A stretch of DNA of 64,000 nucleotides from Kalaharituber pfeilii (taxonomy: Eukaryota; Ascomycota; Pezizomycetes; Pezizales; Pezizaceae): positions 496,001 to 560,000 of the forward strand of contig WHUZ01000001.1 in the NCBI GenBank assembly GCA_015179045.1. Reading direction: 5' to 3'. Under the pieces are notes generated by a model, which saw nothing but the letters and a program-made list of their open reading frames with translations, was not told the origin of the DNA and searched no databases. Of the stretch, positions 1 to 64,000 are shown piece by piece. Numbering within the stretch: position 1 is the first letter of the stretch; each line of letters opens with the position of its first letter. The position numbers were made by a program, and so were the translations under genes.

Positions 1-1270
1 GCAACAGGCATGTAGTACCGCGTACAGTAACCCACTCATGCCACTTCTATCACTGCCTTTGCGCTTCCCCCAATCCTGCTTCTCCTTCTTGGGGGAGCCA
101 ATTGTAATGCTTCGGGATAGCGGCTACGTCGAGGTCCGGCTTATGGAAGGCTCGATGGCATTCAGACACGAAGGTTCACCGGCGTTACCGCTGTGGGCAG
201 CTTTTCCACCTTCAGTATTAGCGCGAGAATCGTGTGTCCTGTTTGTACTAGTATGAGTTCATTTATGCATGTGAGAAGACGTGCCTCGTCAGATTAGTCC
301 AGCACGGCTGCATACGAGTACTTCAGAAAATAAAAAATCAAACAAAAAGTCATTGGGCAAAACAATAGCTGAAGCATGTACTATAGGTTGCTATACCACA
401 GAGTTGAAGCGGTAGAGGGTAGGACACAGGGTTGACTAAGAAGGGCGAGTTGAGTTTTCTATCGATGGTCAACTGTAATAGGGTTCCTTGTAATTATAAT
501 AGAGGTCTCCTAAGCATAGAGTTGTCCTCAGTTATACTCGCTATATATCGTAGAAACCGTAACACAGCAAGCGAAAAGTGAGGCTAGTGAGCACAGCAGT
601 TTTCTTGCAAATATGTGGAGGATTGCTAATGGTATTCGACCACCGGTACCGGCAGGACATGGACATGCGGACGCAATGCATACGCCAGACTGCCGACTCA
701 AGGAAGCCTGTTCGGACAGCAAAAAATTATGAGTATTAGTATCTCAGAAGACGTCAATGAATTGCAATACAAGTGGCTTAGCCAGTCTCGAGACTCAGAA
801 GCTCCACATCCATAGGCCAGTTTTAGAATTGGGATTAGGCTAAGATTTCTGCACTGGCTAGTATATGTTGAGTTTGGAATAATACTACAGTGTATGTAGT
901 AATACCACCGGTTTTGATTTGCATAGTTTCAAAAAGGAATTCAGCTCTCACATCGACGACCGATTCGATGCAAGCTAAGCAGAATTTCCGATACTAGCGA
1001 GTATTACTCTGTGTGTACTAGTGGTGCTCTCTTTGCATATGACGAAGGGCCCGGAACAAAATATAACTATACAATAGGAGTGAAAGATATGACGGCCCAA
1101 CGATATGGTGTAACGTACTAAAGTATGTAATACTAGGCGTAAGTTGGGACCAACTTATTAATAATATTTAGAAACACCGAGCATGAGATCTATAATTCCA
1201 GCATCTATTACACGAACACTACCACATTGTACATAGTACTGGTACTTCTATCCGCTTACGCGCTCCAAAT
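1..1270. other. Intergenic, no gene recognised
   Basis: No open frame here has recognisable protein similarity or a convincing exon structure. The sequence is AT-rich and looks like unconstrained or decayed DNA next to the accessory NLR block. Confidence 0.5.
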
Positions 1271-1285
1271 TTGTATTATATTATA

Positions 1286-1340
1286 TTTTTTTTTTTTTTA
1301 TTTCACGTAACCCCGCTTGCAGCTGTTCGCCATGGCAGGG
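1286..1340 (-). mobile_element. F1 mini-retroposon, minus orientation
   Basis: A poly(T) run is followed by the reverse complement of the F1 tail. Read on the minus strand it begins CCCTGCCATGGCGAAC, continues to GCGGGGTTACGTGA and ends in poly(A). The flanks share an approximate duplication (GTATTATAT on the left, GCATTATAT on the right). The sequence is almost identical to the copies near 1930, 5515, 53286, 59318 and 62761. Confidence 0.75.
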
Positions 1341-1918
1341 CTGCATTATATGATAAACCGGAATAGTTTATATTCTTCGCCGACGGTGGGCAGACAACAG
1401 TCTTCATGAGGAAGGTTTGAAGTCTCATGTCGAACGGGTGGCAGTAATATCTGTATACTCTCCAGCTCTTATAAGTTCCTGAAGTTGTGAACTGCTATAA
1501 GTTACAAATTAAGAGAATCTGCTAAGTATATGATAATGTCTCAGAAACTGATGACGAGGAGAAAAGCAACGTTACGACCTACACTCATATCTGGTCGTAG
1601 CTTCTGGCCGGTACACGAGTTATGATAAAAAAAAAAGACCTACGCTCATACTAGGCTTGTACAGACGGCCCCTACACAGTGCATAAAATTGAACATGCTG
1701 AAATTAAACCTCCAACGTATCAACAACACCAGTCCCTTCATTTGCAGTGGAGTTGACTCTCTTTGACTCCAACAATCGCACTATATCTTCATGTCCGCTT
1801 TTGGCTGCCAAAGCTAGTGGTGGGCGAATATAGTTGGAGAGGGCCGGAATCGGATTGGCCCCTCGATCAAGTAGGAGTGTGACAAGTTCTTTCTGACCCG
1901 TAAATGCAGCTGCACCCA

Positions 1919-1997
1919 GGGCAGTCCCGCGCCCTGCCATGGCGAACAGCTGCAAGCGGGGTCACGTGATATATAAAAAAAAAAAAGGGCAGTCCCG
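1919..1997 (+). mobile_element. F1 mini-retroposon with 11-bp target duplication
   Basis: The insertion spans 1930-1986: 45 bp of F1 tail plus 12 A. It is flanked by perfect GGGCAGTCCCG duplications at 1919-1929 and 1987-1997. It splits an ankyrin repeat of the NLR relic; removing it and one duplication restores the YGTALGAAAF ankyrin signature. This is the cleanest small copy in the window. Confidence 0.92.
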
Positions 1998-2449
1998 TAC
2001 CAGCCACCCACAATATTGTCATCAGCCCCTCGATCAAGCAGAAGTGTAGCAATTGTCTTACGACCCATATATGCTGCAGTACCTAGAGCAGTGCCATAGT
2101 GGCCACCCAAAATATTATTATTGGCCCCTCGATCAAGCAGGAGTGTGACAAGTTCTTTTTTACCCATAACGGCAACTGCACCCAGGGCAGTTCCATAACA
2201 GCCACCCACGAGATTGACATCAGCGCCTGGTCAAGAAAGAGTGCAGCAATTTCCTTATATCCCCGATAGGCAGCTACACTCAAGGTGGTTCCGAACCAGC
2301 CACACACAATATTGACATCGGCCCCTCGATCAAGCAGGAGTGTGACAATTTCCTTCAGTTTGCAATATATCGCTATACTCAGGACAGTTCCATGCCTGCC
2401 AGCCACTGTGTTGATATAAACCCCTCGGTCCAACAGGAGAGTGTGTGAG

Positions 2450-3095
2450 GGGACTTGAGCCTGGGCCCTCGTATGCAATGAGCTCCTCGTCAGCTAGAAT
2501 TGTATGCACTGAGCAAGAGGAGGGCACGACGCTGACGACACGAGACGGAGGCTGAGTGTGAGGGGACTGGCTCAAGGCCGAGGGCACAGGACGAATGGCA
2601 CGAGGCGAGTTTGCACGAGGCAAATGGCACGAGGCAAATGGCACGAGGCAGCGTGAGAGATGTCTGTCTTGAAGTCTAATGCGAGAAAGAAAGGTCTAGG
2701 AGTTTCCCCCTCCTTAAATACCCTTCATCCCATTTCCCTCCTACCCGAACAGGTAGGACTCTACTTCCCAAAGAGGTAACCTCACATACTTCCCAAAGAG
2801 GTAACCTCACATACTTCCCAAAGAGGTAACCTCACATACTTCCCAAAGAGGTAACCTCACATACTTCCCAAAGAGGTAACCTCACATACTTCCCAAAGAG
2901 GTAACCTCACATACTTCCCAAAGAGGTAACCTCACACTGAGGCGGAGGCGGAGGGCACGAGGCAGCAAGCACGAGGCAGATGGCACGAGGCGGAGGCACG
3001 AAGCAAAGTAAGATCTGTCCAAGTCTATATCACAACACGAAAGAAAGTCAGGAGTCCCACCTCCTTGAAGAACCTTCTGCACCATCCCACCGTTC
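2450..3095. repeat. Complex satellite-like insert in the NLR relic
   Basis: This stretch separates the two ankyrin blocks. It contains short repeats based on GCACGAGGC (about 2590-2650 and 2950-3005) around the 25-bp tandem array. Two related, diverged segments of about 80 bp (near 2670-2755 and 3020-3095) suggest internal duplication. No coding content is recognised. Confidence 0.6.
2763..2937. repeat. 25-bp tandem repeat, seven copies
   Basis: Seven head-to-tail copies of a 25-bp unit begin at 2763, 2788, 2813, 2838, 2863, 2888 and 2913. Each starts ACTTCCCAAAGAGGTAACC. They are near-identical and have no spacers, so this is a minisatellite. A related CCAAGAGGTA motif occurs at 3572 and 3597. 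Confidence 0.95.
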
Positions 3096-3476
3096 GCCCT
3101 ACGGAAGGACCTAGGGAAGGTCAGACAATGGTTGGAGGCCGCGAACAAGGAATTGGGAAAGATATCGGGGATTCGCTGGCTGAGGAAGTGGACCACGCTG
3201 GTTGAGGAGGGGAAGAAAACCAGCTCGGCGGTTGTATACTTGGAAAAGGAGACGGATGTTGAGAGGGTGAGGCTCGGGGGACGTTGGCTCAGATCGGTCC
3301 TGTACGAGTCGGAGAGGGGACGGAAGTAGGAGATACCGGGACCGGGACTGCCACCGCATCATGGAGAAGTTTCGCGGGCACTACATGTAGTTAGGAGTAG
3401 ATAGTTTGGGGTTCGACTTCTTTTTTCGCTTTTAATAAAACCTCGCCATAGCCCTTTGGGCGGCATGCGAGTATTG

Positions 3477-3507
<31 letters not shown>

Positions 3508-3513
3508 CCGTTC
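3084..3513 (+). mobile_element. ORF1-only LINE-like element with F2 tail
   Basis: An insertion at 3096-3501 is flanked by 12-bp duplications ATCCCACCGTTC (3084-3095 and 3502-3513). It encodes in frame a short ORF1-like domain (KDLGKVRQWLEAANKELGK ... SSAVVYLEKE ... GRWLRSVLYESERG) that ends with a stop at 3329. A 3' untranslated part of about 120 bp follows, then the F2 hairpin tail (CTCGCCATAGCCC...GGGCGGCATGCGAG) and poly(A). The protein aligns by eye with the insertion at 52756-53352 and resembles the region just before the zinc knuckles in ORF1 of Tad-like fungal LINEs. No reverse transcriptase is present. Confidence 0.82.
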
Positions 3514-5507
3514 CGCCCACCGTTCCGGCACTCCCCCTTCCGGATGGCCTTCCTGCCACTACCTCAAGAGGTACGGGTGGCCTTCCTGCTACTGCCCCAA
3601 GAGGTAAACCATTTACATGGTAAGGCCTTCCATCACAGAGAGATGACTTCGTTATGCTCCCAAAATACCGCTACACCCAAGGCAGTTCTATACTCGCCAC
3701 CCACAGTGTTGATATCAGCCCCTCGATCCAGCAGTTGTTTCACGGTCCCTACTTCTCCTCTCATAGCTGCCAAATACAGTGAGGGTTCATGAGAATCGTT
3801 CCGTAGATTTAAGTTGACATCCTTCAAGGCCCACAGGCAGCTAACCAACTCTCCGAGGCCAAGTATTGCCACAGCGAAAATGGGCCGTAAGGGGGTTGAC
3901 TTTATTGACCTCTGAATGATCTTCATCTCAACAGTTTGGTAATAGGGATACTAGTCTTGAGCTCTTTGAACCTATTCCACCCATGTTACGTAAGCTTTAC
4001 TCGGTTGGTTCAAAGAACCTAAGAGCTGTGCAGTAACTTGAGTTCCCGTGGGTGCCCCAAAGAGGTCGCAGCCTTGTTGGTTAAGGGCGTAATTAAGGAT
4101 CGATAGGACTGGCAGTGTTTGAACCAGCACTCAGCGGAGTACTCATACAGAGTACACCAGCGCTTCTTACTATGCTGCACTGGGGAAATAGCAGCTTGCC
4201 CAGGATTCTGAAGCGTCCACAAACAAGCTTCAGCAACAAGAAGCTGGGCATCTAGAATACCCCATCCCGAATTCCTTGTTTCTAGATATTCTTGCACGGA
4301 CAAGTGTGCAAACCGAATGATGTCTAGGACATTATCTAAAACAAGTCATCCCTTACAAAAACTGAGCAGGACGTCAAGTTCAAGCGCTGACGTGGTCTCT
4401 GTGTCCTCTTTTGATTGGTTTATGGGCTGCATCGCGATTGAGTGAAGGTCTGCGGCTGCACACAATATGCTGGGTCTCATAGGTTTGCAGGAAACAAGCA
4501 TCCACTTGAGAGCGCGCTCAGCGATCTCAGGCATACTGCCTGGTTGGGATTCTATCGATGTTGATTTCGTGGTATACCTCTGTTAAAGTTTTTGGTAACT
4601 TTCCCAGCCGCTTACGAATATCTCGCTTACGAGAAAGATTACAGAGCTCCTGTAATTGATAAGCAACCCAGAGAAACCTATCGCTTTCGTAAGCATCTCT
4701 GAAAAATGACTGGTAAAATCATCCTTTCTCCCAGGATATTGGACTTTGGGTGAGGGATCTTGCCTGTTGTGGAAGGATAACTTAGATGCCATTAGCATCT
4801 CTCAGGAGCACATCCTTAATATCTGCTTTAAGGCTTGGTGGCACATTACCTCGGAGCGCCTTGATTCTAGTCTCCAACTCAGTTTGAACGTAATTTTTGA
4901 TATCTTCAGCATTGTCTCGGCCTCAATTAATACATGAGGAACATATTGCATGCGGTCTTCAATATCCAGGCTATGGCGGCTGGATACCAGGACTTTGACC
5001 AAAACCTTCGATTCCTTCATGATGGTGAAGAATGTGTGGAGGATGGAGCCTATCAAGTCTTGGGGGCATTCATCAAGAGCATCTAGGATAATGATTGGAT
5101 TCTGGTAGCAACAAGCCAATTGGGTGAGAAGGTTGATGGTTGTATCAAGTGGGAGATGCTCCCTAGCAAAAGGATCTTCCTGCTCCTTCTTGTAGGCTTC
5201 CTGTGCAATTGCACAGATTTTTCACTATCCGGACATGCTAGCTGCTTAACCAGGGCAAGTAAAATTTGCTGAATATCGCGACGGACAGCTTCGTCGCGCT
5301 TACAGTAGAAGTATGAGACTTTGTCCACTATTGGCTGGTGATGATCAACACTGGCAGAGCTGTATTATGCGGCGAAGCCTTTGTTAGCAGCTCACTTACG
5401 AAGAAAAGGACCGTGATACTCACACAAGCTTTGTCTTTCCAGCACCGGCTGAGTGATATAAGCAGTTATGTAACAGTTCTGTCTTCCGTAGATGATGACA
5501 AGGTCAA

Positions 5508-5558
5508 CTCACGAATCCCGCCCTGCCATGGCGAACAGCTGCAAGCGGGGTAACGTGA

Positions 5559-5597
<39 letters not shown>

Positions 5598-5602
5598 CAC
5601 GA
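5508..5602 (+). mobile_element. F1 mini-retroposon at an NLR splice site
   Basis: An F1 tail with about 35 A lies at 5515-5594, between CTCACGA duplications (5508-5514 and 5596-5602). On the coding (minus) strand the duplicated sequence contains the GTGAG of the intron donor next to the WLHGI codons, so the insertion copied the 5' splice site on both sides. Confidence 0.85.
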
Positions 5603-7429
5603 TACCGTGCAGCCATAACTTTTCTGACTGTATTGAATGTAGCCAGCTTTTAAATTCCCCTCTTCCGAAAAGCCACTGTCCAGTCCCTTTCACGCGGTCC
5701 TTTTTAGCAGTATCATGGTGACTTCGATAAGGGACCTTGGAGAACCATTCAAGGATTTTGATCCTCTCCGTTTCTAAAGCCCCAGAAATTATTATTCCGC
5801 ATTTAGTAAAGAGAGTTGCCATATATAGCAGACACAAAATACCTTCAATATTTTTGTAAATCGTAGTAACAGTAGTATCCACCCGGTCCAGAATAGTCTT
5901 AAAGCTTTCAAGAAGTGTCTTGAGACCTTTGATATGTTCTAGATAAAGCGGGATTTAGAGTGAATATACCAAGCTTATCAGGACTGTTTTCTACCTTTAT
6001 GGAAGTGTCTTGACTCCGATTGATCTGTGTTCAGTTCTAAATTAGCTGCAGAACGGTTGTATTGGGGCAAGTTTACAGCAATCCTCCACTCTGCCAGCTT
6101 CTGTATTCACAGTGGCTTCAGGTTCATTAAGTGCCTCAACTTTTCCCAAACAGCGCCTGGGTGGATTATACTGTTCCAAATTTGTTTTCCTGATGTAAAT
6201 GGTGGTTTCATATTAGCAATCACATAAACCTAGTGGGACGCATCACATACCTGCATTACTCATGAAACATTGTATGAAAATCGTCAACAGGCTCAGTTTT
6301 CCCATATAAGTTTATAAGGGCTTTGCGAAGGTTGCTTTTTGCATCCTTCGTCATGACAGAAGCCTCCTCAGTTGCTAGGTACAACTGCTCATATATGGTA
6401 CCCCTGCTGATGAGCATAGTAATGCGTTCCATTCCGATTACTGCTGCTTCCATAGACTCTTGCCTGGCAACAATGATCTAGTAGGCGATTATGTTAGTAC
6501 TCATGCAATAGCCTAATCACCGCAGGAGACAGGAGGAAACTGTGTGGAAGTTTACTCACCTGCAAGATAACCTGACTCCCGCCCAAGGCAATGCGGCATG
6601 CACCGGGTCATGTTGTACCACTATATCTCCAATGTTCTTGAACTTATCAATCCAGCAGACTATTGCATGCACCTTTTCACGAATGTTTATTTCCATACTT
6701 CCAAACTTGAATTTCCAACTTTTCCCCTCTGCTTTCTCTTGTGCCTTCTTTGCCATATTCAGGATTTCATCCAAGAACCCTTCTTGATTGGATTTTGCAC
6801 TGATGTTTATTCCGCAATCCGCCAGGATCTTTTTGTTTTCCTCTGGAAGCTTTTTATGCGCTTCCACCCACAAGTTAGAAATTTCATTCTGTCGCTGCTC
6901 GGCTGGCACTGCGGGAGAGTCATTATGGCGGGGCACATGGGGAGTGGAATGCCGGTTCTCTTGTTGCACATCAGAGTTTTGTCCTTCTTCCGTAGGCTCT
7001 ATTTGCGGCGAAATTGAATCAGGTACAAGGAGGATGTCTCCTTCTCCATCAGGCTCTACTTGTGCTGGTGGGGTCTGTTCCGGCGCGGAATCAACGGCTT
7101 TCTTCGTGCCGTGCTCATCGGCACCCGCTTTCCCTGGGAGGCTTTGAGATGGCTGTTGCCCGAGCGCGGAGGAACTTGGAGCCCCAAGGCTGCGGCTTGG
7201 GGAACAGCTTCGGCTACTGTAACTCGTTCGAATGGCCGCAGAAATATATCCCTTTTTCGTCTTGCTTCGGGCGATTGTTGGCTGCTTTCCTTATTCTTCC
7301 AGAAGGGCATGGTTATTTGCTGTAGTGTGTGGTTTGTATGGGAGTTTTCCACAGAAGGTTGGCTTTAATACGTCAATCCAAATTGCTTTTCGTATCGCGA
7401 TCAGAGGTACGCTTTGGAATCCGCGCCCA

Positions 7430-7980
7430 AATTATCCAGACTTTCTTCGCAGACCATATTATAAAACTGGTCCTTCTGGAGACTTCATGTACCCACAGCT
7501 CCCTTGATATTCAGAATGAAGATGCCATATGTAAGATACAAGGAATGGAAAAACAGTAAACTACAGTATCCGATAAAACGAAAACAATAGAAAAAATCGA
7601 ACAAAGGGAAAACACATGGGATTAATCAATCTACTAACGAGTAATTTTCATTAGACAGCTATGTGAGCGCTGTTGAATGTGCGGTTGAACGTGAGAGCGC
7701 GAGATGCTGTTGCAGCAGCTGGAGGGGAGCGATTGAGAGGCGGTGGATTCAAAAGAAGGTGGAGTTCTTTTCGAACCATCCTATACCTTCGTAAAGTGGC
7801 AGGTCTATTGTCTCTAGTGAATGGGTGACAACAAGCTCAACCGAGAGGCATAGAATTGAGGGCCCCGGTTCGATTCTAAGCTGGGGAAGAGGACTATCCA
7901 GCATCTTTCTGAGATATGGACTGTAGTAATGCTCCGGCTAGAAAATAATTCTGGTGGAACCAGGCCGATCTGCTCTCATA
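7430..7980 (+). repeat. Dispersed direct repeat, left copy
   Basis: This segment upstream of the NLR relic resembles 10060-10680 in the same orientation. Shared blocks include CATGTACCC-CAGCTCC, ATTCAGAATGAAGATGC or a close variant, and GAGGGCCCC-GTTCGATTC followed by AAGCTGGGGAAG and TCCAGCATCTTTCT. It may be a duplicated NLR 5' region or an unrecognised repeat. The GGTTCGATTC block resembles a tRNA B box, but no tRNA cloverleaf was found. Confidence 0.6.
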
Positions 7981-8686
7981 CACAGAAGACAACCTGTTTA
8001 AAAATTTGGTTCCTACTTTTTAGTACGATTGCTTGCTGCAAGATGTTGCTACCAGGGTATTATGACATTGACCCTAGACTGGATCGGGTGTCCAATTCGC
8101 AGTAGGAAGGTGTGAATGCCATTGCTAGCGATGTCCATTTGTCCGGTCATCAAGACCACATACCCTGCGCACATTAGATTTACAACGCCATTATATCCCT
8201 CTCTCCTTACCAAGTCCCTCACTACCTTCACTCCTTCAATCCAATCCTCTCCCCCCGCTTCCTGAATCCACTCCCCTCATCACCATCTCTTCCCCTGCAA
8301 TCATCAATGTCTCCCCTCTGTTTCCTTCACCATATCTAGATATCCCTTCCTTAACAACTTCCTCGACAGGTTCCTCCTTCATTCTGCCGCTCCCGCACCG
8401 ACCGAGCTAAACACAGTTGGGTTACGATGCTTGTTAATCTAGATTATTGCCTTCCCGCAATAATGTCAAATTTAGGTACTCAGGTGCCCATGTTGACAAT
8501 GAGGGCAGAGTTAATTGCCGCGCGATCATCGATTTCAAGCAGGTTGTAAGACATGATAGGGAAGGCGCCGATGGCTACGGTGATACTTGCAGAGATGTCC
8601 TTTGATGACGGCATCAGTAATGTGGTTGATAAGTGCGGGTGAATATCGGGATTGGCTGGATGCTATTATAGCTCTGCTTGGAGGCC

Positions 8687-9878
8687 AATGCAGGCTACTG
8701 GGATATTAAACACTGCCGGATGCTACAACAAAAAATTATTGTGAAATGCAAATGATACTCAATTGGGCTCAAATTGAAGCCAGAGAATCGGAGACTACAT
8801 TGAATTTATCGTCCACACATTTTCTGAGTCCATTTTTAGCATAAGTAGCAACCTATTTGGTATATACAAAATCATATGCTGAACATTCTCTCAGTTGTCA
8901 TGTGTCAATGATCGTAACCTGACGTCTTATTGAGCTCAATGTATACTCCGTTGCCTATTTTGAGAAGATATAGCAAGTTTGGCTTCATTCAGGCTTATAT
9001 GTAGAGAATGGCACTATCATAACGAAGCATACATTTTTGCTTATGCATATGCAAAGGAATACTAGCCCATTATGCAGCTGCAAAACATTGTAGAGCCCCT
9101 CTAAAGCTTTAAAATAGAAACACAAGTATTTTCTGAACTTCTGGCAGCTTTGGGTGATGGATTTAAATGTTATATGTCTCCTCGGGTGGGGCGGTATGCA
9201 GGGCCCAGCGAGAGCGGTGTATTTAGAATATACATCAGATATAGATGGTAGTATGTGTATGAGATCAGTGACAGCACTAGTGAGCACTACAGTTTCAAGT
9301 ACCATTCAGCTATACAAACGGCTGGTGAGTATCCCTAGTAGTCTCTATCCATAAAAATATACACGGCATAAAATATACACGATAGTACTCAATGACCCAA
9401 ATTCATCAGCCAGTCATGCTAGCAGTTCGGAAATACCTTAGTGTACATCTGTTTTTATTTTATAGCTTTAGAGGGTCTCTACACAATGTTTTCCACTGCA
9501 TGATTGCCCAGTAGTCCTGTGCATATGCATAGGTGAAATGTATGCTTCAACGTAACAGTACCATTCTCTACAAATTAGCCCCAAACTTGCTCAGAAGAGG
9601 TGACAGAGTATACATCGAGCTCAATAAGGTTTCTCATGGTAGGATCATTGACACATGGCAACTCAGAGTAAGTGCATCATAGGATCTTGTCTGTACCAAA
9701 TAAGTTTCTACTTATATCCCATAAATAGGCTTAGAAGATACACGGAGAATAGTTTTTCTGTATCCCCTTATGCTCTGGCTTCAATTTGAGCCCACTTGAG
9801 CCCATTTGAGGGTCATTTGCACTCAGTAATTTTTTGTTGTGGCATCCAGAAGTGTTCAATATTCTAGCAGCCTGCATC
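8687..9878. repeat. Large imperfect inverted repeat
   Basis: The left arm (about 8687-9165) is an imperfect reverse complement of the right arm (about 9405-9878), with roughly 240 bp between them. Clear pairs are 8715-8785 with 9770-9846 and 9000-9110 with 9460-9570. The two sums of paired positions agree within about 15, so the arms are collinear with small gaps. A transcript would fold into a long hairpin. No protein is encoded. Confidence 0.8.
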
Positions 9879-10059
9879 ACCTTACAGTACCTGTCCTCAC
9901 GCCCACCGAGCACCTGTCCTCAATTGCGAGCCTTCATGGTCCTCCTCGTAAGCGCCTTGTGTACCGGCAACCCGCTTGTAACCACAAGTTGTTTTTTGTA
10001 TTTGAAGACAGCGTCTCCTGCTCTAGAATTCATCGCCCAACTCCGTTAGGCACTGGTTC

Positions 10060-10680
10060 GCCAATCATATAGACCTGGACCTTCTAAAACCCCCCATGTA
10101 CCCGCAGCTCCTTTAGATACTCAGAATGAAGATGCAATTAACCTAAGATATAAGGAAATGGAAAAACAATAAACTACCAGAAAAAAGGAAAATATGAAAA
10201 AATTCGATAAAAAAAAGAAACACACATAAGAGTATTGAACCTACCAAGGAGTAATTTACATAATCTGGGAAAAGGCAGCTATGCGAGGTGCTGTTGAAGG
10301 GGCTATCATCGAGCGGATGCTGGAGAATGGTGGAGTGGCTGCTGGAATGGGGGCTGATAGCAGGGTTGTTAGAGCGAGGGGCTGCTGGAGAGGTTGTTGA
10401 AGGGACCGTCAGATGTCGGAGGGGGCAGTGGAATGCTGGGGTTGGGCGGAGCGGTGGGTACAGAGGAGGGGAGTTGTGCACTGTTCGATCCGTTGTCGGA
10501 TAGTCTCGTTGTCGGAGGTTACGAGCGCCATGGAGAGGTATAATAGCATTGAGGGCCCCAGTTCGATTCCCACGTCAAGCTGGGGAAGACTGCTGTCCAG
10601 CATCTTTCTAGAATTGGACTGTAATGCACCCGTTCCATATAATAAAATTCTAGTGGAACCGGGACAGCCTACTTTTGATT
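10060..10680 (+). repeat. Dispersed direct repeat, right copy
   Basis: Partner of 7430-7980 in the same orientation, diverged by substitutions and small gaps. The two copies flank the large inverted repeat. No coding function is recognised. Confidence 0.6.
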
Positions 10681-12600
10681 TTGTTCAAGGGTTGCAATGG
10701 GACTTTGACAGTTTATCCCGTCCAGGCTGCCATGTCGGCCGGTCGATTCAGCAGACCGTCATATTACTGAATCGATCACCCCGTCAAGGCATTGCTGAGT
10801 CGTCCCGTTATATGTCATATTGGTGTATAGATGGAACTATCAAGAGAATTCGCACAATTCGATAATATTAGTGGACAGGTCGACCCACTGGTGTATCTGC
10901 CGGAACATAGATTAAATTGCAGCAATAAAAGTTATTTCTGGTTGATACTAGGGCGGCAATTGTAAAACATTTCTTTTCTATTTGAGAAACTTGTCTAATA
11001 CGGTTTATTATTATACAGGATTTGAATACACAAGTCCAAGATCGACTGGATCGGAGATGACAGCAATAGCTTAAGGCCTTCCAGTTCCCTTCATCCCCTT
11101 TGCTCATTGCATACCAGCATAGAAATATTGGTGCCTCTGTCTCATCACTAAAATCTTGCAGTGGTGGTATCAGCAAGCGGAAATGGCGGAGCCCCAAACA
11201 ACGGCCATGATACTCTACAATCTTGTTCCAGAAAACATTTTCCCTATATAATTCCACTCATTGTCAGCAAGGAAAAGTATGGTGAAGTAAGAGGCTGGTG
11301 AAGTGGAGAATTATGCCAGAAGTATGTCAGCTTTATCAGGGGAGGGATTGGAGTTTAGGAAGCCATTGGGGGAAGGGAGGAAAGGCGTAATATACAAGGG
11401 CTGGCAGGTAGTGCGAGAGGCAAGGCGAGAGGTAGGACGAATTGCAAGCTAGTTTTGTGAACATGTACTTAAACCGTAGGCCCCGAACTGTAGCTATAGA
11501 ACCCGCCGCTGAAACGCCGCTGGTGATATTGTACCCCTTTGCAAGATCATAGTCAGGCAGTTGTATACCTTTTAAAACATGACATTAATTCTCATTAGCA
11601 TTAAAACTGCAGCTGTATATTCACGAGACTAGCAGCTGTAGTCAGAACAATCAACTACACCTAATAAAAATCGGTTCAAAGAACTACATAGTACACATAT
11701 TGCAGCGCACGCTTCACCGCCAATAAAAACAATATTAATCACCGGGCGCCCATGATCACTTCTGTCGCGGTGACTCCATGATGAAATAAATAAGAAAGGG
11801 CGGCATGCGGGCTAGTGATAAAAAAAAAAAAAAAAAAAAAAAATTGCTTTTGTGTTAGAAATATCGATCTGCATTGTTCTTAGTTTATTTCTTAGTAGTG
11901 GCAGCAAAGAGTTCTGCGAGCATTTTGGAGCAGGACACGTTAATCAGGTGGGAGATTGCCAGGGTGGAGCAATTGAAGGCGCGGGAGAACTGGAAGCTCA
12001 CCTCATCGTTGCCCACTCGTTCCTGCGTAGTGGGGGGAAGGGTATTCGGTTTCGTGCTAATTGATGGGTGGGAGAAGATATCGATTGTCTGGAGATCTGG
12101 AGGGGCAACGGTAGCGGTGATGGTGTAGATAGGGTATGTTATCAATCGGTTGGTGGGAAACAAACACTTGCTTCAACTCTAGATGCTGTTTCGCAGCGGC
12201 CACCTCTATAGTGTAAGTCTGGTTGTATTACCGTCCCGCAGAGCCCCACGAACGTTAATATTAACCCTTAAGTAAAATAGATTTTCTTAAACTACTGTAA
12301 AAGATGCCTTCTAGAAAAGGAAGGGCAGCCCCCCACCGCGGCGCTGTACTCTTCCCCAGGAGCACGCACCTGTTTTTTACTGTATTCACGACTAAAAATA
12401 TGAATGGGCTTCATGTTGTCACCTTTTAAATTCTCTGTAACAGGGCAACGTGGAGATAACTAGAATTTATGTGCAACAGTAAAATCAGGTTACCCTGAGA
12501 AACGCAATGCAAGCTTACCACAGACTGCGAAATTGTTAAATTCAATCACCACCCAACCACCTTTCGTAACCTCTGTTCTTCTGTAATATTATCACCTCAA
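10681..12600. other. Intergenic, no confident gene
   Basis: Short open frames on the minus strand (10868-11257 and 11885-12163) show no family signature or splice context that I can recognise. One F2 tail with a long poly(A) lies at about 11798-11843. Confidence 0.45.
11798..11843 (+). mobile_element. F2 mini-retroposon
   Basis: The 3' half of the F2 tail (GGGCGGCATGCGGGCTAGTGAT) is followed by about 23 A. It is a strongly 5'-truncated copy. No clear target duplication was found. Confidence 0.65.
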
Positions 12601-12610
12601 TTCTTTTCTT

Positions 12611-12656
12611 TTTTTTTTAAATATCATTACTCGTATGCCGTCCTATGGACTATGAA
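12611..12656 (-). mobile_element. F2 mini-retroposon, minus orientation
   Basis: A T-rich run is followed by ATATCATTACTCGTATGCCG and CCTATGGACTATG. This is the reverse complement of a diverged F2 tail, including both arms of its hairpin. No clear target duplication was found. Confidence 0.65.
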
Positions 12657-12840
12657 GAGATTAAGTACAAGGAGATAAGTACAAGGAAATAAAGGCAAAA
12701 TCAAGCACAAACTCAATCCATAAACAAGGCATTTGCCATCTCTCCATCTACCCCAGCATCTTCACTACAGGGTCCCTTTCGCCCTCTCTGCTCGCCGGGA
12801 GCCTATATATCGCCTCCAATCACCTCAAATTGCATCTACC

Positions 12841-15414
12841 TTATTTTCCGGCATTGGCAGAACTCCCTTTAGATGCTCGCTCCCGCAACTCTCGCAACTC
12901 CCGCACCTGGTCGGGTTGCCCAATTTCACCGAATGAAGCAGCAATGTATCTGATAGTTATATGGGTGGCTGGGTGGTCGGCACCCAATACCTTTTCTTCC
13001 CCGGCCAATGCTCGCTGATACCACTCCAGCGCTTTACTATAGTGCCCTTGGTGATGAAAGATCAGTGCCATGTTGTAGATCGTAGCAAGGGTGTCTGCGT
13101 GGTCTGCACCCAGTGATTTTTCTCTCCCGGCTAATGCTCGCTCATATAGCTCCAGTGCCTTCTTAGGTTGTTGGTGCTGATGAAATACCGTTGCGATGCT
13201 GTTGACTGTAGCAAGGGTATTTGGGTGGTCTGCACCCAATGCATTTTCTTCTCCAGTCAATACTCGCTGATACCACTCCAGCGCTTTGTCGTATTGCTCT
13301 TCTTGATGAAAGACCACTGCCATGTTGTACATCGTACGCTGAGTGTCTGGGTGATCTGCACCCAGCACCTTTTGTATCCTAGCCAATGCCTGCTCATACA
13401 ATTCCAGTGCCATGATATATTGTCCTTGTTTATCAAATACCAGTGCCATGTTGTAGATCGTTCGAAAGGTGTCTAGGTGTGCTGGACTCAGTATCTTTTC
13501 TCTCTCAGCCAATGCTTGCTTGTACAACTCGAGTGCCTTGTTGTATTGTCCTTGATGATGAAAGGTTACTGCCATGCCCTTGAGAGTTTTAAGGGTATGT
13601 GAATAGTCTGTGCCCAGAGCCTTCCCCTTCCAGCCAATGCTTGCCCATACAATTCCAGTGCCCTATTATACTGCCCTTGCCGATAAAAGGCCGTTGCCAT
13701 GTCACTGACAATATCAAGGGTGACTGGATGGTCTTTGTCCAGCAACTGCTCACCTTCAGCCAATACAGCCTTACATATCTCTTCGGCCTGTCTATAATAG
13801 CCATTATTCAAATATACTGCAATCAGATGACGTAATGCTATCAACCCCTCTTCATACTCTACCTCGTACTCCTCGGCCTTCATTGCTACTACTAGATACT
13901 TCATTTGCTTTTTTAGAGCAATGATATGTGGCAGGATTCGCCGCTCAAAAACCCAGTCCTTTACCTGACGTCTTCTGCTCGAAGGAATAGCAAATTGCGG
14001 ATGAAACCATAAGAAATGCCTTGGTGACTATCCCGATAAGTCTTTCAGGTTCTGTTTCCAGTTTCTTTTGGGCCCACATATGAATTAATGGGTGGATACT
14101 AAAACTATCGTCACCATTCTTCCTCTTTGCCATTGAGTAAGAGAACAGTGTCCGGATTGAGTCTCCCAGACTTATGTCTGTAGCAAGGTGTAAGCTTCAA
14201 ATCTGCATTATTAGCCTTGCTCGATTCAGATATAGTTGTACATACCATCCGTGGGAAATTTCAATTCCTCGCCGCAGCAACTCCTCACAAATGTCATTGT
14301 TGTCAAGAAACCCACATAATAGCAGCAGCTCTGCAGCATTGGGATTTTGATTCTGAATTGCTTTGAAGGACAGATCCCATGTAGCAAAGACAGATTTGTC
14401 ATGTTCTCCAACTTTTCATTTCTCGCTCAAGAGGTAAGTAATATTGGCATTATACTCTATCAGATAGCGACTGAACGAATACTGGCAAACATGGATACAG
14501 GCTCCAGCCTGATCTATGGCAAGCGGCAGACATTCAAGTTTCTATGCAACTGTGGCAGCAGCAGCTTTCTCATGATCAGGCTCTATATACCTTCCATTCG
14601 TACCGTAAGCTATATATGGAAGGAAGGTCCTCTCTTCCTACGAAATCAGTAATCCGTCGAACATCTGGAAGGATGAAGGGGATCCCAAAGGATAATTGTA
14701 GTGACCTATTATGGGGCATCCTGATGGTAGCATCAGGTGGCAACACATTGAAGAGGCCATCGATATATTTTGTTGGTTGGCCTACTAGTTCATTACACTT
14801 TGCTTTGTCTGTGCTTGCCCAACGCAGCTTGCTGTAAGCCAGCACAGATTGCTGTACCTTTTGAGCAACTTTAGTAAGGCAAGCAATTTCTTCGTTCATA
14901 TTGGAAAGGATCTTTGGGTTTTCTAAAAGGTTAAAGACACCAGGATTGAGACTCGAAATAAGTGAAGCATGAGAGCTTGTAGATCGACCAGCCTGCCGGC
15001 CTGGGATTGAACATTTAAACCGAATCTTGGAGAACAGGCGCTCAGCTTCGAAACTGTGTCGTTTCCTACTCTTATTGTTTTCTCCGGTTCGCACTGATAC
15101 CTTGCTTGCAGTTCGGCAATCTTTGCAAATACTGCAACTATCCTTGCTAGACCTGCTGCTGCATATCGATACCACTCATCACTAGGATCAAGGCGTTGGC
15201 TTTGTTGGATAGAAGTACCGTCCAGCCCCCAGCCTTGCTCCCATCGCTTGAGTCGTAGCCCTTTAGTCCGGAGATTATGCAAAACAGAGTCATGTGCATA
15301 GCCAATTTCTTTCATTTCAGAAAAAATGTTGGAGCACTCTCGTCCGACTGTGGCCAGAAGTCCTGCTAGTCCAACGATTCCGACGGCAAGACCCGCTGTA
15401 TCCATGGCCATCAT
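12841..15414 (-). pseudogene. Degenerate HeLo-TPR NLR with NB-ARC lost
   Basis: A second NLR relic. The N-terminus at 15414 (MDTAGLAVGIVGLAGLLATV) is a HeLo domain, the membrane-acting cell-death domain known from HET-S-like proteins. It continues in another frame to LRWASTDKAKCNELVG near 14800 and a VGRED linker at about 14640. About 100 bp later the reading resumes at the helical region after a nucleotide-binding domain (DQAGACIHVCQYSFSRYL, then AAELLLLCGFLDNNDI at about 14340-14290), so the P-loop and Walker B are absent. The C-terminus (13904-12841) is a series of kinesin-light-chain-type TPRs (YNMALVFDKQGQYIMALELY, LGADHPDT). Frame breaks lie near 14960, 13990 and 13626. Confidence 0.82.
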
Positions 15415-17585
15415 GTAATGGAGACAAGTGAGATGAAATCTACAGTATGTATTGTGGTAAGTCTGGGTTGGTAGATGAAAATTGATCATCTATATATGTA
15501 ACATAGGGGGTGGTGTGTTACCTAACAATCTGTGACGTCTAGTTTTGAGACAACATTCAGTCTCAACACGAGCTCAAGCGCTTCGAAATAAGAAGCTTCC
15601 GAAAGTTAGAACGTGTTTTTACTGCCGGTTCAGAGATAGAGTACTGTAGAAGAGGATATATCGGATACAATTGCACGAGACTCCTGGATGAAGGGACGAG
15701 GCTACCTGACTCTATGGAAATCACTACAACTAGCATAGCCTCGTCCCCATATGCATGAGGCGTTTGTTTCTACTTAGAGCTATCGCTTCTACTTGTATAC
15801 AGGCATAAATAACCGGAACACTAGGGGGTGCCGACAGGGGTATGGGCTGAGGGAACAACGCCAGTTTTTGAATTGAATGTTCAGGAGGTCAATATATGAG
15901 TTACTGCAACTCTATTTGTGTGTCCTCTATTAGTAGCAATTTCGGTAGCCATACGCGTATACGTCTAGGCATGCATCCTAGAAGATAAAGAAAAGTATCT
16001 GCATTGAGCGAGTCCCACTCCCTCAATACAGCTTCCTACAACATAGAGACCATTTCTCCACCCCTGCCGACAGCCCGGTATTTACGCTGTATACATTGAG
16101 ATTGTGCTCGGTCCGATACAGTCCCAATGGATGTGATTGGCCAATGCGTCGACCTATATCCAACGATGCAATAATGCATTGGTAGATCGTTCAAACGATA
16201 CAGCTATGGGATGAATTGGTGAGTCGTCTGCTTGAACCATTCAGCAATATGACGCGATATAGGATGAGTATCATGAGAGTAAGGAATGCGATGCACTACT
16301 GAATCGGCTGGCCGATTATGGCATACTCGAGAGAATAAACTGCCAAAAGATCGTTAGAATGCTCCCCATGTGAGTGAATCCCGTACTACTAAAAAATAAA
16401 GAATAACTATATTTCTTCCGTTCTGTCTGGCAGTATAGCAATCTTGTATACCATTGAAGATTTATACCAACTGCATCTTTTTTTTTGATCAATTGATGGG
16501 CGCATGAGAGCTCTAACTTGCGGGCACGTGAGCGCATCAGATGGACCAGGTCTATAACATCATCGGCGGACGAACCCAGGTTGAGCTGGGCATCAATTCC
16601 ATAGCGAGAGTCACTGCCTCTTAGAAAACAAGCAACTGATGGGGTATTCTGAGAGGATTAAACTGATGGGTATGAGGGACTGGTCTCTTGTCTAAAGCAT
16701 GTTCAAACTGTGCCAGGCGCGAGATTGATTCTTACATGGAACTCCAAATGGACGAGGTCTTTAACATGGCAGGCGGAGGAAATCATAACTGCGTTGGGCG
16801 GCGAATTCCAAAGCAAAGAGGTGCTGTTCTCTCTCTAGAAAAAGGCAACTGGTGAATATCACGAGGAATTTTGCGGTACCGAATGGTTCTTTTACTGAGG
16901 TGCGCACACAGGGTTTTCTTGTGAGTTTGAGGAATTGGTGCACATATGGGAATTCCTGTCAATATTATCCTATTCGACTGGACTGGCAGGTAGTCACCGC
17001 TATTACTGACGTAGGTAGGAAAGTTCAGGTAGGTAGCCACCGGAGTAGAACAGGAGTGGCCAGAGGCTTTGGGCAACTTGGCATCGTACCTGCCTGCATG
17101 GCGTAGTTTTCCTGCATGAAATCTTGCGAGGGTTAATGATGCAAAATGTTTGAATCCATGATTCAGTACCTTCCGTGCATGGAATTATTTTATTCTTTTT
17201 AACATAGTATAAAAGAACTAAAAGCCCAAAGGTCCATAGGGGAATAGACAATACCTTTGATGGTGGGTTATCTGTTACAGTTACTGAGCTTGTCACGTGC
17301 GCTAGAACCTCAACGGCGAGGCTACTATAGGTACTAGCATGAGACTATGTATGATAATCCTCTCGCTTCACTTTGTGACTATGCAAACCCTCCAGGCACA
17401 CTTTTCAAAGTTTAAGTTCACTTAAGCTTAGTTCCATACATTGCAGTAGTAGTATCTTGACCTTTTTATATACATCAGTATCGTACTGTACAAGAGATTA
17501 ACAAAGAAAGTATAAAAAGAACACCAATTGCAAGATGCTAGCTTCGTGCAGTGCGCAACAATCATAAAGCAGCCAACCATATCGC
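15415..17585. other. Intergenic with small duplications
   Basis: No gene recognised. Two diverged copies of a segment of about 105 bp lie in tandem at about 16541-16645 and 16747-16855. A block at about 16975-17105 resembles 51265-51425 on the same strand (ACAGGAGTG-CC-GAGG, then GGCTTT-GGGCA, then TACCTGC), so it belongs to a dispersed repeat. Confidence 0.5.
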
Positions 17586-18567
17586 TTAATCCACCTCGTC
17601 ATCCTTCTCGCTTGTTGTCTTCTTCGGCGCCTTCTTCTCTTCCGTCCTAATTCTATCCGTAGCCTACCATCTCGTTCCCATATTAGCCATTCTCAAAAAG
17701 AAACCAAACCACGATGTGAGCACCTACCCATATCGTATCAATCGCTAAAGAAAATGGGCCAGGGATCCTATCAATCAACCCAATCCCCACTGTGCGAACC
17801 TTACTCCTCAACAAATCCTGCGGCTCAACCGGCACCCCATAGTTCGTCCTCACAAATTCGTGAAACGGGATATACACATCCTCCCACTCTCCTATGCGCT
17901 CCGCTGTAAGCCTGTGTTGGTGAATGTCACTAGGCACGATGCCGTCGGTCTGCAGGTTAACGTAATAGCGTCCGCCGTCGGATTTGACACGGAGAGCAAG
18001 ATATGTGTAAGGGTCGATATCCCAGAGTGCTCTGCCGAAGAGGGTGTATCCACGCTCCAACGTCCTCCATGCAGCATATCCGGACCGATGGACGTCGGGG
18101 CGAGAAGGCGGGAGGGTGATGTCAATGTTTCCGCGGAAGAGAGCATAGGGGTGTGGCGGATCATTGGGTGAGTGCAGTGGGGGCTCCGGATGTGGGGAGT
18201 CGGGAGTCGGCGCCGGGGGCGGTGCGGTCGGGTCGACGAGGAGAAGGTCAGCAGTTGAGAAACCGTCGAGGTCAGCGTCGGAGAAGACTTTGCAGGCGAG
18301 GATGTCGGCGGGGGTGCGGAATTGGTGGAGAACAAGGTCAGAGAAGGTGTCTGTGACGGCTTCGAACTTGATTGCTGCGGGGGAGAAGAAAAGGATGCGT
18401 AAGAGTTGGGGTTAGCTGCGCTGGAGGAGAGAGGGCTGGGGAGGGTGGGAGGGGGAGGGGGCGAAATGAGAGTAGATACCCCGGTTGGTGGATCTCTTGA
18501 GCTCGTCGAGGCTGCGCTTCCAGAAGCCGCCGCCTGCGATGGAGCGGAGGAGAAGTGTCGGACGCAT
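17586..18567 (-). CDS. CIA30-family protein
   Basis: Predicted mitochondrial protein of the CIA30 (NDUFAF1) family, which assists assembly of respiratory complex I. My model has three exons (18567-18480, 18374-17728, 17663-17586), all with GT-AG borders, and totals 270 codons before the stop. The N-terminus MRPTLLLRSIAGGGFWKRSL is basic and fits a targeting peptide. The CIA30 domain includes FRGNIDITLPPSRPDVHRSG, YYVNLQTDGIVPSDIHQHRL and VRTVGIGLIDRIPGPFSLAI. The C-terminal tail is lysine- and glutamate-rich. It is divergent from the prefoldin gene, with about 680 bp between the starts. The family is clear; orthology to the characterised Neurospora assembly factor is inferred. Confidence 0.85.
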
Positions 18568-19251
18568 TGCAGCTGTGCAATCTGCTGCTATAGATGTGGG
18601 GCTGAGTGAGTGTTGGAGGATGTTGCGTTGTGAGATCGCGCGTCGCAGGCAAAGCTTCAAGGTTGCACCCAGCACATCATGAAGCCGCTTGCACCCCACT
18701 CAAGCATCAATGACGTAGTCAGCCGCAAACCCCACCAGTGAAGAATCGATTCCCTATCTTCCACCGCTGTGTGTAGGCAGATCTTTTGTCAATAAAAATA
18801 TTAGAAGTAGTCCTTTCGCATGATCAATTTTCTGCTGGTGTAAAAAAAATTCCAAAATTAAAACAGGTAGCCCCGGTTCCCAACTATACATCAATCATTT
18901 TGGATCCGGAGCATTACAGCCCATCCTGTCGACTCTCTTCCCCAGCGTACGTTCGAACCGAGGCCCTCCATTGTATACATTTCCATGGCGTCTTGTGACC
19001 TCCATCATGAGATAACAGACAAATCACTTCACCAAGCTACAGGTCAGTTCGTAGCAAATGTGCAGTGGTTATCTCAAGCCGTTACTTTGCCAAGAGTTGG
19101 AATGATATGCACAAAATAAGCTACACTCCACATAAGATCGACGGTCTATGTAACGTATACAAGAAACGAGCTACAACTACCGACTTCCGACAGCACCACT
19201 GAGGTCAACTTTAATCTCTGCAAAGCTTAAGACTTAGTCACACGATATAAG

Positions 19252-19765
19252 ATGATGAGCCGGCGCATGGTGAGTCTCTCCTTGCACCACTTCTCTAACC
19301 CCACCGCCCATCAACTTCTCATCTCCAGGTCTAGTTCATCCACTAACCGTCCCTGTTCTATTGGATACCCCCCAACAGCTCTCCCGTGACGAAGAGGCTC
19401 CCGATGACATCGAAGTGACGCCCACTGACCAATCCCAAATCAACCTCTTTAGCACTCTACATTCGAAGCATTCTGTCCTCCAATCGACGCTCTCAACAAA
19501 ACATACAGAAAAGGAAGCCCTCACCGATGTGCTCTCTGAGCTTGAGCTCGTCGACGACGATGAATTGGTGCCGTACCGGGTTGGCGACGCCTTTGTGTAT
19601 GTGAAGGCGGAGGAGGCGAGGGGGATGTTGGAGAAGGAGGTGGAGACGGTCGAGGGGGAGATTAGAGAGGTGGAGGAGAAAGTGGGGAAAGGCAAAGAGA
19701 AGATGGAGGAGTTGAAGGTGGGGTTATATGCGAAGTTCGGGAAGGCGATTAATTTAGAGGCGTGA
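19252..19765 (+). CDS. GIM3: Prefoldin subunit 4
   Basis: A beta-type subunit of the hexameric cytosolic prefoldin chaperone, which delivers nascent actin and tubulin to the CCT chaperonin. Two exons: 19252-19269, encoding MMSRRM, and 19379-19765, joined by a GT-AG intron. The product is 134 residues, the usual size. The frame is open from 19361, but the short first exon gives the expected basic N-terminus running into LSRDEEAPDDIEVT. The N- and C-terminal helices form the expected coiled coil (LFSTLHSKHSVLQSTL; EKEVETVEGEIREVEEKVGK), with the central hairpin segment YRVGDAFVYV between them. Confidence 0.88.
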
Positions 19766-20427
19766 GTGTCATGGAATGATGGTGGGAATGAGGGGAGAGG
19801 AAGAGGGGTTGGGGGGAGGTAGGTGGGAGGGGGTAGAGAGAGAATATGGTGGGCAATACATCATGACTTCACGGAAATGGATTTGATTCTTGTGAGGAAT
19901 AATGAAATATATCTGCGCTTGATATAACATATGCAGCAAGTGTTCTCGTGCCGAGGCGTACAGTGGCCGCAATGAAAAAATTTACAGCCTTACTTGATGT
20001 TTAAACAAAACTATCTATGCGCAACGTGATAAAAATGGCACTCCTTTCAGAACCCGAAATTGTAGCCCTTAAGACAATACAAGTGCGAAGAACATTAACA
20101 TGAATAAATCGTAAACTCCAAACTCCTTACCCAGGATATCTTCAGATGAGCAGGGCAAATCCAATGGACAATCACAGTGCTGGACTAGTGTCAAGCTGCA
20201 ATATGTCCTATGGATGGATAATATACAGGTATGTATATCAGATGTGACGTCCCAAATACTTGGGTAGGTACCATTAATGAATATGTTTGTCCCCAGCTCC
20301 ATATGCCGGTCATAAGAGTAGAAGCAAATGGATGGATTCACATCGCGTTGCCAATGGGTGTAGGGTCGTCGAGCATGTGGCCCATTTTCAGAATCTGTTG
20401 CATCACTATTAACGCTATTTGAACGGT
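19766..20427. other. Convergent intergenic region
   Basis: Lies between the 3' ends of the prefoldin and RIB1 genes. It is G-rich just after 19770 and AT-rich beyond. No gene or repeat is recognised. Confidence 0.5.
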
Positions 20428-21758
20428 TCAGAGATTAGGCGCAAGTACCTTCGTTCTTAAATATTCACTAACTTCCTTGCCTTCGACACCACCTTTGATA
20501 CCTCTCCACATTTTCGGTACCATTGAAACCCTACTTACGACCTTGACTTCTTTATTGGGACCTTCCACTGCAGCAATCTTTTCTGGGTTGTTTGTCAAGA
20601 GCCTGATTTCAGTACAGCCTAAGTCAGCTAAAATGCTGGTGGCCAGTCCATAGCTTCGGGCATCGGCGGGATGTCGCAGAATCAAGTTTGCCTGAACAGT
20701 ATCATTGCCGAGATCTTGCAAGTTATACGCCTTGAGTTTTTCCCCCAGACCAATGCCTCGACCCTCCTGGCGCAGATAAACAATTACACCTCCAGCAGGG
20801 TCCATAGCCATGAGACGTGCAGCTTCATCCAGTTGTTCACCGCAATCACACCTTGCTGACCAGGCGGTTTCACCAGTATAACACTCTGAATGAATGCGAA
20901 CCAGTGGCGCAGTCAATCGTTTTTGCGCTTCGGTAATATGCAGTGGCATCTGTAGAGGAGATTGTTGAGAGTGATCGCTAGTTTCGACTCTAGAAGACAC
21001 ACGACCCGGATACAGGCGGCCAACGTAAGCCCCACGAATCATCCGATCCATCTCAGTTTCGCCCTCTCTCGGCGCATCTAGTGACTTAGATCGTATTTTA
21101 TCGCCGAACACGATTGCGAGGTGTTCCTTGTTATCTATGCTATTCTGGTAAAGATGGAGGAAGATTTCCGAGCCGGCCGTACTTTATATGACGTTTAGCT
21201 AACGATTGTACCAGATGGGTGACTGATTGTACTTGTACTCACGTTGGAATACGAGCTCTGACAACACAGCTCACCTATCTGACCATCAATATGCACGTAC
21301 AATAAAACTTCGTGTGGAACCTAACCGCATACCTCAGGCAGCTCTTTCATCAAGTGTCGATTTATATGAACCTGGCCTGCTGTACTTACACCCAAGAGGC
21401 TGGGTGTACCTGGCGCGCTGGTGGGAGGTGTAAAGGCTGGCGATAGTAAGCATGGCGGGACTTGAGATTCCTCGATGAGAGATTGAGTGCGAGACATGGC
21501 GTGCGAGGAAGCCCTTGAATAGGGTCGAGAAGTAGGAGAGGAGTCATTGAGATGCGGTAGAAAGCGACCAGTTGAGGGGCGGGGCAGAGGAGAGTATAAA
21601 GCCGGGAGACCCGCAGAGGCAGATGGCGGAGTATGAGCACCATTGCTGGAGGACTCATGATCAGAAACATCAGCCGATGGGTCCTCTGGCAATGGGGCTG
21701 ACTTCTGGTCTGATTCGGACCGAGAAAAAGGTGACTCGCAGCAGGTCTCGTATGACAT
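20428..21758 (-). CDS. RIB1: GTP cyclohydrolase II
   Basis: Catalyses the first step of riboflavin synthesis, opening the GTP imidazole ring to release formate and pyrophosphate. Three exons (21758-21333, 21274-21243, 21181-20428) total 403 codons. Exon 2 is only 32 nt; its phase and product ([11 protein letters not shown]) match the family. The catalytic domain shows the zinc-binding cysteines in [20 protein letters not shown], the [20 protein letters not shown] segment and [10 protein letters not shown]. The N-terminal 140 residues are low-complexity (Ser/Pro), as in other filamentous ascomycetes. The frame stays open upstream to 22193; I chose the ATG at 21758 for the length usual in the family. 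Confidence 0.92.
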
Positions 21759-23480
21759 AATTGTGTTGCTGGCTAGATGGGAATCGAGACGACCAATTGT
21801 TTGTATATAAATAATAACAACAGAGGGTATTAATTTCCACACCGCGACAGAACGTCCGCGGTTTAAGCTAGGAGCGTCGGGCTGAATAGTTGCCGGTGCA
21901 ATTGACTTCCGAGCGTAGAGGGGAAGAAGCTGAGGTACCGAAGACGAAAATGATGAGCGACACTCTGGGTGGCTATGAGGACTGACAAGACTGAGACGAC
22001 AGGTAGAGAATCGAGAGCAGCTCGCGGGAAAGAGTAAATTGGAGGTAGATTGGTGGGGGATGTTTCTGAGAAGATATCTCGGTGTACGGAGTAGCCACCT
22101 TGCTGTGCTGTACGGCTGCTCGTTCCATGGCCTTCTGTCGGCTCGCCGGAAAAACGCCGGCCACTCCGTCCCTGCTGCCCGTGGTTCCCCCACAAAATGT
22201 GTGGGGCGTCTGATGTCTGCGCCCGGCAGCGCACTTGGCTGGTCCGGCGTGGCGTAGACCTAAGCACTAAGGATGCCGCCCAGGGCTGCAGACAGTAAGT
22301 AAGCGATTCCTGGGCCTTAGAAATTCATCTGCGTCTGACAAATCGGATCGGGCTTTGACATTTCATACTCACGGTTAGTAACAGAGGCGCATGCATGTCA
22401 CCGTCTGCAGGCAGATGGTACTCGAGTACAGTATCATACTTTACAGTCCTCCCTAGCAGATGCACGGGTTCTCCTACTACCTACGAAGCCTCTATAGGAT
22501 CCCTTCAGCGTTGTGCATAGCTTCTGCACTCTATAGTGGCTATAACCACCTTTCAGTACTGGTACATGTTTGAGGACTAAGTTATTGTATCAACACCTCC
22601 TAGACCATGTTATCCATGAAAGTTCATCTGATACATAATGTACCTTGCAACCCAACAAGATACTCAATGACATTGATTGCGAAAGACTTGCTTTCTAATT
22701 CTGTACCACATCGATTTCTCTTGTGGGAATGGATCAAAAGTGGTGAGACCACAGCATGCTGCTTATCTGATGGAGTGACGTTATTACGAGAGGTTGCCTA
22801 CTGAAAACAACCAGACGATGCCTTAATGCGTAGTGACGCATCGACAGGTAGAGCAGACGTGGTATGCACACCTTTTTTCTTTTTTGTTAATCAAGCCTTC
22901 GAGCTGCTTTATGTACTCCCAATCGCGAGTGAGAAAGGGTTATGATACCCGCAGACTTCTTCCAGAACGATGGCTATGGGTTCGTTGCAATGTATGAATA
23001 TGACCACCACTAGTAAATTGCGCTGGAGGCCATACTCAGACACTGTCGGGGAACCTGTTCTGGACAGAGTTTCAGAATGCAGACTGCCACCATTGAAGGT
23101 ATTTTTATTTTTATTTTTATTTTTATTTGAATCGCCTCTTGAGTAGTTACTTCTGCTGTATGTGCGACTTCAAAAGCTGAAGTTGCTCTCTAATCGTGGT
23201 CGAAGGTGCCAATTGACACGTCCTGCATTAGTACCAAACGCCAATACTCTTACCCTCCCATAATCACACATCTACGCTCCTTACGCACCCACTCGAGCTC
23301 CTTCATCTAACAGAAGCCGAAAGCAAACCCTGAAGCCCGTAATTTATCCTGCCATTTAGCACCCAACCTCACCCCTGCAAACCCGCCCCACATCCCGCAA
23401 CCTCCCCCACAAAATCACCAAATTCCCGTATTTCCATCTTCGACGAAGGATCGGAATACCCCTCAGGGGCCCAGCCGGTG
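21759..23480. other. Divergent intergenic region, RIB1-GEM1
   Basis: About 1.7 kb between two divergent starts. The RIB1-proximal part is an open but low-complexity extension of exon 1. A (TTTTA)n microsatellite lies at about 23101-23130. No other gene is recognised. Confidence 0.5.
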
Positions 23481-26157
23481 ATGTCGGAGTCGTTGAGGAT
23501 AGTTGTCTGCGGAGATGAGGGTACTGGGAAATCTAGTCTCATAACGTCACTAGTGAAGGATGTCTTCGTATCTGGGAAAATACAGCCTGTCCTGCCACCT
23601 ATCACGATTGCGGCGCCGGAGAACCTTACAACAACTATTGTTGATACGTCAGGTGTGTCGGCCATCGGCATCTCCATTAGTTAGTTAGCTTTTTCTAACT
23701 GTGCTGTATTACAGCTCTTCCACAAGAACGGAATACCCTACGGAAGGAAATACGGCGGTCTAATGTTATTTGTCTGGTGTATTCTGATCATTACGTTCGT
23801 TCGTCTTTCCTTGCGTGGGAGTTTTGTTCACATAACACAGCTGATTGTTATCCATCTAGACTTATGAAAGGGTCTCTCTCTTCTGGTTAGTTGCCAATTC
23901 CACAGTCATACTAGCACAGTTTCCACTGCTACGTCACGAGCTGTCATTGACAATTGGATAGGCTTCCATTCTTCCGAAGCCTAGGTGTCAATGTAAGCTT
24001 CTTTCCAGACAAAGTAGGCCCCGATGATAGCTTCTAACGATATGGTAGCTACCAGTTGTCTTATGTGCCAATAAGAGTGATCTAGCTCCAGATGTCGAAG
24101 CAGAGGAGGAGATGATGCCCATAATGATGGAATTCAAGGTGGCATTTTCCCGGTTCAGTCTCGAAGGATACACGCTTACTGTGGTCGAGTCGTAGGAGAT
24201 TGATTCGTGTATCAGAGCAAGTGCAAAAGAGAAGAAGAATGTTGTTGAGGTATGCACCTGAGGCACCTGAGGAATTAACAATTGGGAATAAGAAGCTCTG
24301 ATGATGCCCTTAGACTTTCTATCTATGCCAGCGGGCAGTTACACATCCCATCGCTCCATTGTTCGACTCAAAAGAGCAGGTATTCTCGTTCATCCATGTG
24401 AAGTTTTTCTCCGTTATCTAACACCTAGCAGAATCTCAAGCCGTTAGCCATTGCTGCTCTGCAGCGAATTTTCTGTAAGTCGTAGATATTATTACATGCA
24501 CTGCTCAGACTAACATGGCACTTTACAAGTCTTATGCGATAAGGACCAAGATGGATATCTCAACGACTCTGAGATATACAGTTTTCAGGTACTTTTTCCG
24601 AGAAGTATCATTCTAACTGTGCTTTCTAATTCTATCCTTAGATGAAATGTTTTAATAAGCCTTTAACAGACCAAGAACTGGAAGAAATCAAGAAAGTCAT
24701 CAGAAAGGCATCTCCGAAAGCAGCCACGGAGCATGGAATTAATGAAAAGGGCTTCATAATACTCAATAAATTCTTTGCGGAGAAAGGTCGACACGAGACC
24801 ATATGGACCATTCTGCGAGCATTTCATTATACCGACAGTTTGAGCTTAGAAGACAATTTCCTCCACCCTAAGTACGTAGACTCATGTGCCATATTGGCGC
24901 CAGACGATACTGATATAAGATATCTAGGTTCGAAGTACCTCCTTACTCTTCGGCGGAGCTTAGTCCAATTGGCTACAGATATTTCTTTGATTTGTTCCTT
25001 CTATTCGACAAAGACAACGATGGCGCCCTCAACGCCTCTGAGTTAACTGCCCTTTTTGCTCCAACTCCAGGTTTGCCTCCGTCATGGGATGAGTTGAACT
25101 TCCCTACATCAACCGTTAGAAGCGAGGCTGGGCATATAACCTTACAGGGATGGCTTGCGCAATGGAGTATGACCACCTTTGTGGACCCCAAGACGACCCT
25201 AGCATATCTGGCGTATCTGGGATTTGAAAGCAAGGAGAAAGGGGGTACCACCGCCGCCCTGAAGGTGACCAAGCCCAGAAGACGACGGAGAAGGCCTGGT
25301 AGAGTGGAGAGGACAGTGGTGTTGTGTTATGTTCTCGGGGCTGCTGGCAGTGGAAAGGTATGGCTACTTGAATGAAAATTCACCGGATGACATTAACAAG
25401 ATCAGAGTTGTCTGTTGGATGCATTCTTGAGCAGACCTTTTGACTCAACCTACCACCCGACTATCAAGGCACGCACCGCCGTAAACAGTGTGGAATTGCA
25501 AGGAGGAAAACAGTGCTACCTAATAGTAAGATCCTCACACTATATCTGTTAGGGGGTGGTGCATTCTTCTAATAGTCAGGCAGTTGGAAGAGTTGGGTGA
25601 GATAGAGCACGCAGTTTTAGAGAACGAGGCCAAACTCAATGCGTGCGACGTTATCTGCTATACATACGATTCATCCGATCCAGACAGCTTTGCGCATATA
25701 GTTGAGTTACGGGTATGTTCTTTTCATGCCACGTGATTTTAGTTCCTCGCTTCTCATAGTTGTAGAACCGTTACCCTCAACTCGATGAACTGCCGGCCGT
25801 TTATGCCGCCCTAAAAGCGGACCTGGACAAAACTATGCAGCGATCTGAGATGCAGCCAGACGTGTACACACGGGAGCTTGGAATGACAGCTCCACTCCAT
25901 GTGAGCTCGACATGGAGTTCGATATCGGAGCTCTTCGTAACGGTAAGTCGCACATATTGGGTATGGCTCTGTACCTCACCAAATCTAACATGTTGACGTG
26001 CCGTGCAAAGATCGCAGACGCTGCCCTTGTCCCCAGCACTGCATATCCAAAGCTTGAAGAGGAGCCCATCGATAGGACGAATTTATACATTGCTGCTGGC
26101 ATCGCAGTCGCGGCAGTCGGGACGCTGTATTTTATGTGGAAGAGGGGGTATCCGTAA
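23481..26157 (+). CDS. GEM1: Mitochondrial Rho GTPase Miro/Gem1
   Basis: A tail-anchored outer mitochondrial membrane GTPase that controls mitochondrial shape and inheritance and is part of ER-mitochondria contact regulation in yeast. I resolve 15 exons: 23481-23652, 23715-23794, 23860-23885, 23962-23992, 24049-24138, 24196-24249, 24314-24379, 24432-24474, 24530-24588, 24642-24871, 24928-25357, 25406-25525, 25584-25712, 25766-25942 and 26011-26157. They total 617 codons, the normal Gem1 size. Visible features in order are the first P-loop [20 protein letters not shown]-hand loops [12 protein letters not shown] and [12 protein letters not shown], the second P-loop GAAGSGKS, and the C-terminal anchor [20 protein letters not shown]. 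All introns are short GT-AG. The domain order is complete. Confidence 0.95.
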
Positions 26158-27003
26158 TGGAGGAAAGAACGCCCATACATGCATAAACAGCATTCAGCAA
26201 CTTTATGATACTATAATTTTCCAGAAAGGGCACAGGTGGTTTGAAACCCTTATCACGACTTTGTATAATTGTATGACCAAATTTCCCATCCTTGTCATGG
26301 GCTCCCAGAAGGTGCTTTTCACTCCACTCTCGTAGCTAGCCTTATATTGTCCTTGGTAGATCCGTATCCTCGCTTTCACAATGGGAATTAGTATACATAA
26401 AGTCAATGGGGAGTCGGAAACAGCTAAAGCGGCAGTCCCACGCCTTGGACGAGCACCAGATCAACGCAATAGAGGTATTCAAAATTCTTGAAAATTAATT
26501 CCTCCCGTAGAATACCTCCAAGTTCAAGACTGGCCTTCAAGTATATATGCTCTATTGATGTGAGCCTTCCTTAACAATCTATGTCACACTAATGTACTAT
26601 TCAAGATAAACTAGCATTATTATTTGTATGTACAAATATAATAGAACAGTGAAAGAATGGGTTGAGAGAACTCTCTCGTCTATATCATACAAAGATTCAA
26701 TGCGTGGAAACATGATATGTGAAGCATGAACTTGCAAAACCTGAGAAATAGGATATAAAATGAAAAAGGTATCATGGTACTTTTCTATGTGAGATCGGAT
26801 AATGGACTCACAGTTTCTCCCATGTGAGAGTATAATTCCGCAAAGCTTTCCTTCCTCATCCCGAACTGCATTGTAAACTCCTTAAACGCGAGTCAAACCC
26901 CCGCCCGTAATAATGCTGCGATTCCTCGTAATCTGTATACCCACATACCAGTTCCCCGTGAATCCCTTCACATCCCTACAACACGGCAGGAAGAATCTTC
27001 ACA
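26158..27003. other. Convergent intergenic region, GEM1-COA6
   Basis: AT-rich sequence between two convergent 3' ends. No gene or repeat is recognised. Confidence 0.5.
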
Positions 27004-27446
27004 TTAGCTCCTCTGCTGCGGCGGTGTTTGCTGTGGCAGTTCCAGTTTCACGGCTCCTTCTTTCGCAAGTCCCTTCATGAGCTCGTCTTTCTTATGCTCC
27101 ATTACTCGTCGTTTCTTGAAGTACTCGACCTAACCGTCGCAGATAAAAATCAACAATCTGCTTATCAACCAAAACGATGAAATGCAAACTCTTCTCATCC
27201 CAATGGATGTGTGTCTTCAGGGTGCCCTACCCAGCTGCCAGCACACTCGTTCTTGAACGCAATGTCTTGCTTCCCGCAGTGCGCTGTGGCGACTTCGTGG
27301 CCTTTCAAAGAGTCGATAATCCCATGCGCATCGAGGCAGGCGAAGAATGCGTCGCGAGCTGCCCAGCAGCGGGTACGCTGCGAGCGGTTTGGGGCGACGG
27401 GCTCGGGAGTTGGAGGTGGAGAGGGTGATGAAGAGACCAAGCTCAT
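27004..27446 (-). CDS. COA6: Cytochrome c oxidase assembly factor 6
   Basis: A small intermembrane-space protein needed for copper delivery to subunit 2 of cytochrome c oxidase. Two exons (27446-27231 and 27129-27004) give 113 residues. The twin-cysteine signature is intact: C-X9-C in CWAARDAFFACLDAHG and C-X10-C in CGKQDIAFKNEC, followed by AGSWVEYFKKRRVMEHKK. The intron falls between the Trp and Val of SWV. It is divergent from HIS5 with about 475 bp between the starts, so the two may share a promoter region. Confidence 0.92.
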
Positions 27447-27921
27447 AATGACGGCAGACAAGAATTGAACTCGGAAACTAACTTTTTAACTGCGTTCACG
27501 GCGCCTGTGATTGGTATTCGTTGTTGACTTCTGAAGCCGTAATTCCTCTCAGCTGCAAGCTCTGACGGGCCAATTCGAGGGTGCCAAATGACGTTGATCC
27601 GCACCTGCCTGCGCACCGTAAGTTGCAAATCTTGGCATTATTCACGTGATAGTAAGAAAAAGCGCCGGCCTGAGTCATGGGCGGCACGGCACAAACCCAC
27701 CAGGTGCAAGCGAAATGTAGGACCCGCTGTGGGAGCATCGATAAGGGCGCCCCGCAATACAAATTCTTTGCAGTTTGCCCCTGCAAACACGAATTGAGTC
27801 ACTGGCGATACTAGTTCAGTCAGCTTCTCCATTCGTTTACCAGCAATTGGACTCGAGTCTTCAAAAAAAGGCTCAACTGACGGCATACTGAGCAATTGCA
27901 AGAGCATTTGAAAAAACAAAG

Positions 27922-29332
27922 ATGGCAGCGAACTCGATAGCACGGCCGTTCAACATCGAGACTTGTGCTCGCCCGAACATACTGAAGCTGGTGCCTTATC
28001 GATGTGCGAGAGAGTGAGTTCCCAATTCGCTTCGGTATCAATTGCAACTGTGGGGCAGGCACCTGGACGACTAACTATTGAGCTACATTATAAAGTGACT
28101 ACAAGGACGACGGAACAAACATCCTGCTAGATGCCAACGAGAACAGTTATGGACCCAGCTTGCCATTGGCCAAGGATGGGAAGCTAGAGGCTGTAAATGG
28201 GGTAGAGAAAGAGATTGAATTGGGGCTGGGAGGGTTGAATCGATATCCCGATCCGTGAGCCTTCCAATCCCACTCCCCGACCTCTTTCAAGCAATGCTTG
28301 AAGCATCAAACTCACCACTCCTACAACAGCCACCAGCATCCCCTCAAACAACTCTTCTGCAACCTCCGCAACCGCACCGACTCTCCTTTCCCCCCCTTGA
28401 GCCCCGCAAACCTCTTCCTCGGCGTCGGCTCTGACGAATGCATCGATGCCCTCCTCCGGTGCTTCTGTGTCCCCGGAAAATCCAAAATCCTAACTTGCCC
28501 GCCCACATATGGCATGTACACCGTCTCCGCTCACGTCAATGATGTGACCGTTGTCCCAGTCCCACTGGACCTCACTCCCGGCGCCCGGTTCCCACTCCGC
28601 CCAGCCGCAATCTCAGAAGCCCTATCCGCAGATTCGGACATCAAGATCGTCTACATCTGCTCTCCCGGCAACCCTACCGGCGCCCTCGTTGAGCCCGAGC
28701 ACGTCAAACAGATCCTAGACCACCCAACCTGGAACGGCGTCGTTGTAGTCGACGAAGCCTACATCGACTTCTCCCCCGAAGGCAGTAGTTTTGCGCCTTG
28801 GGTCACCGGGTACCCCAACTTGGTCGTCATGCAAACTCTCAGCAAGGCCTTCGGTCTCGCTGGGATCCGCCTCGGCGTATCCTTCACAAGCCCTAATATT
28901 GCGCAGCTCCTCAACAATCTCAAAGCTCCCTACTCCATCTCGTCTCCTACATCCATTCTCGCCTCGACTGCGCTCTCACCCACAGGCCTTGCGGTGATGA
29001 AGAAGAACGTTATGTCCATTCTCGCCCAGCGCGATAGGCTCCTAAACGAGCTCTCCAAGATCCCTGGGGCAGGCAGGTTCCTAGGCGGAAATGATTCTAA
29101 TTTTTTGCTATTTGAGGTGTTAGATGCTCCAAATGGAAAGCCGGATAATAACACGGCGTTGAAGCTATATGAGGGGTTGGCGGAGACGAAAGGGGTTGTG
29201 GTCAGGTTTAGAGGGAAGGAGGCGGGGTGTACGGGGTGCTTGAGGGTGACGATGGGGACAGAGAAGGAGAATACGAGGTTTTTGGAGAAGACGAGAGAGG
29301 TGTTGGAGGAAATCTACAGAGGGAGCACATAA
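27922..29332 (+). CDS. HIS5: Histidinol-phosphate aminotransferase
   Basis: A PLP-dependent enzyme of histidine biosynthesis that converts imidazole acetol phosphate to histidinol phosphate using glutamate. Three exons (27922-28013, 28096-28254, 28330-29332) total 417 codons. It starts MAANSIARPFNIETCARPNI. Family landmarks are LLDANENSYGP, FLGVGSDECIDALLRCFC, TCPPTYGMY, SPGNPTGALV, VVVDEAYIDF and the cofactor-lysine region LSKAFGLAGIRLG. The exon 2/3 junction restores NRYPDP followed by HQHPLKQL. All introns are GT-AG. Confidence 0.95.
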
Positions 29333-30089
29333 ATGTAGGAGGCCAATCAGATTAGACAGAGACTACAACTTGAGATGTGTGATACGAGAATCTGGATGTT
29401 TGTAGTAGAACGATATGCAAGCAAATTAGGATTGGTAGTGCAATACCCATTACAATACAGGCGTTCACAAATAAATTTCTTTATAGTAGTAACTTTTATT
29501 GGATGTTTTCCGGCCTATAATGTCAGTAAATCGGACTCTGCTAATCACGCGGCACTACTTGTCGGTCATCATCATATCGCAGCGCATGGAACTATCATCG
29601 AATTAACCCCTCCAATATCTCCAGGGCTGCTTGCCATGCAGGCACGGCAGCCCCAGTTGTCTGTGGCAAGCGTATCAGGTGCACCAGGTGCACATTTGAA
29701 CACTTTATATCTTGGTTGGGATTTTTTATCCGGCGTCAGCCGTGTCGATATACGTGGGTGGATCGGTTGGGGAAGGGGCGCACAACGAGCAGTTCAAGTA
29801 CCACAATCGCAACGGCAAAGAGTCAAAATAGGAGAAAATGTCGCGCAATTTTGCATTGAAGCTGAAAGAGGAGTGGGATTTTGTTGTTGGGCCCAAGATA
29901 ATCCCGTAGGCACGCCCATCCCTGGGGGGCTGGTGATAGTTTATGATGGCCTGGGGGGGGGAGGTAAGGTTATTAATAGTCCGAGGCATTGTTTTCCCCG
30001 GGACGACCTCACTCAGTTCTCTGAGCCCCAAAGACACCCCCAATTCCACCATCCAACTCTGGTTCCTCCAGAACTGAATTGTAATCATA
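29333..30089. other. Convergent intergenic region
   Basis: Lies between HIS5 and the secreted-protein gene. A long plus-strand open frame crosses this stretch and continues antisense through the next gene. It has no family signature, so it is not called. Confidence 0.5.
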
Positions 30090-30806
30090 TTAAGCCTCGG
30101 ATACTTTCCTTGACTCTTTGGACGGCGGTGGTCCCAGCCCGTATGCCTTGCGTAGCTCCCACTCATCCTCCATCTGCTCCGGAATATCCACTCCAAACAA
30201 ACTCTGCCGCTCTACATCGACCAGCCCGTTCATATACCTTTCATACACTGTCATCCCGTCATTCCCTGCCTCTATTCCATTATCCTTACCCACCATACTC
30301 AGCATATCTGTTCCATACTCCAAGTCGACTGGATCCAGTGAATCCGCATACAACAATTTCTTCGTCGTGGGATCGACGATGATCTCCCCGCTTTTAATCA
30401 TGGCCTCGAACCTCGCATAGTGTCTCTCATCCAGAAACTTCTCCATATCGACGTTCCCCGGTGAAGGGGGACGAGACCAGGGCAGCCCGTTCTGATCGAC
30501 GTATAATTTGGTGTTGGCGGAGTAAGTGAGGAGACGGTTTGGCTCGCGTGAGGGGGCGGAGGGTTCTTTGTATTTTATGATGGTGTTGGTAGTTTTATAG
30601 AGGAAGGGCTCCGCGGTTTTAAGAGCGGAGAGGGGGTCGGCGGAGACGGAGACGGGTTTGAGGCCTAGGAGTTTCCATTCATATTTTTTAGGAGAAGGAA
30701 CCGGGAAGGCGGAGATGCAGGAGGTGAAGAGGGATGCTAGAAGAAGGAACAGAAGGAGAAGGCGGCAAGGAGCCTTTATGTTCAACGAGAGAAATGTTAA
30801 AGGCAT
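30090..30806 (-). CDS. Predicted secreted protein, unknown function
   Basis: A single-exon frame of 238 codons, starting MPLTFLSLNIK. A hydrophobic core LLLLFLLLASLFTSCISA (about residues 16-33) reads as a signal peptide with likely cleavage before FPVPSPKKY. The mature part is hydrophilic and lacks cysteines. It contains PSAPSREPNRLLTYSAN, ERHYARFEAMIKSGEIIVD and a C-terminal ELRKAYGLGPPPSKESRK. I do not recognise a domain. An in-frame ATG at 30833 would add nine residues; I prefer 30806 because it places the hydrophobic core nearer the N-terminus. Confidence 0.7.
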   Translation of the reverse strand: MPLTFLSLNIKAPCRLLLLFLLLASLFTSCISAFPVPSPKKYEWKLLGLKPVSVSADPLSALKTAEPFLYKTTNTIIKYKEPSAPSREPNRLLTYSANTKLYVDQNGLPWSRPPSPGNVDMEKFLDERHYARFEAMIKSGEIIVDPTTKKLLYADSLDPVDLEYGTDMLSMVGKDNGIEAGNDGMTVYERYMNGLVDVERQSLFGVDIPEQMEDEWELRKAYGLGPPPSKESRKVSEA

Positions 30807-30833
30807 CTTCGAAATATTTATACTATGAATCAT

Positions 30834-31525
30834 GAAGCATTTAGTTGAGCTCCGGGTTTCTGGGATTGCAGTTGACTAGCAATCCTTGTGAGAAGGGCGT
30901 AAGAAAACTGCAGCAATTGGCGACGGCCACTTATTGTGGACTCGGTCAGCAGAAGGATAATGAGGAGACATTGGGTTATATACTCAGCTCATATCTTTAT
31001 GTGACCACTTGTCTCCTTTCGTCCCGAACCCGTCATTGGCTGCCGTTATTTTATAGAAGGTTCTTGAACTGAAGCTAAATACTGACGCTCGAAGCGAGCT
31101 TCTGGATTTTCGTCGCCCCCTCCAGCTATGGGTAAAAGGATAGACAGATAAGGGAAAACTACAGTCATGGATAATGAGTTGAAAACCCCAATGTCTTAAT
31201 CGTTTGTTAGCATGTTTCTTTCAAACTGCCTCGCATACTGAGGTCTGTTTGAGTGGAAGGAGGAACAGTAAGCGTATTTAAAATTGACATTAAACGCCTT
31301 TTCCCCACAGCGTTATCTCCATAGCCCAGAGCAGATGGAGCCTTGTAAGTAGCATAATAAATCACTCTGAAGCTATTTAATGGTATCAGTTTCATTTCTG
31401 CGGAAACTGTAGATATGCGGAAACTGTAGATAAGCGGAAATTAGGTTTCATGAAATTCTTATAGTCAACTTTGGATACCTCTAAAATGTAAACCCCCCCC
31501 CACCAACAAAAAAAAAAAAAAGATA
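30834..31525. other. Intergenic, no gene recognised
   Basis: A short GCGGAAACTGTAGATA repeat occurs twice at about 31399-31431, with a C-run and A-run at about 31492-31521. No coding region is supported. Confidence 0.5.
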
Positions 31526-32254
31526 TCATAACCCGTCTTGTCTTGCTCTAACGTTCCTAGCAGAGTCCGGGTTGATGACATGTTGTTGCACCGCTTCTGT
31601 AACTAACCGCCTCAATTCATTCTGGGACTCTTCCGAGGCGAAGTCTCCTCGACTTGCCAGTTGTTCAATGCGTTGCCTGAAGCTTTCATCTACTGGAGAT
31701 AAATCATCATTTCCCTCCTCCGCAGTTAAGTTGACTGATACATTTGGTGGCAACGATATGGGGTTCGCTGTGGCTGTGTAAGGTCTGGATGTCTGCTGCT
31801 CTCGGTTTTCGACGCTCCGTAGATACGCTGCAACTAATGGGAAATCTCCATCTTCTTCTATGACATCGGCTGCCTATGGTATTCGTCGCAGTCAATATGA
31901 CTTGTATGCAGATTTAATACCGCAAAAAGCACTGAAGGTACTTGCCGTTAAACCGGAGGAATTTCGATGATTGGGGTCTGCATTTAGTTCCTCTACCAGC
32001 ACTTTGGCAATTTGGACGGTTTCAGCAACAAATAGAGGTGTGTCGCCCTCTAAATCTTGTAAGTTGACGTTGCCGCCGTGCTCCAATACCAACTTCTTCA
32101 ACAATGAAGCATGACTGTAAGATGCCGCTGCATGAAGTGGGGTGTAGCCATTTTCGTCAAGAGCATTAACAGCAGATGGGTCTCGAGAGAGAAATTCCAC
32201 CACCGAAGCCTCGTTTCCTTCAGCAGCTGCGATCCAGATGTTATGCCGTGCCAT
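31526..32254 (-). CDS. Small ankyrin-repeat protein (YCR051W-like)
   Basis: Two exons (32254-31946 and 31873-31526) give 218 residues. The N-terminal half carries ankyrin repeats: IWIAAAEGNEASVVEFLSRD, NALDENGYTPLHAAASYSHA, NVNLQDLEGDTPLFVAE and DPNHRNSSGLTA. The second exon continues ADVIEEDGDFPLVAAYLRS and ends with a hydrophilic helical tail. The architecture matches the small fungal proteins related to yeast YCR051W, whose role is poorly known. The intron donor reads GCAAGT with a TAG acceptor, a GC-AG intron; both phase and protein similarity require it. Confidence 0.82.
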
Positions 32255-32968
32255 TGCGTTGTCGATTGATATGTTTCGTGTTGCAGAAGAGGAATGAGGG
32301 GCCTGGGGACGATGGGCTAGGGCGCGATAGTGAGTGTGATAGTACTTGTAGATCCTTGTCTGGGCAAGAGAGCCTCGAGAGGTCTGAAGCGTTTCGTAAT
32401 GTTTATGTTTGGCGCAGCTCAGCACCTCCTACTTATAAAACCGCTGAGAGAAAATACCACACTAGCTGTTAACTTGGTGCCGCAACGAAACACGACGATG
32501 CGTATATTTCGAAATCATAGAAATAAAGTTCGAAGCTATACATAGATTCATCGAAGTTTCATTTATATGGTGGAAATCGTAGCCATGAATTTTAAACACC
32601 GGAATGACTAATTAAGACGAAGAATAAAACAGCGACAAGTGTGGAAACAACAACAAAAAAAAAGAAAAAGGAATATTAAAAGAGCATATGGTACCGAAAT
32701 AATAAACAAAACTAACGCCCCTCGTACCACGAGTAAGATGTATGTGTATGGCCTGATGCATACAACATTGCATAGCGTACGGCGGTGTAATATGGTCATC
32801 TATAAGTGTAACCTGTAGAAGGAAAATCGGCTCAAGTTTAAACAAGAAGAATGAGAAGTGGGAAAAAAACAGAAAAGGACAAACTCAACACCAGAGGCAC
32901 TACAAAAAATCTGAGCTGAAAATGACAAAAGCGGCAAACCCTACCCAAATCCATCGTGTCACCACTCT
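32255..32968. other. Intergenic, ankyrin gene to SED5
   Basis: AT-rich sequence upstream of the ankyrin gene and downstream of SED5. No gene or repeat is recognised. Confidence 0.5.
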
Positions 32969-34143
32969 CTAACTCACCAATACCCATAACAAGAAAAATA
33001 TCATCAGCACCCCGAACATCTTCACCACCAACCACCTATTTGAAGATACTCTTCCCCAATACTTAAGTAACTCCCTCTGGGCCCCACCCACATTCGTCAC
33101 CACATCCTCCGTCTCCGCGTCAATCCTTTGAATCATTTCGCTTTGCTCGCTTACCATCTGCGCGAGTTGCCCAAAGATCCCACCAAGCTCATTGATTGTC
33201 CGCTCAATAGCTTCGATGGCTTCGGAGCGTGCGGAGAGGTAGCTGTTGACAGGCTGGGCTTCCTCGAGGAGTTGAAGTTGTTGCTGCGACATTTGGTGGG
33301 GCTGGTGGGGGTCGAGGGTTAAGAGGGATGGAGATGGGGAAGGACCGGCGTTGGGGTGGTTAGGGGTGCGGGATGTGGGTGGCGTGTACAGTGGAGATGC
33401 CGAGTGCTGTAAAGTCGAAGCTGTGAACCCATGCTGTCAGCAAAACCATTCCCCGCTTCCTTTCGAAACCACTCGTGACTGGACAAAGCTCACCATCGCT
33501 AACCCTTCCCGAAACATTGCTCACAAAATTCTCTGTCCTGCTCCTACTCGCCTGGATATTCTTCGTCCGCACCTCCAGCACTTCCTTGAAACCTACACTC
33601 ACATCCGCTAGCTTCCCCTGCAACATCACAACCACGTTCTTTGCGTGCTCCCCTTCCTGGCCCTCCGCAGTCTTGCCCGAGTAACCCGTGCTTGGATGCT
33701 GCGAACGTACCAGCGCCTGCAGCTGTCCGATCTGTGAGTTGATCGAGCTGAGATCTTGTTTAATGACGTAGGTAAGCTCAGCGATTTCAACGGGTTTGTC
33801 GTCGAAGAGGGTTTTACGTTTGGCCACTATGGCAACTGGGTTAGCATTGCTACACCTATATCATATCGGCCCGACAACATCCAGTGTGGAAGAACCCACA
33901 TTGTGCCAACCTCTCCAATTTCCCCATTGTACTATTGATGTTCCTCCCAATCTCTGCCGCTCTCCTGGCAAACTCCGACCGAGCGGCCTTCCTCCCTGTC
34001 GTCGACCCCGGCCGATCCGGGACGTCTGATAGCAGTGGCTGCTTTGCACCAGTCGCTGCAGATGCAGGGCGGTTTATCCGCCGCGAAAGACTGTTGACGA
34101 CAGTGTGGAACTCAGCGGTGCGGTCTTGGATTGAGATGGCCAT
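32969..34143 (-). CDS. SED5: Qa-SNARE Sed5 / syntaxin-5
   Basis: The Golgi Qa-SNARE for ER-to-Golgi and intra-Golgi vesicle fusion. Three exons (34143-33900, 33826-33494, 33420-32969) total 342 codons with GT-AG introns. The extreme N-terminus MAISIQDRTAEF fits the Sly1-binding peptide of Sed5 proteins. An Habc-like region follows (LAKRKTLFDDKPVEIAELTY), then a Ser/Pro linker. The SNARE motif EAIERTINELGGIFGQLAQM...EQSEMIQRIDAE contains the expected central glutamine. A single C-terminal anchor follows (VVKMFGVLMIFFLLWVLVS). Confidence 0.95.
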
Positions 34144-36534
34144 GATATTGTTCTCCTTATATATCCGTTTGCTGATTCTGTGACAAATTCGGCTTTAGTA
34201 TATCGAGGCCAGATAGCGGTCTTCTCTGGTAATCGCGAGGAGGCGCTGTGCGGAGTTTGTGGTTGAGGTATTTGCGATTAGCGTGACGACGCCCTTCCGA
34301 TGGTATGGTAAGTTGAAGTGATGGTGACGGCGACGGCAACTAGCTTAGGTGTTCACTTTTTCCCGCTTGCGCTCTATTCAGCCTTTCACTGTAACCTTCC
34401 GAACGAATGCAACAGCCGGTATATTTCCTTCCGTCGCCCGCGGTGCAAGCAAGTAACGAGTGAGTGAGTGACTGCTTGAGTTGGATGAGGAATGTCTTGC
34501 TCCGCCGCCCGGATGCTACCTCCGTAAGCGATACTTTTTAATGCCGCTGCCTGGCTAACCAGGTCTCTTTTTGTTCTTGGAGCTAAGCCTGTCGAAAGGA
34601 CTTAATTTATTGCACAGGAACGCGACCGTCCGTTTGCCCGCTGGCACAGGAGCAAGGTAGGAGCTGGAGTGAACAGAACGCAGAACAAAAGCCGTGCGCG
34701 TATGTATAGAATCAAAATGAAAAAAAAAAAAAATAAATAAAAGTCAAAACGTCGATACGAATTATCGCAGAATTACAAGATTTAATTAACTTCGGCGATC
34801 AAGGGGGCGAAGGATAAGAAGGTGCGCGATAAGGTTGTTCTAGTGTTAAAGGAGAGGGATGATGATGAGGTGATGGCAGATGGGCGGGAATAAAACGACC
34901 AAGCCCTGGATAGGACGCTGCTCCTCCTCAAGCCCAATAAACACAAGCCCCCTTCAAGAAAAAAGTCTGGGGATCTTCTCACAGCTGAAACATGGTCGAA
35001 GCGCATCTCCATCACACTAAGTTATGTAAGTGCCAGATTTACTCTCCCGACTTGCTTCTCTCTGGTTAATATTAGATGCGCACTATCACAATCCGCTGCC
35101 TGCTTGTTGTCAGGGGCGGCTATGCTATGCATTCCGCCAGCCCAAGCAGAAATTGTTGGCGGAAATGCGGTTACGCAGCAGTCTTGATCAAACTGCTTGC
35201 GCAGCTGAAACATGGCGAATGTTCGAGTACAGCACTCGTACACAGCGATAGGCACAGCCCAGGTGGCCAACAGCCCCAGGTCATGTGACTCGCAATCATC
35301 ATACATACGGATATGATGTAGAGCACATAAATAAATTACGTAAATACTTAGTCAGCCATCTCAAAGGGTGTGAGCTACGTACTACCAGTAGTCAGCAAGG
35401 AATTGGAACAGCCTCGTGACTAGCCAGTCTGGTAGGGACCATGGTATCCACCATACCTTAAGCGCTTACTATTCCGTAAGTAGTACAGTACTAGTACATT
35501 TTCTCTGCTTGAAACGATTCTTGAAATAATTGAAGTTGCACGGAAACCTGATTCTACTACTCCAGCATGGTCGCTCATTGACCCTGGCGCCATCTTCCCT
35601 CTCGTGCTCGAACACTTCGGTAACGCTTTTTGCACCGAAGTTCAAGAGCGTAGAGAAGTTGAGAGGAAGCAATCTACCGATTCATTCTGTGCTGGGGGTA
35701 TCAAAAATCTGCAGGGATCATTGGTTTACCGTAAGGGCTCACATTTCCCCTCCACTTGCGCATCAAGCAATCAACTGAATCAACCGACGTCCTCAGTACA
35801 AAGAAATCACCTCTGAACAAAATCGCCAGAAAACAAACTTTACAAGACTGGATTTCGCCCAAAATGTGTAGGCCTGCGAAATGTGCAACTTGCTGTACGT
35901 ATTTATCAGTAACCAGTTTACTTTTGAGCTAACAGTGCAATCCAGCGGGCGCAACTTGGTTCGGTTGTGGGCTCCATATTCCAAAAGTCATGGATGAAAT
36001 CCCGAAGGACCAGTGGTGCACGTGCGCGAAACTTGAGGGAAGTCAATATCCTCCCAGAGGTTCTCTGATGCAGTCATGTACGATAATTTAGAGCCCCTCC
36101 TTTTTTGATTCTCTCCTAATTGACTTCTTGTCTGCTCCGTCAGCTCCATCAGCTTCTGCTGCGCCCTAGATGAGCAAGCTGGAATGTTCCAAATATCCAA
36201 TGCATGTTACTTGATGATATAGGACAGATTTATCCTTGTGTATTAATTTCTTTATTTGCTGCATCAGACCATTCTCTCACCAATACCAACTTTACTTCTC
36301 CAAAGATTGGAATCAATTATGCGCCTTTGAATTCAAGTATATTATGCCCCATGCATCATTTATAAATTCCCCCATCTAGCGAGTTCCTGATACCAAAGCA
36401 CTAAAGATACACGGGAGTTTTGCCAGAATACATCATACATCCCGATTAATTCCTCTAGTTCTTCTCGAATGCCGTTGCATTGTGGAGTTCTACATGGCAA
36501 TGAATAACTCCCACTTAGAGGTCGCCGGAATTGG
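34144..36534. other. Intergenic, no gene recognised
   Basis: About 2.4 kb with an A-run near 34720-34735 and short palindromic stretches such as AGTACAGTACTAGTAC at 35482. None of the short open frames carries family similarity or believable splice structure. Confidence 0.45.
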
Positions 36535-37717
36535 TTATGTTTCCAACGCTTTCTTCACAGCGCTGATATAGCCAATATTTTGATCCCCAAAGGAAGCGTC
36601 CCATCCTGCAAGTCCACCAAAACTAGAATACCTTTTGAGGTCACTGATGACTTTCGCAGCCACGACCCTGCTAATATACCCGTTGGTTGCCGCTTCGCGT
36701 GCCAATGGCACGGTTAGGAACACCTTCATATGCTTGTTCTTTGCTATTGTTTTAGCATAAGTATCCCACATGGCAAAATTAAATGCCTGGTTTGTGTTCT
36801 GTGGCAATCCAAGCGCCCATTTGCCTGTGTGACATTCGTTATTGTAGAACTGAACAAAAATAGCATCGAAAGCGACGTTCCTGAGGGCGGCATCCAAATT
36901 AGCGTCTGGCAAAGGACATTGGGGTGCTGCGGTAAGGATCCATTGCTTTCCGGTCTTCGCTTGGTCTTCATTCATGAGTTGGCGAAGGCGATATGCCACA
37001 TGTTGATATCCATCTGACGGTCCATGCTCGAAGTCAAGGTCGAATCCATCTACGACGGCTTCACCAAAAGGGCGATAGTAGGACCATCCTTTGCCAAACA
37101 TAGCCCAAACCTTCTCAGCAAACAATTTGGCGTCTGTTCTGTTTGGCCAGCCTCTATAGGTTGGTGCACCACCTCCAAGAGAGATCAAGATTTTCTTTCC
37201 ATACGTCTGCTGGCATGCAATGATGTCTTGACTGGGACATGTTAGCTTTATACCACGACTCAATGATTGTTGGTTGTACCTTATGGTGGGGCACCATAAC
37301 AGATTTGTCCCGAGGAACATCTCCCAACCTGACCATTGTCAATACCAGGGTTTCGACACCTTGACGTGTTGCGCTTACCAGTGCAGGCATTACTGAAATT
37401 TACCTCGAGCTGTCCACTCTTGGTCGGCCATTTATTCAAAAATCCAATCGGAATCAACTGTGCGGACGTTAGTCTACCACTCATCGATTTGTTCACCAAA
37501 CCGCGAATACATTACATACATCAGCAGCCGTGTTCTTGCAGTAATAAAGTAGGCCCTTCTGCTGCCTTGCCGTTTCGTTATTGAACGACCCAAACGCATT
37601 CTGGCCCCAATAGGTGACAACGTTGTTATTGGCTGATATATTCCATGCTGCAGACGCCAGAGTGCTCAGGGTTGAAATCGTCACAATGCCAAAAGAGGCG
37701 AATGTTGCTAACTGCAT
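36535..37717 (-). CDS. GH18 class III-type endochitinase
   Basis: A secreted chitinase that hydrolyses beta-1,4-GlcNAc polymers, for cell-wall remodelling or nutrition. Four exons (37717-37520, 37457-37379, 37328-37280, 37231-36535) total 340 codons. A signal peptide (MQLATFASFGIVTISTLSTL, cleaved near ASA) precedes VVTYWGQN. The catalytic GH18 motif DGFDLDFE is intact (about 37040-37060). Other family segments are GKKILISLGGG, LTAAPQCPLPDA, FVQFYNNECH and GGLAGWDASF. Exon 3 (49 nt) and its flanking introns are supported by phase. There is no obvious chitin-binding module or GPI signal. Confidence 0.93.
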
Positions 37718-39402
37718 GGCTTTAGATCGTGGAAATTAGAAGCTTGGGAAGTCAACTTGTAAATGAATGGACGAGCTGGAAGCTCAAAAACAGCTGATCG
37801 TGTAAAGGAGTATTGGTGTATATGTGTCACCCGTGAAAGAGTGATAGAACTTCGTTGATCGGTGTTGAGGTACAGATTCAATAGGTGGTATTATGGGGGG
37901 ATTATATAGATACTTGATATAAGAACACCCCTGGATCTATATGCAGTTGCCAATGGACATGAGATTCAAGTTGGTGGTGTGCTGGCCCCTTCCATTGCGG
38001 GTTATGCTTGAGAGGGTCCTGGAAAGGAAGGAACAGACGACTGGCGTAATCCACCTAATCTGGCGTAGGATGGTAACTTGGTACTATTGCGAGGAAGTTT
38101 ACTACCTGTTCTAGAGATCTTCTGGATATTGGTTCACCCTATTATCAATGTGGCTTGCATTGTGACTGCAGCAGGAATCTACAACATCCTAAATGTGTAC
38201 TTATTCTGTGTTTTGTTTACCACTTACTCTGTGCAAGATGTACCTTGGTGACCGTTACTGAATATATTACCATCTTCATATATACCACAACTTCACCTTC
38301 TAAATTGCTCATTACTTCAACAGCCTCTTACAGTGTTCATTTAATGGGGAACTTTGAACAATGCAGCATAAAATCAGGCAAACTCAGGCCTCTATCGTTT
38401 CATACCCCTGTGAGTTTAAGCAAGCTGCATGCAGTTTAATAATAACAGGTTCATTTATAGGCGACTCCATCTAATATCCCAACCAATACCGGTTCTGGAA
38501 ATTACGAGTTCTCAATTGGGATATGGGATAAGGGCGCGATGCGAGACTCTATCAATGAATAAGGTTACTCACCTTAGGGTAGATTATGAAATGGGTAGAA
38601 GGGGTTCCCCCGAGAGTCCCTTATTCCGATGGGGAACTAGAGCCCTAGCGTTTGCGTTGCCTCTCATTGGCTGAAATTAACCTCGAAGATAGGGTTCAAT
38701 ATCTAAAAGAATACGCCGAGAGGAAGAAAATTTGTACGAAACGATGATATCGCAATTGGAAATTGTGGTTAATTGGGCGAGGAGGGGTTTTGTGAACTAG
38801 AGTGAGAGAAGGTTGAAGGTAAAAGCCGTAGTTTCAAGATTGGGCATTATTTGTGTGTTGTCAATATTGAAATTGACCCGCAGTCCCTTAAGAACGCATC
38901 TTAGGAACCAATTTTGGATTGATAGAGTTCATGTTGATTACCTGAAATGATTGACATCTGGTCAGTACAGTACTAGCGTGAGTTTGATCACGCGGTCCTC
39001 CTTTTTCCCGCCAGCGGAGTGCCAAGGAGCAGCAACTAAAAGTCAAAAACTTTGTTGTGCAACGAGGGCTACAAAACTTGGGACACACTACCAATCTGGT
39101 AAATATTCACCTTCAAAATTCCATATCGTGCAACAAAAAAGTGAAGAATGAATTAAGAGCAAAAAGCGATGTTTTTTTTAACGGGCATCTCAGGTTGGTC
39201 TAAAACTATATGAGTACTGTACAGACATGACGAGAAATTATAAATACTCAAATAAGGCACTCAGAAAAATCCAGATTCGTCACGAAATTACCTGAGTTAC
39301 ATGGCCCACAGATATGCAAGATTTCAACGGTATGGGTAAAACTAAGAAAGCAATAGAAAGAAAATCCGAAATGGTGCACTTTTGTTACAGCTCTCACTAC
39401 CG
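37718..39402. other. Intergenic, no gene recognised
   Basis: About 1.7 kb covering the chitinase upstream region and the sequence downstream of RPA135. No repeat or coding structure is recognised. Confidence 0.5.
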
Positions 39403-42400
39403 CTAGTGCTTCACGTTGTACTTCATTTGCACTCCCATCGCCGCCAGTTCAGCGTCAAGATACCTATGTCCAATTAGTATCAGATATCCATAATCCCCCA
39501 TTCGGAAAAACATACTTTAGCACATAAGGAATTGCCACGATGGTCGTATTCTCTCCTCCAACAAATGTATTGCCATGTCCATCCTCCCATGTTGTACTTT
39601 CATCCTCAAACCCAGTCACCTTCGTCGCACATCTACGGCACCTAACTTGTGGCTTAAAACCCGGCTTCTTAATCGTGGGCGTTGTGGACGTAAATGTTCC
39701 ACAAGTGCGGCAGATCCATGCTTGTGTGTAGTCGCTACAATTAAGAAGCCTGTCTTGTAGGAGGAACGAGGCGCCATGGGCAAGCATGGAGTCACGCTCC
39801 ATTTCTCCGACACGGATACCACCACCTTTTTTCCTACCCTGTTTGCTCTGAATCAGTATCACAGTATCTGCTTGAAAATAAGGGGAGAGAGAGGGGAGGG
39901 GGAAAAAAAATATTGAGACGAACCTTAATGGGCTGGTGTGTCAATTCGGATATTTTACCCGTTGTTCTAACTTGGAACTTGTCGTTAACCATGTGCCTCA
40001 AGCGTTGGTAGTAGACCAATCCGATATAAATATCGGCCTTCAACTCCTCTCCAGTGATACCACTATACATTGGTTCGTTGCCATGGTAGTTGTATCCAGC
40101 TTTAATGAGTTGATGACCAAAGTAGTCCGCGGCAGTGTTCTCCTCATCGAATTTAAATGGAGTACAGTCTTGCGTGACCCCATGGAGTGCCCCTGCCTTT
40201 CCTGCCAAACTCTCGACTAACATGCCAATAGTCATACGGGATGGGAAAGCGTGTGGGTTGATGATGATATCCGGCTGCATTCCGCTCTCCGTGAACGGCA
40301 TATCTGCCGCTGGCCACTTTTGGGAGCAGACACCTTTCTGCCCGTGACGAGAAGCAAATTTGTCTCCAATTTGAGGGCTACGAGGGATGCGGAATTTTAT
40401 GGTGACCTCCTGGCAGGGTAGATCTGGCGACTCGTTCGCTGTGAATTTGTTAGCCCTACTCTATACTATCAAATAAGATGAAATACCTAATAACCGGACC
40501 TCTTCAACAAAAGCAACCTCGGAGCCATGAAATGTAAATACTTTTGACTCCTTCTTATTCACATCATAGTATGCAACTACAGGGTCTCCATCCTCGACTT
40601 TCTGCCCAACTATTGGCATACCATCAATATCAAGGTGCTTAAACCATTTGAATTGAACTTTCCCCAGGGAATTGAGTCGATCTTTTGTGGCCTTCTCCAA
40701 TTTCCTGACCTCTTGATCGTAGATTTGCTTTTGCTTATCGTATTCCACCTTTCGAGACTCGTAGTCGTCCCATTCCGCTTGCGAAGCATTGGGATCCGGC
40801 CTATATATGGGATTGGGCTGAACTGGAGTTTGTGCCTCATAATCACGCAGAGTTTGGGCAATTGCCTCTTGCTCTGCGAATCCAAACAGCATTTGTCCAC
40901 TTTTATCTCCTCGACTCTTCTCCTTCCAACCATATTTTTCCGTTTTATACACTGTTCCGTATCCGAACCCTCTTTCGTAAGCCGATTTATTAATTATCAT
41001 AGCGTCGTCCATGTCATAACCAGTATAAGAGATAACCGCAACAACCGCATTCATGCCATTGGGGAAGTTGTCCAACCCATATTCATCGTATATGGGTGTC
41101 TTGACTATTGGGGTTTGTCCGGTCTGTAACCGGTATGCTTTGTTATCTGTTCGATATCTTAGGGCTGTACCAGGTGTACCCATCGCTTGTTTACCCATCT
41201 GACATTGGTACATGTTCCTTGGTGACTGGTTGAAATCGGAGAAAGGAGTCATATTGGCAACAATCGAAAGAATATTTGTTGGATCAAATTCAACATGAGT
41301 TGACTCCCCGGACATAATCTCTTGCGGAGTGCATGCAATAGACATATGGGGTTGCTCGAAAGGCCCTACTATATCTTCTTTGTCCAATGGAAGATATTTG
41401 ACAGGCCGTACCATTCGGGCCTGCTGGGAAAATATGAAAATTCCAGGATATTGACCACAGTTTGACTCTGGAACATATCCTATCTCAAGATCTAAGGGTA
41501 TATCGTGTGTCCCTTCGACTTTCCAAAATCTGAGTGTATCTGCCACCACCCTGGCCTGCTTCGGTGAACACCAGCCAACAATGCAGCCATCAAGTTGAAC
41601 ACATATTGTAGCTGAGTGTGGTAACGGTGTGGTTGCAGGTGAACATACACCAAGAGATGCAAGGGTTTTTCGAATGGACGATGTATCGCTAACTGTGGTA
41701 GTAATTCTGCATTTGTGTGCAAGATGGTTGAGCAAACCACAGGGACTACCGTCAGGCGTATGCACGGGGCACAGAAATCCTTCAACGTAGCATTAGCACA
41801 ACTATTAAGATATCGAGAAGGCAGAGGGCGTACCCCAACTCTCCGGTAGCAGTTTTCTCACTGTTGTGGTTTTCAGTTGTGCAAAGAATGCACCTCTGTG
41901 CACCATGCGGAAATGGCTTATGAAACGATAAAAATTGATTTTTTCCGCAACGACAGTAAAACCGGATACCTGCTGTAGATCTAGTCCACTGGGGCTTGAC
42001 AGGTTCCCCGTCGATAGGAAATATTCCAAAGCATTCCCCAGATTCTCATTGACTTTCATGAGAACCTTGGATAGGTATTGTTTGTTTTTGAAATCCACTG
42101 TACTTAGGTTTCTTCCGACGTCTGCACGAATTTGGGCTCGAATGTCGTCCACCAATTTTTCTACTCGCTCTTTGAGGATCATTCCATATAGAAATCCCCC
42201 AAGGAGAATTTCCTGATGTTGAACTGCGTCGGGGTTATCTTGAGCACAATCTCCCTTAACAAGGGCATAGAGCTTCTTAAGCATAAATCTAATGTAATGT
42301 CAGTGCTGATATATAGTCAGAGGGTGGCATTTGTCTCCTAACAATAGCATCCTGAATTTGTCTCTGTCATCATTGAGGTGAACCAACACAATCCGCCGTA

Positions 42401-43575
42401 GAACCTCTTTTCCAACATCAATATCACTAACATCCGGTCCAAGCATCATTACAACCCTAAACTTGTCCCCCAAATATGCTAGCGTCTCCTGTCTTGTTGG
42501 TAATCCATATACTTTATATGTTCGCAAAAGCAGCTCAACTCGATCTGTCAGGAAGGTATTATCCCTTTGTCCAATTGGAACTAGACCGTCAAAAATTTCA
42601 CGATCGTTCGTCTCCACCAAAGCTTTCAAAACCATCATCACTGGAATGAGGTATTCATTTTTCCGCCATGAAAAGCGAAATGTAATGTTACCATCCGAAA
42701 GGTAGTGCAGTACATTGGTTTGAGAAGTTTGATCTGGCCTCACGCAGCGAATTTGTACACCATAAGTTGTATACGAAGCTCCTCGGTTGGCATAAGAAGG
42801 GCGTATGATTGCCATAGGGTGATTTCGGCGTTGAACAACCAGAAGGCGGATCAGTTTCTCATTGCCATTGACTACGAAGTACCCTCCTAGCTCTTCGGAC
42901 TCTTCCTTATGATGTACCAGGTCAAGCGGGGAAAACTTTTCCAAATTGCAACGATTTGACTAAACCAAGGGGTAAGCTCTGGCACTATTGCGATTTCGGC
43001 ATCAATTTCTGGATACTCACCCGCACCATCACAGGGATTTGTCCACATTCTCTGTCATAGCTTTGCCAGGTCTCATTGTTGACCTTCAGGCCCAATTTCA
43101 CAGTTAATCTCGACCTGTAAGTTATATGGCGTTCTCGACACTAATATAGATGAGAGGTCAGCAACTACAATCAGCACCTAGCGGGATGGAAGAGCGCACT
43201 TCTGAAGGGTAAATCAGGCGATTTAGACTGGTTTTATCTCTGATGCTAAGCTTCGGCTTGTCGATGTATATCTTTTCAACTCGAACTATCGCAGCCCTGA
43301 GTCCCTGTGCACCAAATTGAGCGCTGAGAAGATGACAGACCTGTAAGCTTGTTACCATACGGCCCATATCCCTGCTTTCCATCAAAAACAGTCCTCTCCC
43401 CTATGTCCTTTGCTGCGAGGTCCAATAATCCTCCGTCCACCGTCAGTGCGTTGAATGAGTCGACATGTGGGAGAACTGCAGCCTGTAGCGCGGGAAAAGC
43501 TGACTTGTCCGCAGGAGGATGTCGAAAAAGGTGCTCTCTTTTCAAAGTCTGAAAGTTCCCCGAAACCGACGGCAT
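39403..43575 (-). CDS. RPA135: RNA polymerase I second-largest subunit
   Basis: The nucleolar subunit that, with the largest subunit, forms the active centre for rRNA synthesis. Nine exons (43575-43337, 43296-43200, 43140-43021, 42959-42343, 42288-41834, 41779-40487, 40438-39924, 39838-39516, 39463-39403) sum to exactly 1239 codons, close to the usual Rpa135 length. Landmarks are [72 protein letters not shown] and [21 protein letters not shown]-terminal zinc ribbon has CRTC and CRRC. The Pol I assignment rests on the N-terminus ([20 protein letters not shown]). Intron 1 is only 40 nt but is needed to keep phase. Confidence 0.95.
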
Positions 43576-43830
43576 CGTGGAGTGTGCAGTATCCCAATAC
43601 CTCGCTAGAACTCCGACCACTTGCACCTTAGAGCTACAAAAGTTTTCCGCAGGACTCGCCAAGATTTACAAGTTAGAGTAGCCTAAAACAAGCTTGGCTC
43701 TTCCACAAGGTTGCAGCTGTGATGGGCGAGCTGGCCGCTGACTAAGTCTGGTTACGAGACTAGGGCGAGCTCTCCCTTGAGATGGTTAGTACATATGTGT
43801 ATCGTTTGCAGGGTTCGAGAGGTGTACGTA

Positions 43831-44691
43831 TGGTGGAGTGCATCTATAAGGGACCAGTTGTAACATTTGCTGGCTTGCTGACTAATACACCATTTTTCTT
43901 CCGGTCGCGCGTGTTTACCCCCATTTTGCACATGCTCGTCGTACCCGATCCGCGCCCCGACCTGACTATTTTCTACATCGAAATAGCTTTTCAACTTCGG
44001 ATAGCTTGAGCTCCTGTCAGTGAGTATATTGTACCCATAGCTTCTTTTCAACTGCAATTATTAACCAAGGGATAGTTCTACAGATACCCAACATCATACT
44101 TAGCTTTCCGTCCACTGCTGCCAAAAGGGGTCGCAACAGTAAGCAAAGAACTGCTTGCTTGCTTGCTGCTGCTAATAGCAGAGAGAAAAGCAGGGCTCTC
44201 GCAATCATTGTGAATATAATTTTAATGCTTTACGGCTAACATCTCCAAGAGGCCAAGATTCTGTTTCTAATATTCCTATTAATCTTATTTTTTATAAATG
44301 TTTACGAACTATGGAGGCATATAGAGATGGTTGTTCATATGTTGTTTACAGAACGTGTATATGAGAGTCATAGAAGAGTTGGATAGGTAGATCATTTCTA
44401 TATATAGTAAATTCTCTCACTACACTAATACTAATTAAGTAAAATTAGTGATCTTGGCGTGTAACAATTTAAGGCCTCTCATACAAAGTATAAAATTTTC
44501 AATTTCAAATTTCTCAACAACGCCTTCATTTTTTTTTAATTTTGAAAGCGAGGGATTGTAGAGCAGACGAAATAGTACATATTTTCGGTCTTTAAATTTT
44601 AATCAGATGTTGTTGGGTGATGAAATTGAATTTCAAGTTTGAGTCCGTAATTTTGGTTACAGGGGGTCCCTTATAGATGCACTCCACCTCA
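43831..44691. mobile_element. MITE-like element with TA duplications
   Basis: Terminal inverted repeats sharing GGTGGAGTGCATCTATAAGG lie at 43832 and at the right end (44657-44690, reverse complement). They are flanked by TA on both sides (43829-43830 and 44692-44693). The interior of about 0.86 kb is AT-rich and non-coding. A TA duplication suggests mobilisation by a Tc1/mariner-type transposase. It sits in the intergenic region between the divergent RPA135 and UBA4 starts. Confidence 0.8.
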
Positions 44692-44849
44692 TAGTCTATG
44701 GCTGCATGTGCTATCATAGTCGTGCAGCCTGGAGGCTCAAAGATCGCCAAGCCCGTATTGCACGTGAACGTGCACGTGCACCACCACCATACCAGGTTGG
44801 AGGTTGCTCCCATAGTTCCAATCCTACGTAACGCTGATTTTCCTTCCCC

Positions 44850-46607
44850 ATGTCTTCTTCCATCGCTGCAAAACTCACCTTGGAATCTCGCCTGAGAGAG
44901 CTCGAGCTTGAAAACCAGAAGCTTCGTGCTCAACTTGCTGCAGTGAAGCATTATGGCCCACCGGGGAAAGATTTTTCGACATCAGACAGTCGGGATGCTG
45001 TGGTGACGAGCAAGGAAGACAGTGGAAAAGTGTTTCCACACCGAGATCCGCTGCAGGAGCCGACGCTGTCACTGGAGGAGTTTAAACGGTATGGGAGACA
45101 GATGATTGTGCCATCGATCGGCATGCCTGGTACTATCTGTTCCACGTTCCCCACTACACCTCACCCACAAATCTAAAATAAAATTCTAAGTAGCGCTCTT
45201 GCTCAGGCCAACTCCGTCTCAAATCCTCCTCCGTTCTCATCGTTGGCGCCGGCGGCCTTGGGTGCCCTGCAGCCGCATACATCGCCAGCGCGGGAATAGG
45301 TGCCTTAGGCATCTGTGACGGTGACATAGTCGAAATGTCAAACCTGCATCGACAGATCGCGCATGCGACGGAGAGGGTCGGAAGGGGCAAGGTGGAAAGC
45401 ATGGTGGAGTACTTGAAAGGGTGAGCCAAGCCGCGTTCAGGTTGCGCAGTCTGCGTATGCCACTGAAGGAGCTGGATTGTTGACATCTAACAAGCTTGAA
45501 TCCGAACGTCAAATACGTAAAACACAAGCACCATCTGACACCAGATACTGCTGCATCGATATTCGCATCCTACGACCTAATTCTCGATTGCACGGATCAC
45601 CCTTCCCCGCGGTACCTCATCTCCGACACTTGCGTTCTGTTATCCAAACCACTCATCTCGGCCTCTGCGCTACGGACGGAAGGACAACTCCTAGTCCTCA
45701 ATTACCCTCCTGGAAACGGCGCTTGCTATCGCTGTATATGGCCGAAGCCGCCCCCACCCGAGAGCGTACTGAGCTGTGGCGAAGGTGGGATAGTCGGCCC
45801 TGTAGTGGGAGCCATGGGTGTGCTTATGGCCGTAGAGGCGCTCAAAATCGTCACTAACCCCCATGAGACATCCTCGTCTGCGGAAATTGACAGCAAAAAA
45901 CCCACCACTCCCATGCTCCTTTACTCCGCATACTCCGATCCACCCTTCCGTACACTCAAACTTCGCGGGAAGAAGAGAGGATGTATAGCATGTGACGTGG
46001 ATGCGCAGGAAATCACGCTTGAGGCCTAGCAGCGGGGAGAATAGATTATGTTACATTCTGTGGAGTGCGGAAGGAGGACTGTGTGCGTGAGGATGAGAAG
46101 GTGGATGTTGGCGCTTTGAAGAAGGTGATGGAGGAGGGAAAGGAGCACTGTTTAATTGATGTGAGGGAGAAGGTGGAGTGGGAGATTTGTAGATTGGGAG
46201 GAATAAGTATGATTCCTCAATCTTTCCTACTTTTAATGGTTCTAGATGGCTTGAGGGGAGATGGTGTGCTAACAGGTTGATTGCAATATATAGATGTCCC
46301 CATCTCGCAGTTCCTTCAAGACATTCCTCTCGTCCCGACAAAGTCCGACACTGAAAGCTCCACAAACCCTCCATTATGGTTGCCCGAGAACCCCAAAACC
46401 CCAATCTACATCGTCTGTAAGCAAGGGAATGACAGCCAAGTCGCCGTCAAGAGGCTCAAGGCATACCTTGCATCTGTGCGCAGACGCAAGACAGAGGAAT
46501 ATGAAAATAAGAATGGTGGGGAACCATGGGAAGGTGGAATTTGGGATGTGAGGGGGGGGCTGAAGGAGTGGAGGAGATTGGTGGATGGGAGTTTTCCGGA
46601 GTATTAG
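44850..46607 (+). CDS. UBA4: Uba4/MOCS3 E1-like sulfurtransferase, frameshifted
   Basis: Activates the ubiquitin-like protein Urm1 and supplies sulfur for tRNA thiolation; also linked to molybdopterin synthesis in filamentous fungi. Four exons (44850-45129, 45207-45420, 45495-46206, 46294-46607). A coiled-coil start precedes [19 protein letters not shown], the nucleotide-binding [14 protein letters not shown] and the [14 protein letters not shown] segment. [10 protein letters not shown] and GCIAC provide zinc cysteines. The C-terminal rhodanese domain has the persulfide cysteine in [11 protein letters not shown]. Near 46028 the frame breaks (LEA then stop); one missing base restores continuity into [11 protein letters not shown] and a 506-codon protein. 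It is either a true null allele or a sequence error. Confidence 0.9.
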
Positions 46608-47140
46608 AAATTGTGTTTCATTTTGTGCTTTTATGGGTGAAGTCGTATCATATATAGAATTTTAGGAGACCGTTTTTCGAAGCGGACTTAAATGGAAAGA
46701 TAGATAAATAGAGAGATAAACTTGAGTAGATCTCGCTCTCGCAATATACATTGTAAGATTATCGGAAACCAACAAAAGCTCGACTTGGTGGAAACATCTT
46801 AATGTGACATGATCTGGTAATTTGTGTGAGCATGAGACTAATGTTGAGGGTAACAGGAGCAGTTCAATGGGTAGGAATTCAAGAACGAAAATGACGGCAT
46901 GTTCGTATGAAATTCCACAAATAGCACCATTAGTCGTTGTATCATATATTGCTGGCTTGGTTCCTCTTTTCGCCCTTGAGCTCCCTCTCGCGCTCCTTAA
47001 TCCAATCCCCTTCCCTTCCCTTCCCTTCCTTTCTTATTGCTTGTGACTCCACTGATTCAATGGACCTAACTTGCCGCTTCCTACCCGGTCCAACTACAAT
47101 CCTCATGAAACTTGTCCCATTACAGCGCAGACGTGGTCTC
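46608..47140. other. Convergent intergenic region
   Basis: AT-rich sequence between UBA4 and the decarboxylase 3' ends, with a TTCCC-rich short repeat near 47012-47032. No gene is recognised. Confidence 0.5.
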
Positions 47141-48447
47141 TTAACTGTGCAATCGCAGCAACCTCACCGCATTTCCACCCAACATCGCCTCTGCACCCTC
47201 GTTATCGAACGCAGCCCTAATTGCTTTATAGTTTGTTGTGACACTTAGCCATTTCTCTTTTTCTACTTCGTCCTCTTTCGTGAGCGGGGGAAAGAAGGGA
47301 TGATCGGTGCCTGTAATCCATGATTTCGACACTTATGTTAGCTGAAGACATTACACATTCCAGAAAAGCCCAGGGTAATATATCCAAATGGCTAACAGGT
47401 CGTAAACGCACCAAATAAAATTCTATCCCTCCCGGCCACTTCCACTGCAGTCTTAAGTCCCGCCTCCCCATACGCAACCGCATCCAGTAAAATATTTTTC
47501 TTCAGAATATCCCATACCGTCCTCCTCTTCTCCACATCAAGGCTCTTCATTATGTGTCCATCATGGAGAATGCAGCTTTCAAGTCTTCCGGCTAGGAAAG
47601 GCAGGGTGCCGCCGCTATGTGCTAGGAGCACAGTAAGTTCGGTCCAGCGGTCCCAGACGCCGGAAAGGATCATTCGGGAGACTGCTATTGTGGTTTCCAT
47701 GGGCTGTAAAGGTGTGCCTGCTTGTTAGCAGGCATTCTAAATTACCTCTAGCTAAGGCATTATTGAAAGCTTCCTCCTTGCTACAGTTTTGAATAGTAAT
47801 AGGGATGCTCACAAATCCCATTGCTAAGGGCAAGACATGTCCATACTCTGCATTCCTCCCCCAAACACCTCCTTCGGCAGCCCATAGTGTGGATGCAAGA
47901 ACACCGTCTGTTTCGTTTCCTGCAAAGCCTTCCATACCAGGTCCAGCCTCGGATCATCTAGCCCCTCTCCCAGCCCTGAGGTCCCCATAATCACTCCCCT
48001 CATCCATGTTAATCCTGATAACCGCTTCACTTCCTGCACTATGTCATCGACACTTCCGCTGAGAGGGAGGGTACCGAAGGCATAAAGTCTCCCTGGAAAC
48101 ATTCCACAAAGCCGATCCATTTCATCGTTGACGCTCTGTGCAGTGGGAAGGGCTGAGTGCGGAGGAAGGAAGTCAAGCCACGGATTGGCTAGGGAAATAA
48201 CAGATATATCAATCCCATGGTCATCCATAAAAGCAATCTTCTTAGAGATATTAAAGTATTCTGGCCCAATTGGTCGGCCTTGCGCCGTGCTAGAGGCGCC
48301 TGAATCATCCTCCCCAGGAAGGATGATGAGGCGAGAGGAAGGGTCCGGGGGAAAGGTACGTACGTAGGGGACCGTGGTCCGAGAGCGGAGAATGTCCATG
48401 TAGGACGGGGGATATACGTGTGTGTGGACATCCACAATCTTTGTCAT
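47141..48447 (-). CDS. ACMSD-family isoorotate decarboxylase-like, frameshifted
   Basis: A metal-dependent amidohydrolase-fold decarboxylase, closest in pattern to fungal uracil-5-carboxylate (isoorotate) decarboxylase of the thymidine salvage pathway. Three exons (48447-47813, 47703-47412, 47310-47141). Metal and active-site landmarks are HTH in VDVHTHVYPPSYM, SLANPWLDFLP, RGVIMGTSGLGEGLDDPRL, FLHPHYGLP, GHVLPLAMGFPMETTIA, LAHSGGTLPFLAGR and GTDHPFFPPL. In a G-run at about 47862-47866 one base appears missing: the frame passes from KEVFGG into the wrong register while the next frame carries RNAEYGHVLP. Adding one base gives 365 codons. Substrate specificity is inferred from family resemblance. 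Confidence 0.87.
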
Positions 48448-48912
48448 GGTGACGATGCGAGGGGCGGGATCGGGAGGGGTTGATGGTCACGGGAAGGATT
48501 CTGCGTAAGTCCAATACTTAGTCTTCTAAGCTGGAGGGAGGTTCGAGGGGAATACCCGTGGGCAAGCCATTGATACGTAGGTGGAGGCTGCAGCTGTGCT
48601 GTATATTCAGTCACTGGAAGGGCCCTCCAGCTATGTCCGCAGGCGACGGCCGGTGAGTTGTTCCGAGAACGTGTTCAGCCTGAAGAGGACAGCAGATCTA
48701 CCCCTTTTGACATCTTTAGTGACGGAGGTAGTCTCATATCTGGGTGCAGCGCATGCACTGCGACGTTAACAAGCTTAAGGAAGGTGGTCAAAACACAGTA
48801 ACCTAAATGGGTAGAGTGCCTAGTCTCGCGATAAGCATGCACGTGCGATCACGCGTGGTGCCAGCACTTGATTGAACTCCTATTACAGGAGCTAATGCTA
48901 ACACGGCAGACC
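48448..48912. other. Intergenic, no gene recognised
   Basis: Upstream region of the decarboxylase gene and downstream region of the next minus-strand gene. Nothing recognised. Confidence 0.5.
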
Positions 48913-50497
48913 TTATACAGACGCACTCCCCGGATCCAACCCAACCATCCTCCACACTTCATGCAATGCCGGTACATTGGCCACTCTCATGACTCCCTGT
49001 CTCCAGCCACTAACAGCTTCACTGCCTGTGGGCCCTGATATACCGTCCAGCAACGCATTCTTCAATCTCTCCCTTGCATGATCCAACTTCCTCCCCTCGC
49101 TTTGCCCGTTGATCTCCCACGAATGTCCTGAGCCTCTCGACGCGGGAAACACCTGTGTCCAATATTTGTGCAATACAATTTCTAGTATCTCCAGCCAAAA
49201 CCATAATGTCTCTTCCTGAGCTAGTTCTGTAATCTGGGTCTCTTCTGGTGCGGAATCGCCAGCCCATGCCCCGGCTCTTAGATTCATGAGTGCTTTTCGT
49301 GTACAGTCCAAAATCATACCCTCTCCTTCCTCTCCTTTACTCTTTGCCCCCGTTATGTTCTCGTCATACACGACTATGTTATTTCCGACTAGGGTCAAGA
49401 GATGATAAGCAGTCATTTCAACGATATCTCTGTGATGCTTGAGGTCCATGTGAAGCTTGTTCACCATCGTGATAATGTTTTGTGTGAGAACGTACCGAAG
49501 GTCTCTAACCAAAACTGGATATGATGAAGCCTTCTTTGAACTTGTTGAGCTCTCTGGGGTGTGTAATTGTTGAGCTTTGAGTGTATTGACGGAGTTTTGT
49601 CTTGGTTGCTGTTGAAAATCTTCAGTAACTGAGCGTAGAGTCGACATTGTGTTGACGTGAATGGATGAAAGGATATCGGTGATCAAGAGAATAAAGGCAT
49701 ACAATGCGGAAGATACCAACACCTTATCATGAGCCTCCCATGCTTCTGGTGTGTCGACCCTCAATGGCTCTTGTGAAGTGTGACCTTTTCCTGTTGCCTC
49801 AAACTGTGGTCCAAGAGGTACCTGTAGCTGATCTAATGCAGCAATAATTTGAGGAAATGCTAATACCAATACAGAATGTAAATCCTGTTCAATTTTAAAC
49901 CCTTCAACGTCTGCTACGACAACGTCGTTTACCTCCTGTGGGATACTTCCACTATTGCTTGCAGGTGACTTGTTTGGAATCTCAATCGTACTACCTTCAG
50001 ATAAAGATCGAGTCAAGTTGGAAAGCATTCCACAAAGTTGTTTTACTGTGGAAGACATGAGTTCCGGTGTTGCAGCTAACGTTAGCATCTTCAAGGAATC
50101 TAACAGGCGTGGTAACACTACATTATCACATGTTAACCGGGAACAATCGTTTCAAAGAAAAGCACGCCTGACCCTTCGAACATTGTTCTGAGAATTGCAA
50201 GGAAGATGGCAATACCGCAATCATGCCCCCCAGTTGACTTGCTTTCAATTGTGCATGCGAAATTGCCTGAATACCCTTGCCATGCTTTTGCTTCATCTTT
50301 TTTGACGACTTCGAATCCTCCATCTCCCTTAACCTCTTCTTCAGAGACCTAACCGTATCTTCCAAGAGCAACTTGTCCTTCTCAATAGCTACTATTCTCG
50401 TCTTCAACACTGAAGTAGATTCATTAGGATCCTGTCCGCATTACCACTTGGCGCTCAGTCAATTACCCTCAATATTGGATTTTCGAGGCGTCGACAT
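48913..50497 (-). CDS. Uncharacterised coiled-coil protein
   Basis: Three exons (50497-50467, 50409-50173, 50117-48913) sum to exactly 490 codons, which supports the model. The start MSTPRKSNIE leads into a strongly predicted coiled coil (VLKTRIVAIEKDKLLLEDTV, then RSLKKRLREMEDSKSSKKMK). The remainder is a leucine-rich, probably all-helical region without membrane segments (ALYAFILLITDILSSIHVNT, LRYVLTQNIITMVNKLHMDL, EETLWFWLEILEIVLHKYW). The second intron begins GTCAGG, a weak donor. I do not recognise the family. The basic N-terminus with a coiled coil suits a nuclear or cytoskeletal structural protein, but that is only a guess. Confidence 0.75.
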
Positions 50498-51880
50498 ACA
50501 TTGTTTGAGGGTGGAGCCATACAGAAGTGACGCATTTGCGCTTCGTGCTGACATTGATTGGGACCCGGGGATACCTGGTTTCTTAGCCCGGAAACCGTCA
50601 AAGATCGTAGTAGTAATACGTATTCCTTAATTGTCAAGTTTGAAGGTTTTGTGCGTAACAACGTGATGCACAAGGCCAGATCGAGCGCACTGAAATTGGG
50701 CGACAGCTTCAAGGTCGAAGCCATGGGCCGTGTAAAGCTTGGAATATAGGGGAACCAAGATGCTGGATCTAGGTGATGATGGTCATATACGACTGTATGC
50801 TGCACATTCTGGACACAAGTAGCACGTGTCTTGCCCGGGCCACATCTTATGATGAATGACCAACTGTGACTTCCGCTTCCGTATTTTGTCTCTGTGACTA
50901 CCCATTTAGGCGTGCGCTGTTTCCTTTTTTCACATTATCAAGTACAATGCAGACTGCGACGCCGAAGTACACGTCTTGGGCAAAGTGGGAACATTAGCAA
51001 TTCGTTCGTTCTACGCCGTGAACATCGCCTAGGCAAATTGTAGAGGCCAATGCCGGTTCCCTTTACGGCCAGGTGACAAATCTCCTCATACGCTTCTATA
51101 AGCACATTTACGACATTAGTCAACGAAGTTCTGATGCTCTATCACATAGAGGAGGGCACTGTGCATGAGGCTTGTTGGAAATAGACAATCGTTCGTAAAA
51201 ACAAGCGGGAAACTTGTAGTTTCATGGGGGATTCTTCACTACTTTTGAGATCGATTCAATTTCGACTGGGGCTGGCAGCAGGAGTAGTCACTGGGCAGCG
51301 TGGGTGGTGGACTACAAGTGCCACCGGTAGCAAAATTATGTAGCTACGCACCGGGGTGAAACAGGAGTGTCCGGAGGAATAGTCCACAGGCTTTTGGGCA
51401 GCTTAGCTTACTACCTGCTTCATGTTATTCTTTTCATGCTTTTTGTCTTTGAACTTCTTCCTCATTTGCAAGCTGAAGGTAATCTTTAACGGTAATTATC
51501 GATTTGCCTTATAGGATCCGATGTTGGTTGCAATTCTATTTTGGTATTCGTAGGCAGTTTAATTCTCTCGAAGTGGCCAGGTATTTTATTCATTCTAAGG
51601 GCATTTGCGAAGTCAAGACAGTCTCACTTGTTCTCGTGCCCAGACTCTTCCCTACATTTTCCGTGTATGTGGAGGATTGTTCGACTATATTGCTCCTTCA
51701 TGGCCATATCATGTCGTGTCATGTTCACCGGAGATGCCTTCTACTTTAGAAGGGCTACTGTGGAATATTCTCTCTAACGGCAAGTTAATATCCCATTTAC
51801 ATAGATGGTGCCTTTATAAACGTTTTCGTGCAATTACAGATGTTTCGGCTCTCAGGCACTACATGATTGTTAGTATACTT
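50498..51880. other. Intergenic start of accessory block
   Basis: No confident gene. A segment at about 51265-51425 resembles 16975-17105, part of a dispersed repeat. A plus-strand open stretch at 51605-51889 could be an unrecognised upstream part of the following ankyrin relic. Confidence 0.45.
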
Positions 51881-52068
51881 CCGGTCTAGAACAACTAATT
51901 TCAAGGGACCTCACTCGAGACGAAATCCTCAAATCTGTGAGTCTTGCTGATGCAGCGATCACAGGATCAATTGAGTTCATTGAAAATTCTGCTGGAATTT
52001 GTTGGCGATGTTATACTGATGAGGATGGCTGGTACGCACTTCATGGGGCAGTTGAGGGTAACAGCCTA

Positions 52069-52172
52069 GAAATGGTGTTTTTTTTTATTTATTATTATTA
52101 TTATTATTATTTTTCTTTTCTACATCATCACTCGCATGCCGCCCTGTGGGCTATGGAGAGAGAGGAATGGTG
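52069..52172 (-). mobile_element. F2 mini-retroposon in the ankyrin gene
   Basis: Antisense F2 copy at 52078-52163: an A/T-rich tail (T-run, then TTA repeats) followed by ACTCGCATGCCGCCCTGTGG and GCTATGG. It is flanked by GAAATGGTG (52069-52077) and GGAATGGTG (52164-52172), a 9-bp duplication with one mismatch. Removal fuses the flanking ankyrin codons in frame. Confidence 0.88.
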
Positions 52173-52243
52173 AAATATTTGTTGGCTCAAGGCGCAAGAA
52201 CAGATGTTCTCCATCTCAACATAACACCATTTGTGCTAAGTGT

Positions 52244-52345
52244 TAGGCATAGGTTATTTTTATTTTTAATTTTTTTTATTTTTTATTTTTTTATATTATT
52301 CATCGCGTGCCGCCCTGTGGGCTATGGCGATGTAGGCATGGGTTA
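52244..52345 (-). mobile_element. Second F2 mini-retroposon in the ankyrin gene
   Basis: Antisense F2 copy at 52257-52332 with a T-rich tail and CGCGTGCCGCCCTGTGGGC. It is flanked by 13-bp duplications TAGGCATAGGTTA and TAGGCATGGGTTA with one mismatch. It lies about 90 bp from the previous copy, in the same orientation. Confidence 0.88.
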
Positions 52346-52741
52346 GTGGAGATCGCTCATTGTTAATCGAGAGTGGGGCCGCTCGCACAGTCCAAGAGAG
52401 CGAAGGGAACAAGAGAGCATACGTTTGAATCATACCAAATACGAGACTACTTTACACCTAGCAGCCCACAATGGTCAAGAAGCTATGTTAAAGTTTTACT
52501 AGACCAAGGGCTTGGCGTCAATATACAGTACAGGAATGGTGGTGTGCTACAGGAAGCAGCCTCTTGTGGATATGAGGCTATTGTAAAGCTACTAATAGAG
52601 CGTGGTGCTGAAGTAAATGCACAGGGAGGGACATATGGATCCGCTCGTCAAGCCGCCACCTCTGCATACATGGGAGCCGAATCTGTAGTCAAACTGCTGT
52701 TGGATGCTGGAGCAGAGGTCAACAGAATATGGAACTGCCTT

Positions 52742-53320
52742 AGAAGCCGCCACTTAAAGGAAAGGACACTCCCGCAATCCGGTCGTGCAATCGTAGTACA
52801 TGGAATTGCGGTGACAAAGAAACTCGGGAAAGTAAGAGATTGGATGGAGAATGCGAACCCATGGATGGGAAAGATTGTTGCGGCAAGATGGTTGGTGAAG
52901 AAAGAGAGGAGGGAGGGAAAGAAGGCTAGCTCGGTTGTTATTTACCTGGAGGGGGAGGTGGAATCGGATAGCCAAACACCAGCGAAGGTAAGGTTGTTGG
53001 GCAAGTGGTACGATTCGTGCCTGTATGACTGGGATAGAATTACAAAGGTGGGTAGAAAGGGGAAGGGGAGGGATGTAGAGGAGATGGACATGACTGCTTG
53101 ATTTTCTGGGGGGATATTTGGGTATTCGTGCTTGATTATTCTCTTGGGGGATTGCGCTTTCGCTTTGTGTTTCCTCTACATCACTGAAGTCGTGGTATTG
53201 CTATGTGCTTTTACAGGGGACGATTTTGTAGGTAGTTGCACAGGTACCTGTCTCCGGGCCATAAGGACTTCGGTCTAGGGATCCTGCCATGACGAACAGC
53301 TGCAAGCGGGGTTACGTGAA

Positions 53321-53355
<35 letters not shown>

Positions 53356-53366
53356 AGCCGCCACTT
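52742..53366 (+). mobile_element. ORF1-only LINE-like element with F1 tail
   Basis: An insertion of about 597 bp (52756-53352) is flanked by perfect 14-bp duplications AGAAGCCGCCACTT (52742-52755 and 53353-53366). It encodes SGRAIVVHGIAVTKKLGKVR, then GKIVAARWLVKK, ASSVVIYLEGEVES and GKWYDSCLYDWDR, and stops at 53101. This resembles the ORF1 C-terminal region of Tad-like fungal LINEs, but the frame ends before zinc knuckles and no reverse transcriptase follows. The 3' part of about 180 bp leads directly into the F1 tail (CCTGCCATGACGAACAGCTG, then GCGGGGTTACGTGA) and poly(A). It shows that F1 is the 3' end of a larger element. Confidence 0.88.
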
Positions 53367-53728
53367 CTCATGGGAAGGGATCTGTAGTCTGATTGTTGTT
53401 GGATGCTGGAGCAGAAGTCAACATTGTAGGTGGAAAATATGGGAATACCTTACACGCAGCCGCGCATGGGAGCAGTTTGCACGCTTTCATAATGCTCCTG
53501 GATGCAGGCGCAGATGTACCGTGACATACGGTAGCGGGGCAGTACGGGACTGTTTTGCAAGCTGCCTCATATTGCGCTTGAGCGGGTTCAGTTTAAAAAA
53601 ATAGAGATGTCACTTGAAAGGGGTGGAGCGTATCGAACTGCACTGAATGCACTTGAAAAATATTATACTTCACGTTATGTTGATTTTGATTACTTGAATT
53701 TTCCTTTAATTTATCTCCTATGTACTTA

Positions 53729-53767
53729 TCTCGCCATAGCCCATAAGGCGGCATGCGAGTAATGATA

Positions 53768-53801
<34 letters not shown>

Positions 53802-53804
53802 AAA
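53729..53804 (+). mobile_element. F2 tail with long A-rich tract
   Basis: CTCGCCATAGCCCATAAGGC and GGCATGCGAGTAATGATATT are followed by about 33 A-rich bases. It is the best-conserved F2 hairpin: CTCGC pairs with GCGAG and GCC with GGC. The 5' limit of the insertion and a target duplication were not identified. Confidence 0.75.
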
Positions 53805-54660
53805 GGATCGCCTTCACGAGTTTTACTTGCATCATGAACTGCCCGAGGCCAATTCCACGACAGATAGCCCAACTAAAGCCACTGCTGGCGTTGCATCGCT
53901 AAAGCATGTCAAAAGTTTCCATTCGGCGTCCGCGTGCTTTATAAAAGTCACATACTAACCACTAGCAGAAGTGTAGGATATCGCAAGAACTGCGAACTTG
54001 CTATTTCAGTATATTTCAGTAGTTATGCGGGGCGGCACGGACAAACTACATGTCGGATTACGCATATTGGAACTCGAAAGCATGTCCCTATTTTTGGATC
54101 GTAGGTGATGACTCTTTGTTCTTGGTTCTCGCTTTTTTCCGTTTTCAATACTAGCGAAGGTTGTAGGCCATGAGTTTTGTATGTAGCTTCCGTCACGCAC
54201 TTTAGCCGTGCGCCAGCAGGCCTACAAACAGGAAATAATCCCTTGAAAATAAATAAATAAATATATATATCAGAGCTATTTCAGCTGGTTACCGTGCTAC
54301 TAGCTAATATTAGCATCGCGCGAGTTTAATACAATGCCCTAGGGGCTTGGTACGAGACTATACAATACCCATAGAATAGGAGCTGGATAAAGAGGACATG
54401 CAACTCTCGAAATGTCAGCCGGTAGCTTCATATGGCCTATCCGTAACGGCAATCCTTATTGAAAATATATTTGGATTCGAACTGAGTTAGTTCCAGGCTG
54501 GTTAGCCGGAGCAGGTTCGAGTCCGCCACCCCCGGCTATTTTTTATTTTTATTTTTTTAAATTATGGTTTGATGCATACTAGTATAAAGTATAAAAGAGG
54601 TGCCAATGCGTTCGCGAGAAGAATACTGTACTACCTGGTTACGAGACTACTGTACTACAG

Positions 54661-54725
54661 TAAAGTACATAGGGCACGCGAGTAATGATATAAAAAAAAA
54701 AAAAAAAAAAAAAGTACATAGGCTA
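54661..54725 (+). mobile_element. Ultra-short F2 copy with target duplication
   Basis: Only about 18 bp of F2 (GCACGCGAGTAATGATAT) plus about 22 A is inserted between AAGTACATAGG (left, ending about 54671) and an identical right copy (about 54713-54723). It is one of the most 5'-truncated copies. A partial F1-like tail (GCGCGGTTACGTGACC plus A-run) follows at about 54736-54758. Confidence 0.75.
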
Positions 54726-54759
54726 GCAGCGTGTATGCGCGGTTACGTGACCAAAAAAA

Positions 54760-56028
54760 GGATTACTGTACAAGTACTACGAGAGGGTTATGCAACCGGT
54801 AACGTGCAACTACTGATGGCTTTTGCATCTTGTAACGGACATACGAGAGTATAGCAGGATTTTGCGGCAACATAGGTAAATGTATGTTGTGCGACGTCGA
54901 CATCAAGGTCTATTCTTGTAAATACAGTGTTCCCTTGCTATACCGGCTATACATGAGGTGAGTAAGCATGCGAAGGCGTATTTACAATGCTTACAGCCTA
55001 GAAAATTGCTGGCCGATATCGAGAAGACAATAGAGCTTTTTCAGGAGCATGGGGCTGAGACGGGAGCATTGAGGGTTTGAAAGCTCAGGCCACTGTTTAT
55101 ACTGCATACCACAAGGCCTGTCAGCAACTGTGGATTGTTTTCGTGCCCAGACCCTACGCTTTTCTCGTACCTGTGCAAGTGTGCTTTCTTGACAATTATT
55201 TAGTCTCCTACCAAGCCCCTAGGGCACTCTACGAGCGCAGCGAGGCTCTCTCTGTCTCTGTCTTTCTTTTACTCTTTTTCTCTATCTTCCACTGTCTCTC
55301 GTTACATCAATATGCTGTACACCTGTAGTCTTGTAACCAGTTAAGTACAGCTGTACAATCCCGCTGTCTTGAGACTTAAAATATCTATTTATCTACCAGT
55401 CTTTGATGAAATGTTCTATGAGCCGTTTATTCACTTGTCCTAGTGCATATGACCTCCATAGTCAACTAGCCACGTAGGCCCGGCCGGATTGTATCGTGAG
55501 CGGCGGACAGTGGCAACTAAGTTGCCTTATGAGTAGAACTGTACTAAAGTTCGTGTCAGCGGAGGAAAGCTGGCTGAGTTGGGCTTGGTTCCAAATTAAG
55601 ACCGGGTGGGCGTACCTATGAAGAAACAAGCAAATTTGTGGACATACGCGGTTAGTAGGAATACGGGCGTTGTATTCGGTGCAGAGATTGTTCTCGTAGC
55701 AATACTAGTAGTTACCAGTTTTTCCTATTTTGACGATGAGTAAGCTCAACTCTCTGTTAACTGCCAATGTAACATTAAAGCTCAGAATGGTCAGGAAGTA
55801 TAAATCATGTTTAGAGAGAATAATAGTACGATGCTTGAGAAGAATAAAACAACAGCGAACAACGAGATGAGGCAATGATGGTGGCGAACTATGTATACGA
55901 AGACCAGACACCTACGTTGAGGCGAGTATCAAATCAGCCTTTGCGCTCATATCAACTCATTGTACCTTGTTACGTGGTGTAGAGTATTGGAGGGTTGGTG
56001 CTGGCGTAGATCCACATCATGGGGGTAA

Positions 56029-56063
<35 letters not shown>

Positions 56064-57949
56064 TGCTGCGGTTTGCCATAATGCATAATCCGTCTCATGC
56101 AGGATACTTGACGCGATTCTTACAGATTTGAGTCGAGAAAATTCGTTTGGAGAACACAAATTATTCACAGCTAATATATATTGTGTTTTCCCAATGCTGC
56201 AGCTTGAAATTTTCTAAAGGGAGTTTCGGAAAGAAATGTTTAATAATACATAGCATCTTATCGATTCGCCTATTTAGCATAATAGTTATAGTGTTGGGTT
56301 TGTGGGTTTAAATGGATGCTAAGGACATGATATAGGGTTAGAAAGTGTTCTCGTGCCCAGACTAAGTTGCCACATTACTATACTTGAAATTTTGTTTACC
56401 TCTTCAGAATATTTGTTTATTTGCATGTTTATTTACTCATATACTCTAACCAAAGCAGTTTCATGCTTCAAATATTTTGTGAATCTTCATTCATACATGT
56501 GTACTTAGTATGATTCTCTACAATTTACTATAAAGGAGTAATTCACTAGAATAGGGTTTTCGCTGAAGAGAAAGTATTTCGCTAAAGAGTATTTTTTTTT
56601 TGTTACTACTGTATAGCAGAGGACTTTTCGCTTGGAAGAGGGTTACAGTGTAAGGAATTTTCATTCAAGACAGACTTTTTGCTGACAAAGGAAGTGTTAT
56701 TTATTTGTTTTTTCTAGCAGTTGTCCGCATTCTTAACGCCAGTTTGGTTGGGAACTATAGAGTACGCGTGTAGTGGGTATGTAGGCACTGTAGTGCGTAG
56801 TGCTTTGTACAGAGAAAAAAATTATGAACCATGATGCTACTGAGCAGCCCGGACCAGTGGTGACTGAATCATTATTACTCCGTACAAGTGGCCTAGCACA
56901 TATATAAAAGTCATCGGCAAGTGGTAATAATTAATGTACTTTAGACTTAACTTTTTAAAGTAATTTTTGCTTACTAAGCCATATTTTTACCTAATTTGTA
57001 TTAGTAGTAAGTAACTCGATTAGGGGTCCACCACCTAAAACTACCTCTCTTTAACTTTGAATAACTTTTTCAGAAAAACTTTTAAAATTGGAAACGTAGT
57101 ATATATTGATTCTTCACTCAATTTTCTTCTTATCTATATTTTTACAATTTTTGTTGCGTCAGTGATTGGCGTCGAAATCTAGGTGCCCCACTCAAGGAGT
57201 CGGCAACCAGAGTACGAAATGGTGTCAGTCTGGGCAGGGAAAAAATCAAAGCGGCACTAGTTCATTTAAGGCAGTAACTACCAGATATGGTCGACATCCT
57301 AGACTCCAAATTTGCCATATGATTACTACTAGTACCAGCCCCCATTTGACCCGCTTTCAGGTGTTCAATTGAGGGCATTCATTATTACATATCTCTTGTG
57401 TCCATCAATTTATGGGCACAACCTCTATCAAGAAATATCCTCTCCATATAGGCTTGTACCAGGTATAACTAGCCGCAAAAGGAGATCAGTGCTCTTAATG
57501 CTTAAACTTGCAATCAAATGCCTACGCGACTATTTGCGTTTGGATCGGATGGCAACCTGCGTGACAGTCATCGTTTAAAGGCGGTGGAGCTATGGTTAGT
57601 TACTAGTATATGTAATGAGAAAATGGACTACGGTTGGGGGCTCACAAGCAGGTAGGAACTGTGCTGATGATGTACGGTATTGATCAACTTAGGGTCAGGT
57701 AGTCGATATTATTGCGTGTTTTCAAGGTGTAATGAAGGAAGGCAGTATGCAAATTGTTAATCTCACAACCCCACAGTCGAAGAACTGTGTGAGGCACCTC
57801 TGTTTCTCCAGAGACAGTTCTTACCACAATCCCTGCTTCATCTGTGCATAGTGTATAGCTTTCCTACTCTGTTGCCCTCAGCTGATGGTGTTGAAAAGGT
57901 AGGCCATTTCAAATCATACATGTTCTGCTTCCGCACTCTCGACTTTTAG
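54760..57949. other. Transposon-rich desert, no gene recognised
   Basis: AT-rich sequence without coding signatures. Contains a poly(A) tract of about 28 bp at 56035-56063, which may be a further truncated retroposon, and two copies of an 18-bp motif, TGTTCTCGTGCCCAGACT at 56346 and a variant near 55136. Confidence 0.5.
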
Positions 57950-58238
57950 GTAGTGAGCGGCACGAGCTAGCTCGAGCCTAGATTGATTATATATATAATA
58001 TTGACAAACTAAACTAAACTAAGCTAAATTTTCATCTTTCTCACTACTATCAGCTAAATTGAGTTGTTGGTAGGTCAGAATGAGCTCCAAGTCTCTAATT
58101 ATTACTATATTAGGTATTTACAGTTTATGAAACCTTGCACTGGCTAAGCATTTTAGCGAGCTGGCAAGAAAAACACTAGCATGATCTTGGCTCGTTTGAG
58201 TTCGAGCTGGCTCGGCTCGTGCCGCTCACTACTTTTAG
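57942..58238. mobile_element. hAT-like MITE
   Basis: A non-coding element of 281 bp (57950-58230) is flanked by perfect 8-bp duplications ACTTTTAG (57942-57949 and 58231-58238). The terminal inverted repeats share AGTGAGCGGCACGAGC. An 8-bp duplication with AGTG-type termini is the hallmark of hAT elements. The interior contains AAACTA-type repeats and no transposase, so it would be non-autonomous. Confidence 0.87.
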
Positions 58239-58845
58239 GACATTCCTCAATTGTTCATCCACGGTTAAACAGATGCTGAACTCAGCACAAACTCCCTAGG
58301 AGGCTTTTTCGACTAGTGATCGCCATCATTGGCACATTTAGAATTTCCAATGTTTATATAGCAACTGCTTGGTAGTTGCAGAATATTTCCAAAAGCATAT
58401 GGAAGTAGCCAATGCAGAATGTCCTCTTGGACAACGCCAGCCCCCAACGGTATTATACACATATGCAGGGTAACAGCACTTCAGTGACAATTATGCCAGG
58501 AAATGCCAGTTTTTTTAATCTTAACAGATCAATTGTGTTGAGAGTGAGAAGGTGAGCATCATAAAATTGAGCTGTAGTTGCATTCTTAAGCACGAAGACA
58601 ATGTCGACACAAAAATTCAAGGAGGTTTGCTTAGGTGTGTGTAGTTACCACTAATGATGGTGTCAAGGTGAGCTTCCCAAAGTCAGTAACCACGTTCTCT
58701 TTCAAGTCGCGATGCGGGTTTTGCTAAATATCGAGGAACACTTCTCAATTCCTTCATTGACGATGGTATGTTCAGTAGGGCTGTTCTCGTGCCCAGACTC
58801 ACAGTAGGACAAGGATCTGGCCAGGATCATGTAATGGTCCATCTC

Positions 58846-59060
58846 TGGTTAAATGAGAAGTGACATACAGTGACTTGCAGTAACTTCAGTTGAGATCAAT
58901 TTTTATTGCGAGTTACCGCTACGTCAAAACGCGGCTGAAATGACCTAGGAAGCGACATGCAGGTAAAGCCCATTAGTGGGCTACAACAAAAGAGGTACAG
59001 GGATCACACGACAATCTAGTTCAAGACCACAGCTGAAGTACAGTGTGATAACTCCAGCTG
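58846..59060 (+). repeat. Direct repeat, left copy
   Basis: Similar to 59441-59645 in the same orientation. Shared blocks include GGTTAAAT-AGA, TTCAATTTTTATTGCG or a close variant, GAAATGA, and ACAGCTGAAGTAC followed by CAGCTGGAAA. This is probably a local duplication of a decayed element. The right copy holds a nested insertion at its start. Confidence 0.7.
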
Positions 59061-59249
59061 GAAAAGCGCAACCGCTCCTCCTACTAAAGCAGCTTTATTT
59101 CCAGTACTCAAGTGTCCTCACCAAGGTTTATTCTCTTCGGCTTGATTTAGCTCGTGATCTATTGTGGTGCTCGCTGTGTTCAGAAAGTATGCAGCTTCCG
59201 AATACTTTCTGAACCAGCGAGTACAGAGGGGCAAGGATTGCCCACTCCC

Positions 59250-59277
59250 GGTTAAATCAGAATTTTTTTTTTTTTTA

Positions 59278-59315
<38 letters not shown>

Positions 59316-59452
59316 GGCCCTGCCTTGGCGAACAGCTGCACGCGGGGTCATGTGATATAAAAAAAAAAATTATTATTATTATTTTTTTATATATATATTT
59401 TTATATTTATTTTTTATTTTTTATTTTTTATTTTTTTTTTGGTTAAATCAGA
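59250..59452. mobile_element. T-rich insertion with nested F1 copy
   Basis: An A/T-rich insertion of about 179 bp (59262-59440) is bounded by perfect 12-bp duplications GGTTAAATCAGA (59250-59261 and 59441-59452). Inside it, a plus-strand F1 copy (59318-59368, CCCTGCCTTGGCGAACAGCT to poly(A)) is flanked by ATTATTATT on both sides, consistent with a second insertion. The outer element starts with a poly(T), as expected for an antisense poly(A) retroposon. Confidence 0.78.
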
Positions 59453-59875
59453 GGTGACTTGCAGTGACTTGGAAGTAACTTCAACTGAAATTCAATTTTT
59501 ATTGCGGGCTAGGTCAAAATGCGGTTGAAATGATCTTGAAGCAAAATGTAGCTGAGGCCATAAGTGGGCTAAAACAGAATAGTACAAATGGCCACGTGTG
59601 ATTCGAGACTACAGCTGAAGTACGTAATCTCAGCTGGAAATCAGTTTCTCTCCTCGATGTCATCATCAGTGTCCTCAGAGTCCTCAGGTGATCGAGAAAT
59701 ACTGGGACTTGAAGTAGTAGTAGATGAAGCACTAGAGATAGTAGCAGTAACTTCGTCTGAGGCGTCAGGTACGACAGAAGACCCTGTGGCTTAAGTTTTG
59801 CTGTGGAACCAGTTCTCCGATTTGAGTAGTGCTCTATGCACTTTGCGACGCTTTCTGCTTCGTAGGCCGTTAACA

Positions 59876-60367
59876 CTACTTCGGAGGCTGTATCCAGGCA
59901 GTTTCATACGGCGGGTCCAGATCCATTGGGTCCTCGACCGGGATATGTTCCCCGTAGATCGTTGGCGACTCAGAAGTCAGGCCATGTGCAAGAGCCTCAC
60001 CAGTTGAAACAACTGGCCAGCTACCAGTCATATATGAAACGCCTGTGTGTATGAGATGCGGGTGGAACTCCGGCGCCTGCGGGCGTCCAGAAGGCGAATA
60101 TAAGGCGCCGCCCCACGCCCTTGGGACTCGGAAAACAGGGATAGGTGACTTTGTAGGGGTTTGTACAGGGCTGTCAGGATATGCTTCATCTTCTTCATCT
60201 TGGAGGCTGTTGGTGCTGGTAGGTGTGAAGTCGGAGTAGACAGGGGAGAGGGTGCCGAGGGCGCCGAAGTCGAAGCATAAAGGCTTAATGATAGCTGGTC
60301 TTCGGCTGCGTGGGGGGGGAGTGTGGGGTTCCTGAGGTGGACGGGAGGAGTGCGTTGAGCCACTCAT
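59876..60367 (-). CDS. Hypothetical proline-rich protein
   Basis: A single open frame of 163 codons, MSGSTHSSRPPQEPHTPPPR onwards. It is rich in Pro, Ser and Thr, with ALGTLSPVYSDFTPTSTNSL and SPTIYGEHIPVEDPMDLDPP. There is no signal peptide, membrane segment or recognisable domain. It lies in a transposon-rich area and could be a lineage-specific gene or a chance frame. Confidence 0.45.
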   Translation of the reverse strand: MSGSTHSSRPPQEPHTPPPRSRRPAIIKPLCFDFGALGTLSPVYSDFTPTSTNSLQDEEDEAYPDSPVQTPTKSPIPVFRVPRAWGGALYSPSGRPQAPEFHPHLIHTGVSYMTGSWPVVSTGEALAHGLTSESPTIYGEHIPVEDPMDLDPPYETAWIQPPK

Positions 60368-61156
60368 CTTGGTTCTAGGATGTTCTATTATTCCTGACTA
60401 ATACGGTTTGTGGTTTACACTCTCTGTGGTTAGACTGCCTCATATAGGTGTTAAGGGGGGACGCCCGGCCAAGGGAGGGTGCGGCCATGACACTACCTAA
60501 GTACGGCAAACAGCATGGCCGACATGGCCGGAGAGTTATGATGTCCAAAAGCAGGTGAAAGGGGTCAAAGGAAGTAGATGTGGGGGTAGAAACTTTATTG
60601 AGAGTAACCTCTGAACAAGCTATGAGGGCCCGGTTGCTAAACTTAAAGTGCTCCATATAGATAAGTACTTGTATCATCTACACGACAGGTTAACGTGGAA
60701 GCCTAGGGATTCACTGGCTCCGGGAAGATAAGCACCGGCTTGGTAACATTCTCTGTATGCCACCATGTTACATGTAATTGTGCCGACCATTCGTAACAAC
60801 GTTCCAGTGGCCACTGGCCTGGGCTACTCAATGGAACGCTGGTTCGTGATCACACACTAGTACAACGCATTGACCTTTTTGTTCTGCGCACAGAACTACA
60901 ACAGAATGTTGGTTTGTTGGTGGCTGTTGAAATACTAGAAGGTTCGAAATTGTAATTGTCTAAATCATTTGTTTATTTTTTGTTTATTTACTCAAGTATC
61001 TAAACTTGATATTTTTCCATGGTGTCAGTATTTTGAATGTATTCTACATATATCGCATTCTGTTCCATACACTTCTCCAGTATACAACGCCAAGCCTATC
61101 TTATTTACCTAAACTGGTAATTACTTTTCAGCCTCATTCCTTAACAATCTTTCCCT
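60368..61156. other. Intergenic, no gene recognised
   Basis: Upstream region of the proline-rich frame. No repeat or coding structure is recognised. Confidence 0.45.
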
Positions 61157-61580
61157 ATGGAGCCTTTTACACCCGAAATTCGCCATCAATTCGAGCTATA
61201 TATTCAATCTCGGGACTATACAAACAGATATCGAATGGAACCTCAGAAGTTACGAGAAATTCGAATCTTCTGTCATGATCCAGAATGGCCCGTATCTTCA
61301 ACAGCTGAGAATAATGTTAAAACTCTTGCCAAGGTAAGTATAACCTATAATGAGATTTTTTAATAAGATATTAACAAATTAGAACTTTTTCATTAATGAG
61401 GACGGAGTTTTAATGCGCAAAGCAAACCCTCCCCAAAATGAATACCATCGTGAGGTTATCACAGAAGATCGAGCATTTGACATTATTCAAGATGTTCATT
61501 GCAATCTTTTAGCTCATGCTGGTAAAACTAAAACTTATTGGCATATTAATAATCATTACTATGGTATTAATAAAGATGAG
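61157..61580 (+). pseudogene. Integrase-like transposon gene fragment
   Basis: Two exons (61157-61333 and 61383-61580) join in frame: MEPFTPEIRHQFELYIQSRD ... VKTLAK, then NFFINEDGVLMRKANPPQNE and IQDVHCNLLAHAGKTKTYWH, ending YYGINKDEV. The His-containing HAGKTKTYW...YYGI segment resembles the zinc-binding N-terminal domain of retroviral-type integrases, as in Gypsy elements and GINGER-type DNA transposons. A GTATGT donor follows at 61581, but the next sequence is a minisatellite and no catalytic DDE domain was found. I infer a truncated element. Confidence 0.6.
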
Positions 61581-61597
61581 GTATGTATTTTTTTGAT

Positions 61598-61868
61598 ATC
61601 TTTTATGAAGCTGTTTTTTTTTTTCGCCGGAGGGGTCTATGAAGCTGTTTTTCCTGTCGCCGGAGGGGGTCATTCATGAAGCTGTATTTTTTTTTTTTTG
61701 CCCTGTCGCCGGAGGAGTCCTTGATGAAGCTGATGTTTCCTGTCGCTGGGGGTCCTTGATGAAGCTGTTTTTTCCTGTCACCGGAGGGGTCCTTGCTGCT
61801 GCTGTTTTTTTTTTTTATCGCCGGAGACGGTCCTTAATAAAACTGTTTTTTCCTGTCGCTGGAGGGGA
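61598..61868 (+). repeat. Minisatellite, about seven copies of a ~37-bp unit
   Basis: Imperfect tandem units built on ATGAAGCTGTTTTTTCCTGT followed by CGCCGGAGGGGTCCTTG, varying mostly in T-run length. It lies immediately after the donor site of the integrase-like fragment and may have expanded within its intron. Confidence 0.85.
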
Positions 61869-62246
61869 AATACGAGCTTATGTTACTAATGCTAGACTAC
61901 TTTTTAATCATTATAGTTACATGATATTCTTAAGTATACTTCTTTCTCTGACTGAAGAGCAATACGATATACACATATACAATGCATACAACAGCAATAG
62001 CATCACTGTTGTAATAGAGGTAGTAAGTATAGGAAGTTACCTTCTATCAGACCAGACAGATATTTCACTAGCGATGCTTCTGTGCATCTTATATAGCAAT
62101 AATTGTATGACAGTAATGCTTATATCTATCACTTATCACATGCACATGACATCACATAAGCAATATTATTCACTACTCCACAGTACTACAATTGTAGTAA
62201 TTTCATAATGGCTACCATATATTATTACATTAGCTGCATAATTTCG

Positions 62247-62430
62247 TGAATGAGTGAGTATTACTAGGCAAGTATCTTTTTTGCCTAGTAGATTGTAATT
62301 CTCTATGCTTACCACTCCCGTTACTGAGTGTTATATGTGCCACACTGAGGACTAGCGAGTATTACTAGTCAAGTATCGTTTAGCCTGGTAGGCGGTAACT
62401 CTCTAAATTTACCACCTCCGTTATACCATC
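62247..62430 (+). repeat. Two-copy tandem repeat (~110-bp period)
   Basis: GAGTATTACTAG-CAAGTATC, GCCT-GTAG and TTACCAC-CCGTTA occur twice, starting near 62253 and 62362. A third, partial inverted match lies near 63040-63080. No coding content. Confidence 0.6.
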
Positions 62431-62446
62431 TAATTATAATTCAGAG

Positions 62447-63008
62447 TACAGTCAGACCTTGCTATAACGAACACGTAAAATTTGGCTCATGGATTTCGTT
62501 ATAGAAAATTGCGACAAATTAGTCATGCAACCTTGGCAGCTGAGTTCGGACTCCTCAACAGCTATTGCACACATTTCGTATTGACTTACTAGCATAGGAA
62601 ATTACCAAATTAAGAAATATTCGAGATAATAAAATAAAGCATAAGTGAATCTTGAACTAATAGAAATCTGTAACGGACTGCCTTCGGTCCCGACTAGCAC
62701 TCAGTAATTAGAACAGTTAAGGATAAGAGTAGCTTAGTGGATCGCCAGGGGGGTTTCTATGCCCTGCCATGGCGAACAGCTGCAAGAGGGGTAACGTGAC
62801 CAAAAAAAAAAAAAAGGGGGGGGGTTTCTATAAATTTCATTTGCCACTTTTCGTTATAGCAAGAACAATTTGTATGTAGACAGAAATAACTTCCCCTAAA
62901 TTTTTTTTCGTTTCGTTATTTGGTGGGATTTCGTTATAGCAAGGGCAGAATAGGTGGAGAGGGAAATCGCCGAGGGCAGTGCGTTCATAATAGCAAGGTC
63001 TGACTGTA
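62447..63008. mobile_element. Pogo/Fot1-like MITE carrying an F1 insertion
   Basis: Terminal inverted repeats share CAGTCAGACCTTGCTAT at 62449 and (reverse complement) the end at 63006, with TA duplications at 62447-62448 and 63007-63008. The TIR resembles those of fungal pogo/Fot1 Tc1-mariner elements. The 558-bp interior is non-coding and contains further internal TTATAGCAAG copies. It is interrupted by a younger F1 retroposon. Confidence 0.87.
62748..62831 (+). mobile_element. F1 mini-retroposon nested in the MITE
   Basis: The F1 tail with about 14 A (62761-62815) is flanked by 13-bp duplications GGGGGGTTTCTAT (62748-62760 and about 62819-62831, the right copy with extra G). It is inserted inside the pogo-like MITE, so F1 was active after that element arrived. 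Confidence 0.9.
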
Positions 63009-63109
63009 AAATTATTTTATTATATTATAACTAGCAAGAATTACTAATCTCACGTACTTGACTAGTGATACTTGCAGTTAATATAATACTACTCACATAC
63101 GATTATAGT

Positions 63110-64000
63110 CCAGGATAACTGAGAAGTCGAATAGGTGGTTAGACAAGGAGGTCAAGGAAGTCCGGAGACTGGTCAAGAAGATCCTACGAATGAATAGTGG
63201 AGCGACGCAAGAGGGTAGAGTATGAGGTAGAAGGATCCTAAGGGAAACCATCAGAGAGAAGAAGAAAGCGTACTGCGAAGACTACCCGGAGGAGGAAAGA
63301 GTCAGCTCGCCACGGGATGTATTCAGACTCGCAAGAGACCCCTTTAGATAAAGGGACCTAATAGGCATTCCAGGTACAGACCAAGAAGTAGCAAGCGCCC
63401 TGATCAAGGAGGATGTCATCACTGAAGACCCAAAGCAGAGAACACTCCCACGATGTCCGGCAGGACCACTATTAGACCGTGAGGTTGCCAGGAGAGAGAT
63501 TGAGAAGGCAGCAAGACCAAAGTGAGAGCAGCTCCAGGTCCTGACAGCATATAATACGAGCTCCTCAAAATACTAAAGAAAACAACACTGTGGGCAGCAT
63601 TACGTGAGAAGATAATAGACTACATAAATGGGGACTATGACTTCGGAAAAGGCTTTGAGACAGTAATGATCCTAAAGAAAGGCAGGGATAGAATGGAACT
63701 CAGCAGCTGGTGACTCATAACTCTCCTCAACACAGCAGCCAAGCTGGGTCAGAAAGTGGTAGCCAACATCATACAGAAGCATGATACGCTGTTCACCACG
63801 AGCTAGCTGGGAGGCAGACTATTCAGAGGAGCAGAGCATCTACAACGACAAACACTAAAGGAGATCAGGAGCCGGCTAGACAGAGGAGAATGGGTGACTT
63901 TAGCTGGAGATAATATCAAATCAGCCGTCAACTTTATAAGACGAGAGAAGGTAGTCACCCACATTGACAAAGTTGACAGGAACCTTTTAGCTTTTATAGA
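63110..64000 (+). pseudogene. Decayed LINE reverse transcriptase
   Basis: Reading across frames gives LINE-type ORF2 pieces: KSNRWLDKEVKEVRRLVKKI, then WAALREKIIDYINGDYDFGK, TVMILKKGRDRMELSSW, LITLLNTAAKLGQKVVANII and GGRLFRGAEHLQRQTLKEIR. The order, with an LKK-GR block, a SW-(stop)-LITLLN block and an AKLGQKVVA block, matches the fingers and palm of fungal non-LTR reverse transcriptases. Many stops and shifts show that it is dead. It runs off the window end. Whether it could be the family that once mobilised F1 or F2 cannot be judged because its 3' end is not included. Confidence 0.75.

Follow-up and report, generated by a model that had tools for sequence, protein, structure and literature searches.

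The short A-tailed units dispersed in the genome of Kalaharituber pfeilii are probably (about 60% in our estimate) hairpin-only copies of LINEs, made by target-primed reverse transcription (TPRT) and having a length set by the structure of the LINE RNA. The window, that is the whole stretch of 64,000 nucleotides that was analysed, contains tails of two families, F1 and F2, each consisting of a hairpin (H1) that is separated from poly(A) by a few unpaired nucleotides. The F1 short copies consist of 39 nt plus A's and start at the foot of this terminal hairpin. The 78.0-Mb assembly contains 1871 matches to an F1 16-mer, against 0 for its reversed control, and 779 to an F2 24-mer (control: 0).

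At least six F1 insertions had been proposed in the window from the sequence alone, and re-reading recovers six F1 tails. Short units lie at 1286-1341 (minus strand; G, CCCTGCC hairpin, TTACGTGA and A-tail) and, on the plus strand, at 1931-1986, 5520-5594 (35-nt A-run), 59317-59369 and 62761-62815. Exact target-site duplications (TSDs) flank the second (11 bp, GGGCAGTCCCG, 1919-1929/1987-1997) and the last (13 bp, GGGGGGTTTCTAT, 62748-62760/62819-62831) of these units. The 1931-1986 unit is inserted in a degenerate tandem array; the array unit at 2120-2257, with 84% identity, represents the empty site. No TSD scoring at least 9 was found for the units at 1286-1341 and 5520-5594, the latter displaying a weak 7-bp TSD (CTCACGA, 5508-5514/5596-5602) that ends 5 nt before the unit. 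The 59317-59369 unit is inserted in a TTA microsatellite, and a TSD is undecidable in such a flank. The sixth tail terminates a long 5'-truncated element of about 600 bp (52756-53353, plus strand) that includes, in this order, the C-terminal part of an ORF1-like frame (stop codon ending at 53101), a 3'UTR, upstream hairpins and the F1 tail with a 31-nt A-run. This element lies in an ankyrin-repeat frame and has an exact TSD of 13-14 bp (GAAGCCGCCACTT, 52743-52755/53354-53366), which the sequence-only reading had missed. A seventh tail at 54714-54759 (plus strand), which the sequence-only reading had counted as F1, is a fragment of an F3-type tail, with the same hairpin plan and a different sequence.

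The seven F2 insertions previously proposed were likewise found at seven sites of the window. Two hairpin tails on the plus strand, at 3442-3502 (with an A-run) and 53730-53804 (with an A-tail), are preceded by upstream 3'UTR. The first has a candidate 12-bp TSD (ATCCCACCGTTC, 3084-3095/3502-3513) within a locally repetitive motif and may be the end of a 400-nt element starting near 3096; no TSD scoring at least 9 was found for the second. On the minus strand, the tail at 12609-12659, which carries a compensatory inner-stem change (GTCC/GGAC), has a candidate 10-bp TSD (TTGAGGTGAT) 175 nt upstream and may be part of a longer element reaching upstream. The A-rich tail of the copy at 52078-52160 (minus strand) has decayed to AAT repeats, and no TSD scoring at least 9 was found for this copy (scored in L044). 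The short unit at 52262-52331 (minus strand) has a variant hairpin (ATCGC/GCGAT) and a 13-bp TSD with one mismatch (TAACCYATGCCTA, 52333-52345/52244-52256). Two plus-strand fragments are shorter than the hairpin: one starts inside it (GGGCGGCATGCGGG) and continues with A24 (11798-11843), and the other (about 20 nt and an A-run, 54674-54713) is inserted at the F3 tail. The TSD of the latter (GTACATAGG, 54665-54673/54714-54722; 9 certain bp, or as many as 11 if ambiguous A's are counted) was found by reading, the automatic TSD search having missed it. Hence, among the five TSDs initially reported, those at 1919/1987 and 62748/62819 are exact, that at 52244/52333 holds with one mismatch and that at 54661/54713 holds over 9-11 bp, whereas that at 5508/5596 is weak.

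Overall, TSDs were detected for 93 of 153 tails, versus 4, 4, 14, 10 and 6 of 150-153 with swapped flanks. This set includes some chance tail matches (for instance window positions 1605 and 53580) and was obtained after discarding tail matches that had no A-run (101), lay at locus edges (8) or overlapped (18). Empty sites were identified at 98%, 84% and 83% identity; these are the three alignments relied on out of five, the other two being interrupted by gaps, right at the junction in L067/L047 and further on in L085/L013. Flanks differ between loci among the F1 and F2 copies compared. Segmental or tandem duplication, or an assembly artefact, would account for copies sharing their flanks, and this is indeed the case for a few pairs (L006/L008 and L007/L086). 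As an explanation of the families it is nevertheless of negligible probability given the differing flanks, the TSDs and the empty sites, and it is already contradicted for the TSD-bearing copies. The initial proposal of dispersed, independently retroposed A-tailed insertions, with a minimal non-A part, is therefore confirmed by the A-tails, the TSD excess, the empty sites and the differing flanks; leaving aside the few duplicate pairs, the copies do not descend from segmental duplication. The A-tails and the TSDs of variable sequence, as expected of truncated LINEs, are also consistent with TPRT, the mechanism that had been put forward.

F1 and F2 had been considered as free-standing retroposon families, a view that the analysis does not support. 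An F1-type tail terminates nine of ten LINE-type reverse transcriptase (RT) loci (L089, L090-L094 and L096-L098, not L095) and is thus the 3' end of resident LINEs. These ten loci have matches of 744-750 bases and come from 150 scored among 1113 candidates; at least two further LINE-like matches (675 and 684 bases) lie outside this set. The LINEs ending in F1 encode a CCHC ORF1 and an ORF2 with endonuclease, RT (RVT_1) and RNase H domains, a domain set that we take to be typical of the Tad1 clade. The best named match comes from K. pfeilii. F1-type tails also end ORF1-bearing relatives of these LINEs, and F2 terminates a longer element in which an ORF1-like frame is present; no autonomous F2 parent was found among the fetched loci. 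Furthermore, mobilization in trans had been assumed for the short units, and 5' truncation in cis accounts for the data equally well.

An unexpected feature of the F1 short copies is their 5' end, located at nearly one position. The 1871 F1 heads comprise 448 longer copies, 1133 heads after HG, 65 after HA and 225 others, and the 593 heads of the sister LINE tail comprise 335 longer copies, 2 after HG, 212 after HA and 44 others. The parental GGGN is therefore missing from 1423/1871 F1 and 258/593 sister-tail copies with a head; among these, H and a parental-type base precede the head in 1198 F1 copies (G or A) and 212 sister-tail copies (A). Considering TSD-supported insertions, 25 of 42 F1-type ones (one being of F3 type) begin within -5 to +3 of the hairpin foot and three start at the foot of the upstream hairpin H3 (about 76 nt). 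The corresponding hairpin-foot starts for F2 number at most 15 of 51, including one that is a chance match. Variable 5' ends are usual, although not strictly defining, for truncated LINEs: F2 copies have no fixed length, hairpin-only copies forming one peak in a broad range, whereas a single position dominates in F1.

This uniformity could come from ordinary random 5' truncation seen through a search motif that requires the head and leaves out copies shorter than the hairpin, which do exist (window 54674 and 11798; L060 and L079). The large numbers of copies that lack GGGN and retain the parental-type base make this explanation very improbable. The first base tracks each parent, which argues against random truncation and against a cap-derived G at the 5' junction; the latter was rejected, the sister short copies having A (212) and not G (2). 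An odd head followed by unrelated sequence in L002, considered as a LINE 5' end, seems to represent an incomplete or disrupted copy.

Upstream of H1, the LINE RNA probably forms two hairpins (H3 and H2) and a pseudoknot, according to our structural model. Structure counts left out 22 of the 153 records (13 F1 and 9 F2) that have no recognisable head. The terminal stem-loop, which is conserved as in stringent-type LINEs, is indicated in F2 by covariation and in F1 by folding only (z -1.98), H1 showing no covariation within the F1 family. For the H3-H2-pseudoknot region, 27 cells carry double changes versus 11.1 ± 2.9 in shuffles, whereas the pairs with a double change (6 versus 4.6; 52/500) and the pair types (11 versus 12.8) do not exceed the shuffles. 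The pseudoknot helix is 98.2% paired, and its pair involving the first base of the short units changes from U-A to C-G; this double change separates the LINE lineages and may be a single event. Two outer H3 pairs fail in 10-11 of 22 sequences. The region upstream of H1 is predicted to be structured in F1 (-12.8 and -12.1 kcal/mol) and not in F2 (-1.5 and -3.4 kcal/mol), and folds no better than shuffled sequences (z -0.35 and 0.18).

We propose that the LINE RT would grip H1 and the poly(A), and that the target would be nicked and reverse transcription primed on the poly(A), as the A-tails and TSDs suggest. The RT would then copy H1 and, in most F1 events, stop at its 5' foot. The position of this stop is observed and stalling would explain it: it lies one nucleotide before the GGG that would pair with the H3 loop in the probable pseudoknot, to which a few substitution events point. 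Some cDNAs would read on and end where H3 has its 5' foot (about 76 nt; three copies) or further, and joining of the cDNA to the target would leave the TSD. A plain stall at the H2 foot was rejected; it would give AGGGG or AGGGA before CCC, whereas the short copies retain one base. Foot starts are less frequent in F2, whose upstream region is unstructured by prediction, than in F1. However, upstream stalling gives no explanation for the F2 foot starts that occur without a stable upstream structure, and somewhat ragged stops would be expected from a stalled RT, unlike the near-single F1 end.

These points would be better explained if the LINE RNA were degraded from its 5' end and TPRT copied the leftover fragment to its end, the hairpin, perhaps bound by the RT, shielding the last 39 nt and the A-tail, or the foot of H3 and the pseudoknot shielding 76 nt. 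Both favoured starts are 5' feet of structures (H1 and H3), as expected of a blocked 5'-to-3' exonuclease, and sharp ends suit end-to-end copying. Nevertheless, exonucleases usually halt a few nucleotides ahead of a structure whereas F1 begins on the first paired base, and the shares of foot starts in F1 and F2 are unequal. We therefore regard template trimming as a possible but clearly less likely alternative to structure-set copying.

The 39-nt unit could also be a true minimal SINE, transcribed itself from its own source copies and copied in trans. There are 1133 HG units for 178 places with a matching parental linker and H2, several subfamily variants are each common to many short copies, and the exact commonest short F1 sequence occurs in none of the fetched full LINEs. 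A stretch resembling the A box (loose consensus) has one mismatch in F1 and none in F2. However, this commonest sequence recurs in a 76-nt copy (L073), and the LINE L090 carries a GGGG linker and the GCGAAC head of common short units, one base off one such unit. In L097 and L098, the LINE tail matches a short sister-tail copy in L072 at every base. With its dependence on the parent, the first base (G or A) favours LINE transcripts over a separate SINE lineage. Moreover, the unit has no B box (at least five mismatches), and neither a tRNA nor an Rfam family was matched in the window, so that its own Pol III transcription was rejected. Although the unit has a 3' tail in common with a partner LINE, as SINEs do, it does not display the Pol III promoter or the tRNA, 5S or 7SL body that defines them. 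A minimal SINE is thus unlikely.

It has long been asked what determines where a LINE copy has its 5' end. Here, a single genome offers 1133 + 65 + 212 motif-counted copies that end on a single base and can be placed against a predicted RNA structure, with sister lineages (A versus G) as a built-in control. Such ends should allow experiments to distinguish between stalling, template trimming and separate transcription. They also hint at the minimal template that a LINE enzyme may need. Tentatively, a 39-nt RT-recognition hairpin and poly(A), on trimmed RNA or on an RNA of its own, could alone suffice for LINE TPRT; the units would then count among the smallest known retroposons, and H3, the pseudoknot and H2 would act as a built-in length switch by which more than 1000 hairpin-only copies were shed. 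For annotation, 39-bp units may be overlooked, as they are probably shorter than the minimum length that common repeat finders accept.

In the open-licence PMC text searched, no LINE class was described that is hairpin-only or has a fixed length of 39 nt. The ORF1-like frame that shortly precedes the tail in long F1 and F2 elements recalls HAL1-type elements, which contain ORF1 only. In Pr77-bearing retroposons of trypanosomes and in R2 elements with HDV-like 5' ribozymes, the unit is likewise delimited by a structured RNA end, and H3, pseudoknot and H2 follow the order of HDV P1, P2 and P4. However, the structure is located here at the 3' end. An HDV-like ribozyme at the 5' edge of the units was rejected: the H3 loop contains no P3 on reading, and the three Rfam matches up to E 10 in L089 (5400-5650) include no ribozyme. 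Ylli of Yarrowia lipolytica, in the parts of its description consulted, is also a LINE that ends in poly(A) and has left numerous short copies truncated at the 5' end (104 fragments, measuring between 30 bp and 1 kb), for which TSDs were not identified and no fixed 5' end is described there (PMC5014426). In Magnaporthe, Mg-SINE mimics the 3' end of the fungal LINE MGL and template switching has favoured positions; as here, a fungal LINE has its 3' end on short elements, but the MINEs described in the sections consulted are chimeras that join WEIRD RNA to MGL parts measuring 230-5461 nt, with no 39-nt class (PMC2104539). A further parallel is with stringent-type LINE/SINE pairs (ZfL2-1/2, UnaL2), in which, according to the portions consulted of a study that also cites a Tad1-clade pair, a 3'-tail stem-loop is common to both partners and its binding by ORF2 has been demonstrated (PMC4176376). 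As in these pairs, the F1 stem-loop ends both the autonomous element and the non-autonomous units, but the short units of K. pfeilii comprise the tail alone, without a SINE body, followed by poly(A) and putatively recognised by the RT through the hairpin.

The F1 and F2 sites that the sequence-only reading had placed in the window were present when the sequence was re-read, and the genome-wide search that it had proposed returned 1871 matches to the F1 head (CCCTGCCATGGCGAAC) and 779 to the F2 24-mer (ATAGCCCANAGGGCGGCATGCGAG), with 0 matches each for their reversed controls in the assembly of 78.0 Mb and 360 contigs. Among the matches listed, F1 heads on contig C1 are crowded in the first 0.6 Mb (25) and sparse in the other 2.4 Mb (5), which suggests a repeat-rich and a repeat-poor compartment.

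F1 had been viewed as a retroposon family of its own, a view that we abandon here since F1-type tails end resident LINEs. For instance, L089 (C26:10200-16500), a locus picked by reverse transcriptase (RVT_1) match, is a LINE encoding ORF1 and ORF2 whose 3'UTR terminates with an F1-type tail plus poly(A). Its ORF1 carries zinc knuckles in a frame open for 598 codons, counted from the edge of the examined piece, and its ORF2 (1248 codons) encodes endonuclease, RVT_1 and RNase H domains. The closest named relative of ORF2 is from Kalaharituber pfeilii itself (residues 500-1248 queried; 56% of them covered, at 73% identity). Eight of nine further LINE loci, selected by the same RVT_1 match length as in L089 (744-750 bases), have an F1-type tail at the expected distance, L095 being the sole exception. 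L090 ends in a tail whose linker (GGGG) and head (GCGAAC) are those of the common short units and which is 1 base off a short sequence found twice; a short copy in L072 has exactly the sequence of the L097 and L098 tails. An ORF1-like frame that stops just upstream of the tail is also part of longer F1 and F2 copies. Therefore, F1 is a LINE 3' tail and F2 is a tail with the same plan; no F2-tailed LINE was found in the window and loci L001-L098. A third tail type, F3 (CATAGGCTGGTAGCCTGTATGC...GGGTTACGTGA; window 54714-54759, and L002, L006, L042, L049 and L077), shares this hairpin plan. Imperfect repeats GAAGCTGTTTTT..CCTGTCGCCGGAGG with T-runs, differing from F1 and F2, lie at about 61580-61850 of the window.

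Target-site duplications (TSDs; score 9 or more, up to 1500 nt upstream) were present in 93 of 153 A-tailed tail matches (75 F1-type and 78 F2-type, a few of them matching by chance) from the window and L001-L098, and in 4, 4, 14, 10 and 6 of 150-153 when downstream flanks were swapped as a control. Empty sites were also found. For the short F2 copy of L057 (TSD AAGAGAACAATTA), a host repeat in L050, L075 and L076 matches the joined flanks at 98%. For the window F1 copy at 1931, located in a degenerate array, the neighbour unit 2120-2257 (84%) has a single TSD-like stretch, and the F1 copy of L052 sits within an F2 element whose L051 counterpart (83%) is unoccupied. Descent by segmental duplication, the alternative raised beforehand, holds for a few copies (L006/L008, L007/L086) and is contradicted for copies that have TSDs or empty sites. 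The LINE origin of F1-type tails, as well as their A-tails and TSDs, is established. Other window features include a long F1 element (52756-53353), whose start is set by an exact 13-14 bp TSD absent from the earlier list and which carries an ORF1-like frame with a stop near the tail, and tails at 3442 and 12609-12659 that candidate TSDs (12 and 10 bp, respectively) would make the ends of longer elements. The long element is inserted in an ankyrin frame; an open frame at 52367-53101 fuses ankyrin repeats with its ORF1-like end.

Among the 42 F1-type starts with a TSD, 25 (one of F3 type) lie between 5 nt upstream and 3 nt downstream of the start of CCC in the tail hairpin, three lie at the foot (5' base) of the upstream hairpin H3, 36-39 nt upstream of CCC, and 14 lie elsewhere. 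The latter include real long elements, such as that of the window (14 bp TSD), and scoring artefacts (L003, L007, L072, L086); some are probably false distant TSD matches. Of 51 F2-type starts, 15 are at the hairpin foot (window 1605 being a chance match) and 36 elsewhere. Genome-wide, in head-based patterns that leave copies shorter than the head outside the counts, the 1871 F1 heads comprise 448 with the parental linker GGGN, 1133 HG, 65 HA and 225 other, and the 593 sister LINE tails (CCCTGCCATGGCCAMGTGC) comprise 335 GGGN, 212 HA, 2 HG and 44 other. Since H means not G, units with G as the preceding target base are counted under "other", which represents 16-17% of GGGN-less copies for both tails. 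The first base of short units (the 39-nt tail hairpin and its A's) is the parental one: G with a GGGG linker, A with a GGGA linker. Hence, most linker-less copies share one start position and take their first base from the parent; the 5' end at the hairpin foot is fixed and templated. Of the 62 full-head copies in the examined sample, 41 are short; their first base is G in 39 and A in 2, and their median A-run is 20. Because this base goes with the LINE lineage and a full promoter was not seen, a separate SINE is the least likely of three explanations, the others being a cDNA stop and template trimming. Longer copies also dwindle at structures, the GGGG linker plus hairpin H2 occurring at 178 places genome-wide and the stretch preceding H3 at 61.

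Several F1 units are aberrant. That of L072 (1608-1645, minus strand) has poly(T) in place of poly(A) after GGGGTCACG, with TSD-like GGGTTGGC at both sides. That of L052 (1105-1142, minus strand) lacks an A-tail, ends in GGGGTCA and is flanked by an imperfect direct repeat of roughly 30 bp. Units of L084 (309-346, minus strand) and L081 (from 342) have changed 3' parts and TSD-like flanks; in one the stem passes directly into poly(A), and in one the hairpin is incomplete.

The F2 tail is predicted to fold into an outer CUCGC/GCGAG and an inner GCCC/GGGC stem, with both-side changes in 4 of 9 pairs and 19 double-changed cells versus 3.8 ± 1.6 in shuffles (54 distinct sequences). The predicted F1 fold combines a 7-bp stem (GCCCUGC/GCGGGGU) and an inner 4-bp stem (z -1.98); the 39 sequences within F1, from which the F3 tails had been dropped, offer no covariation for testing it. 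Upstream of the F1 hairpin, long copies are predicted to form H3, H2 and a pseudoknot between the linker (GGGRC) and the loop of H3 (GYCUC). These structures show 27 double-changed cells versus 11.1 ± 2.9 in shuffles and 0 to 7 in slid controls (22 distinct sequences); two of five measures are no higher than shuffles, and outer H3 pairs are broken in 10-11 of the 22. In the predicted pseudoknot helix, 98.2% of cells are paired, and a U-A to C-G change in 6 of 22 sequences divides lineages and may be a single event. Also against these structures, the upstream part on its own has a fold energy no better than that of shuffles.

By analogy with stringent-type LINEs as described in part of PMC4176376, the LINE enzyme would recognise the tail hairpin, and it would copy the tail by target-primed reverse transcription. 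Synthesis of cDNA may then halt on reaching the predicted H3/linker pseudoknot in the template. We favour this halt as the cause of the fixed 5' end because the last copied base is 1 nt before the GGG of the predicted helix and because F2, predicted to be unstructured upstream, has a smaller share of foot ends. However, F2 foot ends still occur, which argues against a halt and agrees with template trimming, in which LINE RNA would be shortened to the protected hairpin and then copied.

Several components of this system have precedents. Passages of PMC4176376 describe 3' stem-loops common to a LINE and a SINE, including a Tad1-clade pair, and an excerpt of PMC2104539 describes preferred template-switch sites in Magnaporthe chimeras. 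Our literature search of open-licence PMC text found no earlier description of a fixed hairpin-only class of LINE copies. Like the F1 short copies, LINE fragments of Yarrowia can be very short (30 bp to 1 kb, according to part of PMC5014426). Hence, the hairpin-only class can be viewed as a novel form of a known phenomenon.
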